Positions 1 to 64,000 of a stretch of 64,000 nucleotides of DNA are shown here, piece by piece. Within the stretch, counting starts at the first letter, position 1. Each line of letters opens with the position of its first letter. Origin of the DNA: Catellatospora sp. TT07R-123 (GTDB lineage Bacteria; Actinomycetota; Actinomycetes; Mycobacteriales; Micromonosporaceae); the NCBI RefSeq assembly GCF_018327705.1, contig NZ_BNEM01000001.1, forward strand, positions 3,038,001 through 3,102,000, read 5' to 3'. The notes under the pieces are model-generated. The model saw only the letters and a program-made list of their open reading frames with translations. It ran no database searches and had not been told where the DNA came from. A program made the position numbers and the translations under genes.

Positions 1-1682
<1,682 letters not shown>

Positions 1683-1939
1683 CGAGATCCTCCAGCATCA
1701 TGGGCGGCGCTGCCACCACGACCAGTCTTGCGCGGGACCTTAACGCCGGGTCAGGAAACGTAGGAGGAGCTCGTGACCAGAGGCACAGCAGGGACAGGTG
1801 CGCCGTTCATCCGGTTTTGCGGGAGCGTTCCCATGCGCACGACCGCGCACGGCGCGCGCCGCCCGCGCCCGCCCCGGACATTCACCGTCATGTGTGAACG
1901 GGGCAGCCACGGCGCACTACGGGTTGGTAGCGTCCGAGC
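1683..1939. promoter_or_regulatory. Divergent promoter region ppdK / P450
   Basis: 257 bp between divergently transcribed genes. On the plus strand TAGCGT (1928-1933) lies 6 nt before the ATG at 1940, the arrangement of a leaderless actinobacterial transcript; there is no Shine-Dalgarno sequence for the P450. The near-palindrome GGGAGCGTTCCC (about 1819-1831) resembles a half-degenerate LacI-type operator. No small gene with a ribosome binding site was seen. Confidence 0.45.
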
Positions 1940-3124
1940 ATGCACCCGTTCGGTCCAGAAGCGACCCGCGAGCCCCATTCCGTCTACGCCCGGCTGCGCG
2001 AAGAGGCGCCCGTCCACGAGATCGCACTGACGGCCGACAGCACCGCGTGGTTCGTCACCCGGTATGACGACGCCCGCAAGGCGCTGTCCGACCCCCGCCT
2101 GACCAAAGACCTGGGCCCGATGCGGCTCGGCGGCGCACCGGCCTTCCCCGACGAGATCCACAACGCGGTCAGCAAGCACATGCTGTCGATGGACCCGCCG
2201 GACCACACCCGGCTGCGGCGCCTGGTCTCGTCGGTGTTCACGCCCCGGCGGGTGGCCGACCTGCGCCCGGCCGTGCAGCGCATCTCCGACGAGCTGCTGG
2301 CCGGCCTCGACGGCGCCGACGAGGCAGACCTGCTCGACGCGTACGCCTTCCCGCTGCCGCTACAGGTCATCTGCGAGCTGCTGGGCGTGCCGATGGCCGA
2401 CCGGGAGAGCTTCCGGAACTGGTCGAACACGATCGTCGCGGGCGCCTACGCACCGCCGGAGGAGACCGGCAAGGCGATCATGGCGATGGTCGGCTACGTC
2501 CGCGAGCTGATCGCGGCCAGGCGCGCCGAGCCCGACGACGCGCTGATGTCGGCGCTGATCTCGGCGACCGACGACGGCGACCGGCTGACCGAGGACGAGC
2601 TGACCTCGATGGTGTTCCTCCTGCTCATCGCCGGGCACGAGACCACCGTCAACCTGATCGGCAACGGCATGCACCTGCTGCTGGGGCACCCGGAGCAGGC
2701 TGACCGGCTGCGCGCCGACCCGTCGCTGCTGCCCGCGGCGATCGAGGAGTTCCTGCGGATCGAGAGCCCGGTCAAGACGGCGACGGTGCGGCTGACCAAG
2801 GAGCCGGTCGACTTCGACGGGGTGGTCGTCCCGGCCGGGGCGGTCGTCATGGTCAGCCTGCTGTCGGCCAACCACGACCCGGACGCCTTCGGCGACCCGG
2901 ACCGGTTCGACCCGGCCCGCACCGACAACCAGCACCTGGCCTTCGGGCACGGGCTGCACTACTGCCTGGGTGCGCCGCTGGCCCGGCTGGAGGCGCAGAT
3001 CGCCATCAACGACCTGCTCACCCGGTTCCCGAAGATGCGCGCGACGCGCCCGCTGGACGAGCTGGGCTGGAAGGGCGGGGTGCTGCTGCGGGCCCTGGAA
3101 GGGTTGCCGGTAGTTCTACGCTGA
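1940..3124 (+). CDS. Cytochrome P450 (CYP107-like, bacterial class I)
   Basis: 394-residue soluble P450 monooxygenase needing a ferredoxin and reductase, none of which are encoded nearby. Visible landmarks: I-helix AGHETT (residues 231-236, with the acid-alcohol pair intact), K-helix ExxR in EEFLRIESP, and the haem loop FGHGLHYCLGAPLARLE with Cys about 342. Length is normal for the family. Substrate is unknown; it stands alone about 9 kb from the biosynthetic cluster, with a terminator-like hairpin behind it. Unlike the two P450s at 41166 and 46168 it keeps the acidic I-helix residue. Start chosen at the ATG that follows a leaderless-type -10 element. Confidence 0.93.
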   Translation: MHPFGPEATREPHSVYARLREEAPVHEIALTADSTAWFVTRYDDARKALSDPRLTKDLGPMRLGGAPAFPDEIHNAVSKHMLSMDPPDHTRLRRLVSSVFTPRRVADLRPAVQRISDELLAGLDGADEADLLDAYAFPLPLQVICELLGVPMADRESFRNWSNTIVAGAYAPPEETGKAIMAMVGYVRELIAARRAEPDDALMSALISATDDGDRLTEDELTSMVFLLLIAGHETTVNLIGNGMHLLLGHPEQADRLRADPSLLPAAIEEFLRIESPVKTATVRLTKEPVDFDGVVVPAGAVVMVSLLSANHDPDAFGDPDRFDPARTDNQHLAFGHGLHYCLGAPLARLEAQIAINDLLTRFPKMRATRPLDELGWKGGVLLRALEGLPVVLR

Positions 3125-3149
3125 GTTACGTTGACTGTTCGCTGAGCTA

Positions 3150-3191
3150 CTCGATCGGGGCGCCACGGGGGCCTTCGGAGCCCCGATCGAG
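3150..3191 (+). terminator. Hairpin terminator after P450
   Basis: Perfect 12-bp inverted repeat, CTCGATCGGGGC (3150-3161) and GCCCCGATCGAG (3180-3191), 18-nt loop, 26 bp after the stop codon. No U-tract, as is usual for high-GC terminators. Confidence 0.6.
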
Positions 3192-3252
3192 AGCCGGCCG
3201 CTTATCCGGACGGGATCACCGCCGGCTCAAAATGCCACCAAAACGGGCTTGG

Positions 3253-3268
3253 TGTGAGTCAGATCACA
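3253..3268. promoter_or_regulatory. CRP/GlxR-type operator
   Basis: TGTGAGTCAGATCACA matches both half-sites of the CRP consensus TGTGA-N6-TCACA exactly. It sits inside a larger inverted repeat whose arms are CGGGCTTG (3244-3251) and CAAGCCCG (3275-3282), about 160 bp upstream of the M23 peptidase start. Actinobacterial CRP homologues are known to control cell-wall hydrolase genes such as rpfA, which fits the neighbour. Confidence 0.6.
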
Positions 3269-3429
3269 TGGTGTCAAGCCCGCCCTTACTGGACGCAACA
3301 GGACCAGAAGGGGAGGAACTCTCGCCTACCAGGGCAAGGGATTCCCCCTAGGGCTGGTGAGTCGGCTCACTGACCAGGCACGATGGCCTTCCTCGTTGGC
3401 AAAGACGACAACGAAAGGCCCCCACCCCC

Positions 3430-4368
3430 GTGAAGTACTTTCGACGTGCCAAGCACAACGCCCCCGGACTGTCCGACAGGAGCCGCGCGCAGGTCGCCGG
3501 CCTGACCGACCGCCTCCGTGGTGGCCTCGCCCGTCACTCACGTACGGCCCTGGTCGCCGTCACCACCTCGGCCCTGGCCGGGGCCGGTGCCTTCGCACTG
3601 CTCCACCAGGCCGCCCCCGGCGAGGCCCAGCCGGCCGCCGTCGACGCGGCACCGAGCGTCGCCATCACCCCCAAGGCGGTCACCGGCTTCCTGGCCGACG
3701 CGCTCGCCGAGCGCCAGGCCATCGCCGCCGACAGCGCGAGCCGCGCCGACCGCCCGGCCGCCAGCCCGTCGCCGTCGGCGTCCCCCTCCCCGTCGGCCTC
3801 GCCGTCGCCGTCGGCCTCGCCCACCCCCGCGAAGCCGAAGCCGACGCCGACCAAGCCGGTCGCCAAGCCCAAGCCGAAGCCGACGGTCGTCAAGAAGCCG
3901 ACGCCGGCGCCCGCCCCGAAGCCCGCGGCCAAGCCCGCCGCGGCCCCGAAGCCCAAGCCGAAGCCGCTGTGGACCATCCCGCTGCCCGGCGCCCAGGTCA
4001 CCTCCTGCTTCGGCGCGCGCTGGGGCACCGTGCACAAGGGCATCGACTTCGCGATGCCCCCGGGCACCCCGATCCACGCGGTCGGCGCCGGCACCGTGGT
4101 CAGCGCCGGCTGGGCGTACAGCGGTTACGGCATCTCGGTCGTGGTCGACCACCACAACGGCTACCTGAGCCACTACGCCCACATGTCCCAGGACATGGTG
4201 TCGGTCGGCCAGGAGGTCAAGCCCGGCGACGTGCTGGGCCTGGAGGGCACGACCGGCGACTCGACCGGCCCGCACCTGCACTTCGAGATCCACGAGGGCA
4301 GCATGTGGAACCAGATCAACCCCGCCCCCTGGCTGCGCGACCACGGCATCGCGATCAGCGGCTGCTAG
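3430..4368 (+). CDS. Secreted/membrane-anchored M23 (LytM-type) peptidase
   Basis: 312 residues. Zinc metallopeptidase predicted to cut peptidoglycan cross-bridges outside the membrane. The N-terminus is cationic and is followed by a hydrophobic segment (about residues 39-60, TALVAVTTSALAGAGAFALL) serving as a signal or anchor. A long low-complexity linker follows: Ser-Pro repeats, then Lys-Pro repeats (about 110-180), typical of wall-spanning regions. The C-terminal LytM domain shows HKGIDF (His202, Asp206) and PHLHFEIH (His282, His284), the complete zinc and catalytic set. The GTG start is preceded by AAAGG. A CRP-type palindrome lies upstream and a strong terminator follows, so it is a single-gene unit. 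Confidence 0.92.
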   Translation: MKYFRRAKHNAPGLSDRSRAQVAGLTDRLRGGLARHSRTALVAVTTSALAGAGAFALLHQAAPGEAQPAAVDAAPSVAITPKAVTGFLADALAERQAIAADSASRADRPAASPSPSASPSPSASPSPSASPTPAKPKPTPTKPVAKPKPKPTVVKKPTPAPAPKPAAKPAAAPKPKPKPLWTIPLPGAQVTSCFGARWGTVHKGIDFAMPPGTPIHAVGAGTVVSAGWAYSGYGISVVVDHHNGYLSHYAHMSQDMVSVGQEVKPGDVLGLEGTTGDSTGPHLHFEIHEGSMWNQINPAPWLRDHGIAISGC

Positions 4369-4389
4369 ACCTCAACACCCACCCCCCGA

Positions 4390-4429
4390 AGTTCGGCCCG
4401 GATCGCCCCCCAGCGGTCCGGGCCGAACT
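4390..4429 (+). terminator. Terminator after M23 peptidase
   Basis: Perfect 13-bp inverted repeat (AGTTCGGCCCGGA, 4390-4402; its complement 4417-4429) with a 14-nt loop, 21 bp after the stop. Confidence 0.75.
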
Positions 4430-4470
4430 GTATGGGATTTCGCGAACCTACTTGCACTGAATGTGTGAGT

Positions 4471-4488
4471 AATACGATCTGTCGTATT
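4471..4488. promoter_or_regulatory. Palindromic operator over the -10 of the sugar ABC operon
   Basis: AATACGA-tctg-TCGTATT is a perfect palindrome. It contains the -10-like TACGAT (4473-4478) and has TTGCAC (4452-4457) upstream as a -35 candidate, with a short 15-nt spacer. The position, overlapping the promoter and ending 5 bp before the Shine-Dalgarno sequence, is that of a repressor site. The regulator, perhaps ROK or LacI type, is not encoded next to the operon. Confidence 0.6.
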
Positions 4489-4505
4489 CCGTGAAGGAGG
4501 TTCGC

Positions 4506-5591
4506 ATGAGGAAGCGCGACTTGCTCGCCGTGGCCACGGCGTCATTCCTGGCCCTGACCGTCGCCGGGTGCGAGAGCGGCTCGAACACCGGCGGCGGCTC
4601 CGGCGGCGGGAAGATCGCCCTCCTGCTGCCCGAATCGCAGACCACCCGGTACGAGCAGCACGACCGGCCGCTGTTCGAGGCCAAGGTCAAGGAGCTGTGC
4701 CCCGACTGCGAGGTCATCTACAGCAACGCCCAGCAGGACCAGAGCCGCCAGCAGCAGCAGGCCGAGGCGGCGCTCAACAACGGCGCCAAGGTGCTGGTGC
4801 TCGACCCCGTCGACGGCGCGGCCGCGGGCACCATCGCCTCGCTGGCCAAGTCCAAGGGCGTCCCGGTGATCTCGTACGACCGCCTGATCCAGAACGCGCC
4901 GATCGACTACTACATCTCGTTCGACAACGAGCGCGTCGGCCAGCTCCAGGGCGAGGCCCTGGTCAACCGGCTCAAGGAGCTGGGCAAGACCTCCGGCGAC
5001 ATCGTCATGATCAACGGATCGCCGACGGACAACAACGCCAAGCAGTTCAACAAGGGCGCGCACAGCGCGCTCGACAACTCCGGCTTCAAGACCGTGCCCA
5101 CCCCGGACTACTTCACGCCCGAGTGGAAGCCCGAGAACGCGCAGAAGTTCATGGAGGGCCAGATCGCCCAGCTCGGCAAGGACGGCTTCGCCGGGGTGTA
5201 CGCCGCCAACGACGGCACCGCCGGTGGCGCCATCGCCGCCATGCGCGCCGCGGGCATCAACCCCGTCCCGCCGACCACCGGCCAGGACGCCGAGCTCGCC
5301 GCCATCCAGCGCATCGTCTCCGGCGACCAGTACATGACCGTCTACAAGGCGTTCAAGCCCGAGGCCGACCAGGCCGCGACGCTGGCCGTGGACCTGGTCA
5401 AGGGCAACAAGCCGACCGCCGGCAAGACGGTCGACAACGGCTCCGGCGCGATCCCCTCGTTCCTGCTCGAACCGGTGGTCGTCAACAAGGACAACATCAA
5501 GGACACCGTGGTCAAGGACAACCTCTACACCGTGCAGCAGATCTGCACCGGGGCGTACGCCGCCGCGTGCCAGGCGGCCGGGCTGTCCTGA
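4506..5591 (+). CDS. Sugar ABC transporter substrate-binding lipoprotein (XylF-like)
   Basis: 361 residues. Extracytoplasmic periplasmic-binding-protein fold of the ribose/xylose type (PBP1). The signal peptide ends in the lipobox LTVAGC (Cys about 20), followed by a Gly/Ser-rich linker, so it is lipid-anchored. ALLLPESQTTRYEQHDRPLFEAKV and the DPVDGAAAGTIASLAKSKGVPVISYDR region with DYYISFDNERVG are typical of xylose-binding XylF proteins. The ATG at 4506 is preferred over the in-frame GTG at 4491 because AAGGAGG (4494-4500) sits 5 nt before it. First gene of a three-gene operon (binding protein, ATPase, permease). Xylose as ligand is inferred from family resemblance. Confidence 0.92.
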   Translation: MRKRDLLAVATASFLALTVAGCESGSNTGGGSGGGKIALLLPESQTTRYEQHDRPLFEAKVKELCPDCEVIYSNAQQDQSRQQQQAEAALNNGAKVLVLDPVDGAAAGTIASLAKSKGVPVISYDRLIQNAPIDYYISFDNERVGQLQGEALVNRLKELGKTSGDIVMINGSPTDNNAKQFNKGAHSALDNSGFKTVPTPDYFTPEWKPENAQKFMEGQIAQLGKDGFAGVYAANDGTAGGAIAAMRAAGINPVPPTTGQDAELAAIQRIVSGDQYMTVYKAFKPEADQAATLAVDLVKGNKPTAGKTVDNGSGAIPSFLLEPVVVNKDNIKDTVVKDNLYTVQQICTGAYAAACQAAGLS

Positions 5592-5618
5592 CCCGCCGAC
5601 GCGCGGAGGGGGGTTGCG

Positions 5619-6449
5619 ATGAGCACCACGTCCAGCAGGCCGATCCTGTCGCTGCGGGGCATCGACAAGCGGTTCGGGGCGGTGCAGGCACTGACCAGCG
5701 TCGACCTCGACGTCCACGCCGGGGAGGTCGTCGCCCTGGTCGGCGACAACGGCGCGGGCAAGTCGACCCTGGTCAAGGTGATCTGCGGGGTGGGCCCGCC
5801 CGACGGGGGCACCATCACCTTCAACGGCACCGACGTGCGCGTCGACACCCCGCACGCCGCGCAGGAACTCGGCATCGCCACCGTCTTCCAGGACCTGGCA
5901 CTGTGCGACAACCTCGACGTCGTCGGCAACCTGTTCCTCGGACGCGAGCTGATGCGCGGGGCGAGCCTCGACGAGGTGGAGATGGAGCGGCGCAGCGGCA
6001 AGCTGCTGCGCGACCTGTCCGCGCGGATTCCGAGCGTACGGCTGCCCGTCGCCGCCCTGTCCGGCGGTCAGCGGCAGACCGTGGCCATCTCCCGGTCGCT
6101 GCTGGGCGACCCCAAGGTGGTGCTGCTCGACGAGCCCACCGCGGCCCTGGGCGTGGCGCAGACCGCGCAGGTGCTCAACCTCGTCGAGCGGCTGCGCGAC
6201 CGGGGCCTGGGCGTGGTGCTGATCAGCCACAACATGGTCGACGTACGGGCCGTCGCCGACCGGGTGGCGGTGCTGCGGCTCGGGCGCAACAACGGCGAGT
6301 TCCGCACCGCCGACGTCACCAACGAGCAGATCATCGCCGCGATCACCGGCGCCACCCAGAACGTGGTGACCGAGCGGATGGAACGGCTGCGCGAGGCGGA
6401 GCACGGCCGGACGGCGGAGCGCGGCGACGCGGAAGGCGGTGCGTCATGA
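5619..6449 (+). CDS. Sugar ABC transporter ATP-binding protein (XylG-like)
   Basis: 276 residues. Cytoplasmic ATPase driving sugar import. It has Walker A GDNGAGKST (about 48-56), the signature ALSGGQRQTVAISRSLL, Walker B VVLLDEPTAALG and the switch His in LISHNM. Only one ABC domain is present, whereas XylG/RbsA proteins usually carry two in tandem; this half-size type is common in actinobacteria and should work as a homodimer. It lies 27 bp after the binding protein gene and its stop overlaps the permease start (ATGA), indicating translational coupling. Confidence 0.93.
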   Translation: MSTTSSRPILSLRGIDKRFGAVQALTSVDLDVHAGEVVALVGDNGAGKSTLVKVICGVGPPDGGTITFNGTDVRVDTPHAAQELGIATVFQDLALCDNLDVVGNLFLGRELMRGASLDEVEMERRSGKLLRDLSARIPSVRLPVAALSGGQRQTVAISRSLLGDPKVVLLDEPTAALGVAQTAQVLNLVERLRDRGLGVVLISHNMVDVRAVADRVAVLRLGRNNGEFRTADVTNEQIIAAITGATQNVVTERMERLREAEHGRTAERGDAEGGAS

Positions 6450-7696
6450 CCGATCCGGTCACCGATCCCGGCCCCGGACCGGCGGTCGCGCCGCCGACCC
6501 CGGCGACCGAGCTGTCCTCCCCGAAGGAGGCCGTCGGCGGCTGGTTGCAGACCCTGCGTACCGGCGACATCGGGTCGCTGCCGGTGATCATCGGCCTGAT
6601 CCTGATCGTCATCGTGTTCCAGAGCCTGAACTCGACCTTCCTCAACGCGTTCAACCTGGTCAACCTGTGCCTCCAGATCGCCGCACTGGGCATCATGGCC
6701 ACCGGCATCACCCTGGTGCTCATGCTCGGCGAGATCGACCTGTCCATCGGCTCGGTCAGCGGCGTGGCGGCGGCGGTGCTGCTGGTCACGCACGTACGCG
6801 ACGGCATGGGGCCCTGGGTGGCCGTGCTGCTGGCGGTCCTGGCCGGCGCGGTGATCGGCCTCATCCAGGGCTCGATCTTCGCCAAGGTCGGCGTGCCGTC
6901 GTTCATCGTCACCCTGGCCGGCCTGCTCACCTGGCAGGGCGTGCAGCTGCGCATCCTCGGCGAGCAGGGCACCATCAACCTGCCGCCGGTCGGCACGCTG
7001 GTGAAGCTGGCGCAGTTCTCGTTCGTGCCCCGCTGGCTGGCCATCGCGCTGGCCGCCCTGATTCCCCTGCTCTACCTGCTGTTCAACCTGATGACCCGCC
7101 GCCGGCGCGTCTCGGCCGAGCTCCCGGTCATGCCGCTGTGGCTGCCCATCACCGTCGCGGTGATCCTCTTCGTCCTGCTCCAGGTGGTCGTGGCCAAGCT
7201 GTACCTGGACCGGGGCGTGCCGTGGACCTTCGTGTTCATGGTCGTGGTCGTCGTCTTCTTCGACTGGCTGCTGCGGCGTACGGCGTACGGCCGCAAGATC
7301 TTCGCGGTGGGCGGCAACATCGAGGCCGCCCGGCGGGCGGGCATCAACGTCAACGTGATCCGGATCTCGGTGTTCACGCTGTGCAGCACCCTGGCCGCGG
7401 TCAGCGGCGTGGTCGCCGCGATGCGGCTCGGCTTCGCCAACCAGCAGTCCGGCAGCGGCGAGACCTTGATCAACGCGATCGCGGCGGCGGTCATCGGCGG
7501 CACCAGCCTGTTCGGCGGCCGCACCCGCCGGTACGCCCCGCTGCTGGGCGCCCTGGTCATCGGCGCGATCGCCAACGGCCTGGAGCTGCTGAGCCTGTCC
7601 TCGGACGTACGCCTCATCGTCACCGGCACCGTCCTACTGGCCGCCGTCGTCATCGACGCGGTCGTCCAGCGCTCCCGCACCTCCCACGGCCGCTGA
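6446..7696 (+). CDS. Sugar ABC transporter permease (XylH/RbsC family)
   Basis: 416 residues. Inner-membrane permease of the branched-chain/ribose class with many hydrophobic segments (for example IIGLILIVIVFQSL, IAALGIMATGITLVLML). The family motif is seen around GEIDLSIGSVSGVAAAV, and GTSLFGGRTRR lies near the C-terminus. A Pro/Thr-rich cytoplasmic N-terminus (about 35 residues) precedes the first membrane helix. The ATG overlaps the ATPase stop. The stop codon is part of a bidirectional terminator shared with the convergent response regulator. Substrate is inferred to be a pentose or similar sugar. Confidence 0.92.
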   Translation: MTDPVTDPGPGPAVAPPTPATELSSPKEAVGGWLQTLRTGDIGSLPVIIGLILIVIVFQSLNSTFLNAFNLVNLCLQIAALGIMATGITLVLMLGEIDLSIGSVSGVAAAVLLVTHVRDGMGPWVAVLLAVLAGAVIGLIQGSIFAKVGVPSFIVTLAGLLTWQGVQLRILGEQGTINLPPVGTLVKLAQFSFVPRWLAIALAALIPLLYLLFNLMTRRRRVSAELPVMPLWLPITVAVILFVLLQVVVAKLYLDRGVPWTFVFMVVVVVFFDWLLRRTAYGRKIFAVGGNIEAARRAGINVNVIRISVFTLCSTLAAVSGVVAAMRLGFANQQSGSGETLINAIAAAVIGGTSLFGGRTRRYAPLLGALVIGAIANGLELLSLSSDVRLIVTGTVLLAAVVIDAVVQRSRTSHGR

Positions 7697-7722
7697 CCCC
7701 CGCGCGGCGGGGCGGGGTCAGC
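7692..7722. terminator. Bidirectional terminator between convergent genes
   Basis: GCTGACCCC (7692-7700) and GGGGTCAGC (7714-7722) form a perfect 9-bp stem that includes the stop codons of both the permease and the response regulator. Confidence 0.65.
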
Positions 7723-8338
7723 GGATGATGCCGCGGCGGCGGGCTTCGGCGGTCGCGGCGGTGCGGTTGTCGACGCCGAGCTTGGCGAAGACCTGGACCA
7801 GGTGCGACTTGACCGTGGCCTCGGTGATGAACAGCCGGCGGGCGATCGCCGAGTTGGAGTGACCGGCCGCGACCAGTTGCAGCACCTCGGCCTCGCGCGG
7901 GGTGAGGCTGGTGCCGGGCGAGCGGACCCGCGACACCAGCCGGGTCGCCACCGACGGGGCGAGCACGGTCTCCCCCGCCGCCGCGGCGCGTACGGCGGCC
8001 CGCAGGTCGTCCGGGTCGGCGTCCTTGAGCAGGTAACCGATCGCCCCGGCCTCGATCGCGCGCAGGATGTCGGCGTCGCTGTCGTACGTGGTGAGGATCA
8101 GCACCCGGGGCGGACGGTCCAGCCCGCGCAGCCGGGCGGTCGCCTGCGCGCCGTCGATCCCGGCCCCGAGCTGGAGGTCCATCAGCACCACCTGCGGCTG
8201 GAGCTCCCCCGCGAGCCGGATCGCCTCCTCGCCGCCACCCGCCTCGCCGACGACGGACAGGCCGGGGTCGGCGGCGAGCGTGGCCCGCAGCCCGGCCCGG
8301 ACGATGGGGTGGTCGTCCACCACCAGCACAGTGATCAT
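7718..8338 (-). CDS. NarL/LuxR-family response regulator
   Basis: 206 residues. The receiver domain (residues 1-120) has the acidic pair in VVDDHPIVRAGL, phosphoacceptor Asp about 54 in VVLMDLQLG, and Lys in LLKDADPDDL. A C-terminal LuxR helix-turn-helix follows (SLTPREAEVLQLVAAGHSNSAIA, TVKSHLVQVFAKLG). The ATG at 8336-8338 overlaps the stop of the upstream kinase (ATGA). The pair may respond to envelope stress or an antibiotic and control the divergent ABC exporter at 9665-11393. That is a common arrangement, but no binding site was identified. Confidence 0.93.
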   Translation of the reverse strand: MITVLVVDDHPIVRAGLRATLAADPGLSVVGEAGGGEEAIRLAGELQPQVVLMDLQLGAGIDGAQATARLRGLDRPPRVLILTTYDSDADILRAIEAGAIGYLLKDADPDDLRAAVRAAAAGETVLAPSVATRLVSRVRSPGTSLTPREAEVLQLVAAGHSNSAIARRLFITEATVKSHLVQVFAKLGVDNRTAATAEARRRGIIR

Positions 8339-9513
8339 GACGCCTCCTGAGCGGGTTCGACCGGGAGCGGGGCGGTGGCGCTGATCGCGGTGCCCCGGCC
8401 GGGAGCCGACTCCACCACCAGCGTGCCGCCGACCTCGGCCAGGCGCCCGCTCATCGCGGCCAGGCCCAGGCCGGTGCCGGTGGAGGCGCCCCCGGGCCGC
8501 TGCGGGTCGAAGCCCGTCCCGTCGTCGGCGACATCGACGCGCACCGCGCCGGGCTGGAACGTCAGCGTCACCACGACCTGGTCGGCGGCGGCGTGCGCCC
8601 GTACGTTGGCCAGCGCGCCCTGCGCGACCCGCAGCAGCGCGACCGCCACCGGGGTCGGCAGCGGGCACGGCTCGCCGTCGAGGACGAACCGCGCCCGCAC
8701 CCCGAAGTCGCGCAGGTCGGCGACGACCCGTTCCAGCGCCTCGGGCAGCGGGCGCCCGGCCAGCTCGACCGGGGTCAGCGCGCGGACCAGGCGGCGGGTG
8801 TCCTCCAGCGCGCCCCGCGCGGCCCGCTCGGCGGTGTCCAGTTGCGGGCGGGCGTCGGCGACGTCGCGGGCGGCCCGCAGCAGCAGGATGATGCTGGACA
8901 GGTTCTGCGCCACGGTGTCGTGGATCTCGCGGGCCAGCCGCTCCCGCTCGGCCAGGATGCCCTCCCGGCGCTCGGTCGCGGCGAGCCGCTGCTGGGCCTC
9001 GGTCAGCTCGCGGACCAGGGCCGCGCGGGCCTCGCTCTCGCGGCGCAGCTGCCGGTAGACGGAGGTGCTGACGATCGCGACCGCGGCGCCGAACACCGGC
9101 CCGAGCACGGCGGCGGCGTCGAGGCCGCCCCGGTGCAGGCCGACCGCGGCGATCGCGCCGGCGGTCAGCACCGCGACGCCGGGCAGCGCCCACCGGTCCG
9201 GCAGCAGCTGGCGGTAGAGCAGGAACAGCGCGAACGCGAGCCAGACGAAGCTGATCGAGACGGTGACCAGCACCGCCCACAGCGCGGTCAGCACCGCCAG
9301 CCACAGCACGGCCAGCCGGGGCCCGGCGGCGCGGCGGGACAGGGCCATGCCGACGGCGTACCAGGCGGCGACGGCGAGCGTGGCCGACACGACGGCGACC
9401 GGGTGGCGCCCGTCGTGCACGGACTGGCCCGCGCCGACCAGCAGCAGCGCCGCGAACAGGACGTGCTCGGCGCGGCGCAGCAGTTCCGGCGCGTCGATCG
9501 GCGCCCTATCCAT
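8335..9513 (-). CDS. Sensor histidine kinase (HisKA_3 type)
   Basis: 392 residues. The N-terminal half has about five hydrophobic helices and no obvious extracellular domain, so it senses in or at the membrane. A coiled-coil leads to the HisKA_3 box EIHDTVAQNLSSIILLL (His about residue 197). The C-terminal HATPase_c domain has the N box in ANVRAHAAADQVVVTL and G boxes DDGTGFDP and GTGLGLAAM. The start at ATG 9513 has only a weak ribosome binding site. It is divergent from the ABC permease gene and translationally coupled to the regulator downstream. Confidence 0.93.
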   Translation of the reverse strand: MDRAPIDAPELLRRAEHVLFAALLLVGAGQSVHDGRHPVAVVSATLAVAAWYAVGMALSRRAAGPRLAVLWLAVLTALWAVLVTVSISFVWLAFALFLLYRQLLPDRWALPGVAVLTAGAIAAVGLHRGGLDAAAVLGPVFGAAVAIVSTSVYRQLRRESEARAALVRELTEAQQRLAATERREGILAERERLAREIHDTVAQNLSSIILLLRAARDVADARPQLDTAERAARGALEDTRRLVRALTPVELAGRPLPEALERVVADLRDFGVRARFVLDGEPCPLPTPVAVALLRVAQGALANVRAHAAADQVVVTLTFQPGAVRVDVADDGTGFDPQRPGGASTGTGLGLAAMSGRLAEVGGTLVVESAPGRGTAISATAPLPVEPAQEAS

Positions 9514-9664
9514 GGTGTGACCTGCTCATGATGTGACCGAGCGTAGCCAGCCGGGCCGGGGCGGACGTACAACCTTCGACGGGGAAAGGCGTGCGACCTT
9601 CGCCTCCCGAGGTCCCGTCGGCGGTCCGATGGCGGGGCGGGCGCGGGCGGCGAGGCTGGGTCGC

Positions 9665-10687
9665 GTGTTCATCGCCATACGTGACCTGCGCTTCGCGCGC
9701 GGCCGGTTCGCCCTGCTGGGTGGAGTGGTCGCGCTGATGACGCTGATGGTCGTCGCCCTGACCGGGCTGACCGCGGGGCTGCGCGCCGCCGCCGTCTCCG
9801 CGGTCGACGCCCTGCCCACCGCCTATCTGGCCTTCCAGCAGCCCGCCGACGGGGAGCAGGTGTCGTTCGCGACCAGTGCGCTCACCGCCGACCAGGTGGC
9901 CGCGCTGGGGGCGTACCCCCTGGGTATCAGCACCACCCGGCTGGCCGCCGGTGGCCGGACCGTCGCCGTCACCGCGTTCGGCGCCGACGCCGCGCTGCTG
10001 CCGCCGCTGCGCGGCGGCGCGCCCGGCGGCCTGGTGCTGCCCGCCGACCTCGCCGCCGACCTCGGCCTGTCCCCCGGCGACACGGTGCTGCTGGGCGGGC
10101 GCCCGCAGCCGGTGTCGGCGCTGGCCGCGCCGCTGTCGTTCAGCCACCTGCCGGTGGTGTACCTGCCGGTGCCCGCCTGGCGCGAGCTGGCCCGCACCGA
10201 CGCGGTGACCGCGGCCGCGCTGGCCGCGCCGCCGGCCGCGCCGGTGCCGGGCACGGTGCTGCGCACCCGCGCCGAAGCCCGCGACGCCGTCGGCGGCTTC
10301 AGCTCCGAGCAGGGGTCGCTGGACCTGATGCGGGGCCTGCTGCTGGTCGTGTCGGCCCTGGTCGTGGGCGCCTTCTTCACGGTATGGACGGTGCAGCGCA
10401 CCCCCGACCTGGCCGTGGTCCGGGCCCTGGGCGCCGGGCGGTCCTACCTGCTGCGCGACGCCGTCGGCCAGGCCGCCGCGGTGCTGCTGGCCGGGGCGCT
10501 GGTCGGCGGGGCCGCCGCGACGGGGCTCGGCCTGCTGGCCGCCCGCGCGGTGCCGTACGTCGCCGACGCCGCCACCATCGCCCCGCCGCTGCTGGCCATG
10601 GTCGGGGTGGGCCTGCTCGGCGCCGTCGTCGCGGTGCGCCGCGTCGCCGCCGTCGACCCGATCACGGCCCTGGGTGGTGCCCGATGA
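9665..10687 (+). CDS. ABC transporter permease (FtsX/MacB-like)
   Basis: 340 residues from the chosen GTG, which gives the family-typical start VFIAIRDLRFARGRFALLGGVVALM. The first membrane helix is followed by a ~190-residue extracytoplasmic domain. Three C-terminal helices come next (about 245-340), with the FtsX stretch FTVWTVQRTPDLAVVRALGAG. Upstream in-frame starts at 9533 (GTG) and 9629 (ATG) would add a basic N-terminus with no domain support. It probably exports a lipid or peptide, or confers tolerance, together with the ATPase at 10728; substrate unknown. It lies beside a two-component pair and close to a 22-codon peptide gene, so peptide export or immunity is a possibility (inference). 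Confidence 0.85.
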   Translation: MFIAIRDLRFARGRFALLGGVVALMTLMVVALTGLTAGLRAAAVSAVDALPTAYLAFQQPADGEQVSFATSALTADQVAALGAYPLGISTTRLAAGGRTVAVTAFGADAALLPPLRGGAPGGLVLPADLAADLGLSPGDTVLLGGRPQPVSALAAPLSFSHLPVVYLPVPAWRELARTDAVTAAALAAPPAAPVPGTVLRTRAEARDAVGGFSSEQGSLDLMRGLLLVVSALVVGAFFTVWTVQRTPDLAVVRALGAGRSYLLRDAVGQAAAVLLAGALVGGAAATGLGLLAARAVPYVADAATIAPPLLAMVGVGLLGAVVAVRRVAAVDPITALGGAR

Positions 10688-10727
10688 GCGGGCGCGGCGA
10701 GCGGATCACGCGGAGCGAGGTCTCGTC

Positions 10728-11393
10728 ATGAGTCTTGAGCTTGATGAGGTCCGGGTCAGCTACCCGGACGGCGAGCGGCGGCTGACCGCCCTGGCCGGGG
10801 TCAGCCTGCAGGTGGCGCCCGGCGAGCTGGTGAGCGTGGTGGGCCCGTCGGGTTCGGGCAAGTCGAGCCTGCTCGCGGTGGCCGGGCTGCTGCTCACGCC
10901 CGACGGCGGCCGGGTGCGCGTCGGCGGGGCCGAGGCGGGGGCGCTGCGCGGCGGCGCCCGGGACCGGCTGCGCCGGGAGCGGATCGGGTTCGTGTTCCAG
11001 CAGGCCAACCTGCTGCCGTCGCTGACCGCACTGGATCAGCTGCTGCTGGCCGCGCACGTGCGCGGGGAGCGGGTTCGCGCGGCCCGGAGCCGGGCCGAGC
11101 AGTTGCTGGAGCGGGTCGGGCTGGCGGCGCGGCGGGACAAGCGGCCGCACCAGCTCTCCGGCGGCGAGCGCCAGCGGGTCGGGATCGCCCGCGCCCTGCT
11201 GGGCCGCCCGCGCGTGCTGCTGCTGGACGAGCCCACCTCAGCCCTCGACCACGAACGGGGCGTGGACGTGGTCGAGCTGATCCGGGCCGTCACGGCCGAG
11301 CACGGCGTGGCGTCGTTGCTGGTCACTCACGATCAGGCGCACGCGCGCCGGGCTGACCGTACGGTGACGCTGCGCGACGGAGAGCTGTCCTGA
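10728..11393 (+). CDS. ABC transporter ATP-binding protein (LolD/MacB type)
   Basis: 221 residues. Walker A VGPSGSGKSS, Q-loop VFQQANLLPSLT, signature HQLSGGERQRVGIARALL, Walker B VLLLDEPTSALD, and H-loop LLVTHD. The ATG at 10728 has GGAGCGAGG about 8 nt upstream; an in-frame GTG at 10674 lacks one. Partner of the FtsX-like permease. The gene ends in front of a strong hairpin shared with the converging small peptide gene. Confidence 0.93.
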   Translation: MSLELDEVRVSYPDGERRLTALAGVSLQVAPGELVSVVGPSGSGKSSLLAVAGLLLTPDGGRVRVGGAEAGALRGGARDRLRRERIGFVFQQANLLPSLTALDQLLLAAHVRGERVRAARSRAEQLLERVGLAARRDKRPHQLSGGERQRVGIARALLGRPRVLLLDEPTSALDHERGVDVVELIRAVTAEHGVASLLVTHDQAHARRADRTVTLRDGELS

Positions 11394-11398
11394 AGCGG

Positions 11399-11432
11399 CG
11401 CCGGGGCGCGGCCTGGCGGCCGCGCCCCGGCG
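11399..11432. terminator. Bidirectional terminator
   Basis: Perfect 15-bp stem CGCCGGGGCGCGGCC / GGCCGCGCCCCGGCG with a TGGC loop, between the ABC ATPase stop (11393) and the converging small peptide stop (11439). Confidence 0.85.
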
Positions 11433-11438
11433 AAAGAG

Positions 11439-11507
11439 TCAGTTCGCGACGAGACCGTCGACCTCGCGCTTGCTGACCTCCTTGCTGACCTCCTTGGAGA
11501 CCTCCAT
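11439..11507 (-). CDS. Small repetitive peptide, 22 aa, function unknown
   Basis: ATG-to-TGA reading frame for MEVSKEVSKEVSKREVDGLVAN. The perfect Shine-Dalgarno AAGGAGG (plus-strand 11514-11520) is 6 nt before the ATG, and a strong terminator starts just after the stop, so the unit looks like a complete tiny gene. The coding part contains three near-exact 12-bp tandem repeats (Glu-Val-Ser-Lys) that would form a charged amphipathic helix. There is no Cys or aromatic residue and no signal peptide. A candidate -10 TACGCT lies at plus 11600-11605. It faces the ABC exporter and is divergent from the hydroxymandelate oxidase gene. It could be a signalling or exported peptide, a RiPP-like precursor (no maturation enzyme nearby), or a regulatory leader. 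Reality of translation is moderately supported; function unknown. Confidence 0.5.
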   Translation of the reverse strand: MEVSKEVSKEVSKREVDGLVAN

Positions 11508-11664
11508 GACACACCTCCTTGTCCTGTCACGAGGGACGTCCACGTTCCGACGACGGCTGCATGGTCTGCCGCCGGAGGCCGTGAACCTGTATGAGGGGGA
11601 GCGTAGCGATAGTTGACTCGGCAGGAAAGATGCCCACTCACCGATCTTTAAAAGCGCATTCCGA

Positions 11665-11706
11665 AGTGTCCAGATAGACGGTAATGAGTGTCATTCTAGT
11701 GACATT
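11665..11706 (+). promoter_or_regulatory. 11-bp-phased direct repeats (SARP/OmpR-type activator site candidate)
   Basis: AGTGTC at 11665, AGTGTCATT at 11687 and AGTGACATT at 11698 are spaced 22 and 11 bp, on one helical face. Such spacing is typical of sites for SARP and PhoP/OmpR-family activators. The repeats end about 70 bp before the -35 of the hydroxymandelate oxidase promoter. No SARP gene is present in the window. Confidence 0.4.
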
Positions 11707-11777
11707 TCCGCTGTCCAATGATTGAAAGTGCCGTATTAATCACACTGACGAAGATCATTGTGAGGACGACCCCGGTA

Positions 11778-11806
11778 TTGTGTGCCGTCGATCAGATCAC
11801 TAGCGT
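11778..11806 (+). promoter_or_regulatory. Promoter of hmo-hpgT
   Basis: TTGTGT (11778-11783), 17-nt spacer, TAGCGT (11801-11806). Transcription would start near 11813 and the SD GGAGG (11831-11835) precedes the GTG at 11841. The same -10 hexamer occurs in the hydroxymandelate synthase promoter. Confidence 0.55.
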
Positions 11807-11840
11807 GTGATCCACCGTGGACCGATGTGCGGAGGTGGCG

Positions 11841-12935
11841 GTGTCGATCCTGTGCGCCGAGGACTACCGGGCCCTGGCCCGCGCGCGCCTGCGCGGCGAC
11901 GTCTGGGACTTCCTCGACGGCGGCAGCGGCGCCGAGCTCACCGTCGACGCCAACCGGGCCGGCTTCGACCGCGCGCTGCTGCGGCCGCGCACGCTGGTCG
12001 ACGTGTCCCGGGTCGACACCACGCGCAAGCTGCTCGGCGGGGCGCTGACCGCGCCGCTGGGCGTCGCGCCGATCGCCTACCACCGGATGTTCCACCCCGA
12101 CGGCGAGACCGCGACCGTCGCGGGTGCAGGGCGGGCGGGCGCGCTCTTCGTGGCCAGCATCTTCGCCAGCCGGACGCTGGAGGAGATGGCGGCGGCCGCG
12201 ACCGGCCCGCTGTGGCTCCAGCTGTACTGGCTGCGCCACCGCCCCGCCCTGGCCGAACTGGCCCAGCGCGCCCAGCGCGCCGGCTTCCGCGCCCTGGTGC
12301 TCACCGTCGACGCGCCGCGCATCGGCAAGCGCCTGCGCGACCTGCGCAACGACTTCACGGTGGACCCCGACGTCCGCGCGGTCAACCTCGACCCCGCCCT
12401 GATGACCAGCGCGCACGAGCGCCGCGAGGGCTCCTCGTCCATCGCCGCCCACGCCGCGCTCACCTTCGACCAGACGGTCACCTGGGCCGACCTCGCCTGG
12501 CTGAAGGGCGTCACCGACCTGCCGCTGGTGCTCAAGGGCATCCTCACCGCCGAGGACGCCGAATGCGCCGTCGCGCACGGCGCCGACGCGATCATCGTGT
12601 CCAACCACGGCGGACGGCAGCTCGACGGCGCGGTCCCCGGGCTGCGCGCGCTGCCCGAGGTGGTCGCGGCGGTGGCGGGCCGCTGCCCGGTGCTGCTCGA
12701 CGGCGGCGTACGGACCGGACGCGACGTCTTCGTCGCCCTGGCCCTGGGCGCCCAGGCCGTGCTGGTCGGCCGCCCCGCGCTGTGGGCGCTCACCGCGGGC
12801 GGCGCCGACGCGGTGACCCACGTGCTGTCGCTGCTCGCCGCCGAACTGGAGCACACCATGGCGCTGACCGGGCGGCCGTCCCTGGCCGACATCGGCCGCG
12901 ACGCGGTCCTGCCCGGCGAACGCCCGGAAGTCTGA
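11841..12935 (+). CDS. hmo: 4-Hydroxymandelate oxidase (FMN-dependent alpha-hydroxy acid oxidase)
   Basis: 364 residues, FMN-dependent (S)-2-hydroxy-acid oxidase family. Expected reaction: 4-hydroxymandelate to 4-hydroxyphenylglyoxylate, the second step of 4-hydroxyphenylglycine synthesis. Seen: the start region CAEDYRALARARL, GGSGAELTVDANRAGF, FMN-binding APIAYHRMFHPDGE, and the active-site stretch SNHGGRQLDGA (catalytic His256, Arg259), then LDGGVRTGRDVFVALALGA. The GTG at 11841 is chosen over GTG 11817 because GGAGG lies 5 nt upstream of it. The next gene, an aminotransferase, would use the product. Sequence alone would also allow lactate or mandelate as substrate; the specific call rests on the hydroxymandelate synthase at 27836 and the adjacent aminotransferase. 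Confidence 0.85.
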   Translation: MSILCAEDYRALARARLRGDVWDFLDGGSGAELTVDANRAGFDRALLRPRTLVDVSRVDTTRKLLGGALTAPLGVAPIAYHRMFHPDGETATVAGAGRAGALFVASIFASRTLEEMAAAATGPLWLQLYWLRHRPALAELAQRAQRAGFRALVLTVDAPRIGKRLRDLRNDFTVDPDVRAVNLDPALMTSAHERREGSSSIAAHAALTFDQTVTWADLAWLKGVTDLPLVLKGILTAEDAECAVAHGADAIIVSNHGGRQLDGAVPGLRALPEVVAAVAGRCPVLLDGGVRTGRDVFVALALGAQAVLVGRPALWALTAGGADAVTHVLSLLAAELEHTMALTGRPSLADIGRDAVLPGERPEV

Positions 12936-12953
12936 GCGAAGGAGCAGCGAGTC

Positions 12954-14249
12954 ATGGTCAAGCTGGACAGGCGGCGCCTGCACGTGTCGGTGACCGACCC
13001 GGTCGCGGCGTCGATGAACTTCCTCAACGAGGTCGCCGGACGCTACCCCGACGCCGTCTCATTGGCCGCCGGGCGGCCGTACGAGGGGTTCTACGACACC
13101 GCCGACATCGGCCGCTACCTCGACCGGTACGTCGCGTACCTGGCCGAGCAGGGCAGCGACCCGGTCCAGATCCGCCGCGCCCTGATGCAGTACGGCCGCA
13201 CCAACGGCCAGATCCACGGGCTCATCGCGCGGATGCTCGCCACCGACGACGGCATCGACGTGCCCGCCGAGGCGGTCTCGGTCACCGCGGGCTGCCAGGA
13301 GGCCATGGTCATGGTGCTGCGGGGCCTGTGTGCGGGCCCTGACGACGTGCTGCTGGCCGCCGAACCCTGCTACGTCGGCATCACCGGCGCCGCCCGCATC
13401 CTCGGCATCGAGGTCGTGCCCGTGCCCGAGGGCCGCGGCGGGCTCGACCCGGCCCGCGTCGCCGAGACCGCCCGCGCCGTCCGCGACAGCGGCCGCACCC
13501 CACGCGCGCTGTACCTGGTGCCCGACTTCTCGAACCCGTCCGGCCTGTGCCTGGACGTGGCCGCCCGGCAGGGCCTGCTGGACGTGGCCGAGGCCGAGGA
13601 CTTCCTGATCCTCGAAGACGACCCGTACGGCCTGTTCGGCCTCGACGACCGTCCCCGGCCCAAGCTCAAGGCCCTCGACACCCGGCAGCGCGTGGTCTAC
13701 CTGGGCTCGTTCGCCAAGTCGGTCTTCCCCGGCGCCCGCATCGGCTTCCTCGTCGCCGACCAGACCGTGGTCGACGAGGCCGGGCGGACCACGCTGCTGG
13801 CCGAGGAGCTGTCCACCATCAAGAGCATGCTCACCGTGAACACCTCCCCCATCGCCCAGGCGGTGGTCGGCGGCGTCCTGGTCGAGTCCGGTTGCAGCCT
13901 GAAGGCCGCCAACGCGCAGAAGATCGCCTTCTACCGGGAGAACCTGCGCGGGCTGGTCGACGCGCTCGACCGGCACCTGCCCGCGCCGTGGCGCGACGAG
14001 GTGGGAGTGCGCTGGAACCAGCCCGAGGGCGGGTTCTTCGCCGTGGTCGACGTGCCGTTCACCGCCGACGAGCGGCTGCTGGAGGTGTCCGCCTCCCGGT
14101 ACGGGGTGCTGTGGACGCCGATGAGCTTCTTCTACACCGACGGCGGCACCAGGTCGCTGCGCCTGTCGTGCAGCTACCTGGACGCCGCCACCGTCGAGGA
14201 GGGCGTACGCCGCCTCGCCGCGATGATCCGGGACAACGTCGCGGCCTAG
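12954..14249 (+). CDS. hpgT: 4-Hydroxyphenylglycine aminotransferase (class I/II, PLP)
   Basis: 431 residues, fold-type I PLP aminotransferase of the MocR/2-aminoadipate group without a DNA-binding domain. Expected reaction: 4-hydroxyphenylglyoxylate + amino donor to L-4-hydroxyphenylglycine. Seen: substrate/cofactor segments AGRPYEGFYD, GCQEAMVMVLRGL, YLVPDFSNPSG, the Asp-Tyr pair LEDDPYGLF, and the PLP lysine in YLGSFAKSVFPGARIGF (Lys about 255). Length matches known HpgT/PglE enzymes. It lies 18 bp after hmo with AAGGAG upstream, so they form an operon. In other Hpg pathways the same enzyme uses tyrosine as donor, regenerating 4-hydroxyphenylpyruvate; that is plausible here but not visible. 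Substrate assignment rests on context. Confidence 0.82.
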   Translation: MVKLDRRRLHVSVTDPVAASMNFLNEVAGRYPDAVSLAAGRPYEGFYDTADIGRYLDRYVAYLAEQGSDPVQIRRALMQYGRTNGQIHGLIARMLATDDGIDVPAEAVSVTAGCQEAMVMVLRGLCAGPDDVLLAAEPCYVGITGAARILGIEVVPVPEGRGGLDPARVAETARAVRDSGRTPRALYLVPDFSNPSGLCLDVAARQGLLDVAEAEDFLILEDDPYGLFGLDDRPRPKLKALDTRQRVVYLGSFAKSVFPGARIGFLVADQTVVDEAGRTTLLAEELSTIKSMLTVNTSPIAQAVVGGVLVESGCSLKAANAQKIAFYRENLRGLVDALDRHLPAPWRDEVGVRWNQPEGGFFAVVDVPFTADERLLEVSASRYGVLWTPMSFFYTDGGTRSLRLSCSYLDAATVEEGVRRLAAMIRDNVAA

Positions 14250-14878
14250 CCGCCCTTCTGCTCGGCGCCGGGCGGCTTGAGCCGCGAGCTGCCCAGCTCC
14301 CGCCCGTCCCCGCCGTACGCGGTGCACAGCGGGTAGTGCTCGTCGGACAGCGGCTCCCAGCGGCCTTCGCCGACCGGGGTCGGCTCCGGCAGCGGGCTGC
14401 CCCTGCGGACCAGCCAGAAGACGTACACGGTCGGGTCCGCGCTCCACGGGGCGAAGCTGGCTGCGGTCGCCCCGTCGGCTGCCGCGCACACCAGACGGTC
14501 GAGCGGGCCGCGGACCGCGCCGAAGTCGATCAGCGTGCCCTGGCCGACGGTCATCTCGCGCAGGTCGAGGAACAGCCTGCCGTCGCCGCCCGCGAACGTG
14601 ACCCGGTAGTCGACGGCGGCGGGGCCGTCCGGGCCGTACCAGAACTCGTCCAGGTACGGCCGCCCGCTGCCCCAGAAGTAGAGGACCAGCTCCCTTCCGG
14701 CGTTCATGACACCCGTGCGGATCGTGTCGCCCACGGGCAAGGCGCTCGGGTTGGGCGACGGCAGCACCGGTGACGCCGGTGTCACGAGCCCGCCGCCCCC
14801 CGTCTCCCCGGCGGCGCACCCGCCCAACACCAGTACCGCCACCAGCACCATCAGCCGCCGCTTCCCGATACCTCGCAC
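14246..14878 (-). CDS. Putative lipoprotein, unknown function
   Basis: 210 residues. The signal peptide with lipobox VLVLGGCAAG (Cys about 21) predicts a membrane-anchored extracellular protein. A short Pro/Ser linker follows, then a ~165-residue globular part with no motif I recognise. The GTG start at 14878 has GGAGGGG upstream. Its last codons overlap the stop of the convergent aminotransferase by 4 bp. Lying between cluster genes does not by itself tie it to biosynthesis. Confidence 0.75.
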   Translation of the reverse strand: MRGIGKRRLMVLVAVLVLGGCAAGETGGGGLVTPASPVLPSPNPSALPVGDTIRTGVMNAGRELVLYFWGSGRPYLDEFWYGPDGPAAVDYRVTFAGGDGRLFLDLREMTVGQGTLIDFGAVRGPLDRLVCAAADGATAASFAPWSADPTVYVFWLVRRGSPLPEPTPVGEGRWEPLSDEHYPLCTAYGGDGRELGSSRLKPPGAEQKGG

Positions 14879-14973
14879 CCGTCCCCTCCTCCGCCCGCAT
14901 CTCCGCCCGCACCTCCGGCTCGTCGCATCATAACGGCGGCCGATATATATCGTCTACCGTTTGGCGCCGCGCA

Positions 14974-15067
14974 TGATCGCGGTTTCCGGTCGGGGTTGGC
15001 GCCGGTGATCGCGGTTTCCGGTCGGGATGTGGCCGATCAGGGCACGCCTTGACCGAAAACGGTGATC
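14974..15067. repeat. GATC..CGGTC palindromic intergenic repeat, copy A
   Basis: Two identical 21-bp units (14974-14994, 15006-15026; core GCGGTTTCCGGTCGGG), then TTGACCGAAAACGGTGATC (15049-15067) in inverted orientation. Related but degraded elements occur at 43160-43236 and 57524-57584, all in intergenic space. Confidence 0.55.
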
Positions 15068-15165
15068 TTTAGGGCTCCAGCTGCCGATGATCGGCGATAG
15101 CGGGCGAGACCTCACCGCCGCGAGGCGTGCCGAATCCCTGGAAAGCTGACAAGTTCGGCGTGCTT

Positions 15166-15181
15166 GACAAGAAAAGTTGTC
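15166..15181. promoter_or_regulatory. Operator candidate of the HTH/SRPBCC operon
   Basis: GACAA-gaaaag-TTGTC inverted repeat 18 bp before the ATG at 15200, overlapping the expected promoter. This is the position of an autoregulatory site for an ArsR-like repressor. Confidence 0.45.
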
Positions 15182-15199
15182 GGTGACAGGGTCGGAAGC

Positions 15200-15850
15200 A
15201 TGCTTGATGTGGCGGTGATCGACGATCCGGCGACCGCCGAGGTCTGCCTGGACCCGGTGCGGGCGCGGCTGCTCGCGGCCCTGGCCGAACCGGCCTCGGC
15301 CAGCACGCTCGCGGCCCGGACCGGGCTCACCCGGCAGAAGGTCAACTACCACCTGCACGCGCTGGAGCGGGTGGGGCTGGTGGAGCTGGTCGAGGAGCGG
15401 CGCAAGGGCAACATGACCGAGCGGGTGATGCAGGCGACGGCGTCGTCATACGTCATCTCGCCCGCCGCGCTCGCCCCGGTCGCCCCCGACCCGGCCCAGG
15501 CCCCCGACCAGCTGTCCGCCCGCTGGCTGCTGGCGCTGGGCGCCCGGCTGGTGCGCGAGGTCGGCGAACTGATCACCGGTTCCCGCGCGGCGCGGCAGCC
15601 GCTGGCGACGTTCGCGGTGGACAGCGAGATCAGGTTCGCCTCCGCCGCCGACCGCGCCGCCTTCGCGGCGGAGCTGACCAGGACACTGGCCGGCCTGGTC
15701 GAGCGTTATCACGACGAGCACAGCCCCGGCGGCCGCCGCCACCGGCTCGTGGTCGGGCTCCACCCGAGCCTGGTCCCGCCGCCGACGGAGGAGACCGCCG
15801 CCGCCACGGCCCTGCCCGCGGCGGCACCGCCCGAACTCACGAGGGAGTAG
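15200..15850 (+). CDS. ArsR-like winged-helix transcriptional regulator
   Basis: 216 residues. The N-terminal winged helix (about 13-85) has VRARLLAALAEPASASTLAARTGLTRQKVNYHLHALE and the wing LVELVEERRKGNMTERVMQA. The C-terminal part (about 110-195) is helical and Ala-rich with an acidic segment. It binds DNA as a repressor or activator; no metal-binding Cys motif was seen. The ATG at 15200 lies just after an inverted repeat. It is followed 4 bp later by an SRPBCC gene, a frequent pairing in actinobacteria in which the regulator controls its partner. Confidence 0.85.
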   Translation: MLDVAVIDDPATAEVCLDPVRARLLAALAEPASASTLAARTGLTRQKVNYHLHALERVGLVELVEERRKGNMTERVMQATASSYVISPAALAPVAPDPAQAPDQLSARWLLALGARLVREVGELITGSRAARQPLATFAVDSEIRFASAADRAAFAAELTRTLAGLVERYHDEHSPGGRRHRLVVGLHPSLVPPPTEETAAATALPAAAPPELTRE

Positions 15851-15854
15851 CGAC

Positions 15855-16571
15855 ATGGACGGCACGTTCGAGATCGTGCGCGAAGGCACCCTGGCGACGT
15901 CACCGGAGGAATACTGGGACGCCGTCACCACCGGCAACGGCGGGTGGCTGTGGCCGATGGAGTTCGAGCCGCGCGTCGGCGGGCAGGCCGCGTTCGGCGG
16001 CACCGTCACCGAGTGGGAGCCGCCGCACCGGCTGTGCAGCCGTATGGAGGCGCCCAACGGCTGGTTCAACCAGGTCGAGCACACCGTCGACGACGCCGGG
16101 GACGGCACGGTCCGCTTCAGGTACGTCCACAGCGGCATCTTCGTCGACAACTGGGAGAACCAGTACCACGGCGCGGACGAGCACACCGACTTCTACCTGC
16201 ACACGCTCGGGCAGTACCTGGCGCACTTCAGCCGTCGCCCGGTCGCGTACGCCTCGGTCGACGGCCCGGCCGCGTCGCTGAACCCGGCCGGGTTCGACAC
16301 CCTGCGCGCCGCGCTGGGCCTGGGCGCGGACACCCGGCAGGGTGACACGGTCACCGTGGACCTGCCCGGCGAGGGCCCCGCCGAGATCGTCGTCGACTAC
16401 TGGCACCCGCACTTCCTGGGCCTGCGCAGCGCCGACACGATGTACCGCTTCTTCGGCCGCAACGTCTTCGGCGCCCCGGTCGGCTTCGCCGCCCACCTGT
16501 TCGCCCCCGGCGCCGACCCCGACGCGACCCGGAAGTCCTGGCAGCAGTGGCTGGAGGGCGTCTACGCCTGA
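15855..16571 (+). CDS. SRPBCC / AHSA1-like protein
   Basis: 238 residues, START/Bet v1-like fold that binds hydrophobic ligands in a deep cavity. Seen: TSPEEYWDAVTTGNGGWLWPMEFEPRVGGQAAFGGTVTEWEPPHRLCSR, the usual AHSA1 N-terminal pattern, and HTDFYLHTLGQYLAHFSRRP. A second half-domain follows to the C-terminus (FFGRNVFGAPVGFAAHLFA), making it longer than the usual 150 residues. Co-transcribed with the HTH gene (4-bp gap). Role unknown; a link to the cluster is possible only by position. Confidence 0.85.
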   Translation: MDGTFEIVREGTLATSPEEYWDAVTTGNGGWLWPMEFEPRVGGQAAFGGTVTEWEPPHRLCSRMEAPNGWFNQVEHTVDDAGDGTVRFRYVHSGIFVDNWENQYHGADEHTDFYLHTLGQYLAHFSRRPVAYASVDGPAASLNPAGFDTLRAALGLGADTRQGDTVTVDLPGEGPAEIVVDYWHPHFLGLRSADTMYRFFGRNVFGAPVGFAAHLFAPGADPDATRKSWQQWLEGVYA

Positions 16572-16598
16572 CCCGCGGACCCGGCCGCCCGGGTCAGG
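16567..16598. terminator. Bidirectional terminator
   Basis: CCTGACCCG (16567-16575) and CGGGTCAGG (16590-16598), a perfect 9-bp stem between the SRPBCC gene and the converging esterase gene. Confidence 0.6.
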
Positions 16599-17531
16599 TC
16601 AGGTGGTGAACCAGGTGCGGAGGTGGGCGGCCGCCTCCTCCTGTGCCCGGCGGCCGTCCGCGAGGTCCCCCGCCATGCAGAAGAACCCGTGGATCATGCC
16701 GTCGTAGCGGGTGAGCGTCACCGGGACGCCGGAGTCGGACAGCGTGCGGGCGTACTGCTCGGCCTGGTCGCGCAGGGGGTCGTACTCGGCGGTGATGACC
16801 AGGGCGGGCGGCAGACCGATGTGGTCTGCGGCCAGCAGCGGCGAGGCGAGCGGGTCGCCGCCGTCGGCGGGCGAGGTCAGGTAGTGGTCCCAGTACCAGG
16901 TGACCGAGGTGGCGTTGAACAGGTACGGGTCGGTGCCCTCGCGCAGCGACCGGGTGCTCGACCGGTAGTCGGTGTTCGGGTACACCAGCAGCTGCCCGAC
17001 CAGGTCCGGGCCGTGCTCGCGGGCCAGCAGGGTCACCGACGCGGCCAGGTTGCCGCCGGCGCTGTCGCCGCCGACCGCGATGCGGGCCGGGTCGGCGCCG
17101 AGCTCGGCCGCGTTGGCGGCGACCCAGGCGGTGACGGCGTGGCAGTCGTGCACCGCGGCGGGGAACTTGTGCTCCGGCGCCAGCCGGTATCCGGCCGCCA
17201 CGACCAGGCAGCCCGCGGCGTTGGCCAGCGTCCGGCACACCGCGTCGGCGGTGTCGATGGTGCCCAGCGTCCAGCCGCCGCCGAAGAAGTACACCAGCAC
17301 GGGCAGCGGCTCGCCGAGCACCGGCCGGAAGATCCGGATCGGCAGCGGGCCGCCCGGACCGTCGATGTCGCGGTCGACGACCTCGGCGACGGGCTCGGGC
17401 GTGCCGCCCGCGGCCTGGATCGAGGCCAGGTCGGCGGCGCGGGCGTCCTCGACCGACAGCATGTAGAGCTGCGGGGCACCGGAGGCTTCGCGTCGGGCGC
17501 GCATCTCCTGGACCTGGGGGTGCAGGGGCAC
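16599..17531 (-). CDS. Alpha/beta hydrolase, hormone-sensitive lipase family
   Basis: 310-residue cytosolic esterase. The oxyanion-hole motif appears as GGGWTLG (in YFFGGGWTLG), the nucleophile as GGDSAGGNLAA (Ser about 157), with a C-terminal His in DGMIHGFFC and the acid in EYDPLRDQ. The GTG start at 17531 has AGGAGAG upstream. It lies 30 bp after the ATP-grasp gene on the same strand, so they are probably one transcript. It may deacylate an intermediate or protecting group; no substrate can be read from sequence. Confidence 0.9.
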   Translation of the reverse strand: MPLHPQVQEMRARREASGAPQLYMLSVEDARAADLASIQAAGGTPEPVAEVVDRDIDGPGGPLPIRIFRPVLGEPLPVLVYFFGGGWTLGTIDTADAVCRTLANAAGCLVVAAGYRLAPEHKFPAAVHDCHAVTAWVAANAAELGADPARIAVGGDSAGGNLAASVTLLAREHGPDLVGQLLVYPNTDYRSSTRSLREGTDPYLFNATSVTWYWDHYLTSPADGGDPLASPLLAADHIGLPPALVITAEYDPLRDQAEQYARTLSDSGVPVTLTRYDGMIHGFFCMAGDLADGRRAQEEAAAHLRTWFTT

Positions 17532-17561
17532 CGTCTCTCCTGTCTGATCGATCGTGCCGGT

Positions 17562-18860
17562 CTAGTCGATCGTCCCGGCTTCGTACTGGAAGCCCGCGTT
17601 GCGGGGGTCGGCGAACAGCTCGCGCAGGGTCGGGTTGAGCGCCACCACGTCGATCCGGTCGGTGAACCAGGCGGCCAGCTCGGTGAGGCGGCGCTCGGCG
17701 GTGGCGGCGTCGGCGGTGTGCACGGTGACCTCGCCCATCCGGTAGAACGTGTTCGCGGCCGCGGCCTCGATCCGCTTGCCGACCGGCACGTAGAGGCGGG
17801 TGCGGGCGACGTCGGGCTGGGCCGCGATCTCGGCGGCGGTCGGGAAGCCGACGATGACGCCCGGCTTGAGCGGCAGGAACGTGGAGGCCACGACGCCCTC
17901 GCGGATGCGGGTCGGGATCTCCGGCAGCGGCTGGAGCAGCGCCAGCGGCCCGTATTCGCCGAGGTCGACGCCGTACTTGTAGCGGATCTGGTCGCGGATC
18001 GGGCCGCCGCCGCGGCGGGCGCCGCACTCGCTGAACACGACCCGGCCGTTCTCGGGCTGGTGGAACATCTCCAGGTGGAAGATGCCGTCGACCAGCCCCA
18101 GGGCCGCGATCGACTGCTCGATCAGGGGCCGGGCCAGGTCGAACGCCCACTTGTCGGCGGTCGGGTCGAAGCTGAACGTCTGCACGGGCGAGCGCTGCTG
18201 CACCGCGCTCAGGCACGGCTGGGCGTAGCGGCCCAGGGCCAGGAAGCGGATGTGGCCGTCGGACATGATGCCGTCGGCGAACCACTCGTCCCCGGGGACG
18301 AACTCCTCCAGCAGGAAGTTGCGCGCGCTGACCTTGCCGGCGCGGCACTGGGCGCTGATGCGGACCAGGTCGGCCTGGTTCTCGACCACGTACGTCGACT
18401 GGGTGGCCATGCCGGCGACGGGTTTGAGCACGCCGCGGGCGAAGGGCATGGTGAAGCCGTCGGGCAGCTCGCGGATGTCGTCGATGACGGCGTACCCGGT
18501 GACGGGCAGTCCGGCTTCGGCGATGCGCCGCTTCTGCAGCGACTTGTCGCGGAACAGTGCCACGGTCGGCGCGGGGACGGCGTTGGCTCCGAGCAGGGCG
18601 CCGAGCGCGGCGGCCGTCATCAGCTGCGGGTCGTCGAAGGCGTACACGGCGTCGAAGCTGCCCTCGCCGAACCCGGCGCGGTACAGGCCGTTGAGCGCCG
18701 AGTCGACGTTCTTCTGGTCGTCGACGAAGACCGTCCGCACCCGGTCGGGTATCGGGTCGCCCTGGTCCTTGTTGAGCGCTCCCATCAGGACCGTCACGTC
18801 GACCGTCGCAGGCAGACCCTCCAGCGCGGTCGGGTCGACGCCGATCATCAGCAGGCGCAT
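17562..18860 (-). CDS. ATP-grasp domain ligase
   Basis: 432 residues. ATP-grasp enzymes activate a carboxylate as acyl phosphate and join it to an amine or thiol. Seen: N-terminal Rossmann-like preATP domain (LLMIGVDPTALEGL), central lysine region RGVLKPVAGMATQSTYVV, the ATP lid FLLEEFVPGDEWFADGIM, and the metal/nucleotide residues in HLEMFHQPENGRVVFSECGARRGGG. Overall like the BacD/TabS/DdaF amino-acid ligase branch. The ATG at 18858-18860 has GGAGG upstream. In a cluster that makes Hpg but has no NRPS it is the best candidate for amide formation on Hpg (inference). Carboxylation of a small acid is the alternative. Confidence 0.85.
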   Translation of the reverse strand: MRLLMIGVDPTALEGLPATVDVTVLMGALNKDQGDPIPDRVRTVFVDDQKNVDSALNGLYRAGFGEGSFDAVYAFDDPQLMTAAALGALLGANAVPAPTVALFRDKSLQKRRIAEAGLPVTGYAVIDDIRELPDGFTMPFARGVLKPVAGMATQSTYVVENQADLVRISAQCRAGKVSARNFLLEEFVPGDEWFADGIMSDGHIRFLALGRYAQPCLSAVQQRSPVQTFSFDPTADKWAFDLARPLIEQSIAALGLVDGIFHLEMFHQPENGRVVFSECGARRGGGPIRDQIRYKYGVDLGEYGPLALLQPLPEIPTRIREGVVASTFLPLKPGVIVGFPTAAEIAAQPDVARTRLYVPVGKRIEAAAANTFYRMGEVTVHTADAATAERRLTELAAWFTDRIDVVALNPTLRELFADPRNAGFQYEAGTID

Positions 18861-19135
18861 GGCGCACGTCCTCCTCACCGGCCGTGATCCGTGATCGTGG
18901 ATCATCGGCGGGCCGTATCGATCGCCACCGTATCGACGGCGACGCCCCGTGTCCAGGGCGGCACCGTCCGCAGGCGATACGCCCCGGCGGGCCGCAAAAG
19001 TCCACAATGCAGGAACACGCGCGGTTGAACGCGGCAGCGGGATGGATCGACTTCGCTGCCGATAAGGCTATGGTCGGTAACCGCCACGACGCGGCACCAT
19101 GCCTTGCGTAGCGTCGATTCACCCGGAGGAGCACC
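18861..19135. promoter_or_regulatory. Divergent control region ATP-grasp / MFS
   Basis: 275 bp with no gene. On the plus strand TAGCGT (19109-19114) precedes GGAGGAG and the GTG at 19136, without a convincing -35. The segment carries imperfect GATCGTGGA / TCCACAATGC motifs (18894 and 19004), related to the hairpin at 55251-55320. Confidence 0.35.
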
Positions 19136-20725
19136 GTGGGCCTCTCGTCAGCGCCGACCCCGTATCGGCGCCGTGTCGCCATACCCGGACTCGTCGTCGC
19201 CGAGGCGATCTCGATCATCGGCGGCCGGATGTCGTTCCTGGCCATCCCCTGGCTGGTGCTGGTCACCACCGGCAGCCCGATCAAGGTCGGCACCGTGGCG
19301 GGCGCCGAGGCGCTCGCGTACGTCCTCAGTGGCGTGCTCGCCGCGCCACTACAGGACCGGATCGGCTCCCGGCCGACGTCGATCCTGGCCGACCTGGCCA
19401 GCGCCGCCGCCGTCGGCGCGACCGCGCTGGCCGGCCAGCTCGGCTTCCCCGTGCTGATCGCCCTGGTCACCGCCACCGGCGCGCTGCGCGCCCAGGCGGA
19501 CCGGTCCAAGAACAACGTGCTCAAACCACTGATGGACGCCGCGGGCACCGACTTCACCCGGGTCTCGTCGGTCCGCGAGGGGGTGCTGCGCACCTCGGGC
19601 CTGATCGGCGCGTCGGTCGGCGGGGTCGCGATCGCGGCGCTCGGCGCGCGCGGGGCGATCTGGCTCGACGCGGCAAGTTTCCTGGTCGCGGCGCTGATGG
19701 TGTGGTTCTTCGTGCCCGATCCGGCCGCGCTGCCGGGCGCCAAGGAGGAACAGCCGCAGGCCGAGCCGTACTTCGCGGCGCTCAAGGGCGGGTTCGACTA
19801 CTACCGCTCCGAGCCGCTGCTGCGCGCGGTCACCAGCATGTTGTTCTTCACGAACCTGTTCAACCAGGCCAGCGCGGTGGTCTTCGTGCCGATGTGGGTG
19901 CTGACGGTGCTGCACTCGCCGGTGGCGCTGGGGTCGGTGGCGGCGGCGTACGCCATCGGGATGATCGTGGGAAGTGTCGTGTTCGCGACGCTCGCGCCGT
20001 ACCTGCCGCGCTACCGGGCGGTGGTGTTCGGCTACATGGTCGGCGGGGCGCCCCGGTTCCTGATCTTCGCGATCACGGACAACCTGACCGTGATCCTGAT
20101 CGTGACGTTCATCAGCGGCATCGTCATGTGCTCGCTCAATCCGACCATCGGCGCCGTCATCTACCAGCGCGTTCCCGGCCCGATGCTGGCCCGCGCGGGC
20201 GGGATCATCATCGCCATCTCGTACGCCGGGATCCCGCTGGGCGGCCTGGCCGGCGGCCTGATGGTGCAGGAGCTCGGCCTGATCAACGGCGTGCTGCTCA
20301 CCTCGGTGCTGTATTTCGCGGTGTCGCTGGCGCCGATCGTGCGGCACCGGGTCTGGCGCCAGCTCAACGACGCCGGGGCGCGCGGCCCGAAAACCGACGG
20401 CAGCGCGCTGCCCTGGGGGTATGCGCTGGGCCCGGCCGCCTTCGGCCCCCGGGTCACCCTGAGCTACGTCGACGGCCGGTGGTCGGTGCAGGCCCGCCAG
20501 GGCGGCCGGCGGCTGCTGCGCCCGCGCCCGGTCGCGCCGAAGGCGGCGATGCACGCGCTGGCGCAGCTCGACGTGGCGCCGGTGCACGAGGCCGTACGCG
20601 AGCTGGTGAACCGCGACCATGCCGCCGCCGAGCGCAGGGCTCTTCGCAAGCGGGCCGAACTCGATCGGATGGAATCGACGATGATGGAAATAGAGACGAC
20701 CTTGCGGGCCCCGCATCTGCCATAG
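19136..20725 (+). CDS. MFS exporter with C-terminal coiled-coil extension
   Basis: 529 residues, about 12 membrane helices (DHA3-like, EntS-type drug/metabolite exporter): VAEAISIIGGRMSFLAIPWLVLV at the N-terminus and conserved loop PLQDRIGSRP. The last ~110 residues leave the membrane and contain TLSYVDGRWSVQARQGGRRLL followed by a charged helix (NRDHAAAERRALRKRAELDRM). The same extension is found on the MFS protein at 36102, so the two are paralogues. The GTG start has GGAGGAG 6 nt upstream. Probable product exporter or resistance pump of the cluster. Confidence 0.88.
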   Translation: MGLSSAPTPYRRRVAIPGLVVAEAISIIGGRMSFLAIPWLVLVTTGSPIKVGTVAGAEALAYVLSGVLAAPLQDRIGSRPTSILADLASAAAVGATALAGQLGFPVLIALVTATGALRAQADRSKNNVLKPLMDAAGTDFTRVSSVREGVLRTSGLIGASVGGVAIAALGARGAIWLDAASFLVAALMVWFFVPDPAALPGAKEEQPQAEPYFAALKGGFDYYRSEPLLRAVTSMLFFTNLFNQASAVVFVPMWVLTVLHSPVALGSVAAAYAIGMIVGSVVFATLAPYLPRYRAVVFGYMVGGAPRFLIFAITDNLTVILIVTFISGIVMCSLNPTIGAVIYQRVPGPMLARAGGIIIAISYAGIPLGGLAGGLMVQELGLINGVLLTSVLYFAVSLAPIVRHRVWRQLNDAGARGPKTDGSALPWGYALGPAAFGPRVTLSYVDGRWSVQARQGGRRLLRPRPVAPKAAMHALAQLDVAPVHEAVRELVNRDHAAAERRALRKRAELDRMESTMMEIETTLRAPHLP

Positions 20726-20778
20726 AAAGTCCAAATTTTGCCTGGTCCAAACAGGAATCGTCTGATCTTGAACGACCA

Positions 20779-20807
20779 TTGCAAGTACGTCGATTCGCTT
20801 GTAGTCT
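20779..20807 (+). promoter_or_regulatory. Promoter of the ligase/carrier/ketosynthase operon
   Basis: TTGCAA (20779-20784), 17-nt spacer, TAGTCT (20802-20807), in an AT-richer 159-bp gap. It leaves a ~70-nt leader that includes TCACCGATCTTT (20855-20866), also present upstream of hmo. Confidence 0.5.
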
Positions 20808-20884
20808 CCGGATTCACCGAGGCCGGTTGGGGGCACCCGTCCACGGTTCGACAATCACCGATCTTTTGTGGCGGGGACTTCTCC

Positions 20885-22285
20885 ATGAGCAACAACGGCT
20901 GGGCCACCGGTGCACCCCTGACCGCCAGCGCGGACTGGGTCGACGAGATCCTTCTCGGCGGCGCGGACCGCGACGTCTGCCTCCACTTCGGCGCGCCGGT
21001 CGACCGGGCCGCGCTGCGCCACGCCGTGGCCGACCGCCAGGCCGCGCTGACCCGGCTCGGGCTGGCCCGCGGCGGCTCCGTCGCGCTCCAGCTCCCGCCT
21101 TCGCTGGCGTACGTGGCGAACCTGCTCGCCGCGTGGCGCATCGGCGCCCAGGTCGCGCTGCTGGACCATCGGCTGACCCCGTTCGAGACCGAGCGGGCCC
21201 TGGACCGGCTCGCCCCGCAGGTGCTGGTGAGCTACACCGGCACCGTCCCGGGCGGGCTGCGCGCCTTCTACGACATCGCCGACCTGGCCACCGCCCGCGA
21301 GACCGGGCGGCCCGCCGAGACCGGCCACGCGGTCATCCAGCTCAGCTCCGGGTCCACCGGCCCGTCCAAGGTCATCGCCCGCACCGCCGAGCAGCTCGTC
21401 GCCGAGGTCGACCGGTACACCCGCATCGACGGGGTGCCGCTGCCGGGCGAGCGCGTGGTGCTGCTGGCCTCGGTCGTGCACGTGCTGGGCCTGGTCGGCG
21501 GCCTGCTCTACTGCCTGCACGCGGGCACCGAGCTGGTGCTGCCGGAGCGGCTGACCGTCGACGCGATCCTCAAGGCCGTCGCCGCGGGCGAGGCCCCGAC
21601 CACCCTGCTGGGCGTGCCGTTCCACACCGAGCTGCTCGCCTCGGCGGTCGAGCCGCCGAAGCTGCCGCAGCTCAAGCGCATGACCACCGGCGGCGAGCTG
21701 GTGCGCGCCGAGGTGTCACAGCGGTTCGTGGACCGCTACGGGATCATCCTCGGCAACATGTACGGCATGACCGAGGTCGGGGTCATCGCCACCGACCTGT
21801 ACGGCGCCAACCGCCCCTCGCTCATGCCCGTGCCCGGCCTCGCCGTGCGCGAGCAGGACGGCCAGCTGCTGGTGTCCGCGCCCAGCTCTCCGTACATCGG
21901 CCTGGTCGACCCGACCCGCTGGGCCGACGGCTGGCTCAACACCAAGGACGCCGGGCAGGTCGACCCCGAGACCGGGCTGATCACGGTGCTGGGCCGGCTG
22001 GACTCGCAGGTCTCCGTGGGCGGCCTCAAGGTGGACCTGACCGAGGTCGAGCACACCCTGGCCGCGCTGCCCGGCGTCGAGGGCGCCGTCGTGATCTTCG
22101 ACCAGGGCATCGAGGCGTACGCCGTGGTGCCCGACCCTGAGGCCGCCGCGGCGCTGGAGGGCGAGCTGGCCAAGCGGCTGGCCCCGTTCAAGCGCCCCCG
22201 CGAGCTGCACATCGTCGCCCAGCTCCCCCGGACGGCGACCGGCAAGCTCGTCCGCGACCACACGGTGCTGCGCACCGCCGAGTGA
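20885..22285 (+). CDS. Adenylate-forming ligase (ANL superfamily), carrier-protein loading
   Basis: 466 residues. Activates a carboxylic acid as AMP ester and transfers it to a thiol. Seen: P-loop SSGSTGPSKVIA, A5 motif YGMTEVGV, KDAGQVDPETG (A7-like), hinge GRLDSQVSVGGLKVDLTEVE, and the catalytic Lys of A10 in RTATGKLVRD. Shorter than most acyl-CoA ligases (about 500-540), with a compact N-terminal domain. It heads an operon with two small carrier proteins, so loading an aryl or alkyl acid on one of them is likely. Start ATG 20885 (MSNNGWATG) follows GGCGGGG; an upstream frame to 20738 overlaps the promoter and is rejected. Confidence 0.87.
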   Translation: MSNNGWATGAPLTASADWVDEILLGGADRDVCLHFGAPVDRAALRHAVADRQAALTRLGLARGGSVALQLPPSLAYVANLLAAWRIGAQVALLDHRLTPFETERALDRLAPQVLVSYTGTVPGGLRAFYDIADLATARETGRPAETGHAVIQLSSGSTGPSKVIARTAEQLVAEVDRYTRIDGVPLPGERVVLLASVVHVLGLVGGLLYCLHAGTELVLPERLTVDAILKAVAAGEAPTTLLGVPFHTELLASAVEPPKLPQLKRMTTGGELVRAEVSQRFVDRYGIILGNMYGMTEVGVIATDLYGANRPSLMPVPGLAVREQDGQLLVSAPSSPYIGLVDPTRWADGWLNTKDAGQVDPETGLITVLGRLDSQVSVGGLKVDLTEVEHTLAALPGVEGAVVIFDQGIEAYAVVPDPEAAAALEGELAKRLAPFKRPRELHIVAQLPRTATGKLVRDHTVLRTAE

Positions 22286-22292
22286 CCTGCCC

Positions 22293-22312
22293 CGAGCGCG
22301 CGTCAGCGCTCG
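22293..22312 (+). terminator. Intra-operon hairpin
   Basis: CGAGCGC (22293-22299) and GCGCTCG (22306-22312) with a 6-nt loop, in the 82-bp gap between the ligase and the first carrier protein. It may act as an attenuator or a processing site that changes the ligase:carrier ratio. Confidence 0.4.
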
Positions 22313-22367
22313 ACATCACCGCCAGGACGAGTCCTCGCCGGGCCGTCCACAAGGGAAGGAAGATCCG

Positions 22368-22625
22368 ATGAGTGCCGAGGTACGCCAGTTCATCATCGCC
22401 GCGATCGCCGAGATGAACTACCCGGTCGACGACGTCGACGCCGACACCCCGCTCGGCTCCGCCGGGGTCGACCTGGAGTCGCTGGCAGTCGCCGAGCTCT
22501 CGGTGCGCGTCGAGGACACGTACGGCGTGAAGTTCAGCGACGAGGAGGCCGAGCAGATGGCGGCGATGACCGTCGGCGAGTTCGCCGACGCCATCATCGA
22601 GCGCGGCAACCTGGCGAGCGCGTAA
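22368..22625 (+). CDS. Acyl carrier protein (1)
   Basis: 85 residues, four-helix carrier protein. The phosphopantetheine Ser is Ser38 in GVDLESLAVAELSVRVEDTYG; the acidic helix 2 and the length are typical of type II ACPs. Good ribosome binding site (GGAAGGA). It overlaps the second carrier protein gene by TAATG. Carries acyl or aminoacyl intermediates for the ketosynthases downstream. Confidence 0.92.
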   Translation: MSAEVRQFIIAAIAEMNYPVDDVDADTPLGSAGVDLESLAVAELSVRVEDTYGVKFSDEEAEQMAAMTVGEFADAIIERGNLASA

Positions 22626-22867
22626 TGAGCGGGTCGGTGCCGGGCCGCGACGAGGTCATCGCGATGCTCGCCACGTACGGTGAGCGCTCGCCGGACCAGA
22701 TCCGCGAGCGCATCGACTCCCTCGAACTGGCCTGGCTGGTGCACCAGGTGGAGCAGCGCTACACGGTCAGCCTCGATCTGGAGGACGAGGCGCTGATGCG
22801 GATGACGTCGGTGACCGGTGCCGTCGAGGTGCTGACCGAGGTGTTCGCGGAGCAGGCCCGTGGCTGA
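22625..22867 (+). CDS. Acyl carrier protein (2), divergent
   Basis: 80 residues. Carrier-protein fold with Ser32 in RIDSLELAWLVHQVEQRY. It differs strongly from carrier protein 1 in sequence, so the two probably hold different substrates or meet different partners. Start and stop overlap both neighbours (22625, 22860-22867), so expression is tightly coupled. Confidence 0.88.
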   Translation: MSGSVPGRDEVIAMLATYGERSPDQIRERIDSLELAWLVHQVEQRYTVSLDLEDEALMRMTSVTGAVEVLTEVFAEQARG

Positions 22868-24011
22868 CCTGCCCGGCCGTGGCGACCGGCAGCCGGTGGT
22901 GCTCACCGGCCTGTCGGTGCTCAGCGCGTACGGCCGGGGTGCCGACGCGCTGCTGGCCGGGCTGACGGCGGGCCGGCCGGCGTTCGCGCCGGTGACCCGC
23001 TTCGACGTGTCGAACCGCCGGGTGGGAGTCGGTGCGCTGCTGCCCGGCGCGCCGGTCCTCTTTGACGAGCTGCTCGCCACCGTGGACGAGGCGTGCGCGG
23101 GCGCCGGGCTCGACCCGGCCGCCCGGGGCACCACCACGCTGCTGCTGGCGGTCCACGGCGACCCGACCGGGTCGCGGGTGAGCAGCCCCGACGTGACCGG
23201 GCACCGCACCGGCGCGTTCACCGCCGCGCTGGCCGACAAGGCGGGGCTGGCCCCGGGCGCGCGGACGTACACCAGCGCCTGTGTGGCGGCCAGCAGCGCC
23301 GTCGCCGACGCGGCCGCGCTGGTGGCCAACGGACTGGCCGAGCGGGTCGTGGCCGCCGCCGGCTACCTGGTCGACCCGGACCAGTTCGCGCTGTTCGACG
23401 CCGGGCGGGCACTGGCCGTCGACGGCGCCGTACGGCCGTTCAGCGCCGGGCGCAAGGGACTGCTGCTGGGCGACGGGGTCGCCGCGGTCGTGGTCGAGTC
23501 CGCGGCCGCCGCCGCCGAGCGCGGCGCCGAAGTGCTGGCCAGGCTGGCCGGCTGGGGGCGCGCGGGCGACGGGTACCACGTGGTGCAGCCGCGGCCCGAC
23601 GGCGCCGGGCTGGCCCGCGCGATCGGCGCGGCGCTGGCGCGGGCCGGGCTGTCCCCGGCCGACATCGGGTACGTCAACGCGCACGGCTCCGGCTCCGCGC
23701 AGAGCGACGCCGCCGAGGCGGCCGCGCTGGCGCTGGCGCTGGGCGAGCACGCGGCCACGGTGCCGGTGAGCTCGACGAAGTCGCTGCACGGGCAGGCGCT
23801 GGAGGCCTCGCCGCTGCTGGAGCTGGTCGCCACGGTGCTGTCGCTGCGCCACGGCGCGCTGCCGGTGAACGCGGGCTACCTCGGTCCCGACCCCGACTGC
23901 CCCCTGAACGTGATCACCGAGGGACCGCTGGAGCGCTCGCCGTCGTACGCGCTGAGCCTCAACGCCGCCTTCGGCGGCGCCAACACCGCGCTGCTGGTGG
24001 GTGCGCCGTGA
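22860..24011 (+). CDS. Beta-ketoacyl synthase (type II)
   Basis: 383 residues, thiolase fold. Active-site triad complete: Cys141 in YTSACVAASS, His275 in VNAHGSGSAQ, His310 in SSTKSLHGQALEAS. The C-terminus has NAAFGGANTALLVG. It is shorter than FabF (about 410) and closer to the ketosynthases of aryl-polyene/type II systems than to housekeeping FabF. It overlaps carrier protein 2 upstream and the Cys-less homologue downstream, which together may form a ketosynthase/chain-length-factor-like pair (inference). Confidence 0.9.
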   Translation: MADLPGRGDRQPVVLTGLSVLSAYGRGADALLAGLTAGRPAFAPVTRFDVSNRRVGVGALLPGAPVLFDELLATVDEACAGAGLDPAARGTTTLLLAVHGDPTGSRVSSPDVTGHRTGAFTAALADKAGLAPGARTYTSACVAASSAVADAAALVANGLAERVVAAAGYLVDPDQFALFDAGRALAVDGAVRPFSAGRKGLLLGDGVAAVVVESAAAAAERGAEVLARLAGWGRAGDGYHVVQPRPDGAGLARAIGAALARAGLSPADIGYVNAHGSGSAQSDAAEAAALALALGEHAATVPVSSTKSLHGQALEASPLLELVATVLSLRHGALPVNAGYLGPDPDCPLNVITEGPLERSPSYALSLNAAFGGANTALLVGAP

Positions 24012-24622
24012 CCACCCCCGAGACCACGGAGATCCTGCTCCCCCGCCAGCGCGTGCCGCAGGCGGCGCCGCGGCCGTCCGGGCTGGCCGAGCTCGTCGAG
24101 CTGGCGCGCGGGGCGTGGCCGGAGTCCGACGCCGACACCGAGCCGCCCGCGCTGGCCGGATTCGTGCTGTCCAGCTTCAGCCCGCTGGTCGCCGAGGCCG
24201 CCCGCCGCTGCCTGACCCGCGCGCACGGGCAGCCGCCCGCACCCGGCGGCCAGGCCACCGCCGTCATCATCTCGACCACCACCGGCGACGTCGCCACCGC
24301 GCTCAGCGTGGCCAGGGCGGTCGACACCGGCCAGCGGCTCGGCCCGCTGCTGTTCTTCCAGGCCGTCCCCAACGCGGTGGCCGGCTACGTCGCGGCGCGC
24401 TGGGAGCTGGGCGGGCCGGTGCTGTGCCTGAGCCCGGCCGGGCCCGGCGACGCGCTGGCCCTGGCCCTGGCCGAGGGCCTGTCCGCCGCGCGGCTGCTGC
24501 TGGCCGACGGCGACGCCGACGCGGCCCTGGTGATCGCGGCCGAGCAGGCCACAGACGACGGCGAGCGCGACCGCGCGCTGGCCGTGCTGGTGCGTACCGA
24601 AGTGAACGAAGGAGTCAACTGA
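24008..24622 (+). CDS. Ketosynthase N-terminal-like protein without active-site Cys
   Basis: 204 residues. Resembles the Ketoacyl-synt_2 family found in aryl-polyene and dialkylresorcinol clusters: LAGFVLSSFSPLVAEAARRC, STTTGDVATALSVARAV, FFQAVPNAVAGYVAARWELGGPVLCLSPAGPGDALALALAEGL. The nucleophile elbow lacks a usable Cys and the C-terminal catalytic histidines are missing, so it cannot condense by itself. Its ATG overlaps the ketosynthase stop by 4 bp, suggesting a 1:1 complex with it, like a chain-length factor. Family assignment is from pattern recognition. Confidence 0.72.
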   Translation: MTTPETTEILLPRQRVPQAAPRPSGLAELVELARGAWPESDADTEPPALAGFVLSSFSPLVAEAARRCLTRAHGQPPAPGGQATAVIISTTTGDVATALSVARAVDTGQRLGPLLFFQAVPNAVAGYVAARWELGGPVLCLSPAGPGDALALALAEGLSAARLLLADGDADAALVIAAEQATDDGERDRALAVLVRTEVNEGVN

Positions 24623-26235
24623 TGAGTTCGAACCTGCGGGCGATCCTGGCCGCCGACGCCGACCTGGGCGCCGGCAACGTCATCACCCGGCTGCTGGCGC
24701 ACGGCGCCGATCCGAACGGCCCAGGGCTCACCTTCGATGTCGACGTCGACGGGCACCCGGCCTGGCAGCCGCTGACCCTCGGACAGCTCGACGAACGCGT
24801 CGCGGCCCGCGCGGCCTGGCTGCACCAGCACGGCGTCGGCTGGCGCGACGTGATCGCGGTGTACGCCTCGACCTCGGCGGACGTGCTGCTGACCTTCCTG
24901 GCCTGCAACCGGATCGGCGCGATCCCGGCGCTGCTCAACGGCAACCTGAGCGGCGAGATCGCCACCGAGTACATCCGCCGCCTGCGCGCCACCGCCGTGC
25001 TCGTCGACGCGCCGCACGCGCAGCGCCTGGAGGGCCGCGACTTCGGCTCGCGCATCCTGGGCGACATCACGACCACCGGCAGCGGCGACCCGGCGCTGGC
25101 GCCCGAGCCGTACCGGCACCACAAGGACGACCCGATCTCGATCACGCACTCCTCCGGCACCACCGGCCTGCCCAAGGCGATCGTGCACTCGCACACCACG
25201 CTGTTCGAGGCGACCCGCCGCATCCGGCTGTCCGGGCCGCGCGCCCAGGGCACCGAGCGGGTCCTGTGCGCGCTGCCCTCGGCGCACACCGCGGGCATCC
25301 TCTCCATCAACCAGGCCCTGTGCAACCGTGCCGAGCTGGTGTTCCTGTCCTCGCAGCGCGGCGAGTACGTGCTCGACGCGATCGAGCGGTTCAAGCCGAC
25401 CGGCGTCTTCGGGTTCGCGGTGACCTGGGCCGACATGGCCCGCCACGACCTGACCAAGCGCGACATGGACTCGGTCGCGATCTGGTTCAACACCGGCGAC
25501 TGCGCGCACGAGGCGCACATCCGCCCGCTGGTCAACGTCGGCAGCCACAAGACGGTGACCCGCGAGGGCGTGACCACGGTGTCCGGCTCGATGTTCATCG
25601 ACGGCATCGGCTCGACCGAGATGGGCCACTCCGCGTTCCACATCACCCACCGCAAGGACACCGAGCGGTACGGCCGCTGCATCGGCCGCCCGCACGTCTT
25701 CGCCGACGTCGCGGTGCTCGACGCCGAAGGCGAGCCGCTGCCCGCGGGCGTGGTCGGCCACCTGGGCCTGAAGTCCCCGACGGTCATGCTGGGCTGCTGG
25801 AACGACTCGATCACCACGTTCCGCACCCGCCAGCGCGGCTACTACCTCACGGGCGACCTGGTCTTCTACGGCGAGGACGGCTACTACTACCACGTCGACC
25901 GGGCGGTGGACTCGGTCGTGCTCGACAGCGGGCACTGGCTGCACACGTCGTACACGGAGGAGAAGATCCTCGCGACCTGCCCGGACGTGCTCGACTGCAC
26001 CGTGGTCGCGGTGCGTGAGGCCGGGGTGGTCGTCACCGACGTCCTGCTGCTGCTGCGCGCCGACGCCGACGCGGGCGCCGACCGGACCGCGCAGATCACC
26101 GCCGCGCTGGGCGAGCACGCCGCGCCGACGCTGCGGAAGATCACCGCGGTGCACGACGACGACATCCCGACCGGCGCCACCGGCAAGGTGCGCAAGCTGG
26201 TGCTGCGTGAGCGCGCGCTGACGGGTGCCGCCTGA
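24622..26235 (+). CDS. Adenylate-forming ligase (acyl-CoA/ACP synthetase)
   Basis: 537 residues, ANL superfamily. P-loop ITHSSGTTGLPKAIVHSH, A5-like GIGSTEMGH, A7 YYLTGDLVFYGEDGYYYHVDR, and A10 Lys in TGATGKVRKL. Clearly different from the ligase at 20885 and from the paralogous pair at 37976 and 48643, so the locus has at least three specificities. The ATG overlaps the preceding stop (TGATG) and its own stop overlaps the next ketosynthase start. Substrate unknown; a hydroxyphenyl-derived or fatty acid is plausible. Confidence 0.88.
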   Translation: MSSNLRAILAADADLGAGNVITRLLAHGADPNGPGLTFDVDVDGHPAWQPLTLGQLDERVAARAAWLHQHGVGWRDVIAVYASTSADVLLTFLACNRIGAIPALLNGNLSGEIATEYIRRLRATAVLVDAPHAQRLEGRDFGSRILGDITTTGSGDPALAPEPYRHHKDDPISITHSSGTTGLPKAIVHSHTTLFEATRRIRLSGPRAQGTERVLCALPSAHTAGILSINQALCNRAELVFLSSQRGEYVLDAIERFKPTGVFGFAVTWADMARHDLTKRDMDSVAIWFNTGDCAHEAHIRPLVNVGSHKTVTREGVTTVSGSMFIDGIGSTEMGHSAFHITHRKDTERYGRCIGRPHVFADVAVLDAEGEPLPAGVVGHLGLKSPTVMLGCWNDSITTFRTRQRGYYLTGDLVFYGEDGYYYHVDRAVDSVVLDSGHWLHTSYTEEKILATCPDVLDCTVVAVREAGVVVTDVLLLLRADADAGADRTAQITAALGEHAAPTLRKITAVHDDDIPTGATGKVRKLVLRERALTGAA

Positions 26236-27500
26236 TGGACCGCCGGCCTGACATCGTCGTCACGGGAATCGGCCTGGTCACCCCGGTCGGGCAGGATCTG
26301 GAGCAGATCTTCGAGGCGCTGTGCACCGGCCGCTCCGGCCTGGTGCGCACGCCCGAGGGGCACCCCGCGCAGGGGTCGCTGGAGGTGATGGGCAAGGGGC
26401 CCGACATCTCCGCCGCCGACGTGCTGCCCGGCCCGGAGTCGCGCACGCTGGACCGCTACATCGTGCACGCGCTGGTCGCCGCCGAGCTGGCGATGGCCGA
26501 CGCGGACCTGGTCGTGGGGCGCGACGTGGACCCGTACCGGGCCGCGACGGTGGTCTCCGGCACGGGCGGCCTGGCGACGCTGGAGTCGCAGGTGGTGATC
26601 CGGACCCAGAAGGGCAGGCTCGGGGTCAGCCCGTATCTGCTGCCGGGGATGCTGCCGAACATGGCCACCGCCCGCATCGCCATCAAGTACGACCTGCGCG
26701 GCTACAGCTCCTCCATCGGCACCGCCTGCGCGGCCGGCGCCCAGTCGATCGCCGAGGGCATGCGCATCCTGCGCAACGACGAGGCGGACGTGGCGATCGT
26801 GGGCTGCGGCGAGGCGCCGCTGTTCCCGACCCTGGCCGACACCTTCGGCAACACCCGGGCCCTGGCCAAGGGGTGGGCGGAGGACCCGACCGCGGCCAGC
26901 CGCCCGTTCGACCGGCGCCGCAACGGGCTGGTGCTGGCCGAGGGCGCGGGCGTGTTCGTGCTGGAGCGGGCCGCCGACGCGGACGCGCGCGGGCGGGCGG
27001 CGTACGCCACGCTGCACGGCTGGGGCGGCACCACCGACGCCCACCACCCGACCACGCCGCGCCCGGACGGCGAGGGCCAGTCGGTGTGCATGCGCCGGGC
27101 GCTGGCGGACGCGGGGCTGACCCCGGCCGACATCGGCTACCTGAACGCGCACGCCACCAGCACGAAGCTCGGCGACATCGCCGAGTCGCTGGCGGTCAAC
27201 GCGGTGTTCGCGGGGGCCATGCCGCCGGTGAGCTCCAACAAGGGCGTCACCGGGCACATGCTCGGCGCGTCCGGCGTGATCGAGGCGGCCGCGACGGTGA
27301 TGGCGGTGGGGCGCGGGATCCTGCCCCCGACCGTCAACCTCGAAGACCCCGATCCGGCGTGCGATCTCGACCATATTCGTGGCAAGGCCCGGCATAATGC
27401 GATCACTTTTGCTCTGTCCAATTCATTCGGATTCGGCGGACATAATGTGAGCCTTGTCCTGGGTCGACCCACCACGCGACTCAGCCGTTTCGGTGATTAG
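26235..27500 (+). CDS. Beta-ketoacyl-ACP synthase II-like (FabF type)
   Basis: 421 residues, full FabF length. Catalytic residues complete: Cys165 in SIGTACAAGAQS, His306 in LNAHATSTKLGD, His341 in SSNKGVTGHMLGASG, plus the C-terminal NSFGFGGHNVSLVLGR. Catalyses decarboxylative Claisen condensation of an acyl thioester with a malonyl carrier. Last gene of the operon that begins at 20885. Having two complete ketosynthases plus one Cys-less homologue but no ketoreductase or dehydratase in the operon suggests one or few condensations, or borrowing of fatty-acid enzymes. Confidence 0.93.
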   Translation: MDRRPDIVVTGIGLVTPVGQDLEQIFEALCTGRSGLVRTPEGHPAQGSLEVMGKGPDISAADVLPGPESRTLDRYIVHALVAAELAMADADLVVGRDVDPYRAATVVSGTGGLATLESQVVIRTQKGRLGVSPYLLPGMLPNMATARIAIKYDLRGYSSSIGTACAAGAQSIAEGMRILRNDEADVAIVGCGEAPLFPTLADTFGNTRALAKGWAEDPTAASRPFDRRRNGLVLAEGAGVFVLERAADADARGRAAYATLHGWGGTTDAHHPTTPRPDGEGQSVCMRRALADAGLTPADIGYLNAHATSTKLGDIAESLAVNAVFAGAMPPVSSNKGVTGHMLGASGVIEAAATVMAVGRGILPPTVNLEDPDPACDLDHIRGKARHNAITFALSNSFGFGGHNVSLVLGRPTTRLSRFGD

Positions 27501-27835
27501 CACCTCCTGAAAACGGCCGGAGGAATCGGAAAACTGTCGCAATTAAATATTTGCGTAGCTAGGTATTGAGACGAGAAAGCCGGGCAGCTAGCGTGACAGA
27601 CGACAGGTAAGTGGAGCCGGTGCCGGGGGCACCGGGCCGACCTGCCGATACGGACGTCACAGGGGCACGACGGCCAATCGGAGCATGGCGAATGATCGGC
27701 CCACCGCGAAAGTGGTGGGCCGAGCGAAGCCATGCCCCGGAGGACCCGATCCGAGCCCATGCCACCCGGCGCGAGGAGCGAGTCCGAAAGCAACGCGAAA
27801 CCGGACATCGCACGCCAAGGGGTAGGTAGGTAAGG
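27501..27835 (+). promoter_or_regulatory. Promoter and long structured leader RNA of the hydroxymandelate synthase operon
   Basis: No gene in 335 bp. An AT-rich block is followed by TTGAGA (27566-27571), 17 nt, TAGCGT (27589-27594), predicting a start near 27601 and a ~235-nt leader. The leader folds into CAGGT/ACCTG (27604-27608 with 27640-27644) enclosing CCGGTGCC/GGCACCGG, and ATCGG/CCGAT (27677-27681 with 27746-27750). It also forms a long arm with GCATGGC/GCCATGC (27683-27689 with 27729-27735), a two-sided internal loop, and an 11-bp stem capped by GAAA (27697-27722). A last stem GTCCG/CGGAC (27782-27806) precedes the SD. ACCTGCC (27640-27646) can alternatively pair with GGTAGGT (27821 or 27825) at the SD. 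No known riboswitch consensus was recognised. Confidence 0.6.
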
Positions 27836-28945
27836 ATGAACATTCTCGGCATCGACCACCTGGAGTTCTACGTCGGTGACGCCCGCCAGACCGCTTACTA
27901 TCTGTGCACGGCGTTCGGCTTCCGCATCTGCGGGCAGGGTGGCCCCCAGACGGGCCTGGTCGACCAGCGCTCACTGCTGCTCCAGCACGGCGACATCCGC
28001 ATCGTGCTGACCTCGGGCCTCGTGCCCGACCATCCCGCCACCCAGTACGTGGGGCGCCACGGCGACGGCGTGGCGATCGTCGCCTTCGAGACCGACGACG
28101 CCGCCGGGCTGTACGCCGAGGTGGTCGGCCGCGGCGCCGCGGCCCTGACCGCCCCCGCCGAGTACGCCGACGCGGACACCCGCGTGGTCACCGCCAGCGT
28201 CTCCGGCTTCGGCGACGTCACCCACCGGCTGGTGGAACGGCACGGCGCCAGCTGGGAGTTCATGCCCGGCGCGATCGAGATGACCATGGCGGAGCAGTCG
28301 TTCGACGGCGACCTGCTCAAGGTCATCGACCATCTGGCGGTCTGCGTCCCGGCCGGGGACCTGTCCGCCACCTCGCGGTTCTACCAGGACGTGTTCGGGT
28401 TCGCCGAGATCTTCGAGGAGTACATCGAGGTCGGCGGCCAGGGCATGGACTCCAAGGTGGTGCAGAGCCCGTCGCGCCAGGTCACGTTCACGCTGATCGA
28501 GCCGGACCTGACCCGCCGCCCGGGCCAGATCGACGACTTCCTGTCCTGGCACGCCGGGGCCGGGGTGCAGCACGTCGCGTTCCGCACCGACGACATCGTC
28601 ACGGCGGTGCGCACCTTCGGCGAGCGCGGCGTCGGCTTCCTCAGCACGCCCGGGGCCTACTTCGACGCGCTGGAGCAGCGGCTGAGCAGCGTCGACCTGC
28701 CGATCGCCGAGCTGCGGCAGCTCGGCGTGCTGGTCGACACCGACCACTACGGCCAGCTGTACCAGATCTTCACGCAGTCCATGCACGTACGCCGCACGCT
28801 GTTCCTCGAGCTGATCGAACGGCACGGCGCTCTGACCTTCGGCAGCAGCAACATCAAGGCTCTGTACGAGGCCAAGGAGCGCGAGCTGGGCGTCTCCGCC
28901 GAACAGGCGGCCACCCGCGACCACGCCGGGCTCGCGACCGCATGA
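27836..28945 (+). CDS. hmaS: 4-Hydroxymandelate synthase (HPPD family)
   Basis: 369 residues, two vicinal-oxygen-chelate domains, Fe(II). Converts 4-hydroxyphenylpyruvate + O2 to (S)-4-hydroxymandelate + CO2, the first committed step to 4-hydroxyphenylglycine. Metal ligands visible: His166 (VIDHLAVCV), His246 (GVQHVAFRTDD), Glu325 (FLELIERHG). The C-terminal helix reads TFGSSNIKALYEAKERE, the pattern of known HmaS proteins rather than the GFG.GNF..LF of tyrosine-degrading HPPD. The presence of Hmo and HpgT genes in the same window supports HmaS strongly. It heads an operon reaching about 33956, with a long structured leader. An HPPD function is the less likely alternative. Confidence 0.88.
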   Translation: MNILGIDHLEFYVGDARQTAYYLCTAFGFRICGQGGPQTGLVDQRSLLLQHGDIRIVLTSGLVPDHPATQYVGRHGDGVAIVAFETDDAAGLYAEVVGRGAAALTAPAEYADADTRVVTASVSGFGDVTHRLVERHGASWEFMPGAIEMTMAEQSFDGDLLKVIDHLAVCVPAGDLSATSRFYQDVFGFAEIFEEYIEVGGQGMDSKVVQSPSRQVTFTLIEPDLTRRPGQIDDFLSWHAGAGVQHVAFRTDDIVTAVRTFGERGVGFLSTPGAYFDALEQRLSSVDLPIAELRQLGVLVDTDHYGQLYQIFTQSMHVRRTLFLELIERHGALTFGSSNIKALYEAKERELGVSAEQAATRDHAGLATA

Positions 28946-28986
28946 GCCGGCCCACCCCCTCCACCCCGACCGCCGAGGAGCACATC

Positions 28987-29889
28987 ATGGGTGAACAGTT
29001 CACGCTGACGGACGAGGAGCGCGAGCTGCTGCCCTCCGACGAGGACGTCGCGTTCTACGCCGAGCACGGCTGGTACCTGTCGAAGAAGCTGTTCACCGAC
29101 GCGGAGGTGGACGAGCTGGTCGACGCCAGCGAGCGGTACTACGCCGGGGAGCGCAGCCGGTCGCTGCCGATGCGGCCGCGGCGGCTGGCGTACTGGGAGC
29201 CCACGCACGGTGCCGTGCAGCGGCACAACGACTACGTGCACTACGAGCACGACGGCCTGGCCAAGCTGCTGCGCAAGCCGCTGATCGGCGCGGTCGCCGC
29301 GCGCCTGGCGCAGGCCGACGAGATCCGCGTCTTCCAGTCGACGCTGATCTTCAAGCCGCCGCGCCCGGAGGAGCCGACCAACATCGTGCCGTGGCACTTC
29401 GACCGCCACTACTGGGCGTCGTCGACCTCGGAGCGGATGCTGACCGCGTTCATCCCCTTCCACGACTGCGGCGAGGAGATGGGGACGATCACCATGGTCG
29501 ACGGCAGTCACCGGTGGGAGGAGATCGGCAACAACGACTCCACCGCCAAGCACTTCGCCGAGCGCGACAAGGAGGACCTGGAGGTGCTGCTGACCCGCAA
29601 CGCGGAGTACAACGGCACGACGGTCCGCAAGATCCCCATGATCATCCCCAAGGGCCACATGAGCTTCCACCACTGCCGCACGTACCACGGCAGTGCGGGC
29701 AACCACAGCGACCGCCCACGTCGCGCCGTCTCCCTGCACCTGCAGGACGGCGAGAACGAGTTCCGCCCGTACGCGCTCAGCGACGGCACCGTCGTCGGCT
29801 ACAACCACGACGAGCTGGTACGCACGACCCCCGACGGACGTCCCGACTACGCCGACCCGGATTACTGCCCGGTCCTCTGGCGCCGGTGA
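28987..29889 (+). CDS. PhyH-family Fe(II)/2-oxoglutarate oxygenase
   Basis: 300 residues, double-stranded beta-helix oxygenase of the phytanoyl-CoA dioxygenase type. Iron ligands: His137 and Asp139 in VPWHFDRHYW and distal His234 in RTYHGSAGNHS; the 2-oxoglutarate-binding Arg lies in DRPRRAVSLHL. Members hydroxylate, halogenate or desaturate metabolites; the iron Asp is present, so halogenation is unlikely. The ATG follows GAGGAG. Second gene in the hydroxymandelate synthase operon, so it probably tailors a carrier- or CoA-bound or free cluster intermediate. Confidence 0.9.
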   Translation: MGEQFTLTDEERELLPSDEDVAFYAEHGWYLSKKLFTDAEVDELVDASERYYAGERSRSLPMRPRRLAYWEPTHGAVQRHNDYVHYEHDGLAKLLRKPLIGAVAARLAQADEIRVFQSTLIFKPPRPEEPTNIVPWHFDRHYWASSTSERMLTAFIPFHDCGEEMGTITMVDGSHRWEEIGNNDSTAKHFAERDKEDLEVLLTRNAEYNGTTVRKIPMIIPKGHMSFHHCRTYHGSAGNHSDRPRRAVSLHLQDGENEFRPYALSDGTVVGYNHDELVRTTPDGRPDYADPDYCPVLWRR

Positions 29890-29925
29890 TCGAACACAAC
29901 CCTCCACATATCCAGGGAGAAAGCA

Positions 29926-30714
29926 ATGTCGCGTTACGACTGGGGTCAGACACACCCGGGCATCACCCGGCTCGAAGAGGCGGTGAGTGACGCCCGCACC
30001 GGGGTCGTCACCCACCCCCTGTACGCCGCTCTCGACAACCACGAGGCGATCGTCACGTTCATGCAGCACCACGTCTTCGCGGTGTGGGACTTCATGTCCC
30101 TGCTGAAGTCGCTGCAGCGCAACCTGACCAGCGTCACCGTGCCGTGGATTCCGAGCGGCTTCACCGGCAGCCGCCGGCTCATCAACGACATCGTGCTGGT
30201 CGAGGAGAGCGACGAGCTGCAGGGCGGCTTCATCAGCCACTTCGAGCTCTACGTCGGCGGCATGGACCAGGCCGGCGCCGACACCAGCGTCATCAACCAC
30301 TTCATCGACCTGCTGCGCACCGGCAGCACGGTCGAGTCGGCGCTGACCGAGGCGAACGTCAACCCGGTCTCGGCCGAGTTCGTGCGCACCACCTTCAAGT
30401 TCATCGAGACGCTGCCGATCCACTGCCAGGCGGCGGCGTTCGCGTTCGGCCGCGAGGACCTGATCCCGGACATGTTCCAGCAGGTCATCAAGGTGAACCA
30501 GGAGGGCGGCAAGCTCGACACGTTCGTCGACTACCTGGCCCGCCACATCGAGGTCGACGGCGAGGAGCACACGCCGATGGCCATGCAGATGGTCACCGAC
30601 CTGTGCGGCGACGACGACACCAAGTGGGCGCAGGCCGCCGAGACCGTCAACGCCGCGCTGGCCGCGCGCCAGCAGCTGTGGACCGGCATCCTGGCCGCGA
30701 TCAACGCGGGCTGA
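29926..30714 (+). CDS. DUF3050 protein (haem-oxygenase-like fold)
   Basis: 262 residues, helical. Typical start TRLEEAVSDARTGVVTHPLYAAL, then FMQHHVFAVWDFMSLLKSLQRNL, with HFELYVGGMDQAG and later LPIHCQAAAFAFGREDLIPDMF. Several conserved His/Glu (His at HPLY, QHHVF, SHFELY, IHCQ) could bind a metal. Relatives with this fold include haem-oxygenase-like diiron enzymes that cleave or rearrange small acids, but DUF3050 itself has no settled function. It directly follows the PhyH gene with a good SD (GGGAGAAAG). Family call is by recognition; activity is unknown. Confidence 0.75.
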   Translation: MSRYDWGQTHPGITRLEEAVSDARTGVVTHPLYAALDNHEAIVTFMQHHVFAVWDFMSLLKSLQRNLTSVTVPWIPSGFTGSRRLINDIVLVEESDELQGGFISHFELYVGGMDQAGADTSVINHFIDLLRTGSTVESALTEANVNPVSAEFVRTTFKFIETLPIHCQAAAFAFGREDLIPDMFQQVIKVNQEGGKLDTFVDYLARHIEVDGEEHTPMAMQMVTDLCGDDDTKWAQAAETVNAALAARQQLWTGILAAINAG

Positions 30715-30733
30715 GGTCGTACCCCCCTTTTTC

Positions 30734-30777
30734 GATCGTGGCTCACAACCGGCACCCGCCGGTTGTGAGCCACGATC
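30734..30777. terminator. Perfect 20-bp hairpin after the DUF3050 gene
   Basis: GATCGTGGCTCACAACCGGC (30734-30753) and its exact complement (30758-30777) around an ACCC loop, in the 81-bp gap before the methyltransferase. It probably partially terminates or processes the operon transcript. The GATCGTG edge is shared with repeats at 35245, 42440 and, with mismatches, 55263. Confidence 0.75.
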
Positions 30778-30795
30778 TACCGCACCGGAGCGAAC

Positions 30796-31806
30796 GTGAA
30801 CGAAGCACTGGCCCGCCGCAAACTACTGGGCATCCTCTCCGGCTCCTGGGTCGCCCAGGGCGTCTACGCCCTGGTCAAGCTCGGGGTGCCCGACCTGATG
30901 GCCGCCGGGCCGGTGCCGGTCGAGGCGCTGGCGCACCAGTGCGGCGCCGACCCCCGCGCGCTGGGCCGCCTGCTGCGCGCGCTGACCATGATGGGCCTGT
31001 TCACCCAGCCCTCCCCCGGCGTGTACGGCCTCACCGCCACCACCGAACTGCTGCGCGCCGACGTGCCCGGCTCGGTCCGGCTCAACGCGCTGATGCAGGG
31101 CGACCAGGTGTTCCGCTCCTTCGCCGAGATCATGCACACCATGCACACCGGCCGGCCCGCCTTCGAGGCGGTCTACGGCCGGGGCTTCTACGACTACCTG
31201 GGCGACGACCCCGAGGCCGCGGCGGTGTTCCACCAGTCCATGGCCGACGAGCAGCCGCCCGCGTCGCTGGACGCCTGCGACCTGGCCTGGGCCAGGACCG
31301 TCGTCGACGTCGGCGGCGGCAACGGCAACCTGCTCGCCCGCCTGCTGGAGCGGCAGCCGGACCTGCGCGCGGTGCTGGCCGAGCTGCCCGAGGCCGTCCT
31401 CGCCGCCCGCTCGCGGCTGGCCGAGGCGGGCCTGGCCGACCGGGTCGAGTTCCACGAGGGCAGCTTCTTCGACGGCGTGCCGGCCGGGGCCGACGCATAC
31501 CTGCTGGCCCGGGTGCTGCACAACTGGAACGACGAGAACGCGCTGCGCATCCTGGCCCGGGTGCGGGCGGCGGTGCCGCCGCACGGGCGGATCGTGGTGC
31601 TGGAGGAGCTGCTGCCCGAGCAGGAGACCCCGAACCGGCCCGGGGCCGGGCTCGTCGACCTGCTGATGCTGGTCACCCAGGAGGGCCACGACCGCACCGA
31701 GGGCGAATACCGCGAGCTGCTGGTCAAGGCCGGATTCGAGATCGTCGCGGTACGGCGGGCCGACAGCTCGCCGACCTCGGGAGCACTGGAGGCGCGGCCG
31801 GTATGA
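30796..31806 (+). CDS. O-methyltransferase (SAM-dependent, acetylserotonin-type)
   Basis: 336 residues. The N-terminal winged-helix dimerisation domain (LLGILSGSWVAQGVYALVKLGVPDLMAAGPVPVEALAHQCGAD) is followed by a Rossmann domain with the SAM motif VVDVGGGNGNLLARLLE, acidic residue downstream, and the catalytic His region LARVLHNWNDENALRIL. This class methylates phenols and carboxylates of secondary metabolites; the p-hydroxyl of an Hpg-derived unit is a natural candidate (inference). The GTG start at 30796 follows CGGAGCG. Its stop overlaps the E1 alpha start by 4 bp. Confidence 0.92.
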   Translation: MNEALARRKLLGILSGSWVAQGVYALVKLGVPDLMAAGPVPVEALAHQCGADPRALGRLLRALTMMGLFTQPSPGVYGLTATTELLRADVPGSVRLNALMQGDQVFRSFAEIMHTMHTGRPAFEAVYGRGFYDYLGDDPEAAAVFHQSMADEQPPASLDACDLAWARTVVDVGGGNGNLLARLLERQPDLRAVLAELPEAVLAARSRLAEAGLADRVEFHEGSFFDGVPAGADAYLLARVLHNWNDENALRILARVRAAVPPHGRIVVLEELLPEQETPNRPGAGLVDLLMLVTQEGHDRTEGEYRELLVKAGFEIVAVRRADSSPTSGALEARPV

Positions 31807-32780
31807 CAGACGAGTCGATGTACCGCACCATGCGGCTGATCCGCCGGTTCGAGGAGCGTTCCATCGAACTGGTGCATTCGGGGCACATCGTCGGCGGGAT
31901 CCACCCGTACATCGGGCAGGAGGCGATCGCGGCCGGGGTGTGCGCGGCGCTGCGCGGCGACGACATCATCACCAGCACCCACCGCGGCCACGGCCACGTG
32001 CTGGCCAAGGGTGCCGACCCGGTGCGCATGCTGGCCGAGCTCACCGGCCGTGCCACGGGCCTCAACCAGGGCCGGGGCGGCTCGATGCACGCCGCCGACT
32101 TCAGCAAGGGCATCTACGGCGCCAACGGCATCGTCGGCGCGGGCGGCGCCATCGCCGCCGGGGCGGCCTGGGCGCACCGCAACGACGGCAGCGACCGGGT
32201 CACCGTCAGCTTCTTCGGCGACGGCGCGGTCAACCAGGGCGTGCTGCTGGAGGCGTTCAACCTGGCCGCCCTGTGGCGCCTGCCCGTGCTGTTCGTCTGC
32301 GAGAACAACGGGTACGCCACCACGCTCACCGTGGCCCAGGCCGTGGCGGGATCCATCACCGCCCGCGCCGAGGCGTTCGGCATCCCGTCGGTCAGCGTCG
32401 ACGGCACCGACGCCCGTGCCGTGTACGACGCCGCCCGCGAAGCCGTCGAGCGCGGCCGCGCCGGGGGCGGCCCGAGCTTCATCGAGTGCACCGCGTACCG
32501 CTTCGACGCCCACCACACCTGGGAGCACAAGGCCCGGGTCCGCTACCGCAGCGACGACGAGGTGGCCGCCGGCCGCTCCCGCGACCCGCTCGACGTGCTC
32601 GACCTGCCCGCAGACGTACGCGGGGCGATCGACGCCGAGATCGAGGCGCTGCTGGCCGAGGCGGTCGCGTTCGCCCTGGACAGCCCCGCCCCCGACCCGG
32701 CCGGGGCCCTGGACCACCTGTACGCGACCGGCCTGCGCACCCGCGACGGCATCGGACTACTCGACTCGGCGGTGCGTTGA
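31803..32780 (+). CDS. 2-Oxoacid dehydrogenase E1 alpha-like (ThDP), acetoin/pyruvate type
   Basis: 325 residues. ThDP-binding alpha subunit: NQGRGGSMHAADFSKGIYGANGIVGAGGAIAAGAAWAH, ThDP motif FFGDGAVNQG ... CENNGYA, and the phosphorylation-loop region YRFDAHHTWEHKARVRYRS. Most like acetoin-dehydrogenase AcoA. No E2 or E3 gene accompanies it. A ThDP pair in this place could decarboxylate 4-hydroxyphenylglyoxylate or pyruvate and pass the acyl or hydroxyalkyl group to a carrier protein. A comparable PDH-like pair (PglB/PglC) acts in phenylglycine synthesis, and NapB/NapD load a C2 unit onto a carrier protein in naphthyridinomycin synthesis. The ATG overlaps the preceding stop. Confidence 0.9.
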   Translation: MTDESMYRTMRLIRRFEERSIELVHSGHIVGGIHPYIGQEAIAAGVCAALRGDDIITSTHRGHGHVLAKGADPVRMLAELTGRATGLNQGRGGSMHAADFSKGIYGANGIVGAGGAIAAGAAWAHRNDGSDRVTVSFFGDGAVNQGVLLEAFNLAALWRLPVLFVCENNGYATTLTVAQAVAGSITARAEAFGIPSVSVDGTDARAVYDAAREAVERGRAGGGPSFIECTAYRFDAHHTWEHKARVRYRSDDEVAAGRSRDPLDVLDLPADVRGAIDAEIEALLAEAVAFALDSPAPDPAGALDHLYATGLRTRDGIGLLDSAVR

Positions 32781-33757
32781 TGGCGAAGCTGTCCTACCTC
32801 AAGGCCCTGTCCCGGGCGCTGAACGACGAGATGGCCCGCGACGAGCACGTCTGCGTGCTCGGCGAGGACATCGGCGTCGCCGTCAACAACGTCACCACCG
32901 GCCTGCTGGCGAAGTACGGCCCGCAGCGGGTGGTCGACACCCCGCTGTCGGAGCAGGCGTTCACCAGCTTCGCCACCGGCGCCGCGCTGGCGGGCAAGCG
33001 GCCCGTCATCGAGTTCCAGATCCCGTCGCTGCTGTTCCTGGTGTTCGAGCAGATCGCCAACCAGGCGCACAAGTTCTCGCTGATGACCGGCGGGCAGGCG
33101 AAGGTGCCGGTCACCTACTTCGTGCCGGGCTCCGGCTCGCGCAGCGGCTGGGCCGGGCAGCACTCCGACCACCCGTACGGCCTGTTCGCGCACGTCGGCG
33201 TGAAGACCGTGGTCCCCGCGACGCCCGAGGACGCGTACGGGCTGTTCCTGAGCGCGATCCGCGACGACGACCCGGTGGTGCTGTTCGCCCCGGCCCAGGC
33301 CCTGGGCGTACGCGCCGACGTGGACATCGCGGCACTGGACGCGGTGCCGCTCGGGGTCGGCCGGGTGCACCGGGAGGGCACCGACGTCACCGTGGTGGCG
33401 GTCGGGCACCTGGTGCAGGACGCGCTGGCCGTCGCCGAGCAGCTGGCCGACCAGATCTCGGTGGAGGTCTTCGACCCGCGCACGCTGTACCCGTTCGACT
33501 GGGCGGGGCTGGCGGCGTCGGTGCACAAGACCGGGCGCCTGGTCGTCATCGACGACTCCAACCGGATGTGCGGCATCGCGGGCGAGATCCTGGCCACCGC
33601 GGCCGAGGAGATGCGGCTGACGGTGCCGCCCAAGCGGGTCACCCGGCCCGACGGCGCGGTCCTCCCGTTCGCCCGCGAACTCGACCTCGCCGTCCAGCCC
33701 CACGCCGACCAGCTCCTGACCGCCATCCAGGAGGTATACAAGTCCTCGCCCCGTTGA
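32780..33757 (+). CDS. 2-Oxoacid dehydrogenase E1 beta-like (ThDP)
   Basis: 325 residues, partner of the E1 alpha protein at 31803. Seen: VLGEDIGV, the invariant Glu region DTPLSEQAFTSFATGAALAG, QIANQAHKFSLMTGGQAKVPVTYFVPGSGSRSGWAGQHSD, and the C-terminal transketolase_C domain FDPRTLYPFDW. The start overlaps the alpha stop (TGATG), giving equimolar synthesis as expected for an alpha2beta2 enzyme. No fused carrier or lipoyl domain was seen, so acyl transfer must be to an external partner. Confidence 0.91.
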   Translation: MAKLSYLKALSRALNDEMARDEHVCVLGEDIGVAVNNVTTGLLAKYGPQRVVDTPLSEQAFTSFATGAALAGKRPVIEFQIPSLLFLVFEQIANQAHKFSLMTGGQAKVPVTYFVPGSGSRSGWAGQHSDHPYGLFAHVGVKTVVPATPEDAYGLFLSAIRDDDPVVLFAPAQALGVRADVDIAALDAVPLGVGRVHREGTDVTVVAVGHLVQDALAVAEQLADQISVEVFDPRTLYPFDWAGLAASVHKTGRLVVIDDSNRMCGIAGEILATAAEEMRLTVPPKRVTRPDGAVLPFARELDLAVQPHADQLLTAIQEVYKSSPR

Positions 33758-33779
33758 ACACCGGAGTGGAGGAACCGCC

Positions 33780-33956
33780 GTGACCGCACCATCGCACTGG
33801 CGAGTCGTTAAAGCGGCAGCCCACGAGATCGATCCCACCTGGGACAGCGAGGAGCGCATCGAGCGTCGCGCACGCATGCGCCGCCGCATGCTGCGGGAAC
33901 AGCGAGCGGCCGCCGGGCAGACGCCCGACGGCCGCGATGCTGCTTCCGATCAGTAG
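33780..33956 (+). CDS. Small charged protein at the end of the hmaS operon (58 aa)
   Basis: GTG-started 58-codon frame with GGAGTGGAGG 7 nt upstream, 22 bp after E1 beta. The sequence begins [18 protein letters not shown], passes through a highly charged helix rich in Arg/Glu ([15 protein letters not shown]), and ends [11 protein letters not shown]. No Cys, no membrane segment. The Shine-Dalgarno sequence and its position at an operon end support a real gene. Its last 7 bp overlap the end of the convergent protease gene. It could be a small partner or regulator, like the MbtH-size helpers of other clusters, but it is not MbtH-like in sequence. Function unknown. Confidence 0.55.
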
Positions 33957-34996
33957 ACGCTCACGCCGTAGACGGCGAGGGGCTCGGTGACGGGCTGGAA
34001 GTAGGTCGTGCCGCCCGAGGTGCAGTTACCGCTGCCGCCGGAGGTCAGGCCGAGCGCGACGGTGCCCGCGAACAGCGAGCCGCCGCTGTCGCCGCCCTCG
34101 GCGCAGACCGTGGTGCGGATCAGGCCGGTCACGGTGCCCTCGGCGTAGTTGACCGTCGCGCCCGTGGCGGTGACCCGGCCGCTGTGCAGGCCGGTGGTGC
34201 TGCCGCTGCGGTACACGGTCTGGTTGACCACGGCGTTGCCCGCGCTGGTGATGTCCTGCGAGGTGCCGTTGTACAGGTTCACCGTGCCGGGGTGGGCGAT
34301 GGCGGCGTTGTCGTAGCGGACGAGGCCGTAGTCGTTGCCCGGGAAGCTGGTGCCGACGCGGGCCCCGATGAGGTTCGTGCGGGCCGAGTCGGTGTACCAG
34401 CTGGCCGACAGGTTGGTGCAGTGGCCGGCGGTGAGGAAGTAGTACGTGTTCCCGGCGCGGACGTTGAAGCCGAGGGAGCACCGGTAGCCGCCGCCGTAGA
34501 TGGCGTCGCCGCCCTGGAGCAGGCGGCTGAGCGTGCCGGCCTCGTGCACGACGCGGACCGCGTCGCCGAAGCGGGCCACGACCGCGTTGAGCCGGGTCAG
34601 CTTCATGCCGGTCACGGTGCTGTCGGCGGTGACCACGACCTGGTTGCTCACCGGGTCGACGGCCCAGCTGGTGCCGGGGATGCGGGCCAGCCGGTCCAGG
34701 TCGGCGCGGGCGGCGTCGAGCTGGGCGGCCGAGTGCTTGACGACCTTGGCCACGCCGCCGGCGGCGCGGACCTTGTCGGCGGCGGCCGCGTCGGTCACGG
34801 TGACGACCATCCGGCCGTCGTCGCCGAGGAACGCGCCGGGGGACGCGAGGTCGGCGGCCAGGGCCGCCGCGGCGGTGGGCGACAGCGGGGCGGGGGCGGC
34901 GTGGGCCGGGGCGGTCGCCAGCATGCTGCCGGCGAGCAGGAGGGCGGCGACGCTCACGGTGGCGCGGCGGCGCAGCGGGTGGGTGGTCAGTTGCAC
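33950..34996 (-). CDS. Secreted S1 (alpha-lytic/streptogrisin-type) serine protease
   Basis: 348-residue preproenzyme. Signal peptide (about 1-34, ending APAHAAP), propeptide (~35-160: [34 protein letters not shown]) that acts as intramolecular chaperone, and mature chymotrypsin-fold domain. The triad is visible: His192 in FLTAGHC, Asp in [10 protein letters not shown], Ser304 in [10 protein letters not shown]; paired Cys around RCSLGF/AGHC, TVCAEGG and GNCTSG. GTG start. It is convergent with the hmaS operon and probably unrelated to biosynthesis, serving nutrition. Confidence 0.93.
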
Positions 34997-35410
34997 TGGT
35001 CCTCCTCGGGGTTGTGGCGCGTGGGGTGGCGCGCCGGAGGTCTGACCGCCTTTGCCCGGTTAGGCATAGAACGGTCAAGGCAACATGCTTCCAAATACAG
35101 CAAGTATCTTCAATATTTGCGGCGATAGATGAATGTGCCAACGTTGCGTGACGCGGGAACCGCCGCCGTTCCCGCTGCGTCCCTCGACCATCACGCCCGC
35201 GCCCATGGGGCGCCCGCGCCCACGCCGCCGCACGGCCGCCGGGCGATCGTGCAGTTTCGGGGAAAGTGCAGGAAAAGGGGCCAGGATTCCAGCACTTTCC
35301 CCGAAACTGCACCGATCACGAGCGCGCCCCGCGTCGGCAGACGCGGGGCACGGGGCGGGGCGGGGCGGGGACGGGACCGGGCGGCGGCGCGGCGTGGCGG
35401 AGCGCGGCGG
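34997..35410. other. 414-bp intergenic region with AT-rich promoter and palindromic repeat
   Basis: Next to the protease start lies an AT-rich block (about 35050-35130) with CAAATA/TATTTG (35092-35097, 35114-35119), the likely promoter region of the protease. Further right is palindromic repeat copy 1 (35245-35316), then a G-rich GGGGC-type simple repeat (about 35345-35375) before the SGNH hydrolase stop. No gene with a ribosome binding site was seen. Confidence 0.5.
35245..35316. repeat. Palindromic intergenic repeat family I, copy 1
   Basis: 21-bp perfect arms (35249-35269 and 35292-35312; core GTTTCGGGGAAAGTGC and its complement) flanked by GATC on both sides. A second copy at 42440-42504 shares a 26-bp identical left arm and a conserved centre (GGGCCARGATTCC). 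Likely a REP-type element or a duplicated terminator. Confidence 0.8.
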
Positions 35411-36112
35411 TCAGCGGCCCAGGTGGGTGCCGAGGCGGCGGACGGTGAGGGCCGCGCAGATGCCGTGGCTGCGCAGGTTGCCGTGCAGGCCGTCGGCGCT
35501 GTAGCTGTCCGGGTCGCGCTCGGCGGGATGCCCGGTGCAGTCGACGTGCAGGGTGCCCAGGCGCGCGCCGAGGGCGGCGGTACGCTCGGAGAGCATCCGC
35601 ATCCGCCCGCCCACCTGCGGTTTCACCGCGATCGGGAACGACGGTGCGAACGACACGTCGAACATGCCGACCGTGATCACGTCGGCCCCGGCGGCCCGCA
35701 GCGCCGTGATCATCGCGGCGAGCTCGTCGTCCACCTCTTCCGGCTGGTACGACTTGCGCAGCGCGTCGTTGCCACCGGCCACGACCAGTGCCAGGTCGGG
35801 ACCGAACCGCAGCGCCCGCTCCAGCTGCGTGGCCCGGACCTCGGCGGCGCGCAGCTCGCGCACGCCGAGGTTGAGGTAGACCAGGTCGGGCTGCTGCGCG
35901 GCGAGCTCGGCGCGGATGCGGTCGCACCAGGCCAGCTCGACGTAGCCGGGCACCGGGTCGCCGACGCCGGAGGCGACGCTGTCGCCGAGCACCGCGAACC
36001 GCTTCCACGGATGCCCGGCCAGCAGCCGCGCCGACTCCCCCGGCGCCAGGCAGTACGGATCGGCGGCCTCGGCGAGCTGGTCGTACCCGGCGAGCGGGCC
36101 GTCAGCCGCCAT
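35411..36112 (-). CDS. SGNH/GDSL hydrolase, cytosolic
   Basis: 233 residues. SGNH fold: block I Ser in FAVLGDSVASGVGDP (Ser about 43), Gly in NLGVRELR, Asn in VVAGGNDALRK, and the final Asp-X-X-His in YSADGLHGN. No signal peptide. Acts on esters or acyl thioesters. Its ATG lies inside the end of the upstream MFS gene (11-bp overlap), so ligase (37976), MFS (36102) and this hydrolase form one operon. A thioesterase or deacylase role in the pathway is possible. Confidence 0.88.
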   Translation of the reverse strand: MAADGPLAGYDQLAEAADPYCLAPGESARLLAGHPWKRFAVLGDSVASGVGDPVPGYVELAWCDRIRAELAAQQPDLVYLNLGVRELRAAEVRATQLERALRFGPDLALVVAGGNDALRKSYQPEEVDDELAAMITALRAAGADVITVGMFDVSFAPSFPIAVKPQVGGRMRMLSERTAALGARLGTLHVDCTGHPAERDPDSYSADGLHGNLRSHGICAALTVRRLGTHLGR

Positions 36113-37979
36113 GGTTGGCCTTGCCGCGCGGGTCGGGCTGGGCGGGCAGGCGCACCTCGCTCAGCTCGGCCATCTCCGACAGCCCCGCCAGCTTCGCCTC
36201 CAGCTCGGCCAGCTCGTTGCGCATCCGCTCGGCCTGGCGCGTCGCCTCGGTCTGGTCGGCGGCCAGCGCCTCCTCGACGCTGCGGCGCACGCCGGGCACG
36301 TCGAGCAGAGTCAGCATGCTCAGCGCCTCGGAGCTCTTCACCAGGTGGCGGGCGCCGAGCAGGTTGCGTCCCTTGCGCACCTCGACCAGCCACTGGCCGT
36401 TGGCGTACGCGAGGGTGACCGCCAGCCGGGCGGGCAGCCGCGCCGCACCCGTGAGCACCGCCGGGGCGTCCACGTTGAGCTGCCGCCAGGTGCGGTACAC
36501 GAACACCGGCAGCAGCAGCGCCACCAGGTACGCCCCCACGGCGACGGCGAGCGCGACGCGCAGTTCGTATCGGCCGGTGACCCAGCCGCCGGCCACGGTG
36601 CCGACGGGGATGCCCAGGTAGGCGACGGCCGCCGCGTAGCCGCCGATGCGGCTGCGGATCGGGGCGGGCACCCGGTGCGACAGCAGCGTGCCCAGCGCGG
36701 GCGTCACCGACGACATGGTGGCGCCGGACAGGAAGGACACGACGACGACCAGCAGCAGCACCGGCCGCAGCCCGTCGAGCACGGCCAGGGTGCCGCCTCC
36801 GGCCAGGAAGCCCAGCGCCACCAGCAGGTAGCGCATCGGCTCGCGGGCCAGACCCGACAGCACCACCGCGCCGGTGACGGCGCCGAGGGCGAACGCGCCG
36901 CCGAGCAGGCCGAGCAGCGCCGGTTCGCGCAGGGCCTCGCCGACCCAGACCAGCACCAGGATCACGGCACCTGCCTGCACCAGCAGGTTGGTGCAGAACA
37001 GCACCGCCGCCAGGCGGCGCACCAGGCCGTCGGAGCGCAGTTCCGCCAGGGCGCCGCGGCGCAGGTCGCGGCGCGAGGTCCGCGCGATCGGCGGCGCCTG
37101 GTGGTACGGGTTTGCCGACGGCTGCCCGCCCACCGTGGACTGGGGCGCGGTCTGCGCCGCAGCCGGGCCGCCGGACTGCTGGGGCTGCCGCTGGGCGGGC
37201 ACGGTCGCCTCGACGGGCTCGTCGGCGCCGTCGACGTCGTGCACCTCGACCGGCTCGGTGACCACGTCGCGCGAGCTCGCGGCCGCGCGGGTGCCCGGGT
37301 CGGCCGGCAGCACCTCGCCGACCATCGCCTCGGACACCGGTTCGGGCGCGGGCGCGGTGCGCACCGACGCGGCGTACACGGTCAGCGCGGCCGCGGCCGC
37401 GCACACCAGCGCGGTGCACCAGAGCACGCCGGCCGGGCCGAGCCAGACGGCCAGGCCGCCCGCGGCCACGCCGACGCAGACCAGCAGCACCCACTGGACG
37501 CCGGTGACCAGGTCCGACCGCGGCGCCCGGGTCGCACCCGGGCCGGACTCCCGGCGCAGCGCGTCCTTGGTGCGGTCGCTGAGCGCGCGCAGCGCGCCGA
37601 CGCCCGCGGCCAGCCCGGCCACGGCCGCGACGGGGGCGGTGGGCAGCGCGAAGAACGCGAGCCCGGCCAGCGCCGCCGCCGACAGCAGATCGAACACGAC
37701 GGTGGCCGGGCCGGTGTCGCGGCTGCGGTCGGCCAGCCGGGTGCCCAGCGGACCCGCCACCAGGTATGCCAGCAGCTGCGCGGCGCCGACGATGCCGACG
37801 CGGACCAGCGCGGCGCGGTCGGGGTCCTGCGCGGCGAGCACCAGCCACGCCACGGCCAGGAACGACACCCGGGTGGCCAGTGTGGACACCGCGTCGGCGG
37901 CCAGCACCGCCAGCGTGCCGACTGGCTGGGCGTCCTCGTCGGCCTCGGGCTCGACCAGCGTATCGGGGATGGACATCAT
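36102..37979 (-). CDS. MFS exporter with long central loop and C-terminal coiled coil
   Basis: 625 residues, paralogue of the transporter at 19136. The first helices read ADAVSTLATRVSFLAVAWLVLAA. A ~100-residue Pro/Gln/acidic cytoplasmic loop between helices 6 and 7 (around DVDGADEPVEATVPAQRQPQQ) makes it unusually long. The tail (about 530-625) reads LTLAYANGQWLVEVRKGRNLLGARHLV then LDVPGVRRSVEEALAADQTEATRQAERMRNELAELEAKLAGL, matching the 19136 tail in layout and forming a coiled coil. The ATG overlaps the ligase stop (ATGA). Probably a second product exporter. Confidence 0.87.
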   Translation of the reverse strand: MMSIPDTLVEPEADEDAQPVGTLAVLAADAVSTLATRVSFLAVAWLVLAAQDPDRAALVRVGIVGAAQLLAYLVAGPLGTRLADRSRDTGPATVVFDLLSAAALAGLAFFALPTAPVAAVAGLAAGVGALRALSDRTKDALRRESGPGATRAPRSDLVTGVQWVLLVCVGVAAGGLAVWLGPAGVLWCTALVCAAAAALTVYAASVRTAPAPEPVSEAMVGEVLPADPGTRAAASSRDVVTEPVEVHDVDGADEPVEATVPAQRQPQQSGGPAAAQTAPQSTVGGQPSANPYHQAPPIARTSRRDLRRGALAELRSDGLVRRLAAVLFCTNLLVQAGAVILVLVWVGEALREPALLGLLGGAFALGAVTGAVVLSGLAREPMRYLLVALGFLAGGGTLAVLDGLRPVLLLVVVVSFLSGATMSSVTPALGTLLSHRVPAPIRSRIGGYAAAVAYLGIPVGTVAGGWVTGRYELRVALAVAVGAYLVALLLPVFVYRTWRQLNVDAPAVLTGAARLPARLAVTLAYANGQWLVEVRKGRNLLGARHLVKSSEALSMLTLLDVPGVRRSVEEALAADQTEATRQAERMRNELAELEAKLAGLSEMAELSEVRLPAQPDPRGKANHGG

Positions 37980-39541
37980 GCCTCCTGAACGCCCGCGAGG
38001 TAGCGCTCGCGCAGCGCCTTCTTGTCGACCTTGCCCGACTCGGTGAGCGGGAACACGTCGATGAACTCGATCTGCTGCGGCGCCCACATCGCGTTGAGCT
38101 CGGCGGCGGCGTGCGCGCGCAACTCGTCGCCGGTGACGGTGGCGCCCTCGGCGGGCACCACGTACGCGAAGACGGACTCGCCCTCCAGCTCGTGCGGAAC
38201 GCCGATCACGGCTGCGGCGCGCACCTGCGGGTGGCCCGCCAGCGCGTCCTCGACCGGGCGGCAGAAGACGTTGGTGCTGCTCAGACCGGTCACGATCATG
38301 TCCTTGACCCGGTCGAGCAGGTAGAGGTAGCCGTGCTCGTCGAGGCGGCCCACGTCGCCGGTGCGCAGCCAGCCGCCGACCAGCGTCTGCTCGGTCAGCT
38401 CCGGCATGCCCCAGTACCCGGCCATCAGCAGCGATCCGGAGACCCACACCTCGCCGACCTCGCCGGCGGGCAGCACCCTGCCGTCCTCGTCGCGGACCTC
38501 GACCTTGACGTCGCCGTAGGGCACGCCGCAGGAGGCCAGCCGCTCCGGGTGCGCGGGGTCGTGGTCCAGATTGGGCATGGCGGTGATGAACGGGGACTCG
38601 CTCATGCCGTACACGATGCGCATGACCGGGCCGAAGCGGGCGATGGCCTGGGTGAGCCGGGCCGGGGCGGCCGCGGCGCCGGAGACGGTCAGCGTCAGCA
38701 GGCTGCTGAAGTCGGCGTCGGCCGACGCCGGGTCGTCGAGCAGCACGTACATCAGCGGCGGCGCGAGCAGCGTGCTGTTGATGCGCTCCCGCGCGATGGT
38801 CTCGTAGAACACCGGGTATTCCAGGCCGTCCTGCAGGAACGCGGTGCCGCCGCTGAACAGGGTCATGAACAGCGCGGTCTGCGCGCTGACGTGCCAGGTC
38901 CCGGCGATGAGCAGGTGGCGCAGCAGGGGCGCGCCGCTGGCCAGGTAGAACTCCGACAGCAGGTGCAGCGCGGCGAAGAACGTGTGCCGGTGGTGCACCA
39001 GCTTCGGCGAGCCGGTGGTGCCGCCGGTCTGGAAGAGCGAGCTGGGCTCGGCGATGACCTCGGCGGGATCGAACGGCAGCTCGGTCGCCTTGTCCGCGGT
39101 CAGGTCGGGCCCGGCGCCGCCGGGGCCGAAGCAGAGCACCGGGCGCGGCGCCGCGAGCTCGGCCAGCTCGCCGCCCATCTTGGCCAGCAGCACGGCGTCG
39201 TACACGAAGAAGTCGACCTCGGCCAGGTCGAGGAAGCCGCGGCGGAACCGGTCGGGGGCGTTGTTGGCGATCCACGCGGTGCGGCAGCCGAGCAGATGCG
39301 CGGCCAGCTGGAGGAAGACGGACTCGGACGGGTTGCGGGCGAGCACGCCGATGGCGCTGCCTGGCCGCACCCCGTGCCGCCACAGCGCGGCGGCCATCGC
39401 GACCACCTCGGCATGCAGCTCCGCATAGGTGTATCTGTGTCCGTCGACGCCTACCAGCGCCTCGGCGTCGCCGTACTGCGCGAACAGCGTCAACGCCCGG
39501 CGGGCGTAGTTGGATGCGGGATCAAAGGTCAGCTCGCCCAC
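37976..39541 (-). CDS. Acyl-CoA ligase-like adenylate-forming enzyme
   Basis: 521 residues, ANL superfamily. P-loop LFQTGGTTGSPKLVHHRH, A5 YGMSESPF, A7 WLRTGDVGRLDEHGYLYLLDRVKDMIVTG, A10 Lys in ESGKVDKKALRERY. It is a paralogue of the ligase at 48643: the two align from their N-termini (NYARRALTLFAQYG / NYAAQALVVFDGYG) through every motif. GTG start, first gene of the operon with an MFS exporter and an SGNH hydrolase. The two could activate two different side-chain acids of one product. Confidence 0.88.
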   Translation of the reverse strand: MGELTFDPASNYARRALTLFAQYGDAEALVGVDGHRYTYAELHAEVVAMAAALWRHGVRPGSAIGVLARNPSESVFLQLAAHLLGCRTAWIANNAPDRFRRGFLDLAEVDFFVYDAVLLAKMGGELAELAAPRPVLCFGPGGAGPDLTADKATELPFDPAEVIAEPSSLFQTGGTTGSPKLVHHRHTFFAALHLLSEFYLASGAPLLRHLLIAGTWHVSAQTALFMTLFSGGTAFLQDGLEYPVFYETIARERINSTLLAPPLMYVLLDDPASADADFSSLLTLTVSGAAAAPARLTQAIARFGPVMRIVYGMSESPFITAMPNLDHDPAHPERLASCGVPYGDVKVEVRDEDGRVLPAGEVGEVWVSGSLLMAGYWGMPELTEQTLVGGWLRTGDVGRLDEHGYLYLLDRVKDMIVTGLSSTNVFCRPVEDALAGHPQVRAAAVIGVPHELEGESVFAYVVPAEGATVTGDELRAHAAAELNAMWAPQQIEFIDVFPLTESGKVDKKALRERYLAGVQEA

Positions 39542-39868
39542 GCGACGTCACCCCTGTTTGGTCAGGTTTCCAGCGGATTCGCTGGTGGCAGCCACTTCCC
39601 GCGGTAGGGGCGCGGCCTACGCGGGGACGATACCGGGGCGTCGGTGGATCGGCTACTGGCACTTCGCATCGATCTAATCTGCAATCGGGACATTTGACAA
39701 CGCAAACGTCTGGTGTGGATCGGCAGGCCGACCGGCCGTTCCCCCCTGCGCCCGAAGCGGCTTACACTGCCGGTCTGGCGCCCCACCGGTGATCGACGGG
39801 CATGGACCCCCGTATCGCACCGGCCCGCCGTTCGCACTGTCCCCCAGTGACCGAGAGGCCTGCCCACC
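39542..39868. promoter_or_regulatory. 327-bp divergent promoter region ligase / SGNH hydrolase
   Basis: No gene. Plus strand: TTGACA (39694-39699) and, nearer the gene, TACACT (39763-39768) as a possible -10. An imperfect inverted repeat CGCGGTAGG/CCTACGCGG (39600-39622) lies nearer the ligase start. Each promoter call is weak on its own. Confidence 0.3.
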
Positions 39869-41164
39869 ATGAACAGCCCCCGGCAACGCCAACTCCTGAT
39901 GGCCCTGGTCACGATCGTGGCAGTGGGCTCGACCCTGCTGGTCGCGACCGCCAACAGCAAGGCCGTGGCACCCGAACCGGAGCGGTGGACCGGTTCGTGG
40001 TCGGCCGCGCTGACCGCCGCGGGGGCGGGCAAGTCGAAGGACGGCTTCGCCGACCAGACGATCCGGATGTTCGTGCACACCTCCGTCGGCGGCACCGCCG
40101 CGCGCATCCGGCTGTCCAACCGGTTCGGCACCGCGCCGCTGACCATCGGGCACGCCACCGTCGCGCTGCCCTGGCCCGAGGCGGGCCCCGGCGACATCAA
40201 GCCCGGCTCGGCGATCGACGCCACGTTCAGCGGGCAGCGTTCCATCACCATCCCGGCCGGCGGCAGCGCGGTCAGCGACCCGGTGCACATGGAGGTGCCG
40301 AAGTCGCAGGACGTCGCGGTCAGCCTGTACGTCCCGGTCGCGTCCGGTCCGGCCACCTGGCACGTGTACGCCCGCGAGACGTCCTTCATCGGCCAGGGCG
40401 ACCACGCCAACGACGCCAGCGGCGCCAAGCTGCCCGAGACCCGCAACAACTGGTACTACCTGACCGGTCTCGACGTGCTCAACCGCTCCGGCCAGGGCTC
40501 GATCGTGGTGCTGGGCGACTCCATCACCGACGGGTTCCGGTCGACCGTCAACGCCGACCACCGCTGGACCGACTACCTCGGGTGGCGGCTCAACAAGGAG
40601 GCGCCGGGCGGCAAGGCCCCCGGCGTCCTGAATTCGGGCCTGGCGGGCAACCGGCTCACCCTCAACGGCAGCGACGGCGGCTTCAACGAGCTCGGCATGA
40701 ACGGCTCGGCGCGGTTCCACTTCGACGTGCTCGGGCAGACCGGGGTCCGCACCGTGATCCTGGAGCTGGGCATCAACGACGTCTGGCTCAGCCAGGACAA
40801 CGCCGACAACATCATCGCCCGCCTCCAGGCGATGTCCCAGCTCGCGCACCAGTCCGGCCTGAAGATCATCATGTGTACGCTGAGCCCCTGGAACGCGTTC
40901 GAGTCGGCGCCCGGCGTGGTGGCCTACACGCCGACGCTGGACTCGGTGCGGCTGACGGTGAACTCCTACATCCGCACCACCACCGACTTCGACGCGGTCA
41001 TCGACTTCGACGCGGTGCTGCGCAACCCGGCCGACCCGTCGAAGCTGCGCCCCGAGTGGGACAGCGGCGACCACATCCACCCCAACGACAAGGGCAACGA
41101 GGCGATGGCCAACGCCGTCCCGCTCGACCTGCTCCTGCTCGACGAGGACGAGGACCTGCGCTGA
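39869..41164 (+). CDS. Secreted SGNH/GDSL hydrolase (carbohydrate-esterase-like)
   Basis: 431 residues. Signal peptide or N-terminal anchor (LLMALVTIVAVGSTLLVATANS, about 9-32). An N-terminal beta domain (WTGSWSAALTAAG ... RMFVHTSVGGTAARIRLSNRFG) precedes the catalytic SGNH domain: Ser218 in VVLGDSITDG, Gly in NSGLAGNRL, Asn in LGINDVWL, Asp/His in GDHIHPNDKGN. This two-domain layout is common in actinobacterial secreted esterases. One nucleotide separates it from the P450 gene (TGACATG), an unusual coupling of a secreted hydrolase with a monooxygenase. It may unmask a secreted, acylated product (inference). Confidence 0.88.
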   Translation: MNSPRQRQLLMALVTIVAVGSTLLVATANSKAVAPEPERWTGSWSAALTAAGAGKSKDGFADQTIRMFVHTSVGGTAARIRLSNRFGTAPLTIGHATVALPWPEAGPGDIKPGSAIDATFSGQRSITIPAGGSAVSDPVHMEVPKSQDVAVSLYVPVASGPATWHVYARETSFIGQGDHANDASGAKLPETRNNWYYLTGLDVLNRSGQGSIVVLGDSITDGFRSTVNADHRWTDYLGWRLNKEAPGGKAPGVLNSGLAGNRLTLNGSDGGFNELGMNGSARFHFDVLGQTGVRTVILELGINDVWLSQDNADNIIARLQAMSQLAHQSGLKIIMCTLSPWNAFESAPGVVAYTPTLDSVRLTVNSYIRTTTDFDAVIDFDAVLRNPADPSKLRPEWDSGDHIHPNDKGNEAMANAVPLDLLLLDEDEDLR

Positions 41165-41165
41165 C

Positions 41166-42392
41166 ATGGCCGCCGAGGTCTCGCTGGCATCGCTGCACAC
41201 CGACGAGGTGCGGCGCGATCCGTACCCGTTCTACGCCGCACTGCACGCCCGCGGCCCGGTCTGCCGGGTCGCGCCCGGCGACCGGTACGCCTTCGTCGTG
41301 CACGGATACGACGCGTCGGCGCACGTGCTGCGGGACTCGGCCACGTTCAAGGTGATGGACGAGACCCTCATGGGCACGCCGCCGACCTGGGCGGACGACC
41401 GGGCGCTGGCCGTCTTCATGAACTCGGTGTTCTTCACCAACGCGCCCCGGCACACCCGGATGCGCAAGATGTTCAACCAGGCGTTCACCCCGCGCCGGAT
41501 CAACGCGCTGGAGCCGGCGATCGACCGGCTCACCGCGGACCTGCTCGACCACCTGGCCGCGCAGGCGGCCGGGGGCAGCAAGGTGGATTTCATGGCGGAG
41601 TTCGCGTTCCCGCTGCCCGCCAACGTGCTCGGGGAGCTGCTCGGGGTGCCCGAGGAGCGGCGCGCCTGGTACCGGCCCCGGGCGATGGCCCTGGGCGCGA
41701 TCCTGGAGCTCGGCGGCAGCACCCCGGCCAACGTCGCCGCCGCCAACACCGCCTCGGAGGAGATCACCGCGTACTTCGGGGAGCTGGCCGCGGCGCGGCG
41801 GGCCGACCCGCGCGACGACATGATCACCGCGCTGGTGCAGGCCCTGGAGTCCGACGGCGACCAGCTCAGCGAGCACGAACTGCTGGCCAACCTGATCGTG
41901 GTGTTCAACGCCGGGTTCGTCACCACCACGCATCTGCTGGGCAACGGCCTGACCCTGCTGCTCGACCGCCCCGACGAGCTGGCCCGCCTGCGCGCCGACC
42001 CGGCCCTGGCCCCCCAGTACGTCGAGGAGATCCTGCGCTACGAGGTGCCCACGCACTTCTCGGTGCGATACACCGCCGCCGACACCGAGGTGGCGGGCGT
42101 GGAGATCCCGAAGGGAAGCTGGGTGCTGGTGCTGCTTGCCGCCGCCAACCGCGACCCGGCGCACTACGCGGACCCGGACGTCTTCGACCCGACGCGCACC
42201 GAGGCCTCCACGCTCAGCTTCGGCGGCGGCGCCCACTACTGCCTGGGCGCGGCGCTGGCCCGGCTGGAGGGGCAGCGCGGGCTCACCATGCTGCTCGACC
42301 GGTTCGCCGACATCAGCCTCGCCGAACCCCCCGGCACCCCGCGCCAGCTGATGCTGCGCGGCCACGACCAGCTCTGGGTCACCCTCGCCTGA
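41166..42392 (+). CDS. Cytochrome P450 with atypical I-helix (paralogue 1)
   Basis: 408 residues. Haem loop LSFGGGAHYCLGAALARLEG with Cys359; ExxR in VEEILRYEVP. The I-helix reads FNAGFVTTTHLLGNGL (Ala249-Thr254): the acid of the usual AGx(D/E)T(T/S) is Val252. The P450 at 46168 has the same change, and the two are alike throughout (AEFAFPLP.NV.GELLGVPE, ELGG.T). Such P450s may rely on a substrate group or water for proton delivery, or catalyse something other than simple hydroxylation. Coupled to the secreted SGNH hydrolase upstream and followed by the palindromic repeat copy 2. No ferredoxin gene was found. Confidence 0.92.
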   Translation: MAAEVSLASLHTDEVRRDPYPFYAALHARGPVCRVAPGDRYAFVVHGYDASAHVLRDSATFKVMDETLMGTPPTWADDRALAVFMNSVFFTNAPRHTRMRKMFNQAFTPRRINALEPAIDRLTADLLDHLAAQAAGGSKVDFMAEFAFPLPANVLGELLGVPEERRAWYRPRAMALGAILELGGSTPANVAAANTASEEITAYFGELAAARRADPRDDMITALVQALESDGDQLSEHELLANLIVVFNAGFVTTTHLLGNGLTLLLDRPDELARLRADPALAPQYVEEILRYEVPTHFSVRYTAADTEVAGVEIPKGSWVLVLLAAANRDPAHYADPDVFDPTRTEASTLSFGGGAHYCLGAALARLEGQRGLTMLLDRFADISLAEPPGTPRQLMLRGHDQLWVTLA

Positions 42393-42439
42393 CCCCCGCC
42401 GCCCTCCCCGGGGGGCGGACGGGGCGGACGGCGGGCGGG

Positions 42440-42504
42440 ATCGTGCAGTTTCGGGGAAAGTGCACGAATGCGGGCCAAGATTCCCGCACTTTCCCCGAAA
42501 CTGC
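42440..42504. repeat. Palindromic intergenic repeat family I, copy 2
   Basis: Left arm 42443-42463 (GTGCAGTTTCGGGGAAAGTGC split as in copy 1, preceded by GATC) and right arm 42486-42504. It lies between the converging P450 and membrane-protein genes, so it can act as a terminator for both. The copies at 35.2 and 42.4 kb flank the ligase-MFS-hydrolase-P450 block exactly. Confidence 0.8.
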
Positions 42505-42512
42505 CGCTCGGC

Positions 42513-42875
42513 TCAGACGGCCGGGGGCTCGCCCGACGTCACCGCCGGGCGGGGCGGGAGCTCGCTCTGGATGCGGCGCCAGTGGTAGATGTACACCGGC
42601 ACCGCGATCAGCAGCATCGTGCCCGAGCTGACCAGGCCGAGCACCGAGTTGCGCCGCTGCGAGTCCTTGGCCTGCTGTTCCAGCCGCTGCTGCTCCTCCG
42701 GGCTGATCTTGCTGTCGGGCGCGATGTAGCCGTACCCGTAGCCGGGGTCGGGGTACAGCAGCTCGACCGTGCCGCGGACCAGGCTCACCGCGGCGAAGAG
42801 CGAGATGATGAGGGTGATCAGGCAGACCAGGTACAGGTACAGGTTGCGCAGGGTCATCCGGTCGCCGATGGACAT
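42513..42875 (-). CDS. Small membrane protein, two TM helices
   Basis: 120 residues from ATG 42875, which has GGAAGGGGAG upstream; the longer frame to 42923 would lack one. Two hydrophobic segments (LYLYLVCLITLIISLFAAVSLV, about 12-33; NSVLGLVSSGTMLLIAVPVYIYHW, about 76-98) flank a Tyr/Gly-rich external loop (DPGYGYGYIAPDS) and a short charged helix. Resembles small DUF-type membrane proteins of actinobacteria; function unknown. Confidence 0.75.
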   Translation of the reverse strand: MSIGDRMTLRNLYLYLVCLITLIISLFAAVSLVRGTVELLYPDPGYGYGYIAPDSKISPEEQQRLEQQAKDSQRRNSVLGLVSSGTMLLIAVPVYIYHWRRIQSELPPRPAVTSGEPPAV

Positions 42876-42969
42876 AACCGCTCCCCTTCCAGCCCACCCC
42901 GGGCGAGGCGGGCACCTGCGCACATTGTCCGCCGCCGATGGCGGCCGCGCGTGGGGAACGGGGCCGGAA

Positions 42970-43092
42970 TCAGCGGCCGATCAGGTTGAGCCCGATCGTG
43001 CAGAGGACCGACAGCAGCAGCGAGATCACGATCATCGCCAGGCAGCCCCAGGCGCCCCCAAGCGGCCTGACCTCGACATTCCCGATCCGCAT
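42970..43092 (-). CDS. Single-pass membrane mini-protein, 40 aa
   Basis: ATG at 43090-43092 with GGGAGGGGG upstream. The protein starts MRIGNVEVRPLGGAWGCLAM and continues as one hydrophobic helix (IVISLLLSVLCTIGLNLI) to the TGA. The N-terminal cytoplasmic part is short and contains a WGC motif. It lies 94 bp upstream of the two-helix membrane protein on the same strand, so the two may be co-transcribed. Function unknown; small size makes the call tentative but the SD and membrane helix are good evidence. Confidence 0.6.
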   Translation of the reverse strand: MRIGNVEVRPLGGAWGCLAMIVISLLLSVLCTIGLNLIGR

Positions 43093-43159
43093 GCACGCCC
43101 CCTCCCGACCGATCCTCCCCCACCCCGCCCGTCCCCACGCCCGATCCCGCCCGAAACCC

Positions 43160-43236
43160 GCGATCACGTTCCGTTGATCGCCGTCAGCGGTCAAAACGCC
43201 CGCTTCAGCGGCAGATCCTGACCGAAGACGACGATC
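43160..43236. repeat. GATC..CGGTC palindromic intergenic repeat, copy B (degenerate)
   Basis: GCGATCACGTTCCGTTGATCG ... CTGACCGAAGACGACGATCAC arrangement split over 43160-43236, related in order and motifs to the elements at 14974 and 57524. Lies in the gap between the glucokinase 3' end and the mini-protein. Confidence 0.4.
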
Positions 43237-43259
43237 ACCCACCCACCCGGAGGCGGGGG

Positions 43260-43994
43260 TCAGGCTTGGGAGGCGGCCAGGGCGGCGCCGACGATGCCGG
43301 CGTCGTTGAGCAGGGCGGCCGGGACCAGCGGGGTGCGTACGTCGATGTGCGGGAGGAACTTCTCCGCCTTCTTGCTCACCCCGCCGCCGATGATCATCAG
43401 ATCGGGGTTGAGCAGGCGCTCCAGCTCGCGCAGGTAGTCCTGCACGTTCTTGGCCCACTCCTTCCAGCCCAGGTCCTCGACCTCGCGGGCCTGCGCCGAG
43501 GCGTGCAGCTCCGCGTCCCTGCCGTGCAGCTGGATGTGGCCGAGCTCGGTGTTGGGCACCAGCCGGTCGTCGATGAAGACGGCGCTGCCGATGCCGGTGC
43601 CGAAGGTGAGCATGATGGTGACGCCCTTGCGGCCCTTGCCCGCGCCGTACGTCATCTCGGCGATCCCGGCCGCGTCGGCGTCGTTGAGCACGACCACGGG
43701 CAGGCCGAGGGCCTCGGTGAACAGGTCGCGGGCGGGCGCGCCGAGCCACGAGTGGTCGACGTTGGCCGCCGTGCGCGTGACGCCGTTCTGGACCACGCCG
43801 GGGAAGGTGACCCCGACCCGCTCCACGCCGGAGAACCGCCCGGCGACCTCCGCCACCGTGGCCACGACGGCGGTCACGTCCGAGGGCTGCGGGGTCTCCA
43901 ACCGCACCCGCTCCTCGGCGAAGCCGCCCTGGTCGAGGTCGACCGGCGCGCCCTTGATGCCGGAGCCGCCGATGTCGATGCCGAGGATCGCCAT
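43260..43994 (-). CDS. ppgK: Polyphosphate glucokinase (ROK family)
   Basis: 244 residues. Phosphorylates glucose using polyphosphate (and ATP). ROK/actin-fold motifs: phosphate-1 loop [18 protein letters not shown], catalytic Asp in [13 protein letters not shown], phosphate-2 [13 protein letters not shown], and the short C-terminus with IIGGGVSKK. It lacks the zinc Cys cluster of ROK repressors, has no DNA-binding domain, and its length matches actinobacterial PpgK. The ATG is preceded by TAGACT 6 nt away, so the transcript is probably leaderless. Housekeeping; interrupts the two tailoring-gene sets. Confidence 0.93.
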
Positions 43995-44003
43995 GCGGCC
44001 AGT

Positions 44004-45386
44004 CTATGCGGCCGCCGCACGCCGTACGGCCTCGATCGAGGCGGCGACGTCGGCGTCGTCGGTGGACCAGTTGCTGACCGACACGCGCAGCACGTCACAG
44101 CCCTGCCAGTGCGAACCGGACATCCAGGCGGTGCCGTCGGCGAGCAGCCGCCCGGTCACCGCGCGGGTGCGCTCGTCGCTGCCGAAGCTCACGCAGACCT
44201 GGGTGAACACGACGTCGTTGCAGACGCGGGCACCCTCGATCGCGCCGAGTCCGGCGGCCAGGGCACGGGCGTTGCGGGCGAGCCGGTCCACCAGGTCGGC
44301 GACGCCGTCGCGGCCGAGCGAGCGCAGCGCGGCCCATACGGGCACGCCCCGGGCGCGCCGGGAGAGCTCGGGGACGCGCTCGTGCGGGTCACCGGGGCCC
44401 TCGGTGCCCGCGTGGACCAGGTAGCTGGCCCGGGTGCCGAAGGCGGCGCGCAGCGCGGCGGGCCGGGCCACGACGGCGATGCCGCAGTCGTACGGCACGT
44501 TGAGGGTCTTGTGCGCGTCGGTGGCCCAGGAGTCGGCCAGGTGGTGGCCGTCGAGCAGGTGCCGGGTCGACGGGGCGGCGGCCGCCCACAGTCCGAACGC
44601 GCCGTCGACGTGCACCCAGGCACCGTGGCGGCGGGCGAGTTCGCAGGCGGCGCCGATCGGGTCGTACGCCCCGGAGTGGACGTTGCCCGCCTGGAGGCAG
44701 ACGATCGTCGGCCCGGACCCGGCGGCCAGTTCGCGTTCGAGGGCGTCCAGGCGCAGCCGTCCCTGCTCGTCGGCCTCGACCGGGGTCGGGGCGCCCAGGC
44801 CCAGGTAGCGCAGGGCGAGGTCGACGGTGGCGTGGCGCTCGGCGCCGACCAGCACCCGGACGCGGGGCGCACCGGTGAGGCCGTCGCGGTCGAGGTCCCA
44901 GCCCGCGTCGGTGAGCACCTGCTGGCGCCCGGCGGCCAGGCCGGTGAAGTTGGCCATGGTGCCGCCGGTGACGAAGCCGACGTCGGACCCGGCGGGCAGG
45001 CCGAGCAGGTCGAGCAGCCAGTCCCCCGCCACCTCCTCGGCCGCGGCGGTGCCGGGGGTGGCGTACCGCATGCCGCTGTTCTGGTCCCAGGTGCTGACCA
45101 GCCAGTCGGCGCCGAGCGCGGCGGGCAGCGTGCCGCCGATGACCCAGCCGTAGAAGCGGCCGGACGGCATCGTCATCAGGCCGGGCTCGATCTCGCGGGC
45201 CAGCAGGTCGACGACCTCGGCCGGGTCGGTGGGGGCGGCGGGCAGCGGGCCGCCGAGGCGCTCGCGCAGCTCGTCGGCGTCGGCGCGGGGCGGGATGGGC
45301 CGGTCGGGCACGGCCGCGAGCCAGTCGTGGGCGTGGGCGGCGGCGCGGGCCAGTGCGGCCTGGTACTGCTCCGGGCGAGCGGTCAT
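44004..45386 (-). CDS. PLP-dependent decarboxylase (group II, aromatic amino acid type)
   Basis: 460 residues, fold-type I. Seen: DQNSGMRYATPGTAAAEEVAGDWLLDLLGLP, substrate/cofactor FVTGGTMANFTGL, the Asp and PLP Lys in VDGAFGLWAAA and ATDAHKTLNVPYDCG. Family members decarboxylate L-DOPA, tryptophan, tyrosine, glutamate or diaminobutyrate. It could act on an aromatic amino acid of the pathway (Hpg would give 4-hydroxybenzylamine) but a general role is equally possible. It ends 10 bp before ppgK on the same strand. Confidence 0.88.
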   Translation of the reverse strand: MTARPEQYQAALARAAAHAHDWLAAVPDRPIPPRADADELRERLGGPLPAAPTDPAEVVDLLAREIEPGLMTMPSGRFYGWVIGGTLPAALGADWLVSTWDQNSGMRYATPGTAAAEEVAGDWLLDLLGLPAGSDVGFVTGGTMANFTGLAAGRQQVLTDAGWDLDRDGLTGAPRVRVLVGAERHATVDLALRYLGLGAPTPVEADEQGRLRLDALERELAAGSGPTIVCLQAGNVHSGAYDPIGAACELARRHGAWVHVDGAFGLWAAAAPSTRHLLDGHHLADSWATDAHKTLNVPYDCGIAVVARPAALRAAFGTRASYLVHAGTEGPGDPHERVPELSRRARGVPVWAALRSLGRDGVADLVDRLARNARALAAGLGAIEGARVCNDVVFTQVCVSFGSDERTRAVTGRLLADGTAWMSGSHWQGCDVLRVSVSNWSTDDADVAASIEAVRRAAAA

Positions 45387-45450
45387 GGGTCCCAGTCTGC
45401 CGCGTCCCGGACGGCCCGCCGAGCGCCACTTCGCGATTCGTGGCTGCGAC

Positions 45451-45464
45451 TGGGAGCGCTCTCA
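45451..45464. promoter_or_regulatory. CebR/LacI-type operator
   Basis: TGGGAGCGCTCTCA differs by one base from the CebR palindrome TGGGAGCGCTCCCA. It lies between the divergent decarboxylase and GNAT genes, 4 bp upstream of TAGCGT (45468-45473), the probable leaderless -10 of the GNAT gene, so a bound repressor would block it. Confidence 0.5.
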
Positions 45465-45480
45465 CGCTAGCGTCGCGATC

Positions 45481-46089
45481 ATGCCGAAGATCCGCCCGTA
45501 CCGTTCCTCCGATCGCGACGCCGTCTACGAGATCTGCATCCTGACCGCCCACAACGGCGGCGACGCCCGCCCGCACTACGCGGACCCGGGCATCCTGCCC
45601 GAGATCTTCGCGGGCCCGTACGTCCACCTCGACCCGCAGTTCGCCTTCGTCCTGGCCGACGAGCAGGACCGGGCCGTCGGCTACATCATCGCCACCGGCG
45701 ACACGAAGCGGTTCACCGAGCGCTTCCGCGACGAGTGGCTGCCGCTGGTGGCCGACCGCTACCCGCCGCTGGACGGCGAACCGGCCACGCCGGACGAGGT
45801 CATGCGGTGGCTGCTGCACTGGCCGGAGCGGATGGTCGTGGACGCGCTGGCCGGCTACCCGGCGCACCTGCACATCGACCTGCTGCCGGAGTACCAGCGG
45901 CAGGGCTGGGGCCGCCGGTTCGTCGACACGCTGGCCGGGGCGCTGGCCGCCGCCGGGGTGCCCGCGGTGCACCTGGGCATGGTCACCGAGAACACGGCCG
46001 CGCGGGCCTTCTACGACCGGATCGGCCTGCACGTCATCGACGTCCCGGACGCGGGGGTGCTGACCTACCTCGGCCTGAAGCTGAGCTGA
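45481..46089 (+). CDS. GNAT-family N-acetyltransferase
   Basis: 202 residues. N-terminal MPKIRPYRSSDRDAVYEICILTAHNGGDARPHY. The acetyl-CoA signature is LLPEYQRQGWGRRFVDTLAGAL (residues ~140-160), followed by GMVTENTAARAFYDRIGL. The type resembles the acetyltransferase domain associated with bacterial O-GlcNAcase-like proteins. Leaderless-looking (TAGCGT 7 nt before ATG) and behind a CebR-like site, so it may respond to sugars. Acceptor unknown. Confidence 0.88.
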   Translation: MPKIRPYRSSDRDAVYEICILTAHNGGDARPHYADPGILPEIFAGPYVHLDPQFAFVLADEQDRAVGYIIATGDTKRFTERFRDEWLPLVADRYPPLDGEPATPDEVMRWLLHWPERMVVDALAGYPAHLHIDLLPEYQRQGWGRRFVDTLAGALAAAGVPAVHLGMVTENTAARAFYDRIGLHVIDVPDAGVLTYLGLKLS

Positions 46090-46167
46090 ATTCGCACTTT
46101 CCGCCACTGTAGACGGTCCGATGGTCGCTTGTTACCTCAGCGATACATCTAAAAACTGTCCTACATC

Positions 46168-47403
46168 ATGACCGGCGGCATCTCGTTGCAGCCCCTGCGC
46201 TCGGCGCAGGGGCGGGCAAACCCCTACCCCTTCTACGCGCACCTGCACACCCTCGGCGGCCTGGCCCTGGTCGGCGGCGAGGACGAGCGCTACGACGTCG
46301 TGGTGCACGGCTACGACGCGGTGCAGCAGGTGCTGCGCTCGCCGGACTTCCTGACCGTGGACGCGCGCCACCTCGACCGGAGCATGCCCGAGTGGCGCGC
46401 GCACCCGTCGCTGACCACGCTGCGCGCCTCGATGTTCTTCACCAACGCGCCCGACCACACCCGGGTGCGCCGCCGGTTCAGCCGCGCCTTCACCGCGCGC
46501 AGCCTGCACAGCATGGGCCCGGCCATCACCCGGATGACCGACGACTTGATCGACCGGATGCTGGCCCGCAGCGCGGACGGCACGGCGGTGGACTTCATGG
46601 CCGAGTTCGCGTTCCCGCTGCCCAGCAACGTCGTCGGGGAGCTGCTCGGGGTCCCCGAGCTGGACCGGTCCTGGTTCCGCCAGCGGGTGCTGGACTTCGG
46701 CGCCGTGCTGGAGCTGGGCGGGCGCACCGAGGAGAACCTGCGCCGGGCCGACACCGCCGCGGGCGAGCTGATGGCGTACTTCGCGGACCTGGTCGCCGCG
46801 CGCCGCGCCGAACCCCGCGAGGACCTGGTCAGCGCGCTGATCGCCGACGAGGACGCGGACCTGCTCAACGAGACCGAGCTGCTGGCCAACCTGATCACGG
46901 TGTTCAACGCCGGCTTCGTCACCACCACCCACCTGTTCGGCAACGGCCTGGTCCTGCTGCTCCAGCGGCCGGACCTGCTGGCCGCGCTGCGCGACGACCC
47001 GGCCCTGGCCGCCGGATACGTCGAGGAGATCCTGCGCTTCGAGCCGCCGGTGCACTTCGTGGTGCGCTGGGCCGCGCGCGAGGCGGAGATCGAGGGGGTG
47101 CGCATCCCCGCGGACGCGATGATGCTGGTGCTGCTCGGGGCCGCCAACCGCGACCCGCGCCGCTACCCCGACCCGGACGCCTTCGACCCGTCCCGCATCG
47201 ACAGCCAGCCCGCCAGCTTCGGCGCGGGCGCCCACTTCTGCCTGGGCGCGGCGCTGAGCCGCATCGAGGGGCAACTGGTGTTCCCGCACCTGCTGCGGCG
47301 ACTGCCGGACCTGGCCCTGGCCGCCCCGCCCGGCGACCGGCGCGCGCTGATGCTGCTGGGCTACGACACCCTGCCCGTGACCGTGGGCAGCGGCAAGGAC
47401 TGA
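46168..47403 (+). CDS. Cytochrome P450 with atypical I-helix (paralogue 2)
   Basis: 411 residues. Haem loop ASFGAGAHFCLGAALSRIEG with Cys358; ExxR in VEEILRFEPP. I-helix FNAGFVTTTHLFGNGL with Val251 at the acid position, as in the paralogue at 41166. The stop overlaps the start of the glycosyltransferase gene, so oxidation and glycosylation are coupled: the P450 may create the hydroxyl that is then glycosylated. The upstream 78 bp are AT-rich and probably hold the promoter. Confidence 0.92.
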   Translation: MTGGISLQPLRSAQGRANPYPFYAHLHTLGGLALVGGEDERYDVVVHGYDAVQQVLRSPDFLTVDARHLDRSMPEWRAHPSLTTLRASMFFTNAPDHTRVRRRFSRAFTARSLHSMGPAITRMTDDLIDRMLARSADGTAVDFMAEFAFPLPSNVVGELLGVPELDRSWFRQRVLDFGAVLELGGRTEENLRRADTAAGELMAYFADLVAARRAEPREDLVSALIADEDADLLNETELLANLITVFNAGFVTTTHLFGNGLVLLLQRPDLLAALRDDPALAAGYVEEILRFEPPVHFVVRWAAREAEIEGVRIPADAMMLVLLGAANRDPRRYPDPDAFDPSRIDSQPASFGAGAHFCLGAALSRIEGQLVFPHLLRRLPDLALAAPPGDRRALMLLGYDTLPVTVGSGKD

Positions 47404-47405
47404 TG

Positions 47406-48596
47406 ATGACCTGGCACATCGCGTTCCTCAACGCACCCACCATCGGCGAGGTGTTCCCGACGCTGGCCATCGTGGCGGAGCTGGTGCGACGCGGGCACCG
47501 GGTCAGCTACGCCACCGGGCAGGCGCGGGCCGAGGTGGTCACCGCGATGGGTGCCACCGTGGTGCCGTACGAGTCGAGCCTGCCCGACGAGTCGGACCCG
47601 GGGCTGCTGCCGCCGCGGCCGGTCGACTACTTCAACACGATGCGCGGCGGCTTCCTGCGCGAGGCGCGGACCACCTTCCCGCAGTTCGAATGCCTCTGCC
47701 TGGCCGACCGGCCGGACCTGCTGGTCTACCACACGCAGGCGTTCGCGGCCCGCATGCTGGCGGTCAAGCACCGCATCCCGGCGGTGCAGCTGTGGACGTT
47801 CATGGCGGCCAACCCGCAGTGGTCCATCGGCAAGCACCTGGGCCTGGCCGCCGCCGGGCAGGCCGGGCTGGACGAGCACCAGCGGCGCCTGGACGCCCTC
47901 GCGACCGAGCAGGGCTGCGACCCCGAAGAGGTCCGCGCGTACGAGCCGCGCCGGCACCTGATGCTGTACCCGCGCCTGATGCAGTTCCGGCACCTGAACT
48001 TCGACGGGCGCTACCGCTTCGTCGGGCCGTGCGTCGGGGAGCGGCCGTTCCAGCAGCCGTGGCAGCCGCCGGAGCCGGACCGCCCGGTGGCGCTGGTGTC
48101 GCTGGGCACCGTCTACAACCGGCTGCCGGGCTTCTACCGCACCTGCGTCGACGCGTTCGCGGGCACGGACTGGCAGGTGGTGCTGTCGCTGGGGTCGCGC
48201 ACCGACCCGGCCGAGGTCGGCCCGGTGCCGCCCAACGTGCACGTGGCGGAGAGCGTGCCGCAGTTGCAGGTGCTGCGGCACGCGCGGGTCTTCGTCACGC
48301 ACGCCGGCATGGGCGGGTCCCTGGAGGCGCTGCGGGCGGGCGTGCCGATGCTGACCCTGCCGCAGACGCCGGAGCAGCAGGTCAACGCGCTGCGGCTGGC
48401 GGAGCTGGGCGCAGCCCGGCCGCTGGACCCGGCCCTGCTCACCCCGGCCTACCTGCGCGGGGCGGCCGACGCGGTCGCGGGCGACGCGGCGATGCGGCAC
48501 AAGCTGCACCGGCTCAGCCACGAGGTGCGCGCCTGCGGCGGGGCGACCCTGGCCGCGGACCTGATCGAGGCGGAGCTGCCGGTCCCGGTCGCTTGA
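47406..48596 (+). CDS. Macrolide-type (UGT/MGT, GT1) glycosyltransferase
   Basis: 396 residues, GT-B fold. N-terminal acceptor domain begins WHIAFLNAPTIGEVFPTLAIVAELVRRGHRVSYATG. The C-terminal nucleotide-sugar domain has RPVALVSLGTVYN and the donor signature VFVTHAGMGGSLEALRAGVPMLTLPQTPEQQVNALRLAELGAA. Family members attach a sugar to a hydroxyl of an antibiotic, often for self-protection. No sugar biosynthesis genes are nearby, so a common UDP-sugar is the likely donor. Start ATG 47406 has AAGGA at 7 nt; ATG 47403 is an alternative. Confidence 0.92.
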   Translation: MTWHIAFLNAPTIGEVFPTLAIVAELVRRGHRVSYATGQARAEVVTAMGATVVPYESSLPDESDPGLLPPRPVDYFNTMRGGFLREARTTFPQFECLCLADRPDLLVYHTQAFAARMLAVKHRIPAVQLWTFMAANPQWSIGKHLGLAAAGQAGLDEHQRRLDALATEQGCDPEEVRAYEPRRHLMLYPRLMQFRHLNFDGRYRFVGPCVGERPFQQPWQPPEPDRPVALVSLGTVYNRLPGFYRTCVDAFAGTDWQVVLSLGSRTDPAEVGPVPPNVHVAESVPQLQVLRHARVFVTHAGMGGSLEALRAGVPMLTLPQTPEQQVNALRLAELGAARPLDPALLTPAYLRGAADAVAGDAAMRHKLHRLSHEVRACGGATLAADLIEAELPVPVA

Positions 48597-48598
48597 CT

Positions 48599-48613
48599 GT
48601 AAGGATTCCTTAC
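48599..48613. terminator. Palindrome between convergent glycosyltransferase and ligase genes
   Basis: GTAAGGA-T-TCCTTAC is a perfect 7-bp palindrome with a 1-nt centre followed by TTTTA, 3 bp after the glycosyltransferase stop. A 1-nt loop is too tight for a simple RNA hairpin, so a protein-binding site is also possible. Confidence 0.4.
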
Positions 48614-48642
48614 TTTTACCGGCCGGCGACAGGGCCGCCGGG

Positions 48643-50184
48643 TCAGCGCGCGGCGGTCGACGGCGCCCGCCGCGCGCGCAACGCCTTCTTGTCGACCTTG
48701 CCGACCTCGGTGAGCGGCAGGTCGTCCAGGAACTCCACCACGTGCGGCGCCCACAGCTCGTTCAGCTCGGCCACCGCCCACTCGCGCAGTTCGGCCGGGG
48801 TGATCCCGGCGCCGGGGGCGGGCACGACGAAGGCGTACACCGCCTCGCCCATCCGCTCGTGCGGCACGCCGATCACGGCCGCGGCGCGCACCTGCGGGTG
48901 GCGGCTCAGCGTGTCCTCGACCGTCCGGGAGTACACGTTCGTCGAGGTCTCCCCCGTGACGATCATGTCTTTGGCCCGGTCGACGAGGTACAGGTAGCCG
49001 TCGGTGTCGAAGCGGCCCAGGTCGCCGGTGCGCAGCCAGCCGTCGACGATGGTCTGCCGGGTCAGCTCGGGCTGGCCCCAGTATCCGGCCGTCATCAGCT
49101 GCGCCGACACCCACACCTCGCCGACGGTGTCGGTGTCGACGGGGCGGCCCCGGTCGTCCCGCACCTCGACCCGCACCCCCGGATAGGGCCGCCCGCAGGA
49201 GGCCAGCCGGTCCGGGCGCGCCGGATCGGCCGTCACGTTGGGGTACGCGGTGATGAAGGTGGCCTCGCTCATGCCGTACACCGGGCGCACCACCGGGCCG
49301 AACCGCTCGATCGCCTGCGCCAGCCGCACCGGCGAGACCGCGCTGCCCGCGCACGACAGCGTGACCAGGCTGCTGGTGTCGGCGGTGGCCAGGCGAGGGT
49401 CGTCGAGCACCCGCGCCAGCATCGGCGGCGGCAGGATCGCACTGCTGATCCGCTCCCGCTCGACGGTGTCCAGGAACGAGCCGGGCTCGAACCGGTCGTG
49501 CAGCACCAGCAGCCCGCCGGTCCACAGCGTGATCATCGCGGCGGCCTGCTGGCTGGAGTGCCAGAACCCGCCCACGGCCAGGTGGCGCAGCGCCGGGCCG
49601 CCCGCGGCCTGGTAGCCGTCGGCGGCGGCGCGCACCGCCTGGAAGAAGGCGTGCCGGTGGTGCACCAGCTTCGGGCGGCCGGTGGTGCCGCCGGTCTGGA
49701 ACAGCGACTGCGGCTCCCGCCCCGGCGGCGGCACGGTCGGCGGGGCGCCCGCCGGCGGCGCGGCGGTCAGGTCCAGCCCGACACCCGCGCCGAAGCTGAA
49801 GATGTGCAGGTCACCGGCGTGCTCGGCCAGTTCCTCGCCCAGCGCCGCGTGGGTGCGGGGGTCGTAGACGAACGCGTCGACGTCGGCCAGGTTCAGGTAG
49901 TCGGCGCACAGGCGCGGCGGGGCGTTCGGCGCGATCCACACCGAGCGTGCTCCCAGCAGGTGCAGCGCGAGCTGGGCCTGCACCGACTCCGGCGGGTTGC
50001 CCGCCAGGACCGCCACCGCCGTGGACGAGCGCACACCGTGATCGTACAGCAGCGCGGCCATGGCGCGGGTCCCGGCGGCGAGCTCGGCGTACGTCAGCCG
50101 CCGCCCGCCGTGGACGACCGCCTCGGCCTCGCCGTATCCGTCGAAGACCACCAGTGCCTGGGCGGCATAGTTGTCCAGCTCCAC
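48643..50184 (-). CDS. Acyl-CoA ligase-like adenylate-forming enzyme (paralogue of 37976)
   Basis: 513 residues. P-loop LFQTGGTTGRPKLVHHRH, A5 YGMSEATF, A7 WLRTGDLGRFDTDGYLYLVDRAKDMIVTG, A10 Lys in EVGKVDKKALRARR. Closely parallels the ligase at 37976 along its whole length. The GTG at 50184 (start VELDNYAAQAL) has GGGAGG upstream and matches the paralogue's N-terminus; in-frame codons up to 50331 are disregarded. Convergent with the P450-glycosyltransferase pair. Confidence 0.88.
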   Translation of the reverse strand: MELDNYAAQALVVFDGYGEAEAVVHGGRRLTYAELAAGTRAMAALLYDHGVRSSTAVAVLAGNPPESVQAQLALHLLGARSVWIAPNAPPRLCADYLNLADVDAFVYDPRTHAALGEELAEHAGDLHIFSFGAGVGLDLTAAPPAGAPPTVPPPGREPQSLFQTGGTTGRPKLVHHRHAFFQAVRAAADGYQAAGGPALRHLAVGGFWHSSQQAAAMITLWTGGLLVLHDRFEPGSFLDTVERERISSAILPPPMLARVLDDPRLATADTSSLVTLSCAGSAVSPVRLAQAIERFGPVVRPVYGMSEATFITAYPNVTADPARPDRLASCGRPYPGVRVEVRDDRGRPVDTDTVGEVWVSAQLMTAGYWGQPELTRQTIVDGWLRTGDLGRFDTDGYLYLVDRAKDMIVTGETSTNVYSRTVEDTLSRHPQVRAAAVIGVPHERMGEAVYAFVVPAPGAGITPAELREWAVAELNELWAPHVVEFLDDLPLTEVGKVDKKALRARRAPSTAAR

Positions 50185-50365
50185 GACGGAGCCTCCCGTC
50201 TCGCCTCGACCTGGCCGCGCAGCCTGTCGACGCTGGCGAGGCGCGCGCTCGATCCGGCAACTTACTCCGGTAACGAGATCGCGGCCATGGATCGACAATG
50301 GCGATACGGCTGGCTCCTCAGTGGACGCCACAACATCGACATATGTGGTATGGAGCGCTCTCGAA
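50185..50365. other. Intergenic gap between two minus-strand genes
   Basis: 181 bp. On the minus strand this is upstream of the ligase gene and downstream of the HEAT-like gene. It is AT-richer than average near 50300-50365 and is presumably the ligase promoter region. No convincing -10/-35 pair, repeat or small gene was seen. Confidence 0.3.
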
Positions 50366-52066
50366 CTATACGCCCGGCGGCAGCCCGACCTGTGCCGCCA
50401 GCTCGGCGGCCTTCTCCCGGGTCCGCCGGGAGGGCGCGTCCAGGGCCTCCCGCACCGTCGCCACGACCTCGGCGGCGTCGCCGGTCAGCTCCCACAGCGC
50501 CCCGGCCGCGGCGAACCGGTCGCGGACGTCGCCGCCGCCGTCGCGGATCTCGCGCAGCCGCTGCGCCACATCCGGGTCGGCGTCGCCGAACACCTCGGCG
50601 GCCACCACCGCGGCGAACACGTCCAGGCGCGGCGCCACCGCCAGCGCGTCGCGCAGCGGCTCGGCGTCGCCGCCGGCCAGCCACAGCAGCCGCAGGTACA
50701 TCACCTCGCCGTTGGCGATCGCGGCCAGCGCCGCGATCGCGACCGGGTCGTCCTGGCCCGCCACGGCCAGGTGCTGGGCGAGCCACAGCCGGGCCGGGAA
50801 CGTCGTCTGCGGCAGGTGCCGGGCCAGCGGCGCCACCGTCATCGCGGGCGGGAGCAGGGCGAGCAGCCCGCGCAGTTCCCGCTGCTGGGCCACGTACTTG
50901 GTGGTGTGGCGGGCGTCGATCGCGGTGGCCAGGTGCACCACCCGGCCGAGCGCCGCCTCGTGCAGGGCCGGCTCCGGCGGCAGCGCGGCCAGGGCCTCGG
51001 GCAGGTTGTGCGGGGTCCAGCCGCCGCGCAGCGACTCCACCGCCCAGTCGCGCCAGCGCTTGTCGCCGACCCGGATCAGCGCGCCCAGCGCCGAGCGGCG
51101 GTTGCGGCCGCGCTCGATCGCCTGCACCAGCCAGTCGGCGTGCCGCATGGTCAGCGTGTCGTCGTCGGCGACCAGCGCGTACGCCCGCTTGCGCACCCGT
51201 TCGCCCTCGTCGTCGAGCAGCACCGCGACCAGGTCGGCCACGGCGGCGGGCAGCTCGCCCGGCAGCGCCGCGACGGCGTCGACCACGTCGCAGCGGGCCT
51301 GCTCGGTGCCGGTGCGCGCGATGGTGGTCAGCACGGCGGCGGTCCGGCCGGGGTCGCCGCCGACCGCGTACGCCAGCAGCCCGCGCAGCGAGGCCCGCAG
51401 GGTCGCCCAGCGCAGCGCGTCGGGGTCGGCGGCCCAGCCCTCAGCCAGCGCCTCCGGCACCCCGTCGGCCGGCGCCAGCCCGGCCTCCCGCAGCGCGAAC
51501 ACGGCGGCGACGCGCACCGTGGCGGGCTGTCCCGGGGCCAGCAGCGCGGGCAGCCAGCCCGCGGCCGCGGCCGGGTCCAGCCGGGCGGCGGCGACCAGCG
51601 GGGTGACGCGGCGGTACAGGTCGAGCTCGTCGTCGGCGTGTTCGCGCAGCATGGCGGCGAGTGCCGGATCGGGGCCGCAGAAGCCGAGCAGCGCGGTCGC
51701 GGTCTCGGCGACCCAGTAGTCGTCCACGTCGGACAGCGCCCGCAGGTTGACCGCGAAGAAGCGCAGCTGACCGTGCGCGGCCTCGCCCCCTTCGTGGGTC
51801 ACGACGTCGACGAGCAGGCGCAGCAGCTGGTCGGGCAGCAGCGCGGCCGGGTCCGCGGCGTACGCGATGATCGGTGCCACCAGCATCGGCGCCTGCGGGT
51901 GCACCCCGCCGTCGGGCGGCAGCAGCACCGCCTCCAGCCGATCCATGCTGTCGTAGTCGCTGGCGGCCAACCTGATCAGGCCCAGCAGATCCACAGAGTC
52001 CACGCCACCGGTCACCGGCTGATAGTAGGCATCCGCCCCCACCGGAAGCACCCGGTCGCATAGCAT
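50366..52066 (-). CDS. HEAT/ARM-like repeat protein, unknown function
   Basis: 566 residues, almost entirely helical and rich in Ala/Leu/Arg, with repeating paired-helix units (ATVRVAAVFALREAGL, LRWATLRASLRGLLAYAVGGD, RVRKRAYALVADDDTLTM). This is typical of alpha-solenoid scaffolds. No signal peptide, membrane helix or catalytic motif. Divergent from the gene at 52073 with only 6 bp between start codons, so the two promoters overlap the coding ends. ATG 52066 is the first start without overlap; ATG 51945 (MDRLEAVLLPPDG) is an alternative. Probable marker of the right-hand cluster border. Confidence 0.72.
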   Translation of the reverse strand: MLCDRVLPVGADAYYQPVTGGVDSVDLLGLIRLAASDYDSMDRLEAVLLPPDGGVHPQAPMLVAPIIAYAADPAALLPDQLLRLLVDVVTHEGGEAAHGQLRFFAVNLRALSDVDDYWVAETATALLGFCGPDPALAAMLREHADDELDLYRRVTPLVAAARLDPAAAAGWLPALLAPGQPATVRVAAVFALREAGLAPADGVPEALAEGWAADPDALRWATLRASLRGLLAYAVGGDPGRTAAVLTTIARTGTEQARCDVVDAVAALPGELPAAVADLVAVLLDDEGERVRKRAYALVADDDTLTMRHADWLVQAIERGRNRRSALGALIRVGDKRWRDWAVESLRGGWTPHNLPEALAALPPEPALHEAALGRVVHLATAIDARHTTKYVAQQRELRGLLALLPPAMTVAPLARHLPQTTFPARLWLAQHLAVAGQDDPVAIAALAAIANGEVMYLRLLWLAGGDAEPLRDALAVAPRLDVFAAVVAAEVFGDADPDVAQRLREIRDGGGDVRDRFAAAGALWELTGDAAEVVATVREALDAPSRRTREKAAELAAQVGLPPGV

Positions 52067-52072
52067 CCCAGC

Positions 52073-53347
52073 GTGCGCCGGGTCCTGCGTGTGTCGATCA
52101 TCCTGTTCGCGCTGCTGCTGACCGCGCTGACCGGAGTCCAGTTCGTACGGTCGCATTCGGCCGGACCGCTGGACCGCACCGACGCCGAGGTCGTCGCCGA
52201 CGCGCTGCCCCGCCTGGCCTTCCTGCGCGAGGCCCTGGACTCCGGCAGCGCCGACCGGATGCAGCAGCTGTTCCCGGAGGGCTACTTCTTCAGCTACGCG
52301 CTCTACGGCCTGACCTGGGTCGAGGTGGGTGCGCGCGACACCGCGCCCCGCGAGCGGGCGCTGGCCGAGGCCCGCTGGGCGTTGGCGCACCTGGACTCCG
52401 ACGCCGGGCGGGCCGGGTTCAGCGCAAGCCTCGACCCGCCCTACGGCGTCTTCTACCAGGGCTGGGCGACCTGGCTGCGCGGCGGCGTCGCGGCGCTGGC
52501 CGGGCCGGGCGCGCCGGAACTGCCCCGGCTGCGCGCCGACGCCGGGGCGCTGGCGGCGGCGTTCGAGCGCAAGCTGAGCGGCAGCGGGTCGCCGTTCCTG
52601 ACCGCGTACCCGGGGCAGGCGTGGCCCTGCGACAGCGTGGTCGGCCTCGCCGCGGTGCACCGCGCCGACGGGCTCACCGGCGCCGACCACGGCCCGCTGG
52701 TGCGTTCGTGGCTGGCCGCCGCCGACAGCCGCCGCGACCCGGGCACGGGGCTGCTGCCGCACACCGTCGACGCCGGGTCCGGGCAGCCCACCGACCTGGC
52801 GCGGGCCACCTCACAGGTGATCATCCTGCGGTTCCTGGCCGAGCTCGACCCGGCTCGCGGCGCCGCCGACTGGACCGTGTTCCGGCAGCGGTTCGCCTCG
52901 ACCGTGCCCGGCATCCCGGGTGTGCGCGAATACCCGGTCGGCACCGACCGCGCGGGTGACGTCGACTCCGGCCCGCTCGTGCTGGGCCTGAGCACCTCGG
53001 CCAGCGCGGTCGCGCTCGGCGACGCGGTGCTCTACCGCGACGCGCCCGCGGCCGCCGCGCTCACCGGGCTGGCCGAGGCCGCGGGCCTGCCGGTGCAGTG
53101 GCAGGGGCGGCGCCGCTACCTGGGCGGGGCGCTGCCGGTCGGCGACGCGTTCCTGGCCTGGTCACTGGCGACCCGACCCGGCGTCGTCACCGCCGAGGGC
53201 GACGGTCCATCATGGACGTGGCGACTTCCCTGGTACGCCTTGGTGCTGGCCGTGCTTCCACCGTGGTGGATCGTGGCCGCCATCCTGGCACGTCCGAGGC
53301 CGAAACTGTCCGAGCGGAGGGTCGCGCCGACCACGGCCAGCCACTAG
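52073..53347 (+). CDS. Membrane-anchored helical-barrel-like protein, unknown
   Basis: 424 residues. N-terminal membrane anchor (VSIILFALLLTALTGVQFV), a ~350-residue extracytoplasmic helical domain with PYGVFYQGWATWLRGGVAALAG and AYPGQAWPCDSVVGLAAVHRADG, and a C-terminal membrane helix (LPWYALVLAVLPPWWIVAAIL). The helical repeats and WPCDS context resemble (alpha/alpha)6 toroid proteins often encoded in cell-envelope loci. No catalytic assignment possible. GTG start. Confidence 0.7.
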   Translation: MRRVLRVSIILFALLLTALTGVQFVRSHSAGPLDRTDAEVVADALPRLAFLREALDSGSADRMQQLFPEGYFFSYALYGLTWVEVGARDTAPRERALAEARWALAHLDSDAGRAGFSASLDPPYGVFYQGWATWLRGGVAALAGPGAPELPRLRADAGALAAAFERKLSGSGSPFLTAYPGQAWPCDSVVGLAAVHRADGLTGADHGPLVRSWLAAADSRRDPGTGLLPHTVDAGSGQPTDLARATSQVIILRFLAELDPARGAADWTVFRQRFASTVPGIPGVREYPVGTDRAGDVDSGPLVLGLSTSASAVALGDAVLYRDAPAAAALTGLAEAAGLPVQWQGRRRYLGGALPVGDAFLAWSLATRPGVVTAEGDGPSWTWRLPWYALVLAVLPPWWIVAAILARPRPKLSERRVAPTTASH

Positions 53348-53409
53348 GTTGCCGGGGGACATGACCGGCCGCGACCGCGGCGCAGAGACGAAACGGCAGG
53401 ACAGCGGCG

Positions 53410-54168
53410 GTGCAGGACGATTTCGGGTATGAGGGTCGCCGCCGGCGCCGGTTCCCGGTGCTGGAACGGTTGCGCGCCGTCCCGCTGATCGGGGCCGGGG
53501 TGTTCACCGTGGCTCTGCTGCTGCTGGTGTACCAGATGGTGCAGGCGCCGATGATGTGGAGCAACGCGGAGCCCGCCGACTCCCCCGCCGCCGTGCACAC
53601 CGCGCCGTCGCCGCGCAACCCCGACGTGCCGCCGCCGAACTCGCCGCCGCCCGTCGGCGCCCCGACCAGCCCCGGCGCCACGGGCACCCCGTCGCCCGGC
53701 GCCACCCCGTCGACGGCCTCGATGGCACCGTCCAGCCCCCCGGCCGCCCCGTCGCCGTCCCCCGCCCCGCCCACCGCCCCCAGCACCACCCGGTACGAGG
53801 CGGAGTCCGCGTCGCTGAGCGGCGCCCGCCAGGCCAGCGACCACCCCGGCTTCAGCGGCCCGGGTTTCGTCGACTACGACAACACCTGGGGCTGCTGGAT
53901 CCAGTGGACCGTGACCGCGGCCAAGACCGGCCCGGCCACGGTCGTGCTGCGCTTCGCGAACGGGTCCGGCGTGGGCCGCACCATGTCGATCAGCGTCAAC
54001 GGCGTGCCGGTCCTGCTCGACCTGCTCTTCGACAACACCCGCGTCTGGGAGAACTGGCAGAGCCGCACCGTGACGGTCCAGCTCAACGCCGGGACGAACA
54101 CGATCCGGGCCACCGCGGTCAACCCCAGCGGCGGCCCGAACATCGACTTCGTCGAAGTGACGGCCTAG
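53410..54168 (+). CDS. Membrane-anchored CBM35/CBM6-like carbohydrate-binding protein
   Basis: 252 residues. Basic N-terminus, one membrane helix (VPLIGAGVFTVALLLLVYQMV, about 24-44), a Pro/Ser/Thr-rich spacer of ~80 residues, then a beta-sandwich of ~125 residues: TRYEAESASLSGARQASDHPGFSGPGFVDYDN, WIQWTVTAAKTGPATVVLRFANGSG, NTIRATAVNPSGGPNIDFVEV. These are the typical start and end of CBM35/CBM6 modules that bind sugars or uronic acids with calcium. No catalytic domain. GTG start. Probably displays a lectin-like domain on the cell surface. Confidence 0.83.
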   Translation: MQDDFGYEGRRRRRFPVLERLRAVPLIGAGVFTVALLLLVYQMVQAPMMWSNAEPADSPAAVHTAPSPRNPDVPPPNSPPPVGAPTSPGATGTPSPGATPSTASMAPSSPPAAPSPSPAPPTAPSTTRYEAESASLSGARQASDHPGFSGPGFVDYDNTWGCWIQWTVTAAKTGPATVVLRFANGSGVGRTMSISVNGVPVLLDLLFDNTRVWENWQSRTVTVQLNAGTNTIRATAVNPSGGPNIDFVEVTA

Positions 54169-54175
54169 CGCCGCG

Positions 54176-55147
54176 TCAGGGCACCAGCAGCAGCTTGCCG
54201 GTGGTGCGGCGGCTCTCCAGGTCCTCGTGCGCCCGGCGCGCCCCGGCCAGCGGGTAGCGCTCGCTGATCGTCACGTGCAGCGTGCCCGCGGCGATCTGCC
54301 CCAGCACCGCTTCTGCCCGTTCCAGCAGCTCGGCGCGGGTCGCGGTGTAGTCGACCATGGTCGGGCGGGTCAGCCACACCGAACCGGCGCGCATCAGGCG
54401 GATCGGGTCGACCGGGGGCACCGGGCCGCTGGCGGCGCCGTACAGCGCGAGCACGCCCCGGCGGCGCAGCGAGTCGAGGCTGGCGTCGAAGGTGGAGGCG
54501 CCGACGCCGTCGTACACGGCGTCCACGCCGATGCCGTCGGTCAGTTCGCGCACCGTCGCGGCCAGGTCGGCCACCTCGGTGTAGCGGATCACCTCGGCCG
54601 CGCCCGCGCCCCGGGCCAGTTCCTCCTTGGCGGCGGTGGAGACGGTGCCGATGACCCGGCCGCCCATGCCGGTCGCCATCTGCGTCAGCAGCAGGCCCAT
54701 GCCGCCCGCGGCCGCGTGCACCAGCACGGTGTCGCCGGGGCGCACCCGGTGGATGTCGTGGGTCAGCATGTGCGCGGTCATGCCCTGGAGCAGCGCCGCG
54801 GCGGCGGTCTCGTCGGAGACGGCGTCGGGCACCGGCACCAGGCGCTCGGCGGGCACCGCGACGTACTCCGCGTACGCGCCGAGGTGGTTGGCCCAGGCGA
54901 CGCGGTCGCCGACCGCGAGGGAGTCCACGTCGGGGGCGACGGCGACGACCCGGCCGGCCGCCTCCATGCCCGGGGTCAGCGGCAGCGCGTTCGGGTAGCG
55001 GCCGGTGCGGTGATACACGTCGATGAAGTTGACGCCCGCCGCGGCGACCTGCACCACCACCTCACCCGGACCGGGCTGCGGCACGTCGCCCTCGGCCGGG
55101 GTGAGCACTTCCGGGCCGCCGAACTCGGTGATCTGGATGAGATGCAT
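54176..55147 (-). CDS. NADPH:quinone oxidoreductase (zinc-independent MDR family)
   Basis: 323 residues. N-terminal GroES-like domain (MHLIQITEFGGPEVLTPAEGDVPQPGPGEVVVQVAAAGVNFIDVYHRTGRYP) typical of QorA, and a Rossmann domain with the NADPH motif VLVHAAAGGMGLLLTQMA and ELTDGIGVDAVYDGVG. No zinc ligands. Reduces quinones or enals in the cytosol. ATG 55147 has GGAGGG upstream. Likely housekeeping or detoxification. Confidence 0.92.
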   Translation of the reverse strand: MHLIQITEFGGPEVLTPAEGDVPQPGPGEVVVQVAAAGVNFIDVYHRTGRYPNALPLTPGMEAAGRVVAVAPDVDSLAVGDRVAWANHLGAYAEYVAVPAERLVPVPDAVSDETAAAALLQGMTAHMLTHDIHRVRPGDTVLVHAAAGGMGLLLTQMATGMGGRVIGTVSTAAKEELARGAGAAEVIRYTEVADLAATVRELTDGIGVDAVYDGVGASTFDASLDSLRRRGVLALYGAASGPVPPVDPIRLMRAGSVWLTRPTMVDYTATRAELLERAEAVLGQIAAGTLHVTISERYPLAGARRAHEDLESRRTTGKLLLVP

Positions 55148-55250
55148 GACCGTGCCCTCCGCTTTGCTTGATCGCCGCGGTCGAGTCTGCCACGGTGACC
55201 GGCGGGCCGTTCGCATTCCGCCCGCATGCCGCCGCTGCGGCGGCGGTGGG

Positions 55251-55320
55251 GCATGATCCGAGATCGTGGACGCCTGATGTCGCTAGAGCAGCACCCGGCG
55301 TCCACAATGCCGGATCATGC
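55251..55320. repeat. Imperfect 24-bp hairpin next to the RecQ stop
   Basis: Arms 55251-55274 (GCATGATCCG ... GTGGACGCC) and 55297-55320 (GGCGTCCACAATGC ... GGATCATGC) match at 21 of 24 positions, with a 22-nt loop. Lies between the RecQ-PRTase 3' end and the oxidoreductase 5' end, so it may terminate the former. Similar half-motifs (GATCGTGGA, TCCACAATGC) occur at 18894 and 19004. Confidence 0.65.
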
Positions 55321-55324
55321 GCGG

Positions 55325-57436
<2,112 letters not shown>

Positions 57437-57640
57437 CGCCCTTTTCTACCAGCACGGCCCCGCCCGCCGCCGCTGGCCCGACACCACCCCGCACCCGTGG
57501 GCGCGCACGGGGCGCGGGGCGGAGATCCGCGTTTGCGGTCAAAAGCAGCGCTCGCAGTCGATGCCGTGGCCGAAAACGGCGATCTTGCGGCCGCGTAAAA
57601 CCGGTTGTCGCGGCGCGGGGGGCGGCGCTAGCTTCGCGGC
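57437..57640. other. Divergent gap with palindromic repeat copy C
   Basis: 204 bp between the RecQ fusion and the tandem GNAT. GATCCGCGTTTGCGGTC (57524-57540) and GGCCGAAAACGGCGATC (57568-57584) form an imperfect inverted repeat of the family seen at 14974. TAGCTT (57629-57634) sits 6 nt before the GNAT ATG (leaderless). Confidence 0.45.
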
Positions 57641-58609
57641 ATGTCACGCCTTGAGGTGCGGCCCTTCGCCGTCGACGACATCCCGGCCGCCGCTGAGCTG
57701 CTGGCCGAGCGCCACCGCCGCCACCGGCAGGCGCAGCCGCTGCTGTCGGCGCGCTACGAGGACCCGGCCGCAGCCGAGGAGGCCGTACGCGGGGCGGCCG
57801 AGGCTGAGGAGGCGTCCGGCGCGGTCGCGTTCCGGGGCGGGGCGCTGGTCGGCTACCTGGTCGGCTCGCCGAAGGCCGCGGCCAGCTGGGGCGACAACAT
57901 GTGGGTCGAGGCCGCCGGGCAGGCCGCCGCCGAACCGGAGGCGATGCGCGAGCTGTACGCCGTCGCCGCCGACCGCTGGGTCGCCGAAGGCCGCAAGGCC
58001 CACTACGTGCTCACCCCGGCCGCCGACGCGGAACTGGTCCGGGCCTGGTTCCGGGTGGGCTTCGGCCAGCAGCACGCGCACGGCCTGCGGGCGCTGCCGC
58101 AGCCGGGCGAGCTGAGCGCGCCGAAGGTCACCGTCCGCCCGGCCGAGCGCGCCGACATCCCCGTGCTCGCCGAGCTGGAGATCGTGCTGCCCGAGCACCA
58201 GGCCCGCACGCCCGTGTTCTCGGCGGCCCGGCCGCCGACGCTGGAGAGCTCGCTCGCCGAGTGGGGCGAGGACTTCGACGACCCGGACTTCACCACGTTC
58301 GTGGCCGTACACGACGGGGAGGTCATCGGGTCGGCGGTCGGCTGCGCGCTGGAGAAGTCGAGCTCGCACACCACGCTGGCCCGCCCGGACCGCGCCGGGT
58401 TCCTGGGGTTCGCGGCCGTGCTGCCGCACGCGCGCGGGCTCGGCGCCGGGCGTGCGCTCGGCGAGGCGGTGCTGGCCTGGGCCGCCGAGGCCGGGCACAC
58501 CAGCGTCGTCACCGACTGGCGGGTCACCAACCTGCTGTCGTCGCGCGCCTGGCCCGCGCTGGGCTTCCAGGAGTCCTTCGTACGCCTGCACCGCCTGGTC
58601 GGCTACTGA
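57641..58609 (+). CDS. Tandem GNAT-domain acetyltransferase
   Basis: 322 residues with two GNAT-like halves. The N-terminal half (residues 1-150; LEVRPFAVDDIPAAAELLAERHRRHRQ, MWVEAAGQAA) has a weak CoA site. The C-terminal half (155-322) has PAERADIPVLAELE, the acetyl-CoA loop GFAAVLPHARGLGAGRALGEAVLAWAAEAG and VVTDWRVTNLLSSRAWPALGFQESFVRLHRLV. Tandem GNATs of this type include mycothiol synthase-like enzymes, but the sequence does not let me name the acceptor. Leaderless start. Confidence 0.85.
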   Translation: MSRLEVRPFAVDDIPAAAELLAERHRRHRQAQPLLSARYEDPAAAEEAVRGAAEAEEASGAVAFRGGALVGYLVGSPKAAASWGDNMWVEAAGQAAAEPEAMRELYAVAADRWVAEGRKAHYVLTPAADAELVRAWFRVGFGQQHAHGLRALPQPGELSAPKVTVRPAERADIPVLAELEIVLPEHQARTPVFSAARPPTLESSLAEWGEDFDDPDFTTFVAVHDGEVIGSAVGCALEKSSSHTTLARPDRAGFLGFAAVLPHARGLGAGRALGEAVLAWAAEAGHTSVVTDWRVTNLLSSRAWPALGFQESFVRLHRLVGY

Positions 58610-58672
58610 GGCCCGCGCCGCCGCCAGGACCGGATGGCACCCGGCGCGGGTTGCCCGGCCGCGCGGGATTCC

Positions 58673-59107
58673 TCAGCCGCGGCGGGGCCGCAGGTGACGG
58701 CCGACGAACCAGCACATCCCCGCCAGCAGCAGGGTGAACAAGGACGCGACGACGGCCGGGAAGACCCAGGCCGAGGTGTCGTCGACCGCGTACACCTGCG
58801 TCCCCACCTCGACCGCCGCGACGGGGACGCCTTCGCGCACCGCGACCCCCGGCTGGGAGTACGAGACGTCGCGCTGCACCGGCCCGCCGCCGTCGGGCAC
58901 GAAGTCGCCCAGCCAGATCGGACCGCCCTTGGAGCCGGAGACCGACGTCGGGGTCCAGGTGCCGTGGACGCCCTGGCCGTGTGCGGCCCGCCAGGGCGGG
59001 GCCACCGCTTCCGTCCAGCCGACCAGCACCAGCCCGGACAGGCCGAGCAGGACCGCCGCGATGACGATCGAGCCGACGACCGCCTCGCGCCGGGACTGCC
59101 AGCCCAT
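58673..59107 (-). CDS. Small membrane protein, DUF3592-like
   Basis: 144 residues from ATG 59107. Two membrane helices (AVVGSIVIAAVLLGLSGLVLVGW, about 8-30; WVFPAVVASLFTLLLAGMCWFVG, about 115-137) enclose an extracytoplasmic loop of ~80 residues with beta character (VHGTWTPTSVSGSKGGPIWLGDFVPDGG). This is the layout of DUF3592-type proteins. Function unknown. Confidence 0.72.
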   Translation of the reverse strand: MGWQSRREAVVGSIVIAAVLLGLSGLVLVGWTEAVAPPWRAAHGQGVHGTWTPTSVSGSKGGPIWLGDFVPDGGGPVQRDVSYSQPGVAVREGVPVAAVEVGTQVYAVDDTSAWVFPAVVASLFTLLLAGMCWFVGRHLRPRRG

Positions 59108-59179
59108 CGTCGTACGCCTGCCCGCCACGCACCGCACGCTAGCCCGCAACCGCAAACCGCCGCACCCTCGCGTCGAAGT

Positions 59180-59235
59180 TCCAGATCTTGTGCGTCTGCT
59201 GTCGTCCCAGCAGCAGAAAACGCACAAGATCTGGA
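59180..59235. terminator. Perfect hairpin after the flavin monooxygenase gene
   Basis: 15-bp arms TCCAGATCTTGTGCG (59180-59194) and CGCACAAGATCTGGA (59221-59235), with an inner CTGCTG/CAGCAG stem, directly at the stop of the minus-strand gene that ends at 59237. Confidence 0.75.
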
Positions 59236-59236
59236 G

Positions 59237-60904
59237 CTACGACTGTTCCGCGGCCACCTCGTCCTGCGGTTCGGCCTCCTCGACCGGTTCCCACTCGACG
59301 TCCACCGCGTCCTGCGGCCCGGCTTCCTGAACAGGGCCGGGCTGGTCGAGGACGCCCTCGGCGGCCAGGACTCCGATGAGGACGGCGTCGACCGCGCGCG
59401 ACCTGCCCGGCGCCACCAGCGGCAGCTCGGTGGTCGGTTCCGCCACGGCGGCCGCGGCCGATGCCACCGGGACCAGGTCCGTCGGGGCCGGTGCCGCCTC
59501 GACCGGCACGACCGCGACCTCGGGCACCAGCTCGACCGGGCCGCCCTTCAACCCCGGGGCGCGCAGCGAGGTGCGCAGCACCCGCAGCACCATCGCGGGC
59601 GTACGCAGCACGTCCGGCGGCACCAGCAGGTGCTGCACCGTGGTGAACAGCTTCCGCAGCTCCGGGTCGGCCTGCGTGGCGAGCTGGATCCGCCGCGAGT
59701 ACCGGTTCAGCACCGCGATCCCCTTGGGCCGGTCCCCGGCCGTCTCCGGGTAGGCGAAGTCGCCGCCGGAGGCGAACTGCCACGGCGTGGCCACGATCCG
59801 GGCCGCCTCCCGGTAGAACGCCCTGGCCATGTCGGCGGTGGCCGACCCGTGCTCGTCGAGCAGCCGGCCCAGCGCCACGGCCTGCATCGCCGCGCAGGTC
59901 ATGCCCTGCCCGTAGATCGGGTTGAAGGAGCAGAACGCGTCGCCCATGGCCAGGTATCCGGCGGGCACGTACGTGAGCTGCTCGAAGTGCCGCCTGCGGC
60001 TGGTCGGGAACCCGTACGACACCACGTCGGTCAGCGGCTCGGCCCGGTCGAGCAGCCGGGTGAGCCCCTGGTACGGCAGCGCCCGCGCGTGGGCGGCGAA
60101 CGCCTCCCAGTCGCCGCTGGCGGGGAACTCGCCGTGCCAGCCGCCCATGGTGATCAGCCACCGGTCGCCCTCGATCGGCAGTGCCATGCCGGCCCGCTTC
60201 TCGTGCGGGGGCGCGGGCAGGATCAGCAGCGCCTTGCCTTCGGGCAGGTCGCCGGGGGCGCGGCGGAGCAGGCGGGTGGCGTACCCGACGTTGATCTTCA
60301 CCTCGGACGCCTCGGGCGTCGGGAAGCCGAGCGCGGCGATCCAGCGGTCGGAGCGGGCGCCACGGCCGGTGCAGTCGACCACCATGTCGGTGGCGAAGTG
60401 GCGGCCGTCGTTGAGGGTGACCCCGGTGACCTGGGTGCCGGTGCCGGTGAGCCCGGCGACGGCGGTGTCGTCGTACACGGTGACGTTGGGCAGGGCGGCG
60501 ACGCGGCGACGCAGCACCAGTTCGAGCAGTGGGCGGCTGAACGAGACCAGCCCGAGGCCGACGGGCTCGCGGGGGTAGAGCGCCCCGTACCGGTACACGG
60601 CCATCTCGACGCCGGGCTCGAACGGCACCGCCCCGGCGGCGGCCAGCTCGTCGACCAGGCCGGGGAAGATCGCGCCGAGGGCCTGCTGCCCGGCGGCGAG
60701 CAGCACCGCGCCGTGGTAGCCCTGCGGCACCCCGCGCCGGGGCACGGCCTGGTCCGGCAGGCGGTCCCGGTCGAGCACGATGACCTGGGCGAACCCGCCC
60801 GCGAGGACGCGGGCGACGCTGAGTCCGGCGATGCCGGCGCCGATGACGACGGCGGTCCCGCTGCGCGGCGGCGGCCCGGACGGGATGTGATCGGGGTGGG
60901 TCAC
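59237..60904 (-). CDS. FAD-dependent monooxygenase/halogenase-fold protein with acidic tail
   Basis: 555 residues, PHBH-type fold. FAD motif AVVIGAGIAGLSVARVLAGG, aromatic-ring-hydroxylase-like VVDCTGRGARSDRW and the second FAD motif LAMGDAFCSFNPIYGQGMTCAAMQA. The halogenase signature WxWxIP is absent. About 120 extra C-terminal residues rich in Ala/Val/Glu/Pro (from about 430) have no domain and end in a strongly acidic stretch. Homologues are common in actinobacteria as 2-polyprenyl-6-methoxyphenol hydroxylase-like proteins. GTG start. It lies outside the main cluster; a tailoring role cannot be excluded. Confidence 0.86.
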   Translation of the reverse strand: MTHPDHIPSGPPPRSGTAVVIGAGIAGLSVARVLAGGFAQVIVLDRDRLPDQAVPRRGVPQGYHGAVLLAAGQQALGAIFPGLVDELAAAGAVPFEPGVEMAVYRYGALYPREPVGLGLVSFSRPLLELVLRRRVAALPNVTVYDDTAVAGLTGTGTQVTGVTLNDGRHFATDMVVDCTGRGARSDRWIAALGFPTPEASEVKINVGYATRLLRRAPGDLPEGKALLILPAPPHEKRAGMALPIEGDRWLITMGGWHGEFPASGDWEAFAAHARALPYQGLTRLLDRAEPLTDVVSYGFPTSRRRHFEQLTYVPAGYLAMGDAFCSFNPIYGQGMTCAAMQAVALGRLLDEHGSATADMARAFYREAARIVATPWQFASGGDFAYPETAGDRPKGIAVLNRYSRRIQLATQADPELRKLFTTVQHLLVPPDVLRTPAMVLRVLRTSLRAPGLKGGPVELVPEVAVVPVEAAPAPTDLVPVASAAAAVAEPTTELPLVAPGRSRAVDAVLIGVLAAEGVLDQPGPVQEAGPQDAVDVEWEPVEEAEPQDEVAAEQS

Positions 60905-61031
60905 CGGGACATCTTCGCGCCACGGACCGCCGCGGTCGAGTGCGCCGTACGCCGCGGTCGGGCGCGGCTGGCACAGACCGGACAGCGCCGGGATCTAACG
61001 ATCAACGCGAATCGATACTAAGGTCGAGGGG

Positions 61032-61733
61032 GTGACGCAATCAGCCGCGATGCTGCTGGGTGGGCTGCCCGTCACCCTGATGGCCATCATCTTCCTGGGT
61101 ATGACCGCCCGCGCGCAGGCCAGGCGTGACGGCGGTGCCGCGGTGCGCCTCAACGCGGCCGAGCGCGAGCGCCTGTCCGTCGAGGCCGACGAGCTGGAAC
61201 GGGTCGCGGCCGAGGTGCTGGAGCTGGCCCGCGACGCCGTGCACACCGCCGAGCGCACCGCCACCGAACTGGCCGAGGCCGAGGCGGCCCGCGACGTCGC
61301 GTGGCAGGACCACATGTCGGCGGCCGAGCTGCTGGACGAGGCGAACGCCGCCGCGGCGGCGCTGCCCCAGGAGGTCCCGCTGCCCGAGGGCGACCTGCGC
61401 GAGGTGGCGCGCGCGGCCCGGGACGCGTTCAAGCGCGGCGACATCACCGTGCAGCAGATGCACGCGGTCTGGCAGCACGTCGACGGCTGGGACCAGCAGC
61501 GCCAGGACCACTACCACGACCTGCTGCGCCGTCGGGCCGACGACGCCGAGGCGGCGCGGCAGTTCCACATCGCGGCGGGGAAGGAGCGGGCCGCGCGGCG
61601 GGCCGCCGAGGTGGCCCGGCAGGCGTCGCACGCGCTGACCCAGGAGGCGGCCGACGCGGCGTACGAGGCGCAGGTCGCCAAGAACCTGATCCGCGCCAGC
61701 GCCCGCCGCCGCTGGCGCCGTACGAACGCCTGA
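61032..61733 (+). CDS. Membrane-anchored coiled-coil protein, unknown
   Basis: 233 residues. One N-terminal membrane helix (AMLLGGLPVTLMAIIFLGM), then an almost continuous charged Ala/Glu/Arg helix (RLNAAERERLSVEADELERVAAEVLELARDAVHTAERTATELAEAEAARD). A short break with DITVQQMHAVWQHVDGWDQQ is followed by a second helix. No catalytic motif. GTG start with TAAGGT (61019-61024) 7 nt upstream, a leaderless pattern. Probably a cytoplasm-facing scaffold. Confidence 0.72.
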   Translation: MTQSAAMLLGGLPVTLMAIIFLGMTARAQARRDGGAAVRLNAAERERLSVEADELERVAAEVLELARDAVHTAERTATELAEAEAARDVAWQDHMSAAELLDEANAAAAALPQEVPLPEGDLREVARAARDAFKRGDITVQQMHAVWQHVDGWDQQRQDHYHDLLRRRADDAEAARQFHIAAGKERAARRAAEVARQASHALTQEAADAAYEAQVAKNLIRASARRRWRRTNA

Positions 61734-61734
61734 C

Positions 61735-61762
61735 CCCCGCCCCGCCGGCGCGGGACGGGGGC
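61735..61762. terminator. Terminator between convergent genes
   Basis: CCCCCGCCCCGC / GCGGG-ac-GGGGG imperfect stem in the 40-bp gap between the coiled-coil protein and the discoidin protein stops. Confidence 0.55.
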
Positions 61763-61773
61763 CAGGACGGTTC

Positions 61774-64000
61774 TCAGGACGCGTACACGGAGAACGCCGC
61801 GACCTGGCCACCGGTGGCACCGGTGTTGGCCGTGAAGCTCAGCCGGACGTAGCGCGCCGACGCGGCGGTGAAGGTGATGGTCACCGTGTTGCCCGCGCCC
61901 GGGTTGAACGTGTACGCGGCCGACGCCTTCAGCGTGCTGAAGTTGGTGCCGTCGGTGCTGCCGAGGACCGACAGCGTCTGGTCCCGGCTGCCCCAGCCCG
62001 AGGGCAGGGCCAGCACGACCTTGCCCACGGTCTGGGCGCTGCCCAGGTCCACGGTCAGGGTCTGCGGGAAGCCGCTGCCGCTCTCCCAGTACGTGCCCGC
62101 GTTGCCGTCCACGGCGTTGGCGGACGCGTACGTCTGGGTGTGGCTGCTCTCGCTGGTCGTCCGGTTCAGCGCCAGGTCCGGGTTGCCGGTCCCGCCGCCG
62201 GTGCCGAGCACCTGGAACTCCGACAGCTGACCGGCGGGCCAGCCGCTGTTGGCGGTGATGTTCAGCCGGACGTAGCGGGCCGACGCGCTGACCGGAATGT
62301 TCGCCGTGTTGCCCGTGGCCGGGTCGAACGTGTACGTCGCCGACGGCACCAGCGTGGTGTAGCCGGACCCGTCGGTGCTGCCGAGCACGGACAGCGTCAT
62401 GGTGCGGGTGCCCCAGCTCGGCGGCAGCTTCAGCACGACCGAGCTGAGCGTCGCCGCCCCGCCCAGGTCCACCGTGATCTGCTGCGGGAACTGGTTGTTG
62501 ACGCTCTCCCAGTACGTGTTGACGTCGCCGTCGACCGCGTTGGCGCCGACGTAGGTCTGCGACACGCTGGTGACCGTCACCGGCTTGCCCTGCGCCAGGT
62601 TGCCGGCGCCGCTGATCCCGTTGCCGGACAGGTTGATGGTCAGCGTCGGGTTGGTGGCGTTGCTGCTCACGGTCACCGTGCCGGTCTTCGCCCCCGCCGA
62701 GGCGGGCGCGAAGGTCACGTTGATCGTGCAGCTCGCCCCGCCGGCCAGCGCCGTGCCGCAGGTGTTGGCGCCGAGGGTGAACCCGGTGCCCGACGCGGTG
62801 ATCGAGGTGAGCTGCGCGCCGGTGGTGCCGGTGTTGGTGACCGTCGCGGTGCGTACGACGCTGGAGCCGACCGCGGTGTCCGGGAAGGACACCGCCGACG
62901 CGGTGAGCGTGGCCGGGGACTGGCCCGGGGTGCCGTTGCCGGTCAGCGGCACGGACACCGTCGGGTTGCTCGCGTTGCTGCTGATCGTCAGCGTGCCCGA
63001 GCGCGAACCCGTGGTGGTCGGCGCGAAGACGACGTTGACGAAGCAGTTCGTGTTCGCGGCGATGGTGCTGCCGCAGCTGCCACCAGTGCCGACCGAGAAG
63101 CCCGCCCCCGACGTGGTGATCGAGTTGACGGTCGCGGCGCTGCTGCCGCCGTTGCTGACGTACACCTGCCGGACCACGCTGGACCCGATCGAGGTGTCCG
63201 GGAAGGTGATGCTCGGCGGGCCGACCGACAGCGTCGGCGGGATCGGGTTGATGCCGGTGCCGGACAGGTTGACCGTCAGCGTGGGGTTGCTCGCGTTGCT
63301 GCTGAGGGTGAACGTGCCGGTCTTGGCACCGGTCGAGGTGGGCGCGAAGGAGACCGTGGCGAAGCAGCTCGCCCCGGCCGCCAGGGTGCCCGTGCAGTTG
63401 TCGGTCCGGCTGAACTGCGCCGAGATGCTCGTCCCGGACAGGGTGGCCGCGGCCGTGCCGGTGTTGGTGACGGTCACCGTCACCCCGGGCGTGGTCGTGT
63501 TGATCACGGTGTTGCCGAAGGCGAGGCTCGCGGGCGAGGCCTCCAGGGTGGCGCTGCCGGGCGGCGTACCCCCGCCGAAGATCTGCAGCTCGGAGAGCTG
63601 CCCGGCCGGCCAGCCGGTGTTGGCGGTGATGGTGACCCGGACGTAGCGCACCGACGTCGCGGTGAACGACGCGCTCGCGGTGTTGCCGGTGTTCGGGTCG
63701 AACAGGTAGCCCGCCGACGCCTTCAGCGTGCTGAAGTTGGTGCCGTCGGTGCTGCCCTGGACCGTCAGCGTCTGGGTGCGCGCACCCCACGACGCCGGCG
63801 GCGGCAGCTTCAGCGTCACCGAGCTGACCTGCTTGGCCGAGCCCAGGTCCGCCTGGAGCCACTGCGGGAAGGCGTTGTTGTTCGACTCCCAGTAGCTGCT
63901 GGTGTTGCCGTCGTTGGCGTTGGTCGCCGGGAGGCCGCCGCTGCTGCTGCTGGCGGTCATGGTCGCGCCGACGGCCAGGTTGGTGTTCGGGTCGGCGCCG
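61774..64000 (-). CDS. Secreted multi-domain protein: discoidin (F5/8C) and ASH/choice-of-anchor modules (5' end beyond window)
   Basis: At least 742 residues visible; the frame is open to the window edge, so the N-terminal catalytic or anchoring part is missing. Order from the edge: discoidin-like domain 1 (NANDGNTSSYWESNN ... LQADLGSAKQVSSVTLKLP), three ASPM-SPD2-Hydin-like beta domains each with FPDT/FGNT-type starts and SFAP, VVFAP or VTFAP plus SSNASNPT repeats, then discoidin domains 2 (AVDGDVNTYWESVNNQFPQQ) and 3 (AVDGNAGTYWESGSGFPQ). The repeats are 60-80% alike, indicating recent internal duplication. Such tails bind polysaccharide on secreted glycoside hydrolases, the likely nature of the missing part. 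Confidence 0.88.
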   Translation of the reverse strand, partial: GADPNTNLAVGATMTASSSSGGLPATNANDGNTSSYWESNNNAFPQWLQADLGSAKQVSSVTLKLPPPASWGARTQTLTVQGSTDGTNFSTLKASAGYLFDPNTGNTASASFTATSVRYVRVTITANTGWPAGQLSELQIFGGGTPPGSATLEASPASLAFGNTVINTTTPGVTVTVTNTGTAAATLSGTSISAQFSRTDNCTGTLAAGASCFATVSFAPTSTGAKTGTFTLSSNASNPTLTVNLSGTGINPIPPTLSVGPPSITFPDTSIGSSVVRQVYVSNGGSSAATVNSITTSGAGFSVGTGGSCGSTIAANTNCFVNVVFAPTTTGSRSGTLTISSNASNPTVSVPLTGNGTPGQSPATLTASAVSFPDTAVGSSVVRTATVTNTGTTGAQLTSITASGTGFTLGANTCGTALAGGASCTINVTFAPASAGAKTGTVTVSSNATNPTLTINLSGNGISGAGNLAQGKPVTVTSVSQTYVGANAVDGDVNTYWESVNNQFPQQITVDLGGAATLSSVVLKLPPSWGTRTMTLSVLGSTDGSGYTTLVPSATYTFDPATGNTANIPVSASARYVRLNITANSGWPAGQLSEFQVLGTGGGTGNPDLALNRTTSESSHTQTYASANAVDGNAGTYWESGSGFPQTLTVDLGSAQTVGKVVLALPSGWGSRDQTLSVLGSTDGTNFSTLKASAAYTFNPGAGNTVTITFTAASARYVRLSFTANTGATGGQVAAFSVYAS

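Follow-up and report, generated by a model that had tools for sequence, protein, structure and literature searches.

4-Hydroxyphenylglycine supply genes beside stand-alone ketosynthases, carrier proteins and ligases in Catellatospora sp. TT07R-123 and other actinomycetes

4-Hydroxyphenylglycine (Hpg) is mainly familiar as a building block of NRPS products; in the NRPS glycopeptide and lipodepsipeptide systems it is supplied by HmaS, Hmo and an aminotransferase. Among ketosynthases (KS) that retain the nucleophilic Cys with one catalytic His gone, that of TAS1 (6kog) reportedly has a Cys-His-Asn triad and a cyclising role. KS0 domains of trans-AT PKS show the same kind of loss and are described as non-elongating (PMC9582728). 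The cispentacin (amc) and coronafacic acid (cfa) KS-CYF synthases comprise an adjacent KS, a short Cys-less KS-fold partner, a discrete ACP and a ligase; AmcF-AmcG elongate and cyclise 2-oxoglutaryl-ACP (PMC10698177). MgoB is a member of the DUF3050 family (PMC3298696), and the diazeniumdiolate leudiazen depends on its operon (PMC8473136).

The stretch of DNA analysed here (hereafter the window) comprises 64,000 nucleotides of the soil bacterium Catellatospora sp. TT07R-123, in which the Hpg supply genes accompany stand-alone KS, ACP and ligase genes, without an NRPS. The named cluster elements were identified by gene models complemented by Pfam and NCBIfam scans of the window. Related loci were fetched with LigB as the sole query, and the best 80 of 123, all from actinomycetes, were compared; the core-gene counts were obtained with tblastn, and a few of them differ from gene calls. 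The elements are listed below, n/80 referring to the best 80 of 123 loci and G095, G196 and G249 being other genomes.

11841..12935, +: Hmo, putative 4-hydroxymandelate oxidase-like FMN enzyme (Pfam FMN_dh, 6e-125)
12954..14249, +: HpgT-type class I/II aminotransferase (Pfam Aminotran_1_2; named from context)
16599..17531, -: alpha/beta hydrolase, LipP1-like (Pfam Abhydrolase_3; NCBIfam LipP1 above cut-off)
17562..18860, -: L-amino-acid-ligase-like ATP-grasp ligase, candidate amide-bond former (Pfam ATP-grasp_4 above cut-off; 8/80)
19136..20725, +: MFS exporter 1 (Pfam MFS_1)
20885..22285, +: LigA, adenylate-forming ligase adjoining the carrier proteins (Pfam AMP-binding; 62/80)
22368..22625, +: ACP1 (Pfam PP-binding; 67/80)
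22625..22867, +: ACP2, small carrier protein (IDSLE motif, no Pfam match; 58/80)
22860..24011, +: KSf, ketosynthase with Cys141-His275-Gln312 instead of Cys-His-His (Pfam ketoacyl-synt, active-site columns, codons; 60/80)
24008..24622, +: CYF, AmcG-like Cys-less truncated KS-fold partner, 204 aa (NCBIfam AmcG below cut-off, hhalign, fold; 63/80)
24622..26235, +: LigB, ligase with the AvaA6 diazotase as nearest model (NF058622, 500.2 bits against a cut-off of 975)
26235..27500, +: KS2, FabF-like ketosynthase with intact Cys-His-His (Pfam/NCBIfam, active-site columns; 71/80)
27836..28945, +: HmaS, 4-hydroxymandelate synthase by sequence (TIGR01263, 2r5v, C-terminal Ile; 70/80)
28942..29889, +: PhyH-type dioxygenase (Pfam PhyH, 1.6e-22; 70/80)
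29926..30714, +: DUF3050, haem-oxygenase-like family protein (Pfam DUF3050, 1.6e-95; Haem_oxygenas_2 exactly at cut-off; 54/80)
30796..31806, +: O-methyltransferase (OMT), lineage-specific (Pfam Methyltransf_2; 8/80)
31803..32780, +: ThDP E1 alpha (Pfam E1_dh; 70/80)
32780..33757, +: ThDP E1 beta (Pfam Transket_pyr, Transketolase_C; 68/80)
35411..36112, -: GDSL hydrolase (Pfam; 46/80)
36102..37976, -: MFS exporter 2 (Pfam MFS_1)
37976..39541, -: LigC, FadD-like ligase (Pfam AMP-binding; homologue in G095, G196)
39869..41164, +: second GDSL hydrolase (Pfam; homologue in G095, G196)
41166..42392, +: P450 a (Pfam p450; P450 at 44-45% identity in G095, G196)
46168..47403, +: P450 b (Pfam p450)
47406..48596, +: GT1, macrolide-type glycosyltransferase (TIGR01426, 344.6 bits, above the cut-off of 260)
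48643..50184, -: LigD, FadD-like ligase (NCBIfam; GK motif)

The gene models and scans confirm the elements that the first-pass annotation had read from the sequence, namely HmaS, Hmo and an HpgT-type aminotransferase, two carrier proteins (ACP2 by its motif), two ketosynthases, the Cys-less KS-like protein, four adenylate-forming ligases, the ATP-grasp ligase and the E1 pair, PhyH and DUF3050 proteins, two P450s, a GT1 and two exporters. Three of the ligases were assigned to the AMP-binding family by Pfam and the fourth by NCBIfam, and all four carry a C-terminal GK motif. A homologue of the alpha/beta hydrolase adjoins Hmo and/or HpgT in G249, G095 and G196.

HmaS matches the HPPD-family model TIGR01263 at 350.5-350.9 bits (curated cut-off 277), and its closest solved structure is 2r5v (319.8 bits; runner-up 296.6). 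The stretch FGSSNIKALY is common to the window protein and 2r5v, HPPD 1t47 having Phe there; Ile hence replaces the HPPD Phe near the C-terminus, at a position which we take to discriminate HmaS from HPPD. The same motif yielded 49 Ile and one Val among 69 gene models of the relatives, with 19 unmatched. Since a different gene elsewhere in the genome matches the HPPD model better (430.8 against 350.5 bits), 2r5v is nearest and Ile is present, the comparison confirms the predicted assignment of the window gene to 4-hydroxymandelate synthase rather than HPPD. For Hmo, lactate oxidase is the first solved structure (316.4 bits) and 4-hydroxymandelate oxidase 5zzp the second (311.8 bits). No HpgT-specific model in the NCBIfam and Pfam libraries was matched, and the aminotransferase is therefore named from its context. 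Judged by their families, the three enzymes would convert 4-hydroxyphenylpyruvate via 4-hydroxymandelate and 4-hydroxyphenylglyoxylate to L-Hpg.

Association of hmaS with KS and ACP genes in other genomes, a check proposed in the first-pass annotation, proved recurrent: in the best 80 of 123 loci, tblastn found HmaS in 70, KS2 in 71, ACP1 in 67 and KSf in 60, with PhyH and E1 alpha in 70 each. Such recurrence of HmaS, PhyH, KS2 and E1 alpha in loci fetched by LigB indicates an association exceeding chance. HmaS lies inside the KS/E1 operon and its position is kept across genera; of the 14 named genera in the set (best 80 of 123 loci), 13 have HmaS. The Hpg supply genes here travel with stand-alone enzymes. 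Linkage of the remaining supply genes was examined by contig in 46 genomes drawn from the 80 loci, a sample that was not blind and excluded all ten HmaS-less loci, all seven first-copy Catellatospora loci and others mostly on short contigs. A homologue of Hmo lies within 30 kb of LigB in 45/46 and one of HpgT in 44/46, both being so placed on the same contig in 44/46; HpgT is off the LigB contig in the other two. By comparison, additional LigB copies in the same genomes have Hmo and HpgT linked in 2/10 cases. A second cluster in the genome of TT07R-123 itself carries LigB and E1 together without HmaS, so the role of these two may lie outside the Hpg branch.

The gene that might form an amide bond is not the same everywhere. 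The window ATP-grasp protein is homologous to the solved L-amino acid ligase 4wd3 (E 4.2e-16), while its match to LAL_C2 (26.3 bits) lies below the cut-off of 29.4. In the best 80 of 123 loci, a 452-aa protein occurs in 42, the window-type ATP-grasp in 8, condensation, KASIII or u257 genes in 26 and none of these in 4; no locus of the 80 has two kinds. Lineages thus exchange one candidate amide-forming gene for another, and this points to the part of the product that is likely to vary. For the 452-aa protein, structure prediction gives a glutathione-synthetase ATP-grasp fold (pLDDT of the top model 79.6, the five models ranging from 79.6 to 62.6), with a weak sequence match (E 0.024). An assignment of this Micromonospora protein as a condensation domain was rejected, as profile comparison gave a probability of 0.2 and the fold search returned ATP-grasp. 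KS/CLF genes that precede LigA in Micromonospora and Salinispora were not counted as part of the cluster; they resemble aromatic type II PKS genes, with biotin carboxylase, cyclase and cupin alongside in the one locus scanned.

The active-site columns separate the two ketosynthases (rows below 300 aa for KSf and 380 aa for KS2 being excluded). KS2 is CHKH in 69/69, and the comparison sets are similar, AmcF being CHKH in 9/10 with one gap and aromatic KS in 10/10 (10 of 32 used). The 57 KSf sequences comprise 19 CHKQ, among them the window protein, 37 CNKH and one TNKH; all 57 lack one catalytic His, in a lineage-dependent pattern of Cys-His-Gln or Cys-Asn-His. The first-pass annotation had counted two catalytic ketosynthases, which holds for KS2 with its intact Cys-His-His but not in full for KSf. 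The lineage-split loss of one catalytic His in KSf is a new observation and provides a natural experiment, two lineages having kept the nucleophile and lost different histidines. An invariant His two residues upstream of the second-His position (HGQ or HGH) might compensate for the missing one. KSf retains its Cys, as do the KS0 domains (PMC9582728) and the TAS1 ketosynthase; unlike these, it stands alone as a type II KS, has an AmcG-like partner, and differs between lineages in which His is lost. We infer that KSf moves or cyclises a chain instead of extending it.

The partner, CYF, aligns to the AmcG profile with hhalign probability 97 (E 9.9e-11, 161 columns), as against 3.3 for the aromatic CLF profile; it also aligns to the aromatic KS profile (probability 94, 89 columns), and its predicted fold was identified as KS/CLF. 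Its score to the NCBIfam AmcG model is 40.4 bits against a curated cut-off of 80, many long frames elsewhere scoring about 30-43, and KSf scores 163.3 bits to the AmcF model against 325. The AmcF/AmcG sets came from 11 AmcG regions, L167 being excluded for a merged gene model. In a KS tree built from random subsamples, with long-branch warnings and AmcF rows above 330 aa only (n=7), KSf falls outside the AmcF clade in a separate clade. CYF is a distant relative of AmcG, the partner of the cispentacin ketosynthase. Since both curated cut-offs fail and KSf forms another clade, the predicted pair is no cispentacin-type member. The Cys-less KS homologue of the first-pass annotation is present, but its AmcG likeness had been missed; a short Cys-less AmcG homologue adjoining KSf makes a known KS-CYF type II synthase (PMC10698177) the nearest relative. 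Differences from amc and cfa include the lost His and the Hpg genes and second KS that are additional here; no clear AmcH orthologue stood out among the window ligases. A full-text literature search found no published description of the gene set, which supports the earlier statement that the combination matches no familiar cluster; on the KS pair, the cispentacin paper alone was relevant.

Taken as a whole, this cluster, which is conserved in actinomycetes, may encode the synthesis of a small 4-hydroxyphenyl compound that probably contains an amide, an explanation to which we give about an even chance. The first-pass reading of a cluster made up of stand-alone enzymes is supported, and an aryl-glycine or aryl-glyoxylate unit may, as it suggested, be built into an acyl chain. 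LigA and/or LigB would load acids onto the discrete carriers ACP1 and ACP2, and KS2, the sole ketosynthase here with intact Cys-His-His, would perform a few decarboxylative C2 condensations. KSf-CYF, with its nucleophile kept and one catalytic His gone, would move or cyclise the carrier-bound chain without elongation. A replaceable enzyme would attach an amino acid, either Hpg or its partner, through an amide bond: here the L-amino-acid-ligase-type ATP-grasp, in Micromonospora and Salinispora the glutathione-synthetase-fold ATP-grasp, and in Dactylosporangium, Kitasatospora and others a free-standing condensation domain. PhyH, DUF3050, the P450s, OMT and GT1 may carry out tailoring, and the MFS proteins export. 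As a tentative proposal, KSf-CYF could be a type II pair that ceased elongating, the second His becoming Gln in one lineage and the first His becoming Asn in another, both converging on cyclising or transferring a carrier-bound Hpg-derived chain, e.g. by closing a tetramate that bears a 4-hydroxyphenyl group, or a comparable ring, while each lineage's own ligase would make the amide. Seven HmaS loci lack KSf and CYF by gene calls and have condensation, KASIII or u257 genes instead, some ending at the locus edge; the pair may thus be dispensable. If KSf-CYF is indeed non-elongating, type II KS pairs would have gained a new use, and Hpg natural products made without an NRPS would form an as yet uncharacterised class that is widespread in Micromonosporaceae. 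The cluster family is a large target for metabolomics.

Following the logic of cispentacin and coronatine, KSf-CYF could instead start from a non-aromatic acid, for example 2-oxoglutarate, and form a cyclic acid to which the amide ligase couples Hpg, Hpg then serving only as the amine. The chemistry of AmcF-AmcG noted above (PMC10698177), the AmcG likeness of CYF and an amide-type gene in 76/80 loci (best 80 of 123) are consistent with this; we nevertheless consider it rather unlikely, as KSf groups outside the AmcF clade and has lost the Cys-His-His that AmcF keeps, no counterpart of AmcC/D/E was recognised among the Pfam-scanned window genes, and, when the ligases of 11 AmcG regions were compared with the window, LigA ranked in the top two for just 2 (24-25%, 34-38 bits), no better than LigC/LigD.

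A true diazotase function of LigB, with DUF3050 as N-oxidising partner and a product containing an N-N bond (diazo or diazeniumdiolate), appears improbable. Of the NCBIfam models listed, that of the AvaA6 diazotase (NF058622), of the AvaA6/CreM type, is the highest for LigB at 500.2 bits, the next scoring 160, and MgoB, whose operon is needed for leudiazen (PMC8473136), also belongs to DUF3050 (PMC3298696). Against this, LigB reaches about half the curated cut-off of 975, and neither nitrite-forming genes (among the annotated window genes) nor an arylamine pathway, an AurF-type N-oxygenase or an NRPS was recognised in the window. PMC3298696 reports an mgoB mutant that still produced mangotoxin, the authors being cautious about that mutant. 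DUF3050 is, moreover, absent from 26 of the best 80 of 123 loci, 16 with HmaS and 10 without.

It is highly improbable that the Hpg made here is used by an NRPS encoded elsewhere and that the carrier and KS genes are an unrelated neighbouring cluster: the rest of the genome does have 41 Condensation matches, but HmaS lies within the KS/E1 operon across genera, Hmo and HpgT are both linked in 44/46 genomes, and 0/19 A-domain sites had the signature expected for Hpg, in a rough and weak motif scan of NRPS stretches that misses domains. The profile search agrees with the earlier reading that the window lacks an adenylation-condensation megasynthase, there being no Condensation match on its contig beyond 1.82 Mb (the window lies at 3.04-3.10 Mb). 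The check for a flanking NRPS, also proposed earlier, found none: the 20 kb on either side of the window hold 36 gene models, and neither NRPS nor PKS genes were among the 7 that were scanned. Elsewhere, related clusters do have condensation domains, either free-standing or within C-T and C-A-T proteins, a point that the first-pass annotation had missed. A Saccharothrix C-A-T protein (L118) was considered as the carrier of an Hpg-loading A domain and rejected, the C-terminal catalytic Lys being missing by eye and its relatives in loci L120 and L122 having no A domain.

Gene models together with Pfam and NCBIfam scans bore out the gene list of the first-pass annotation, in which the supply genes of 4-hydroxyphenylglycine (Hpg) accompany stand-alone carrier proteins and ketosynthases. 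The principal features are:

11841-14249: Hmo and the HpgT-type aminotransferase
17562-18860: ATP-grasp enzyme, L-amino-acid-ligase-like
20885-33757, + strand: a single block of, in order, LigA (adenylate-forming ligase), the carrier proteins ACP1 and ACP2, KSf (ketosynthase with an altered active site), CYF (its short partner), LigB (adenylate-forming ligase), KS2 (FabF-like ketosynthase), HmaS, PhyH, DUF3050, an O-methyltransferase, E1 alpha and E1 beta

The window gene was named HmaS on three grounds: among solved structures 2r5v is the nearest (319.8 bits), the two share the stretch FGSSNIKALY, and a separate gene elsewhere in the genome matches the HPPD model better. A polyphosphate glucokinase and a PLP decarboxylase lie between the two P450 genes (43260-45386, - strand).

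Scanning genome contigs with a LigB alignment as the query yielded 123 relatives, the best 80 of which were retained as loci and span 14 named genera (Catellatospora, Longispora, Micromonospora, Allorhizocola, Dactylosporangium, Kitasatospora, Salinispora, Catelliglobosispora, Streptomyces, Phytohabitans, Actinocrinis, Actinospica, Kribbella and Saccharothrix). By tblastn, these best 80 loci contain KS2 (71/80), HmaS, PhyH and E1 alpha (70/80 each), E1 beta (68/80), ACP1 (67/80), CYF (63/80), LigA (62/80), KSf (60/80), ACP2 (58/80) and DUF3050 (54/80); HmaS was found in 13 of the 14 genera, the exception being an Actinocrinis locus that is itself cut. Hmo and HpgT were present within the 10 kb flanks in 12/80 and 19/80 loci, respectively, and are frequently located farther out; therefore, the search was extended to the whole genomes of 46 organisms picked from the 80 loci. 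Within 30 kb of the best LigB copy on the same contig, HpgT was found in 44/46, Hmo in 45/46 and both in 44/46 genomes, at 3-24 kb from LigB; HpgT was missed in L106, where Hmo is still linked, and in L087, where neither is. Both genes lie within 30 kb of 2 of 10 additional LigB copies in those 46 genomes and neither within that distance of the other 8; this control speaks against linkage by chance. CYF alone as the query matched 10 of 296 genomes, own genome included; HmaS and Hmo adjoin CYF in all three non-self genomes with at least 48% identity (G249, G095, G196), HpgT being visible in two and the third reaching the edge of the fetched stretch. HmaS was not found in the fetched stretches of G199 and G252, which hold more distant CYF matches.

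The annotation had also called for a search of the flanks for NRPS genes, and none was detected among the seven large gene models scanned, of 36 in 20 kb on each side; the seven fall into restriction, primase, tRNA-synthetase, dehydrogenase and carbohydrate-binding classes. Genome-wide, Condensation was matched 41 times, but nowhere on contig C1 past 1.82 Mb, the window lying at 3.04-3.10 Mb.

The nearest mechanism is cispentacin synthesis (PMC10698177). The window cluster falls below the curated cut-offs of that system and lacks its active-site feature, and is thus a relative rather than a member. No published description of this gene set was found in the literature searched. CYF (204 aa, without the active-site Cys) is predicted to fold as a truncated KS/CLF (pLDDT 87.2), its top PDB matches being a 203-residue bacterial ketosynthase chain and the CLFs of aryl-polyene and ishigamide synthases. 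Its family profile matches the cispentacin partner AmcG with a probability of 97 over 161 columns, compared with 94 (89 columns) for aromatic KS, 56 for KS2, 22 for KSf and 3.3 for aromatic CLFs. Since CYF scores 40.4 against the AmcG cut-off of 80, and such scores are common among long frames elsewhere, the link stands on the profile match, length and position. AmcG exceeds its cut-off in 17 of 392 genomes of the genus labelled g24.

In the tree, KSf forms a clade separate from KS2 and the cispentacin ketosynthase AmcF, closest to one ketosynthase each from G199 and G252. Active-site columns, read against C165, H306, K336 and H341 of KS2, are CHKQ in 19 of 57 KSf rows, window included (Catellatospora 7, Dactylosporangium 4, Kitasatospora 4, and Longispora, Allorhizocola and Streptomyces 1 each) and CNKH in 37/57 (Micromonospora, two Salinispora and three further genomes), with a single long-branch row reading TNKH; raw motifs and the window codons back this pattern. 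CHKH is retained in KS2 (69/69), aromatic KS (10/10 used), AmcF (9/10, with a gap in the remaining one) and both closest ketosynthases. A missing catalytic His is the hallmark of KS0 domains, which do not elongate (PMC9582728); an invariant His of KSf, two residues upstream of the second-His position, could compensate for the loss.

By inference, LigA and LigB would load the carriers, KS2 would elongate, KSf-CYF may act as a cyclase or acyltransferase, and the E1 pair would work on an alpha-keto acid. A second cluster of the same genome repeats the E1 pair and LigB without HmaS, and therefore their substrates are not necessarily Hpg-derived. This cluster (G000:C2:1118348-1135405, L040-L041; LigB 64%) also has condensation-like proteins, KASIII, carrier proteins, a glycosyltransferase and a methyltransferase, and adjoins an NRPS region.

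Amide-type genes in the best 80 of 123 LigB loci comprise a 452-aa protein, predicted to be an ATP-grasp enzyme of glutathione-synthetase fold (42 loci), the window-type ATP-grasp (8) and condensation, KASIII or 257-aa-family genes (26), with none of these in 4 and no locus of the 80 having two kinds; the pattern suggests that the product contains an amide, which different lineages would form by different chemistry. In the condensation-type clusters, two families, one KASIII-like (25 loci) and the other the 257-aa family (26), which has no Pfam hit and looks thiolase-like by eye, constitute together with a carrier (21) a second KS-plus-short-partner set (as in L079:12989-14998). A Saccharothrix C-A-T protein (L118:11642-14878) adjoins LigB and HpgT; because its A domain, by eye, apparently lacks the catalytic Lys and its relatives in L120 and L122 have no A domain, the sequences suggest that such proteins may be loaded in trans. 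Biotin carboxylase, cyclase, cupin, KS and CLF genes occur upstream of LigA in L071:226-5470, where they were scanned, and in similar loci, this upstream KS/CLF family being present in 35 of the 80 LigB loci.
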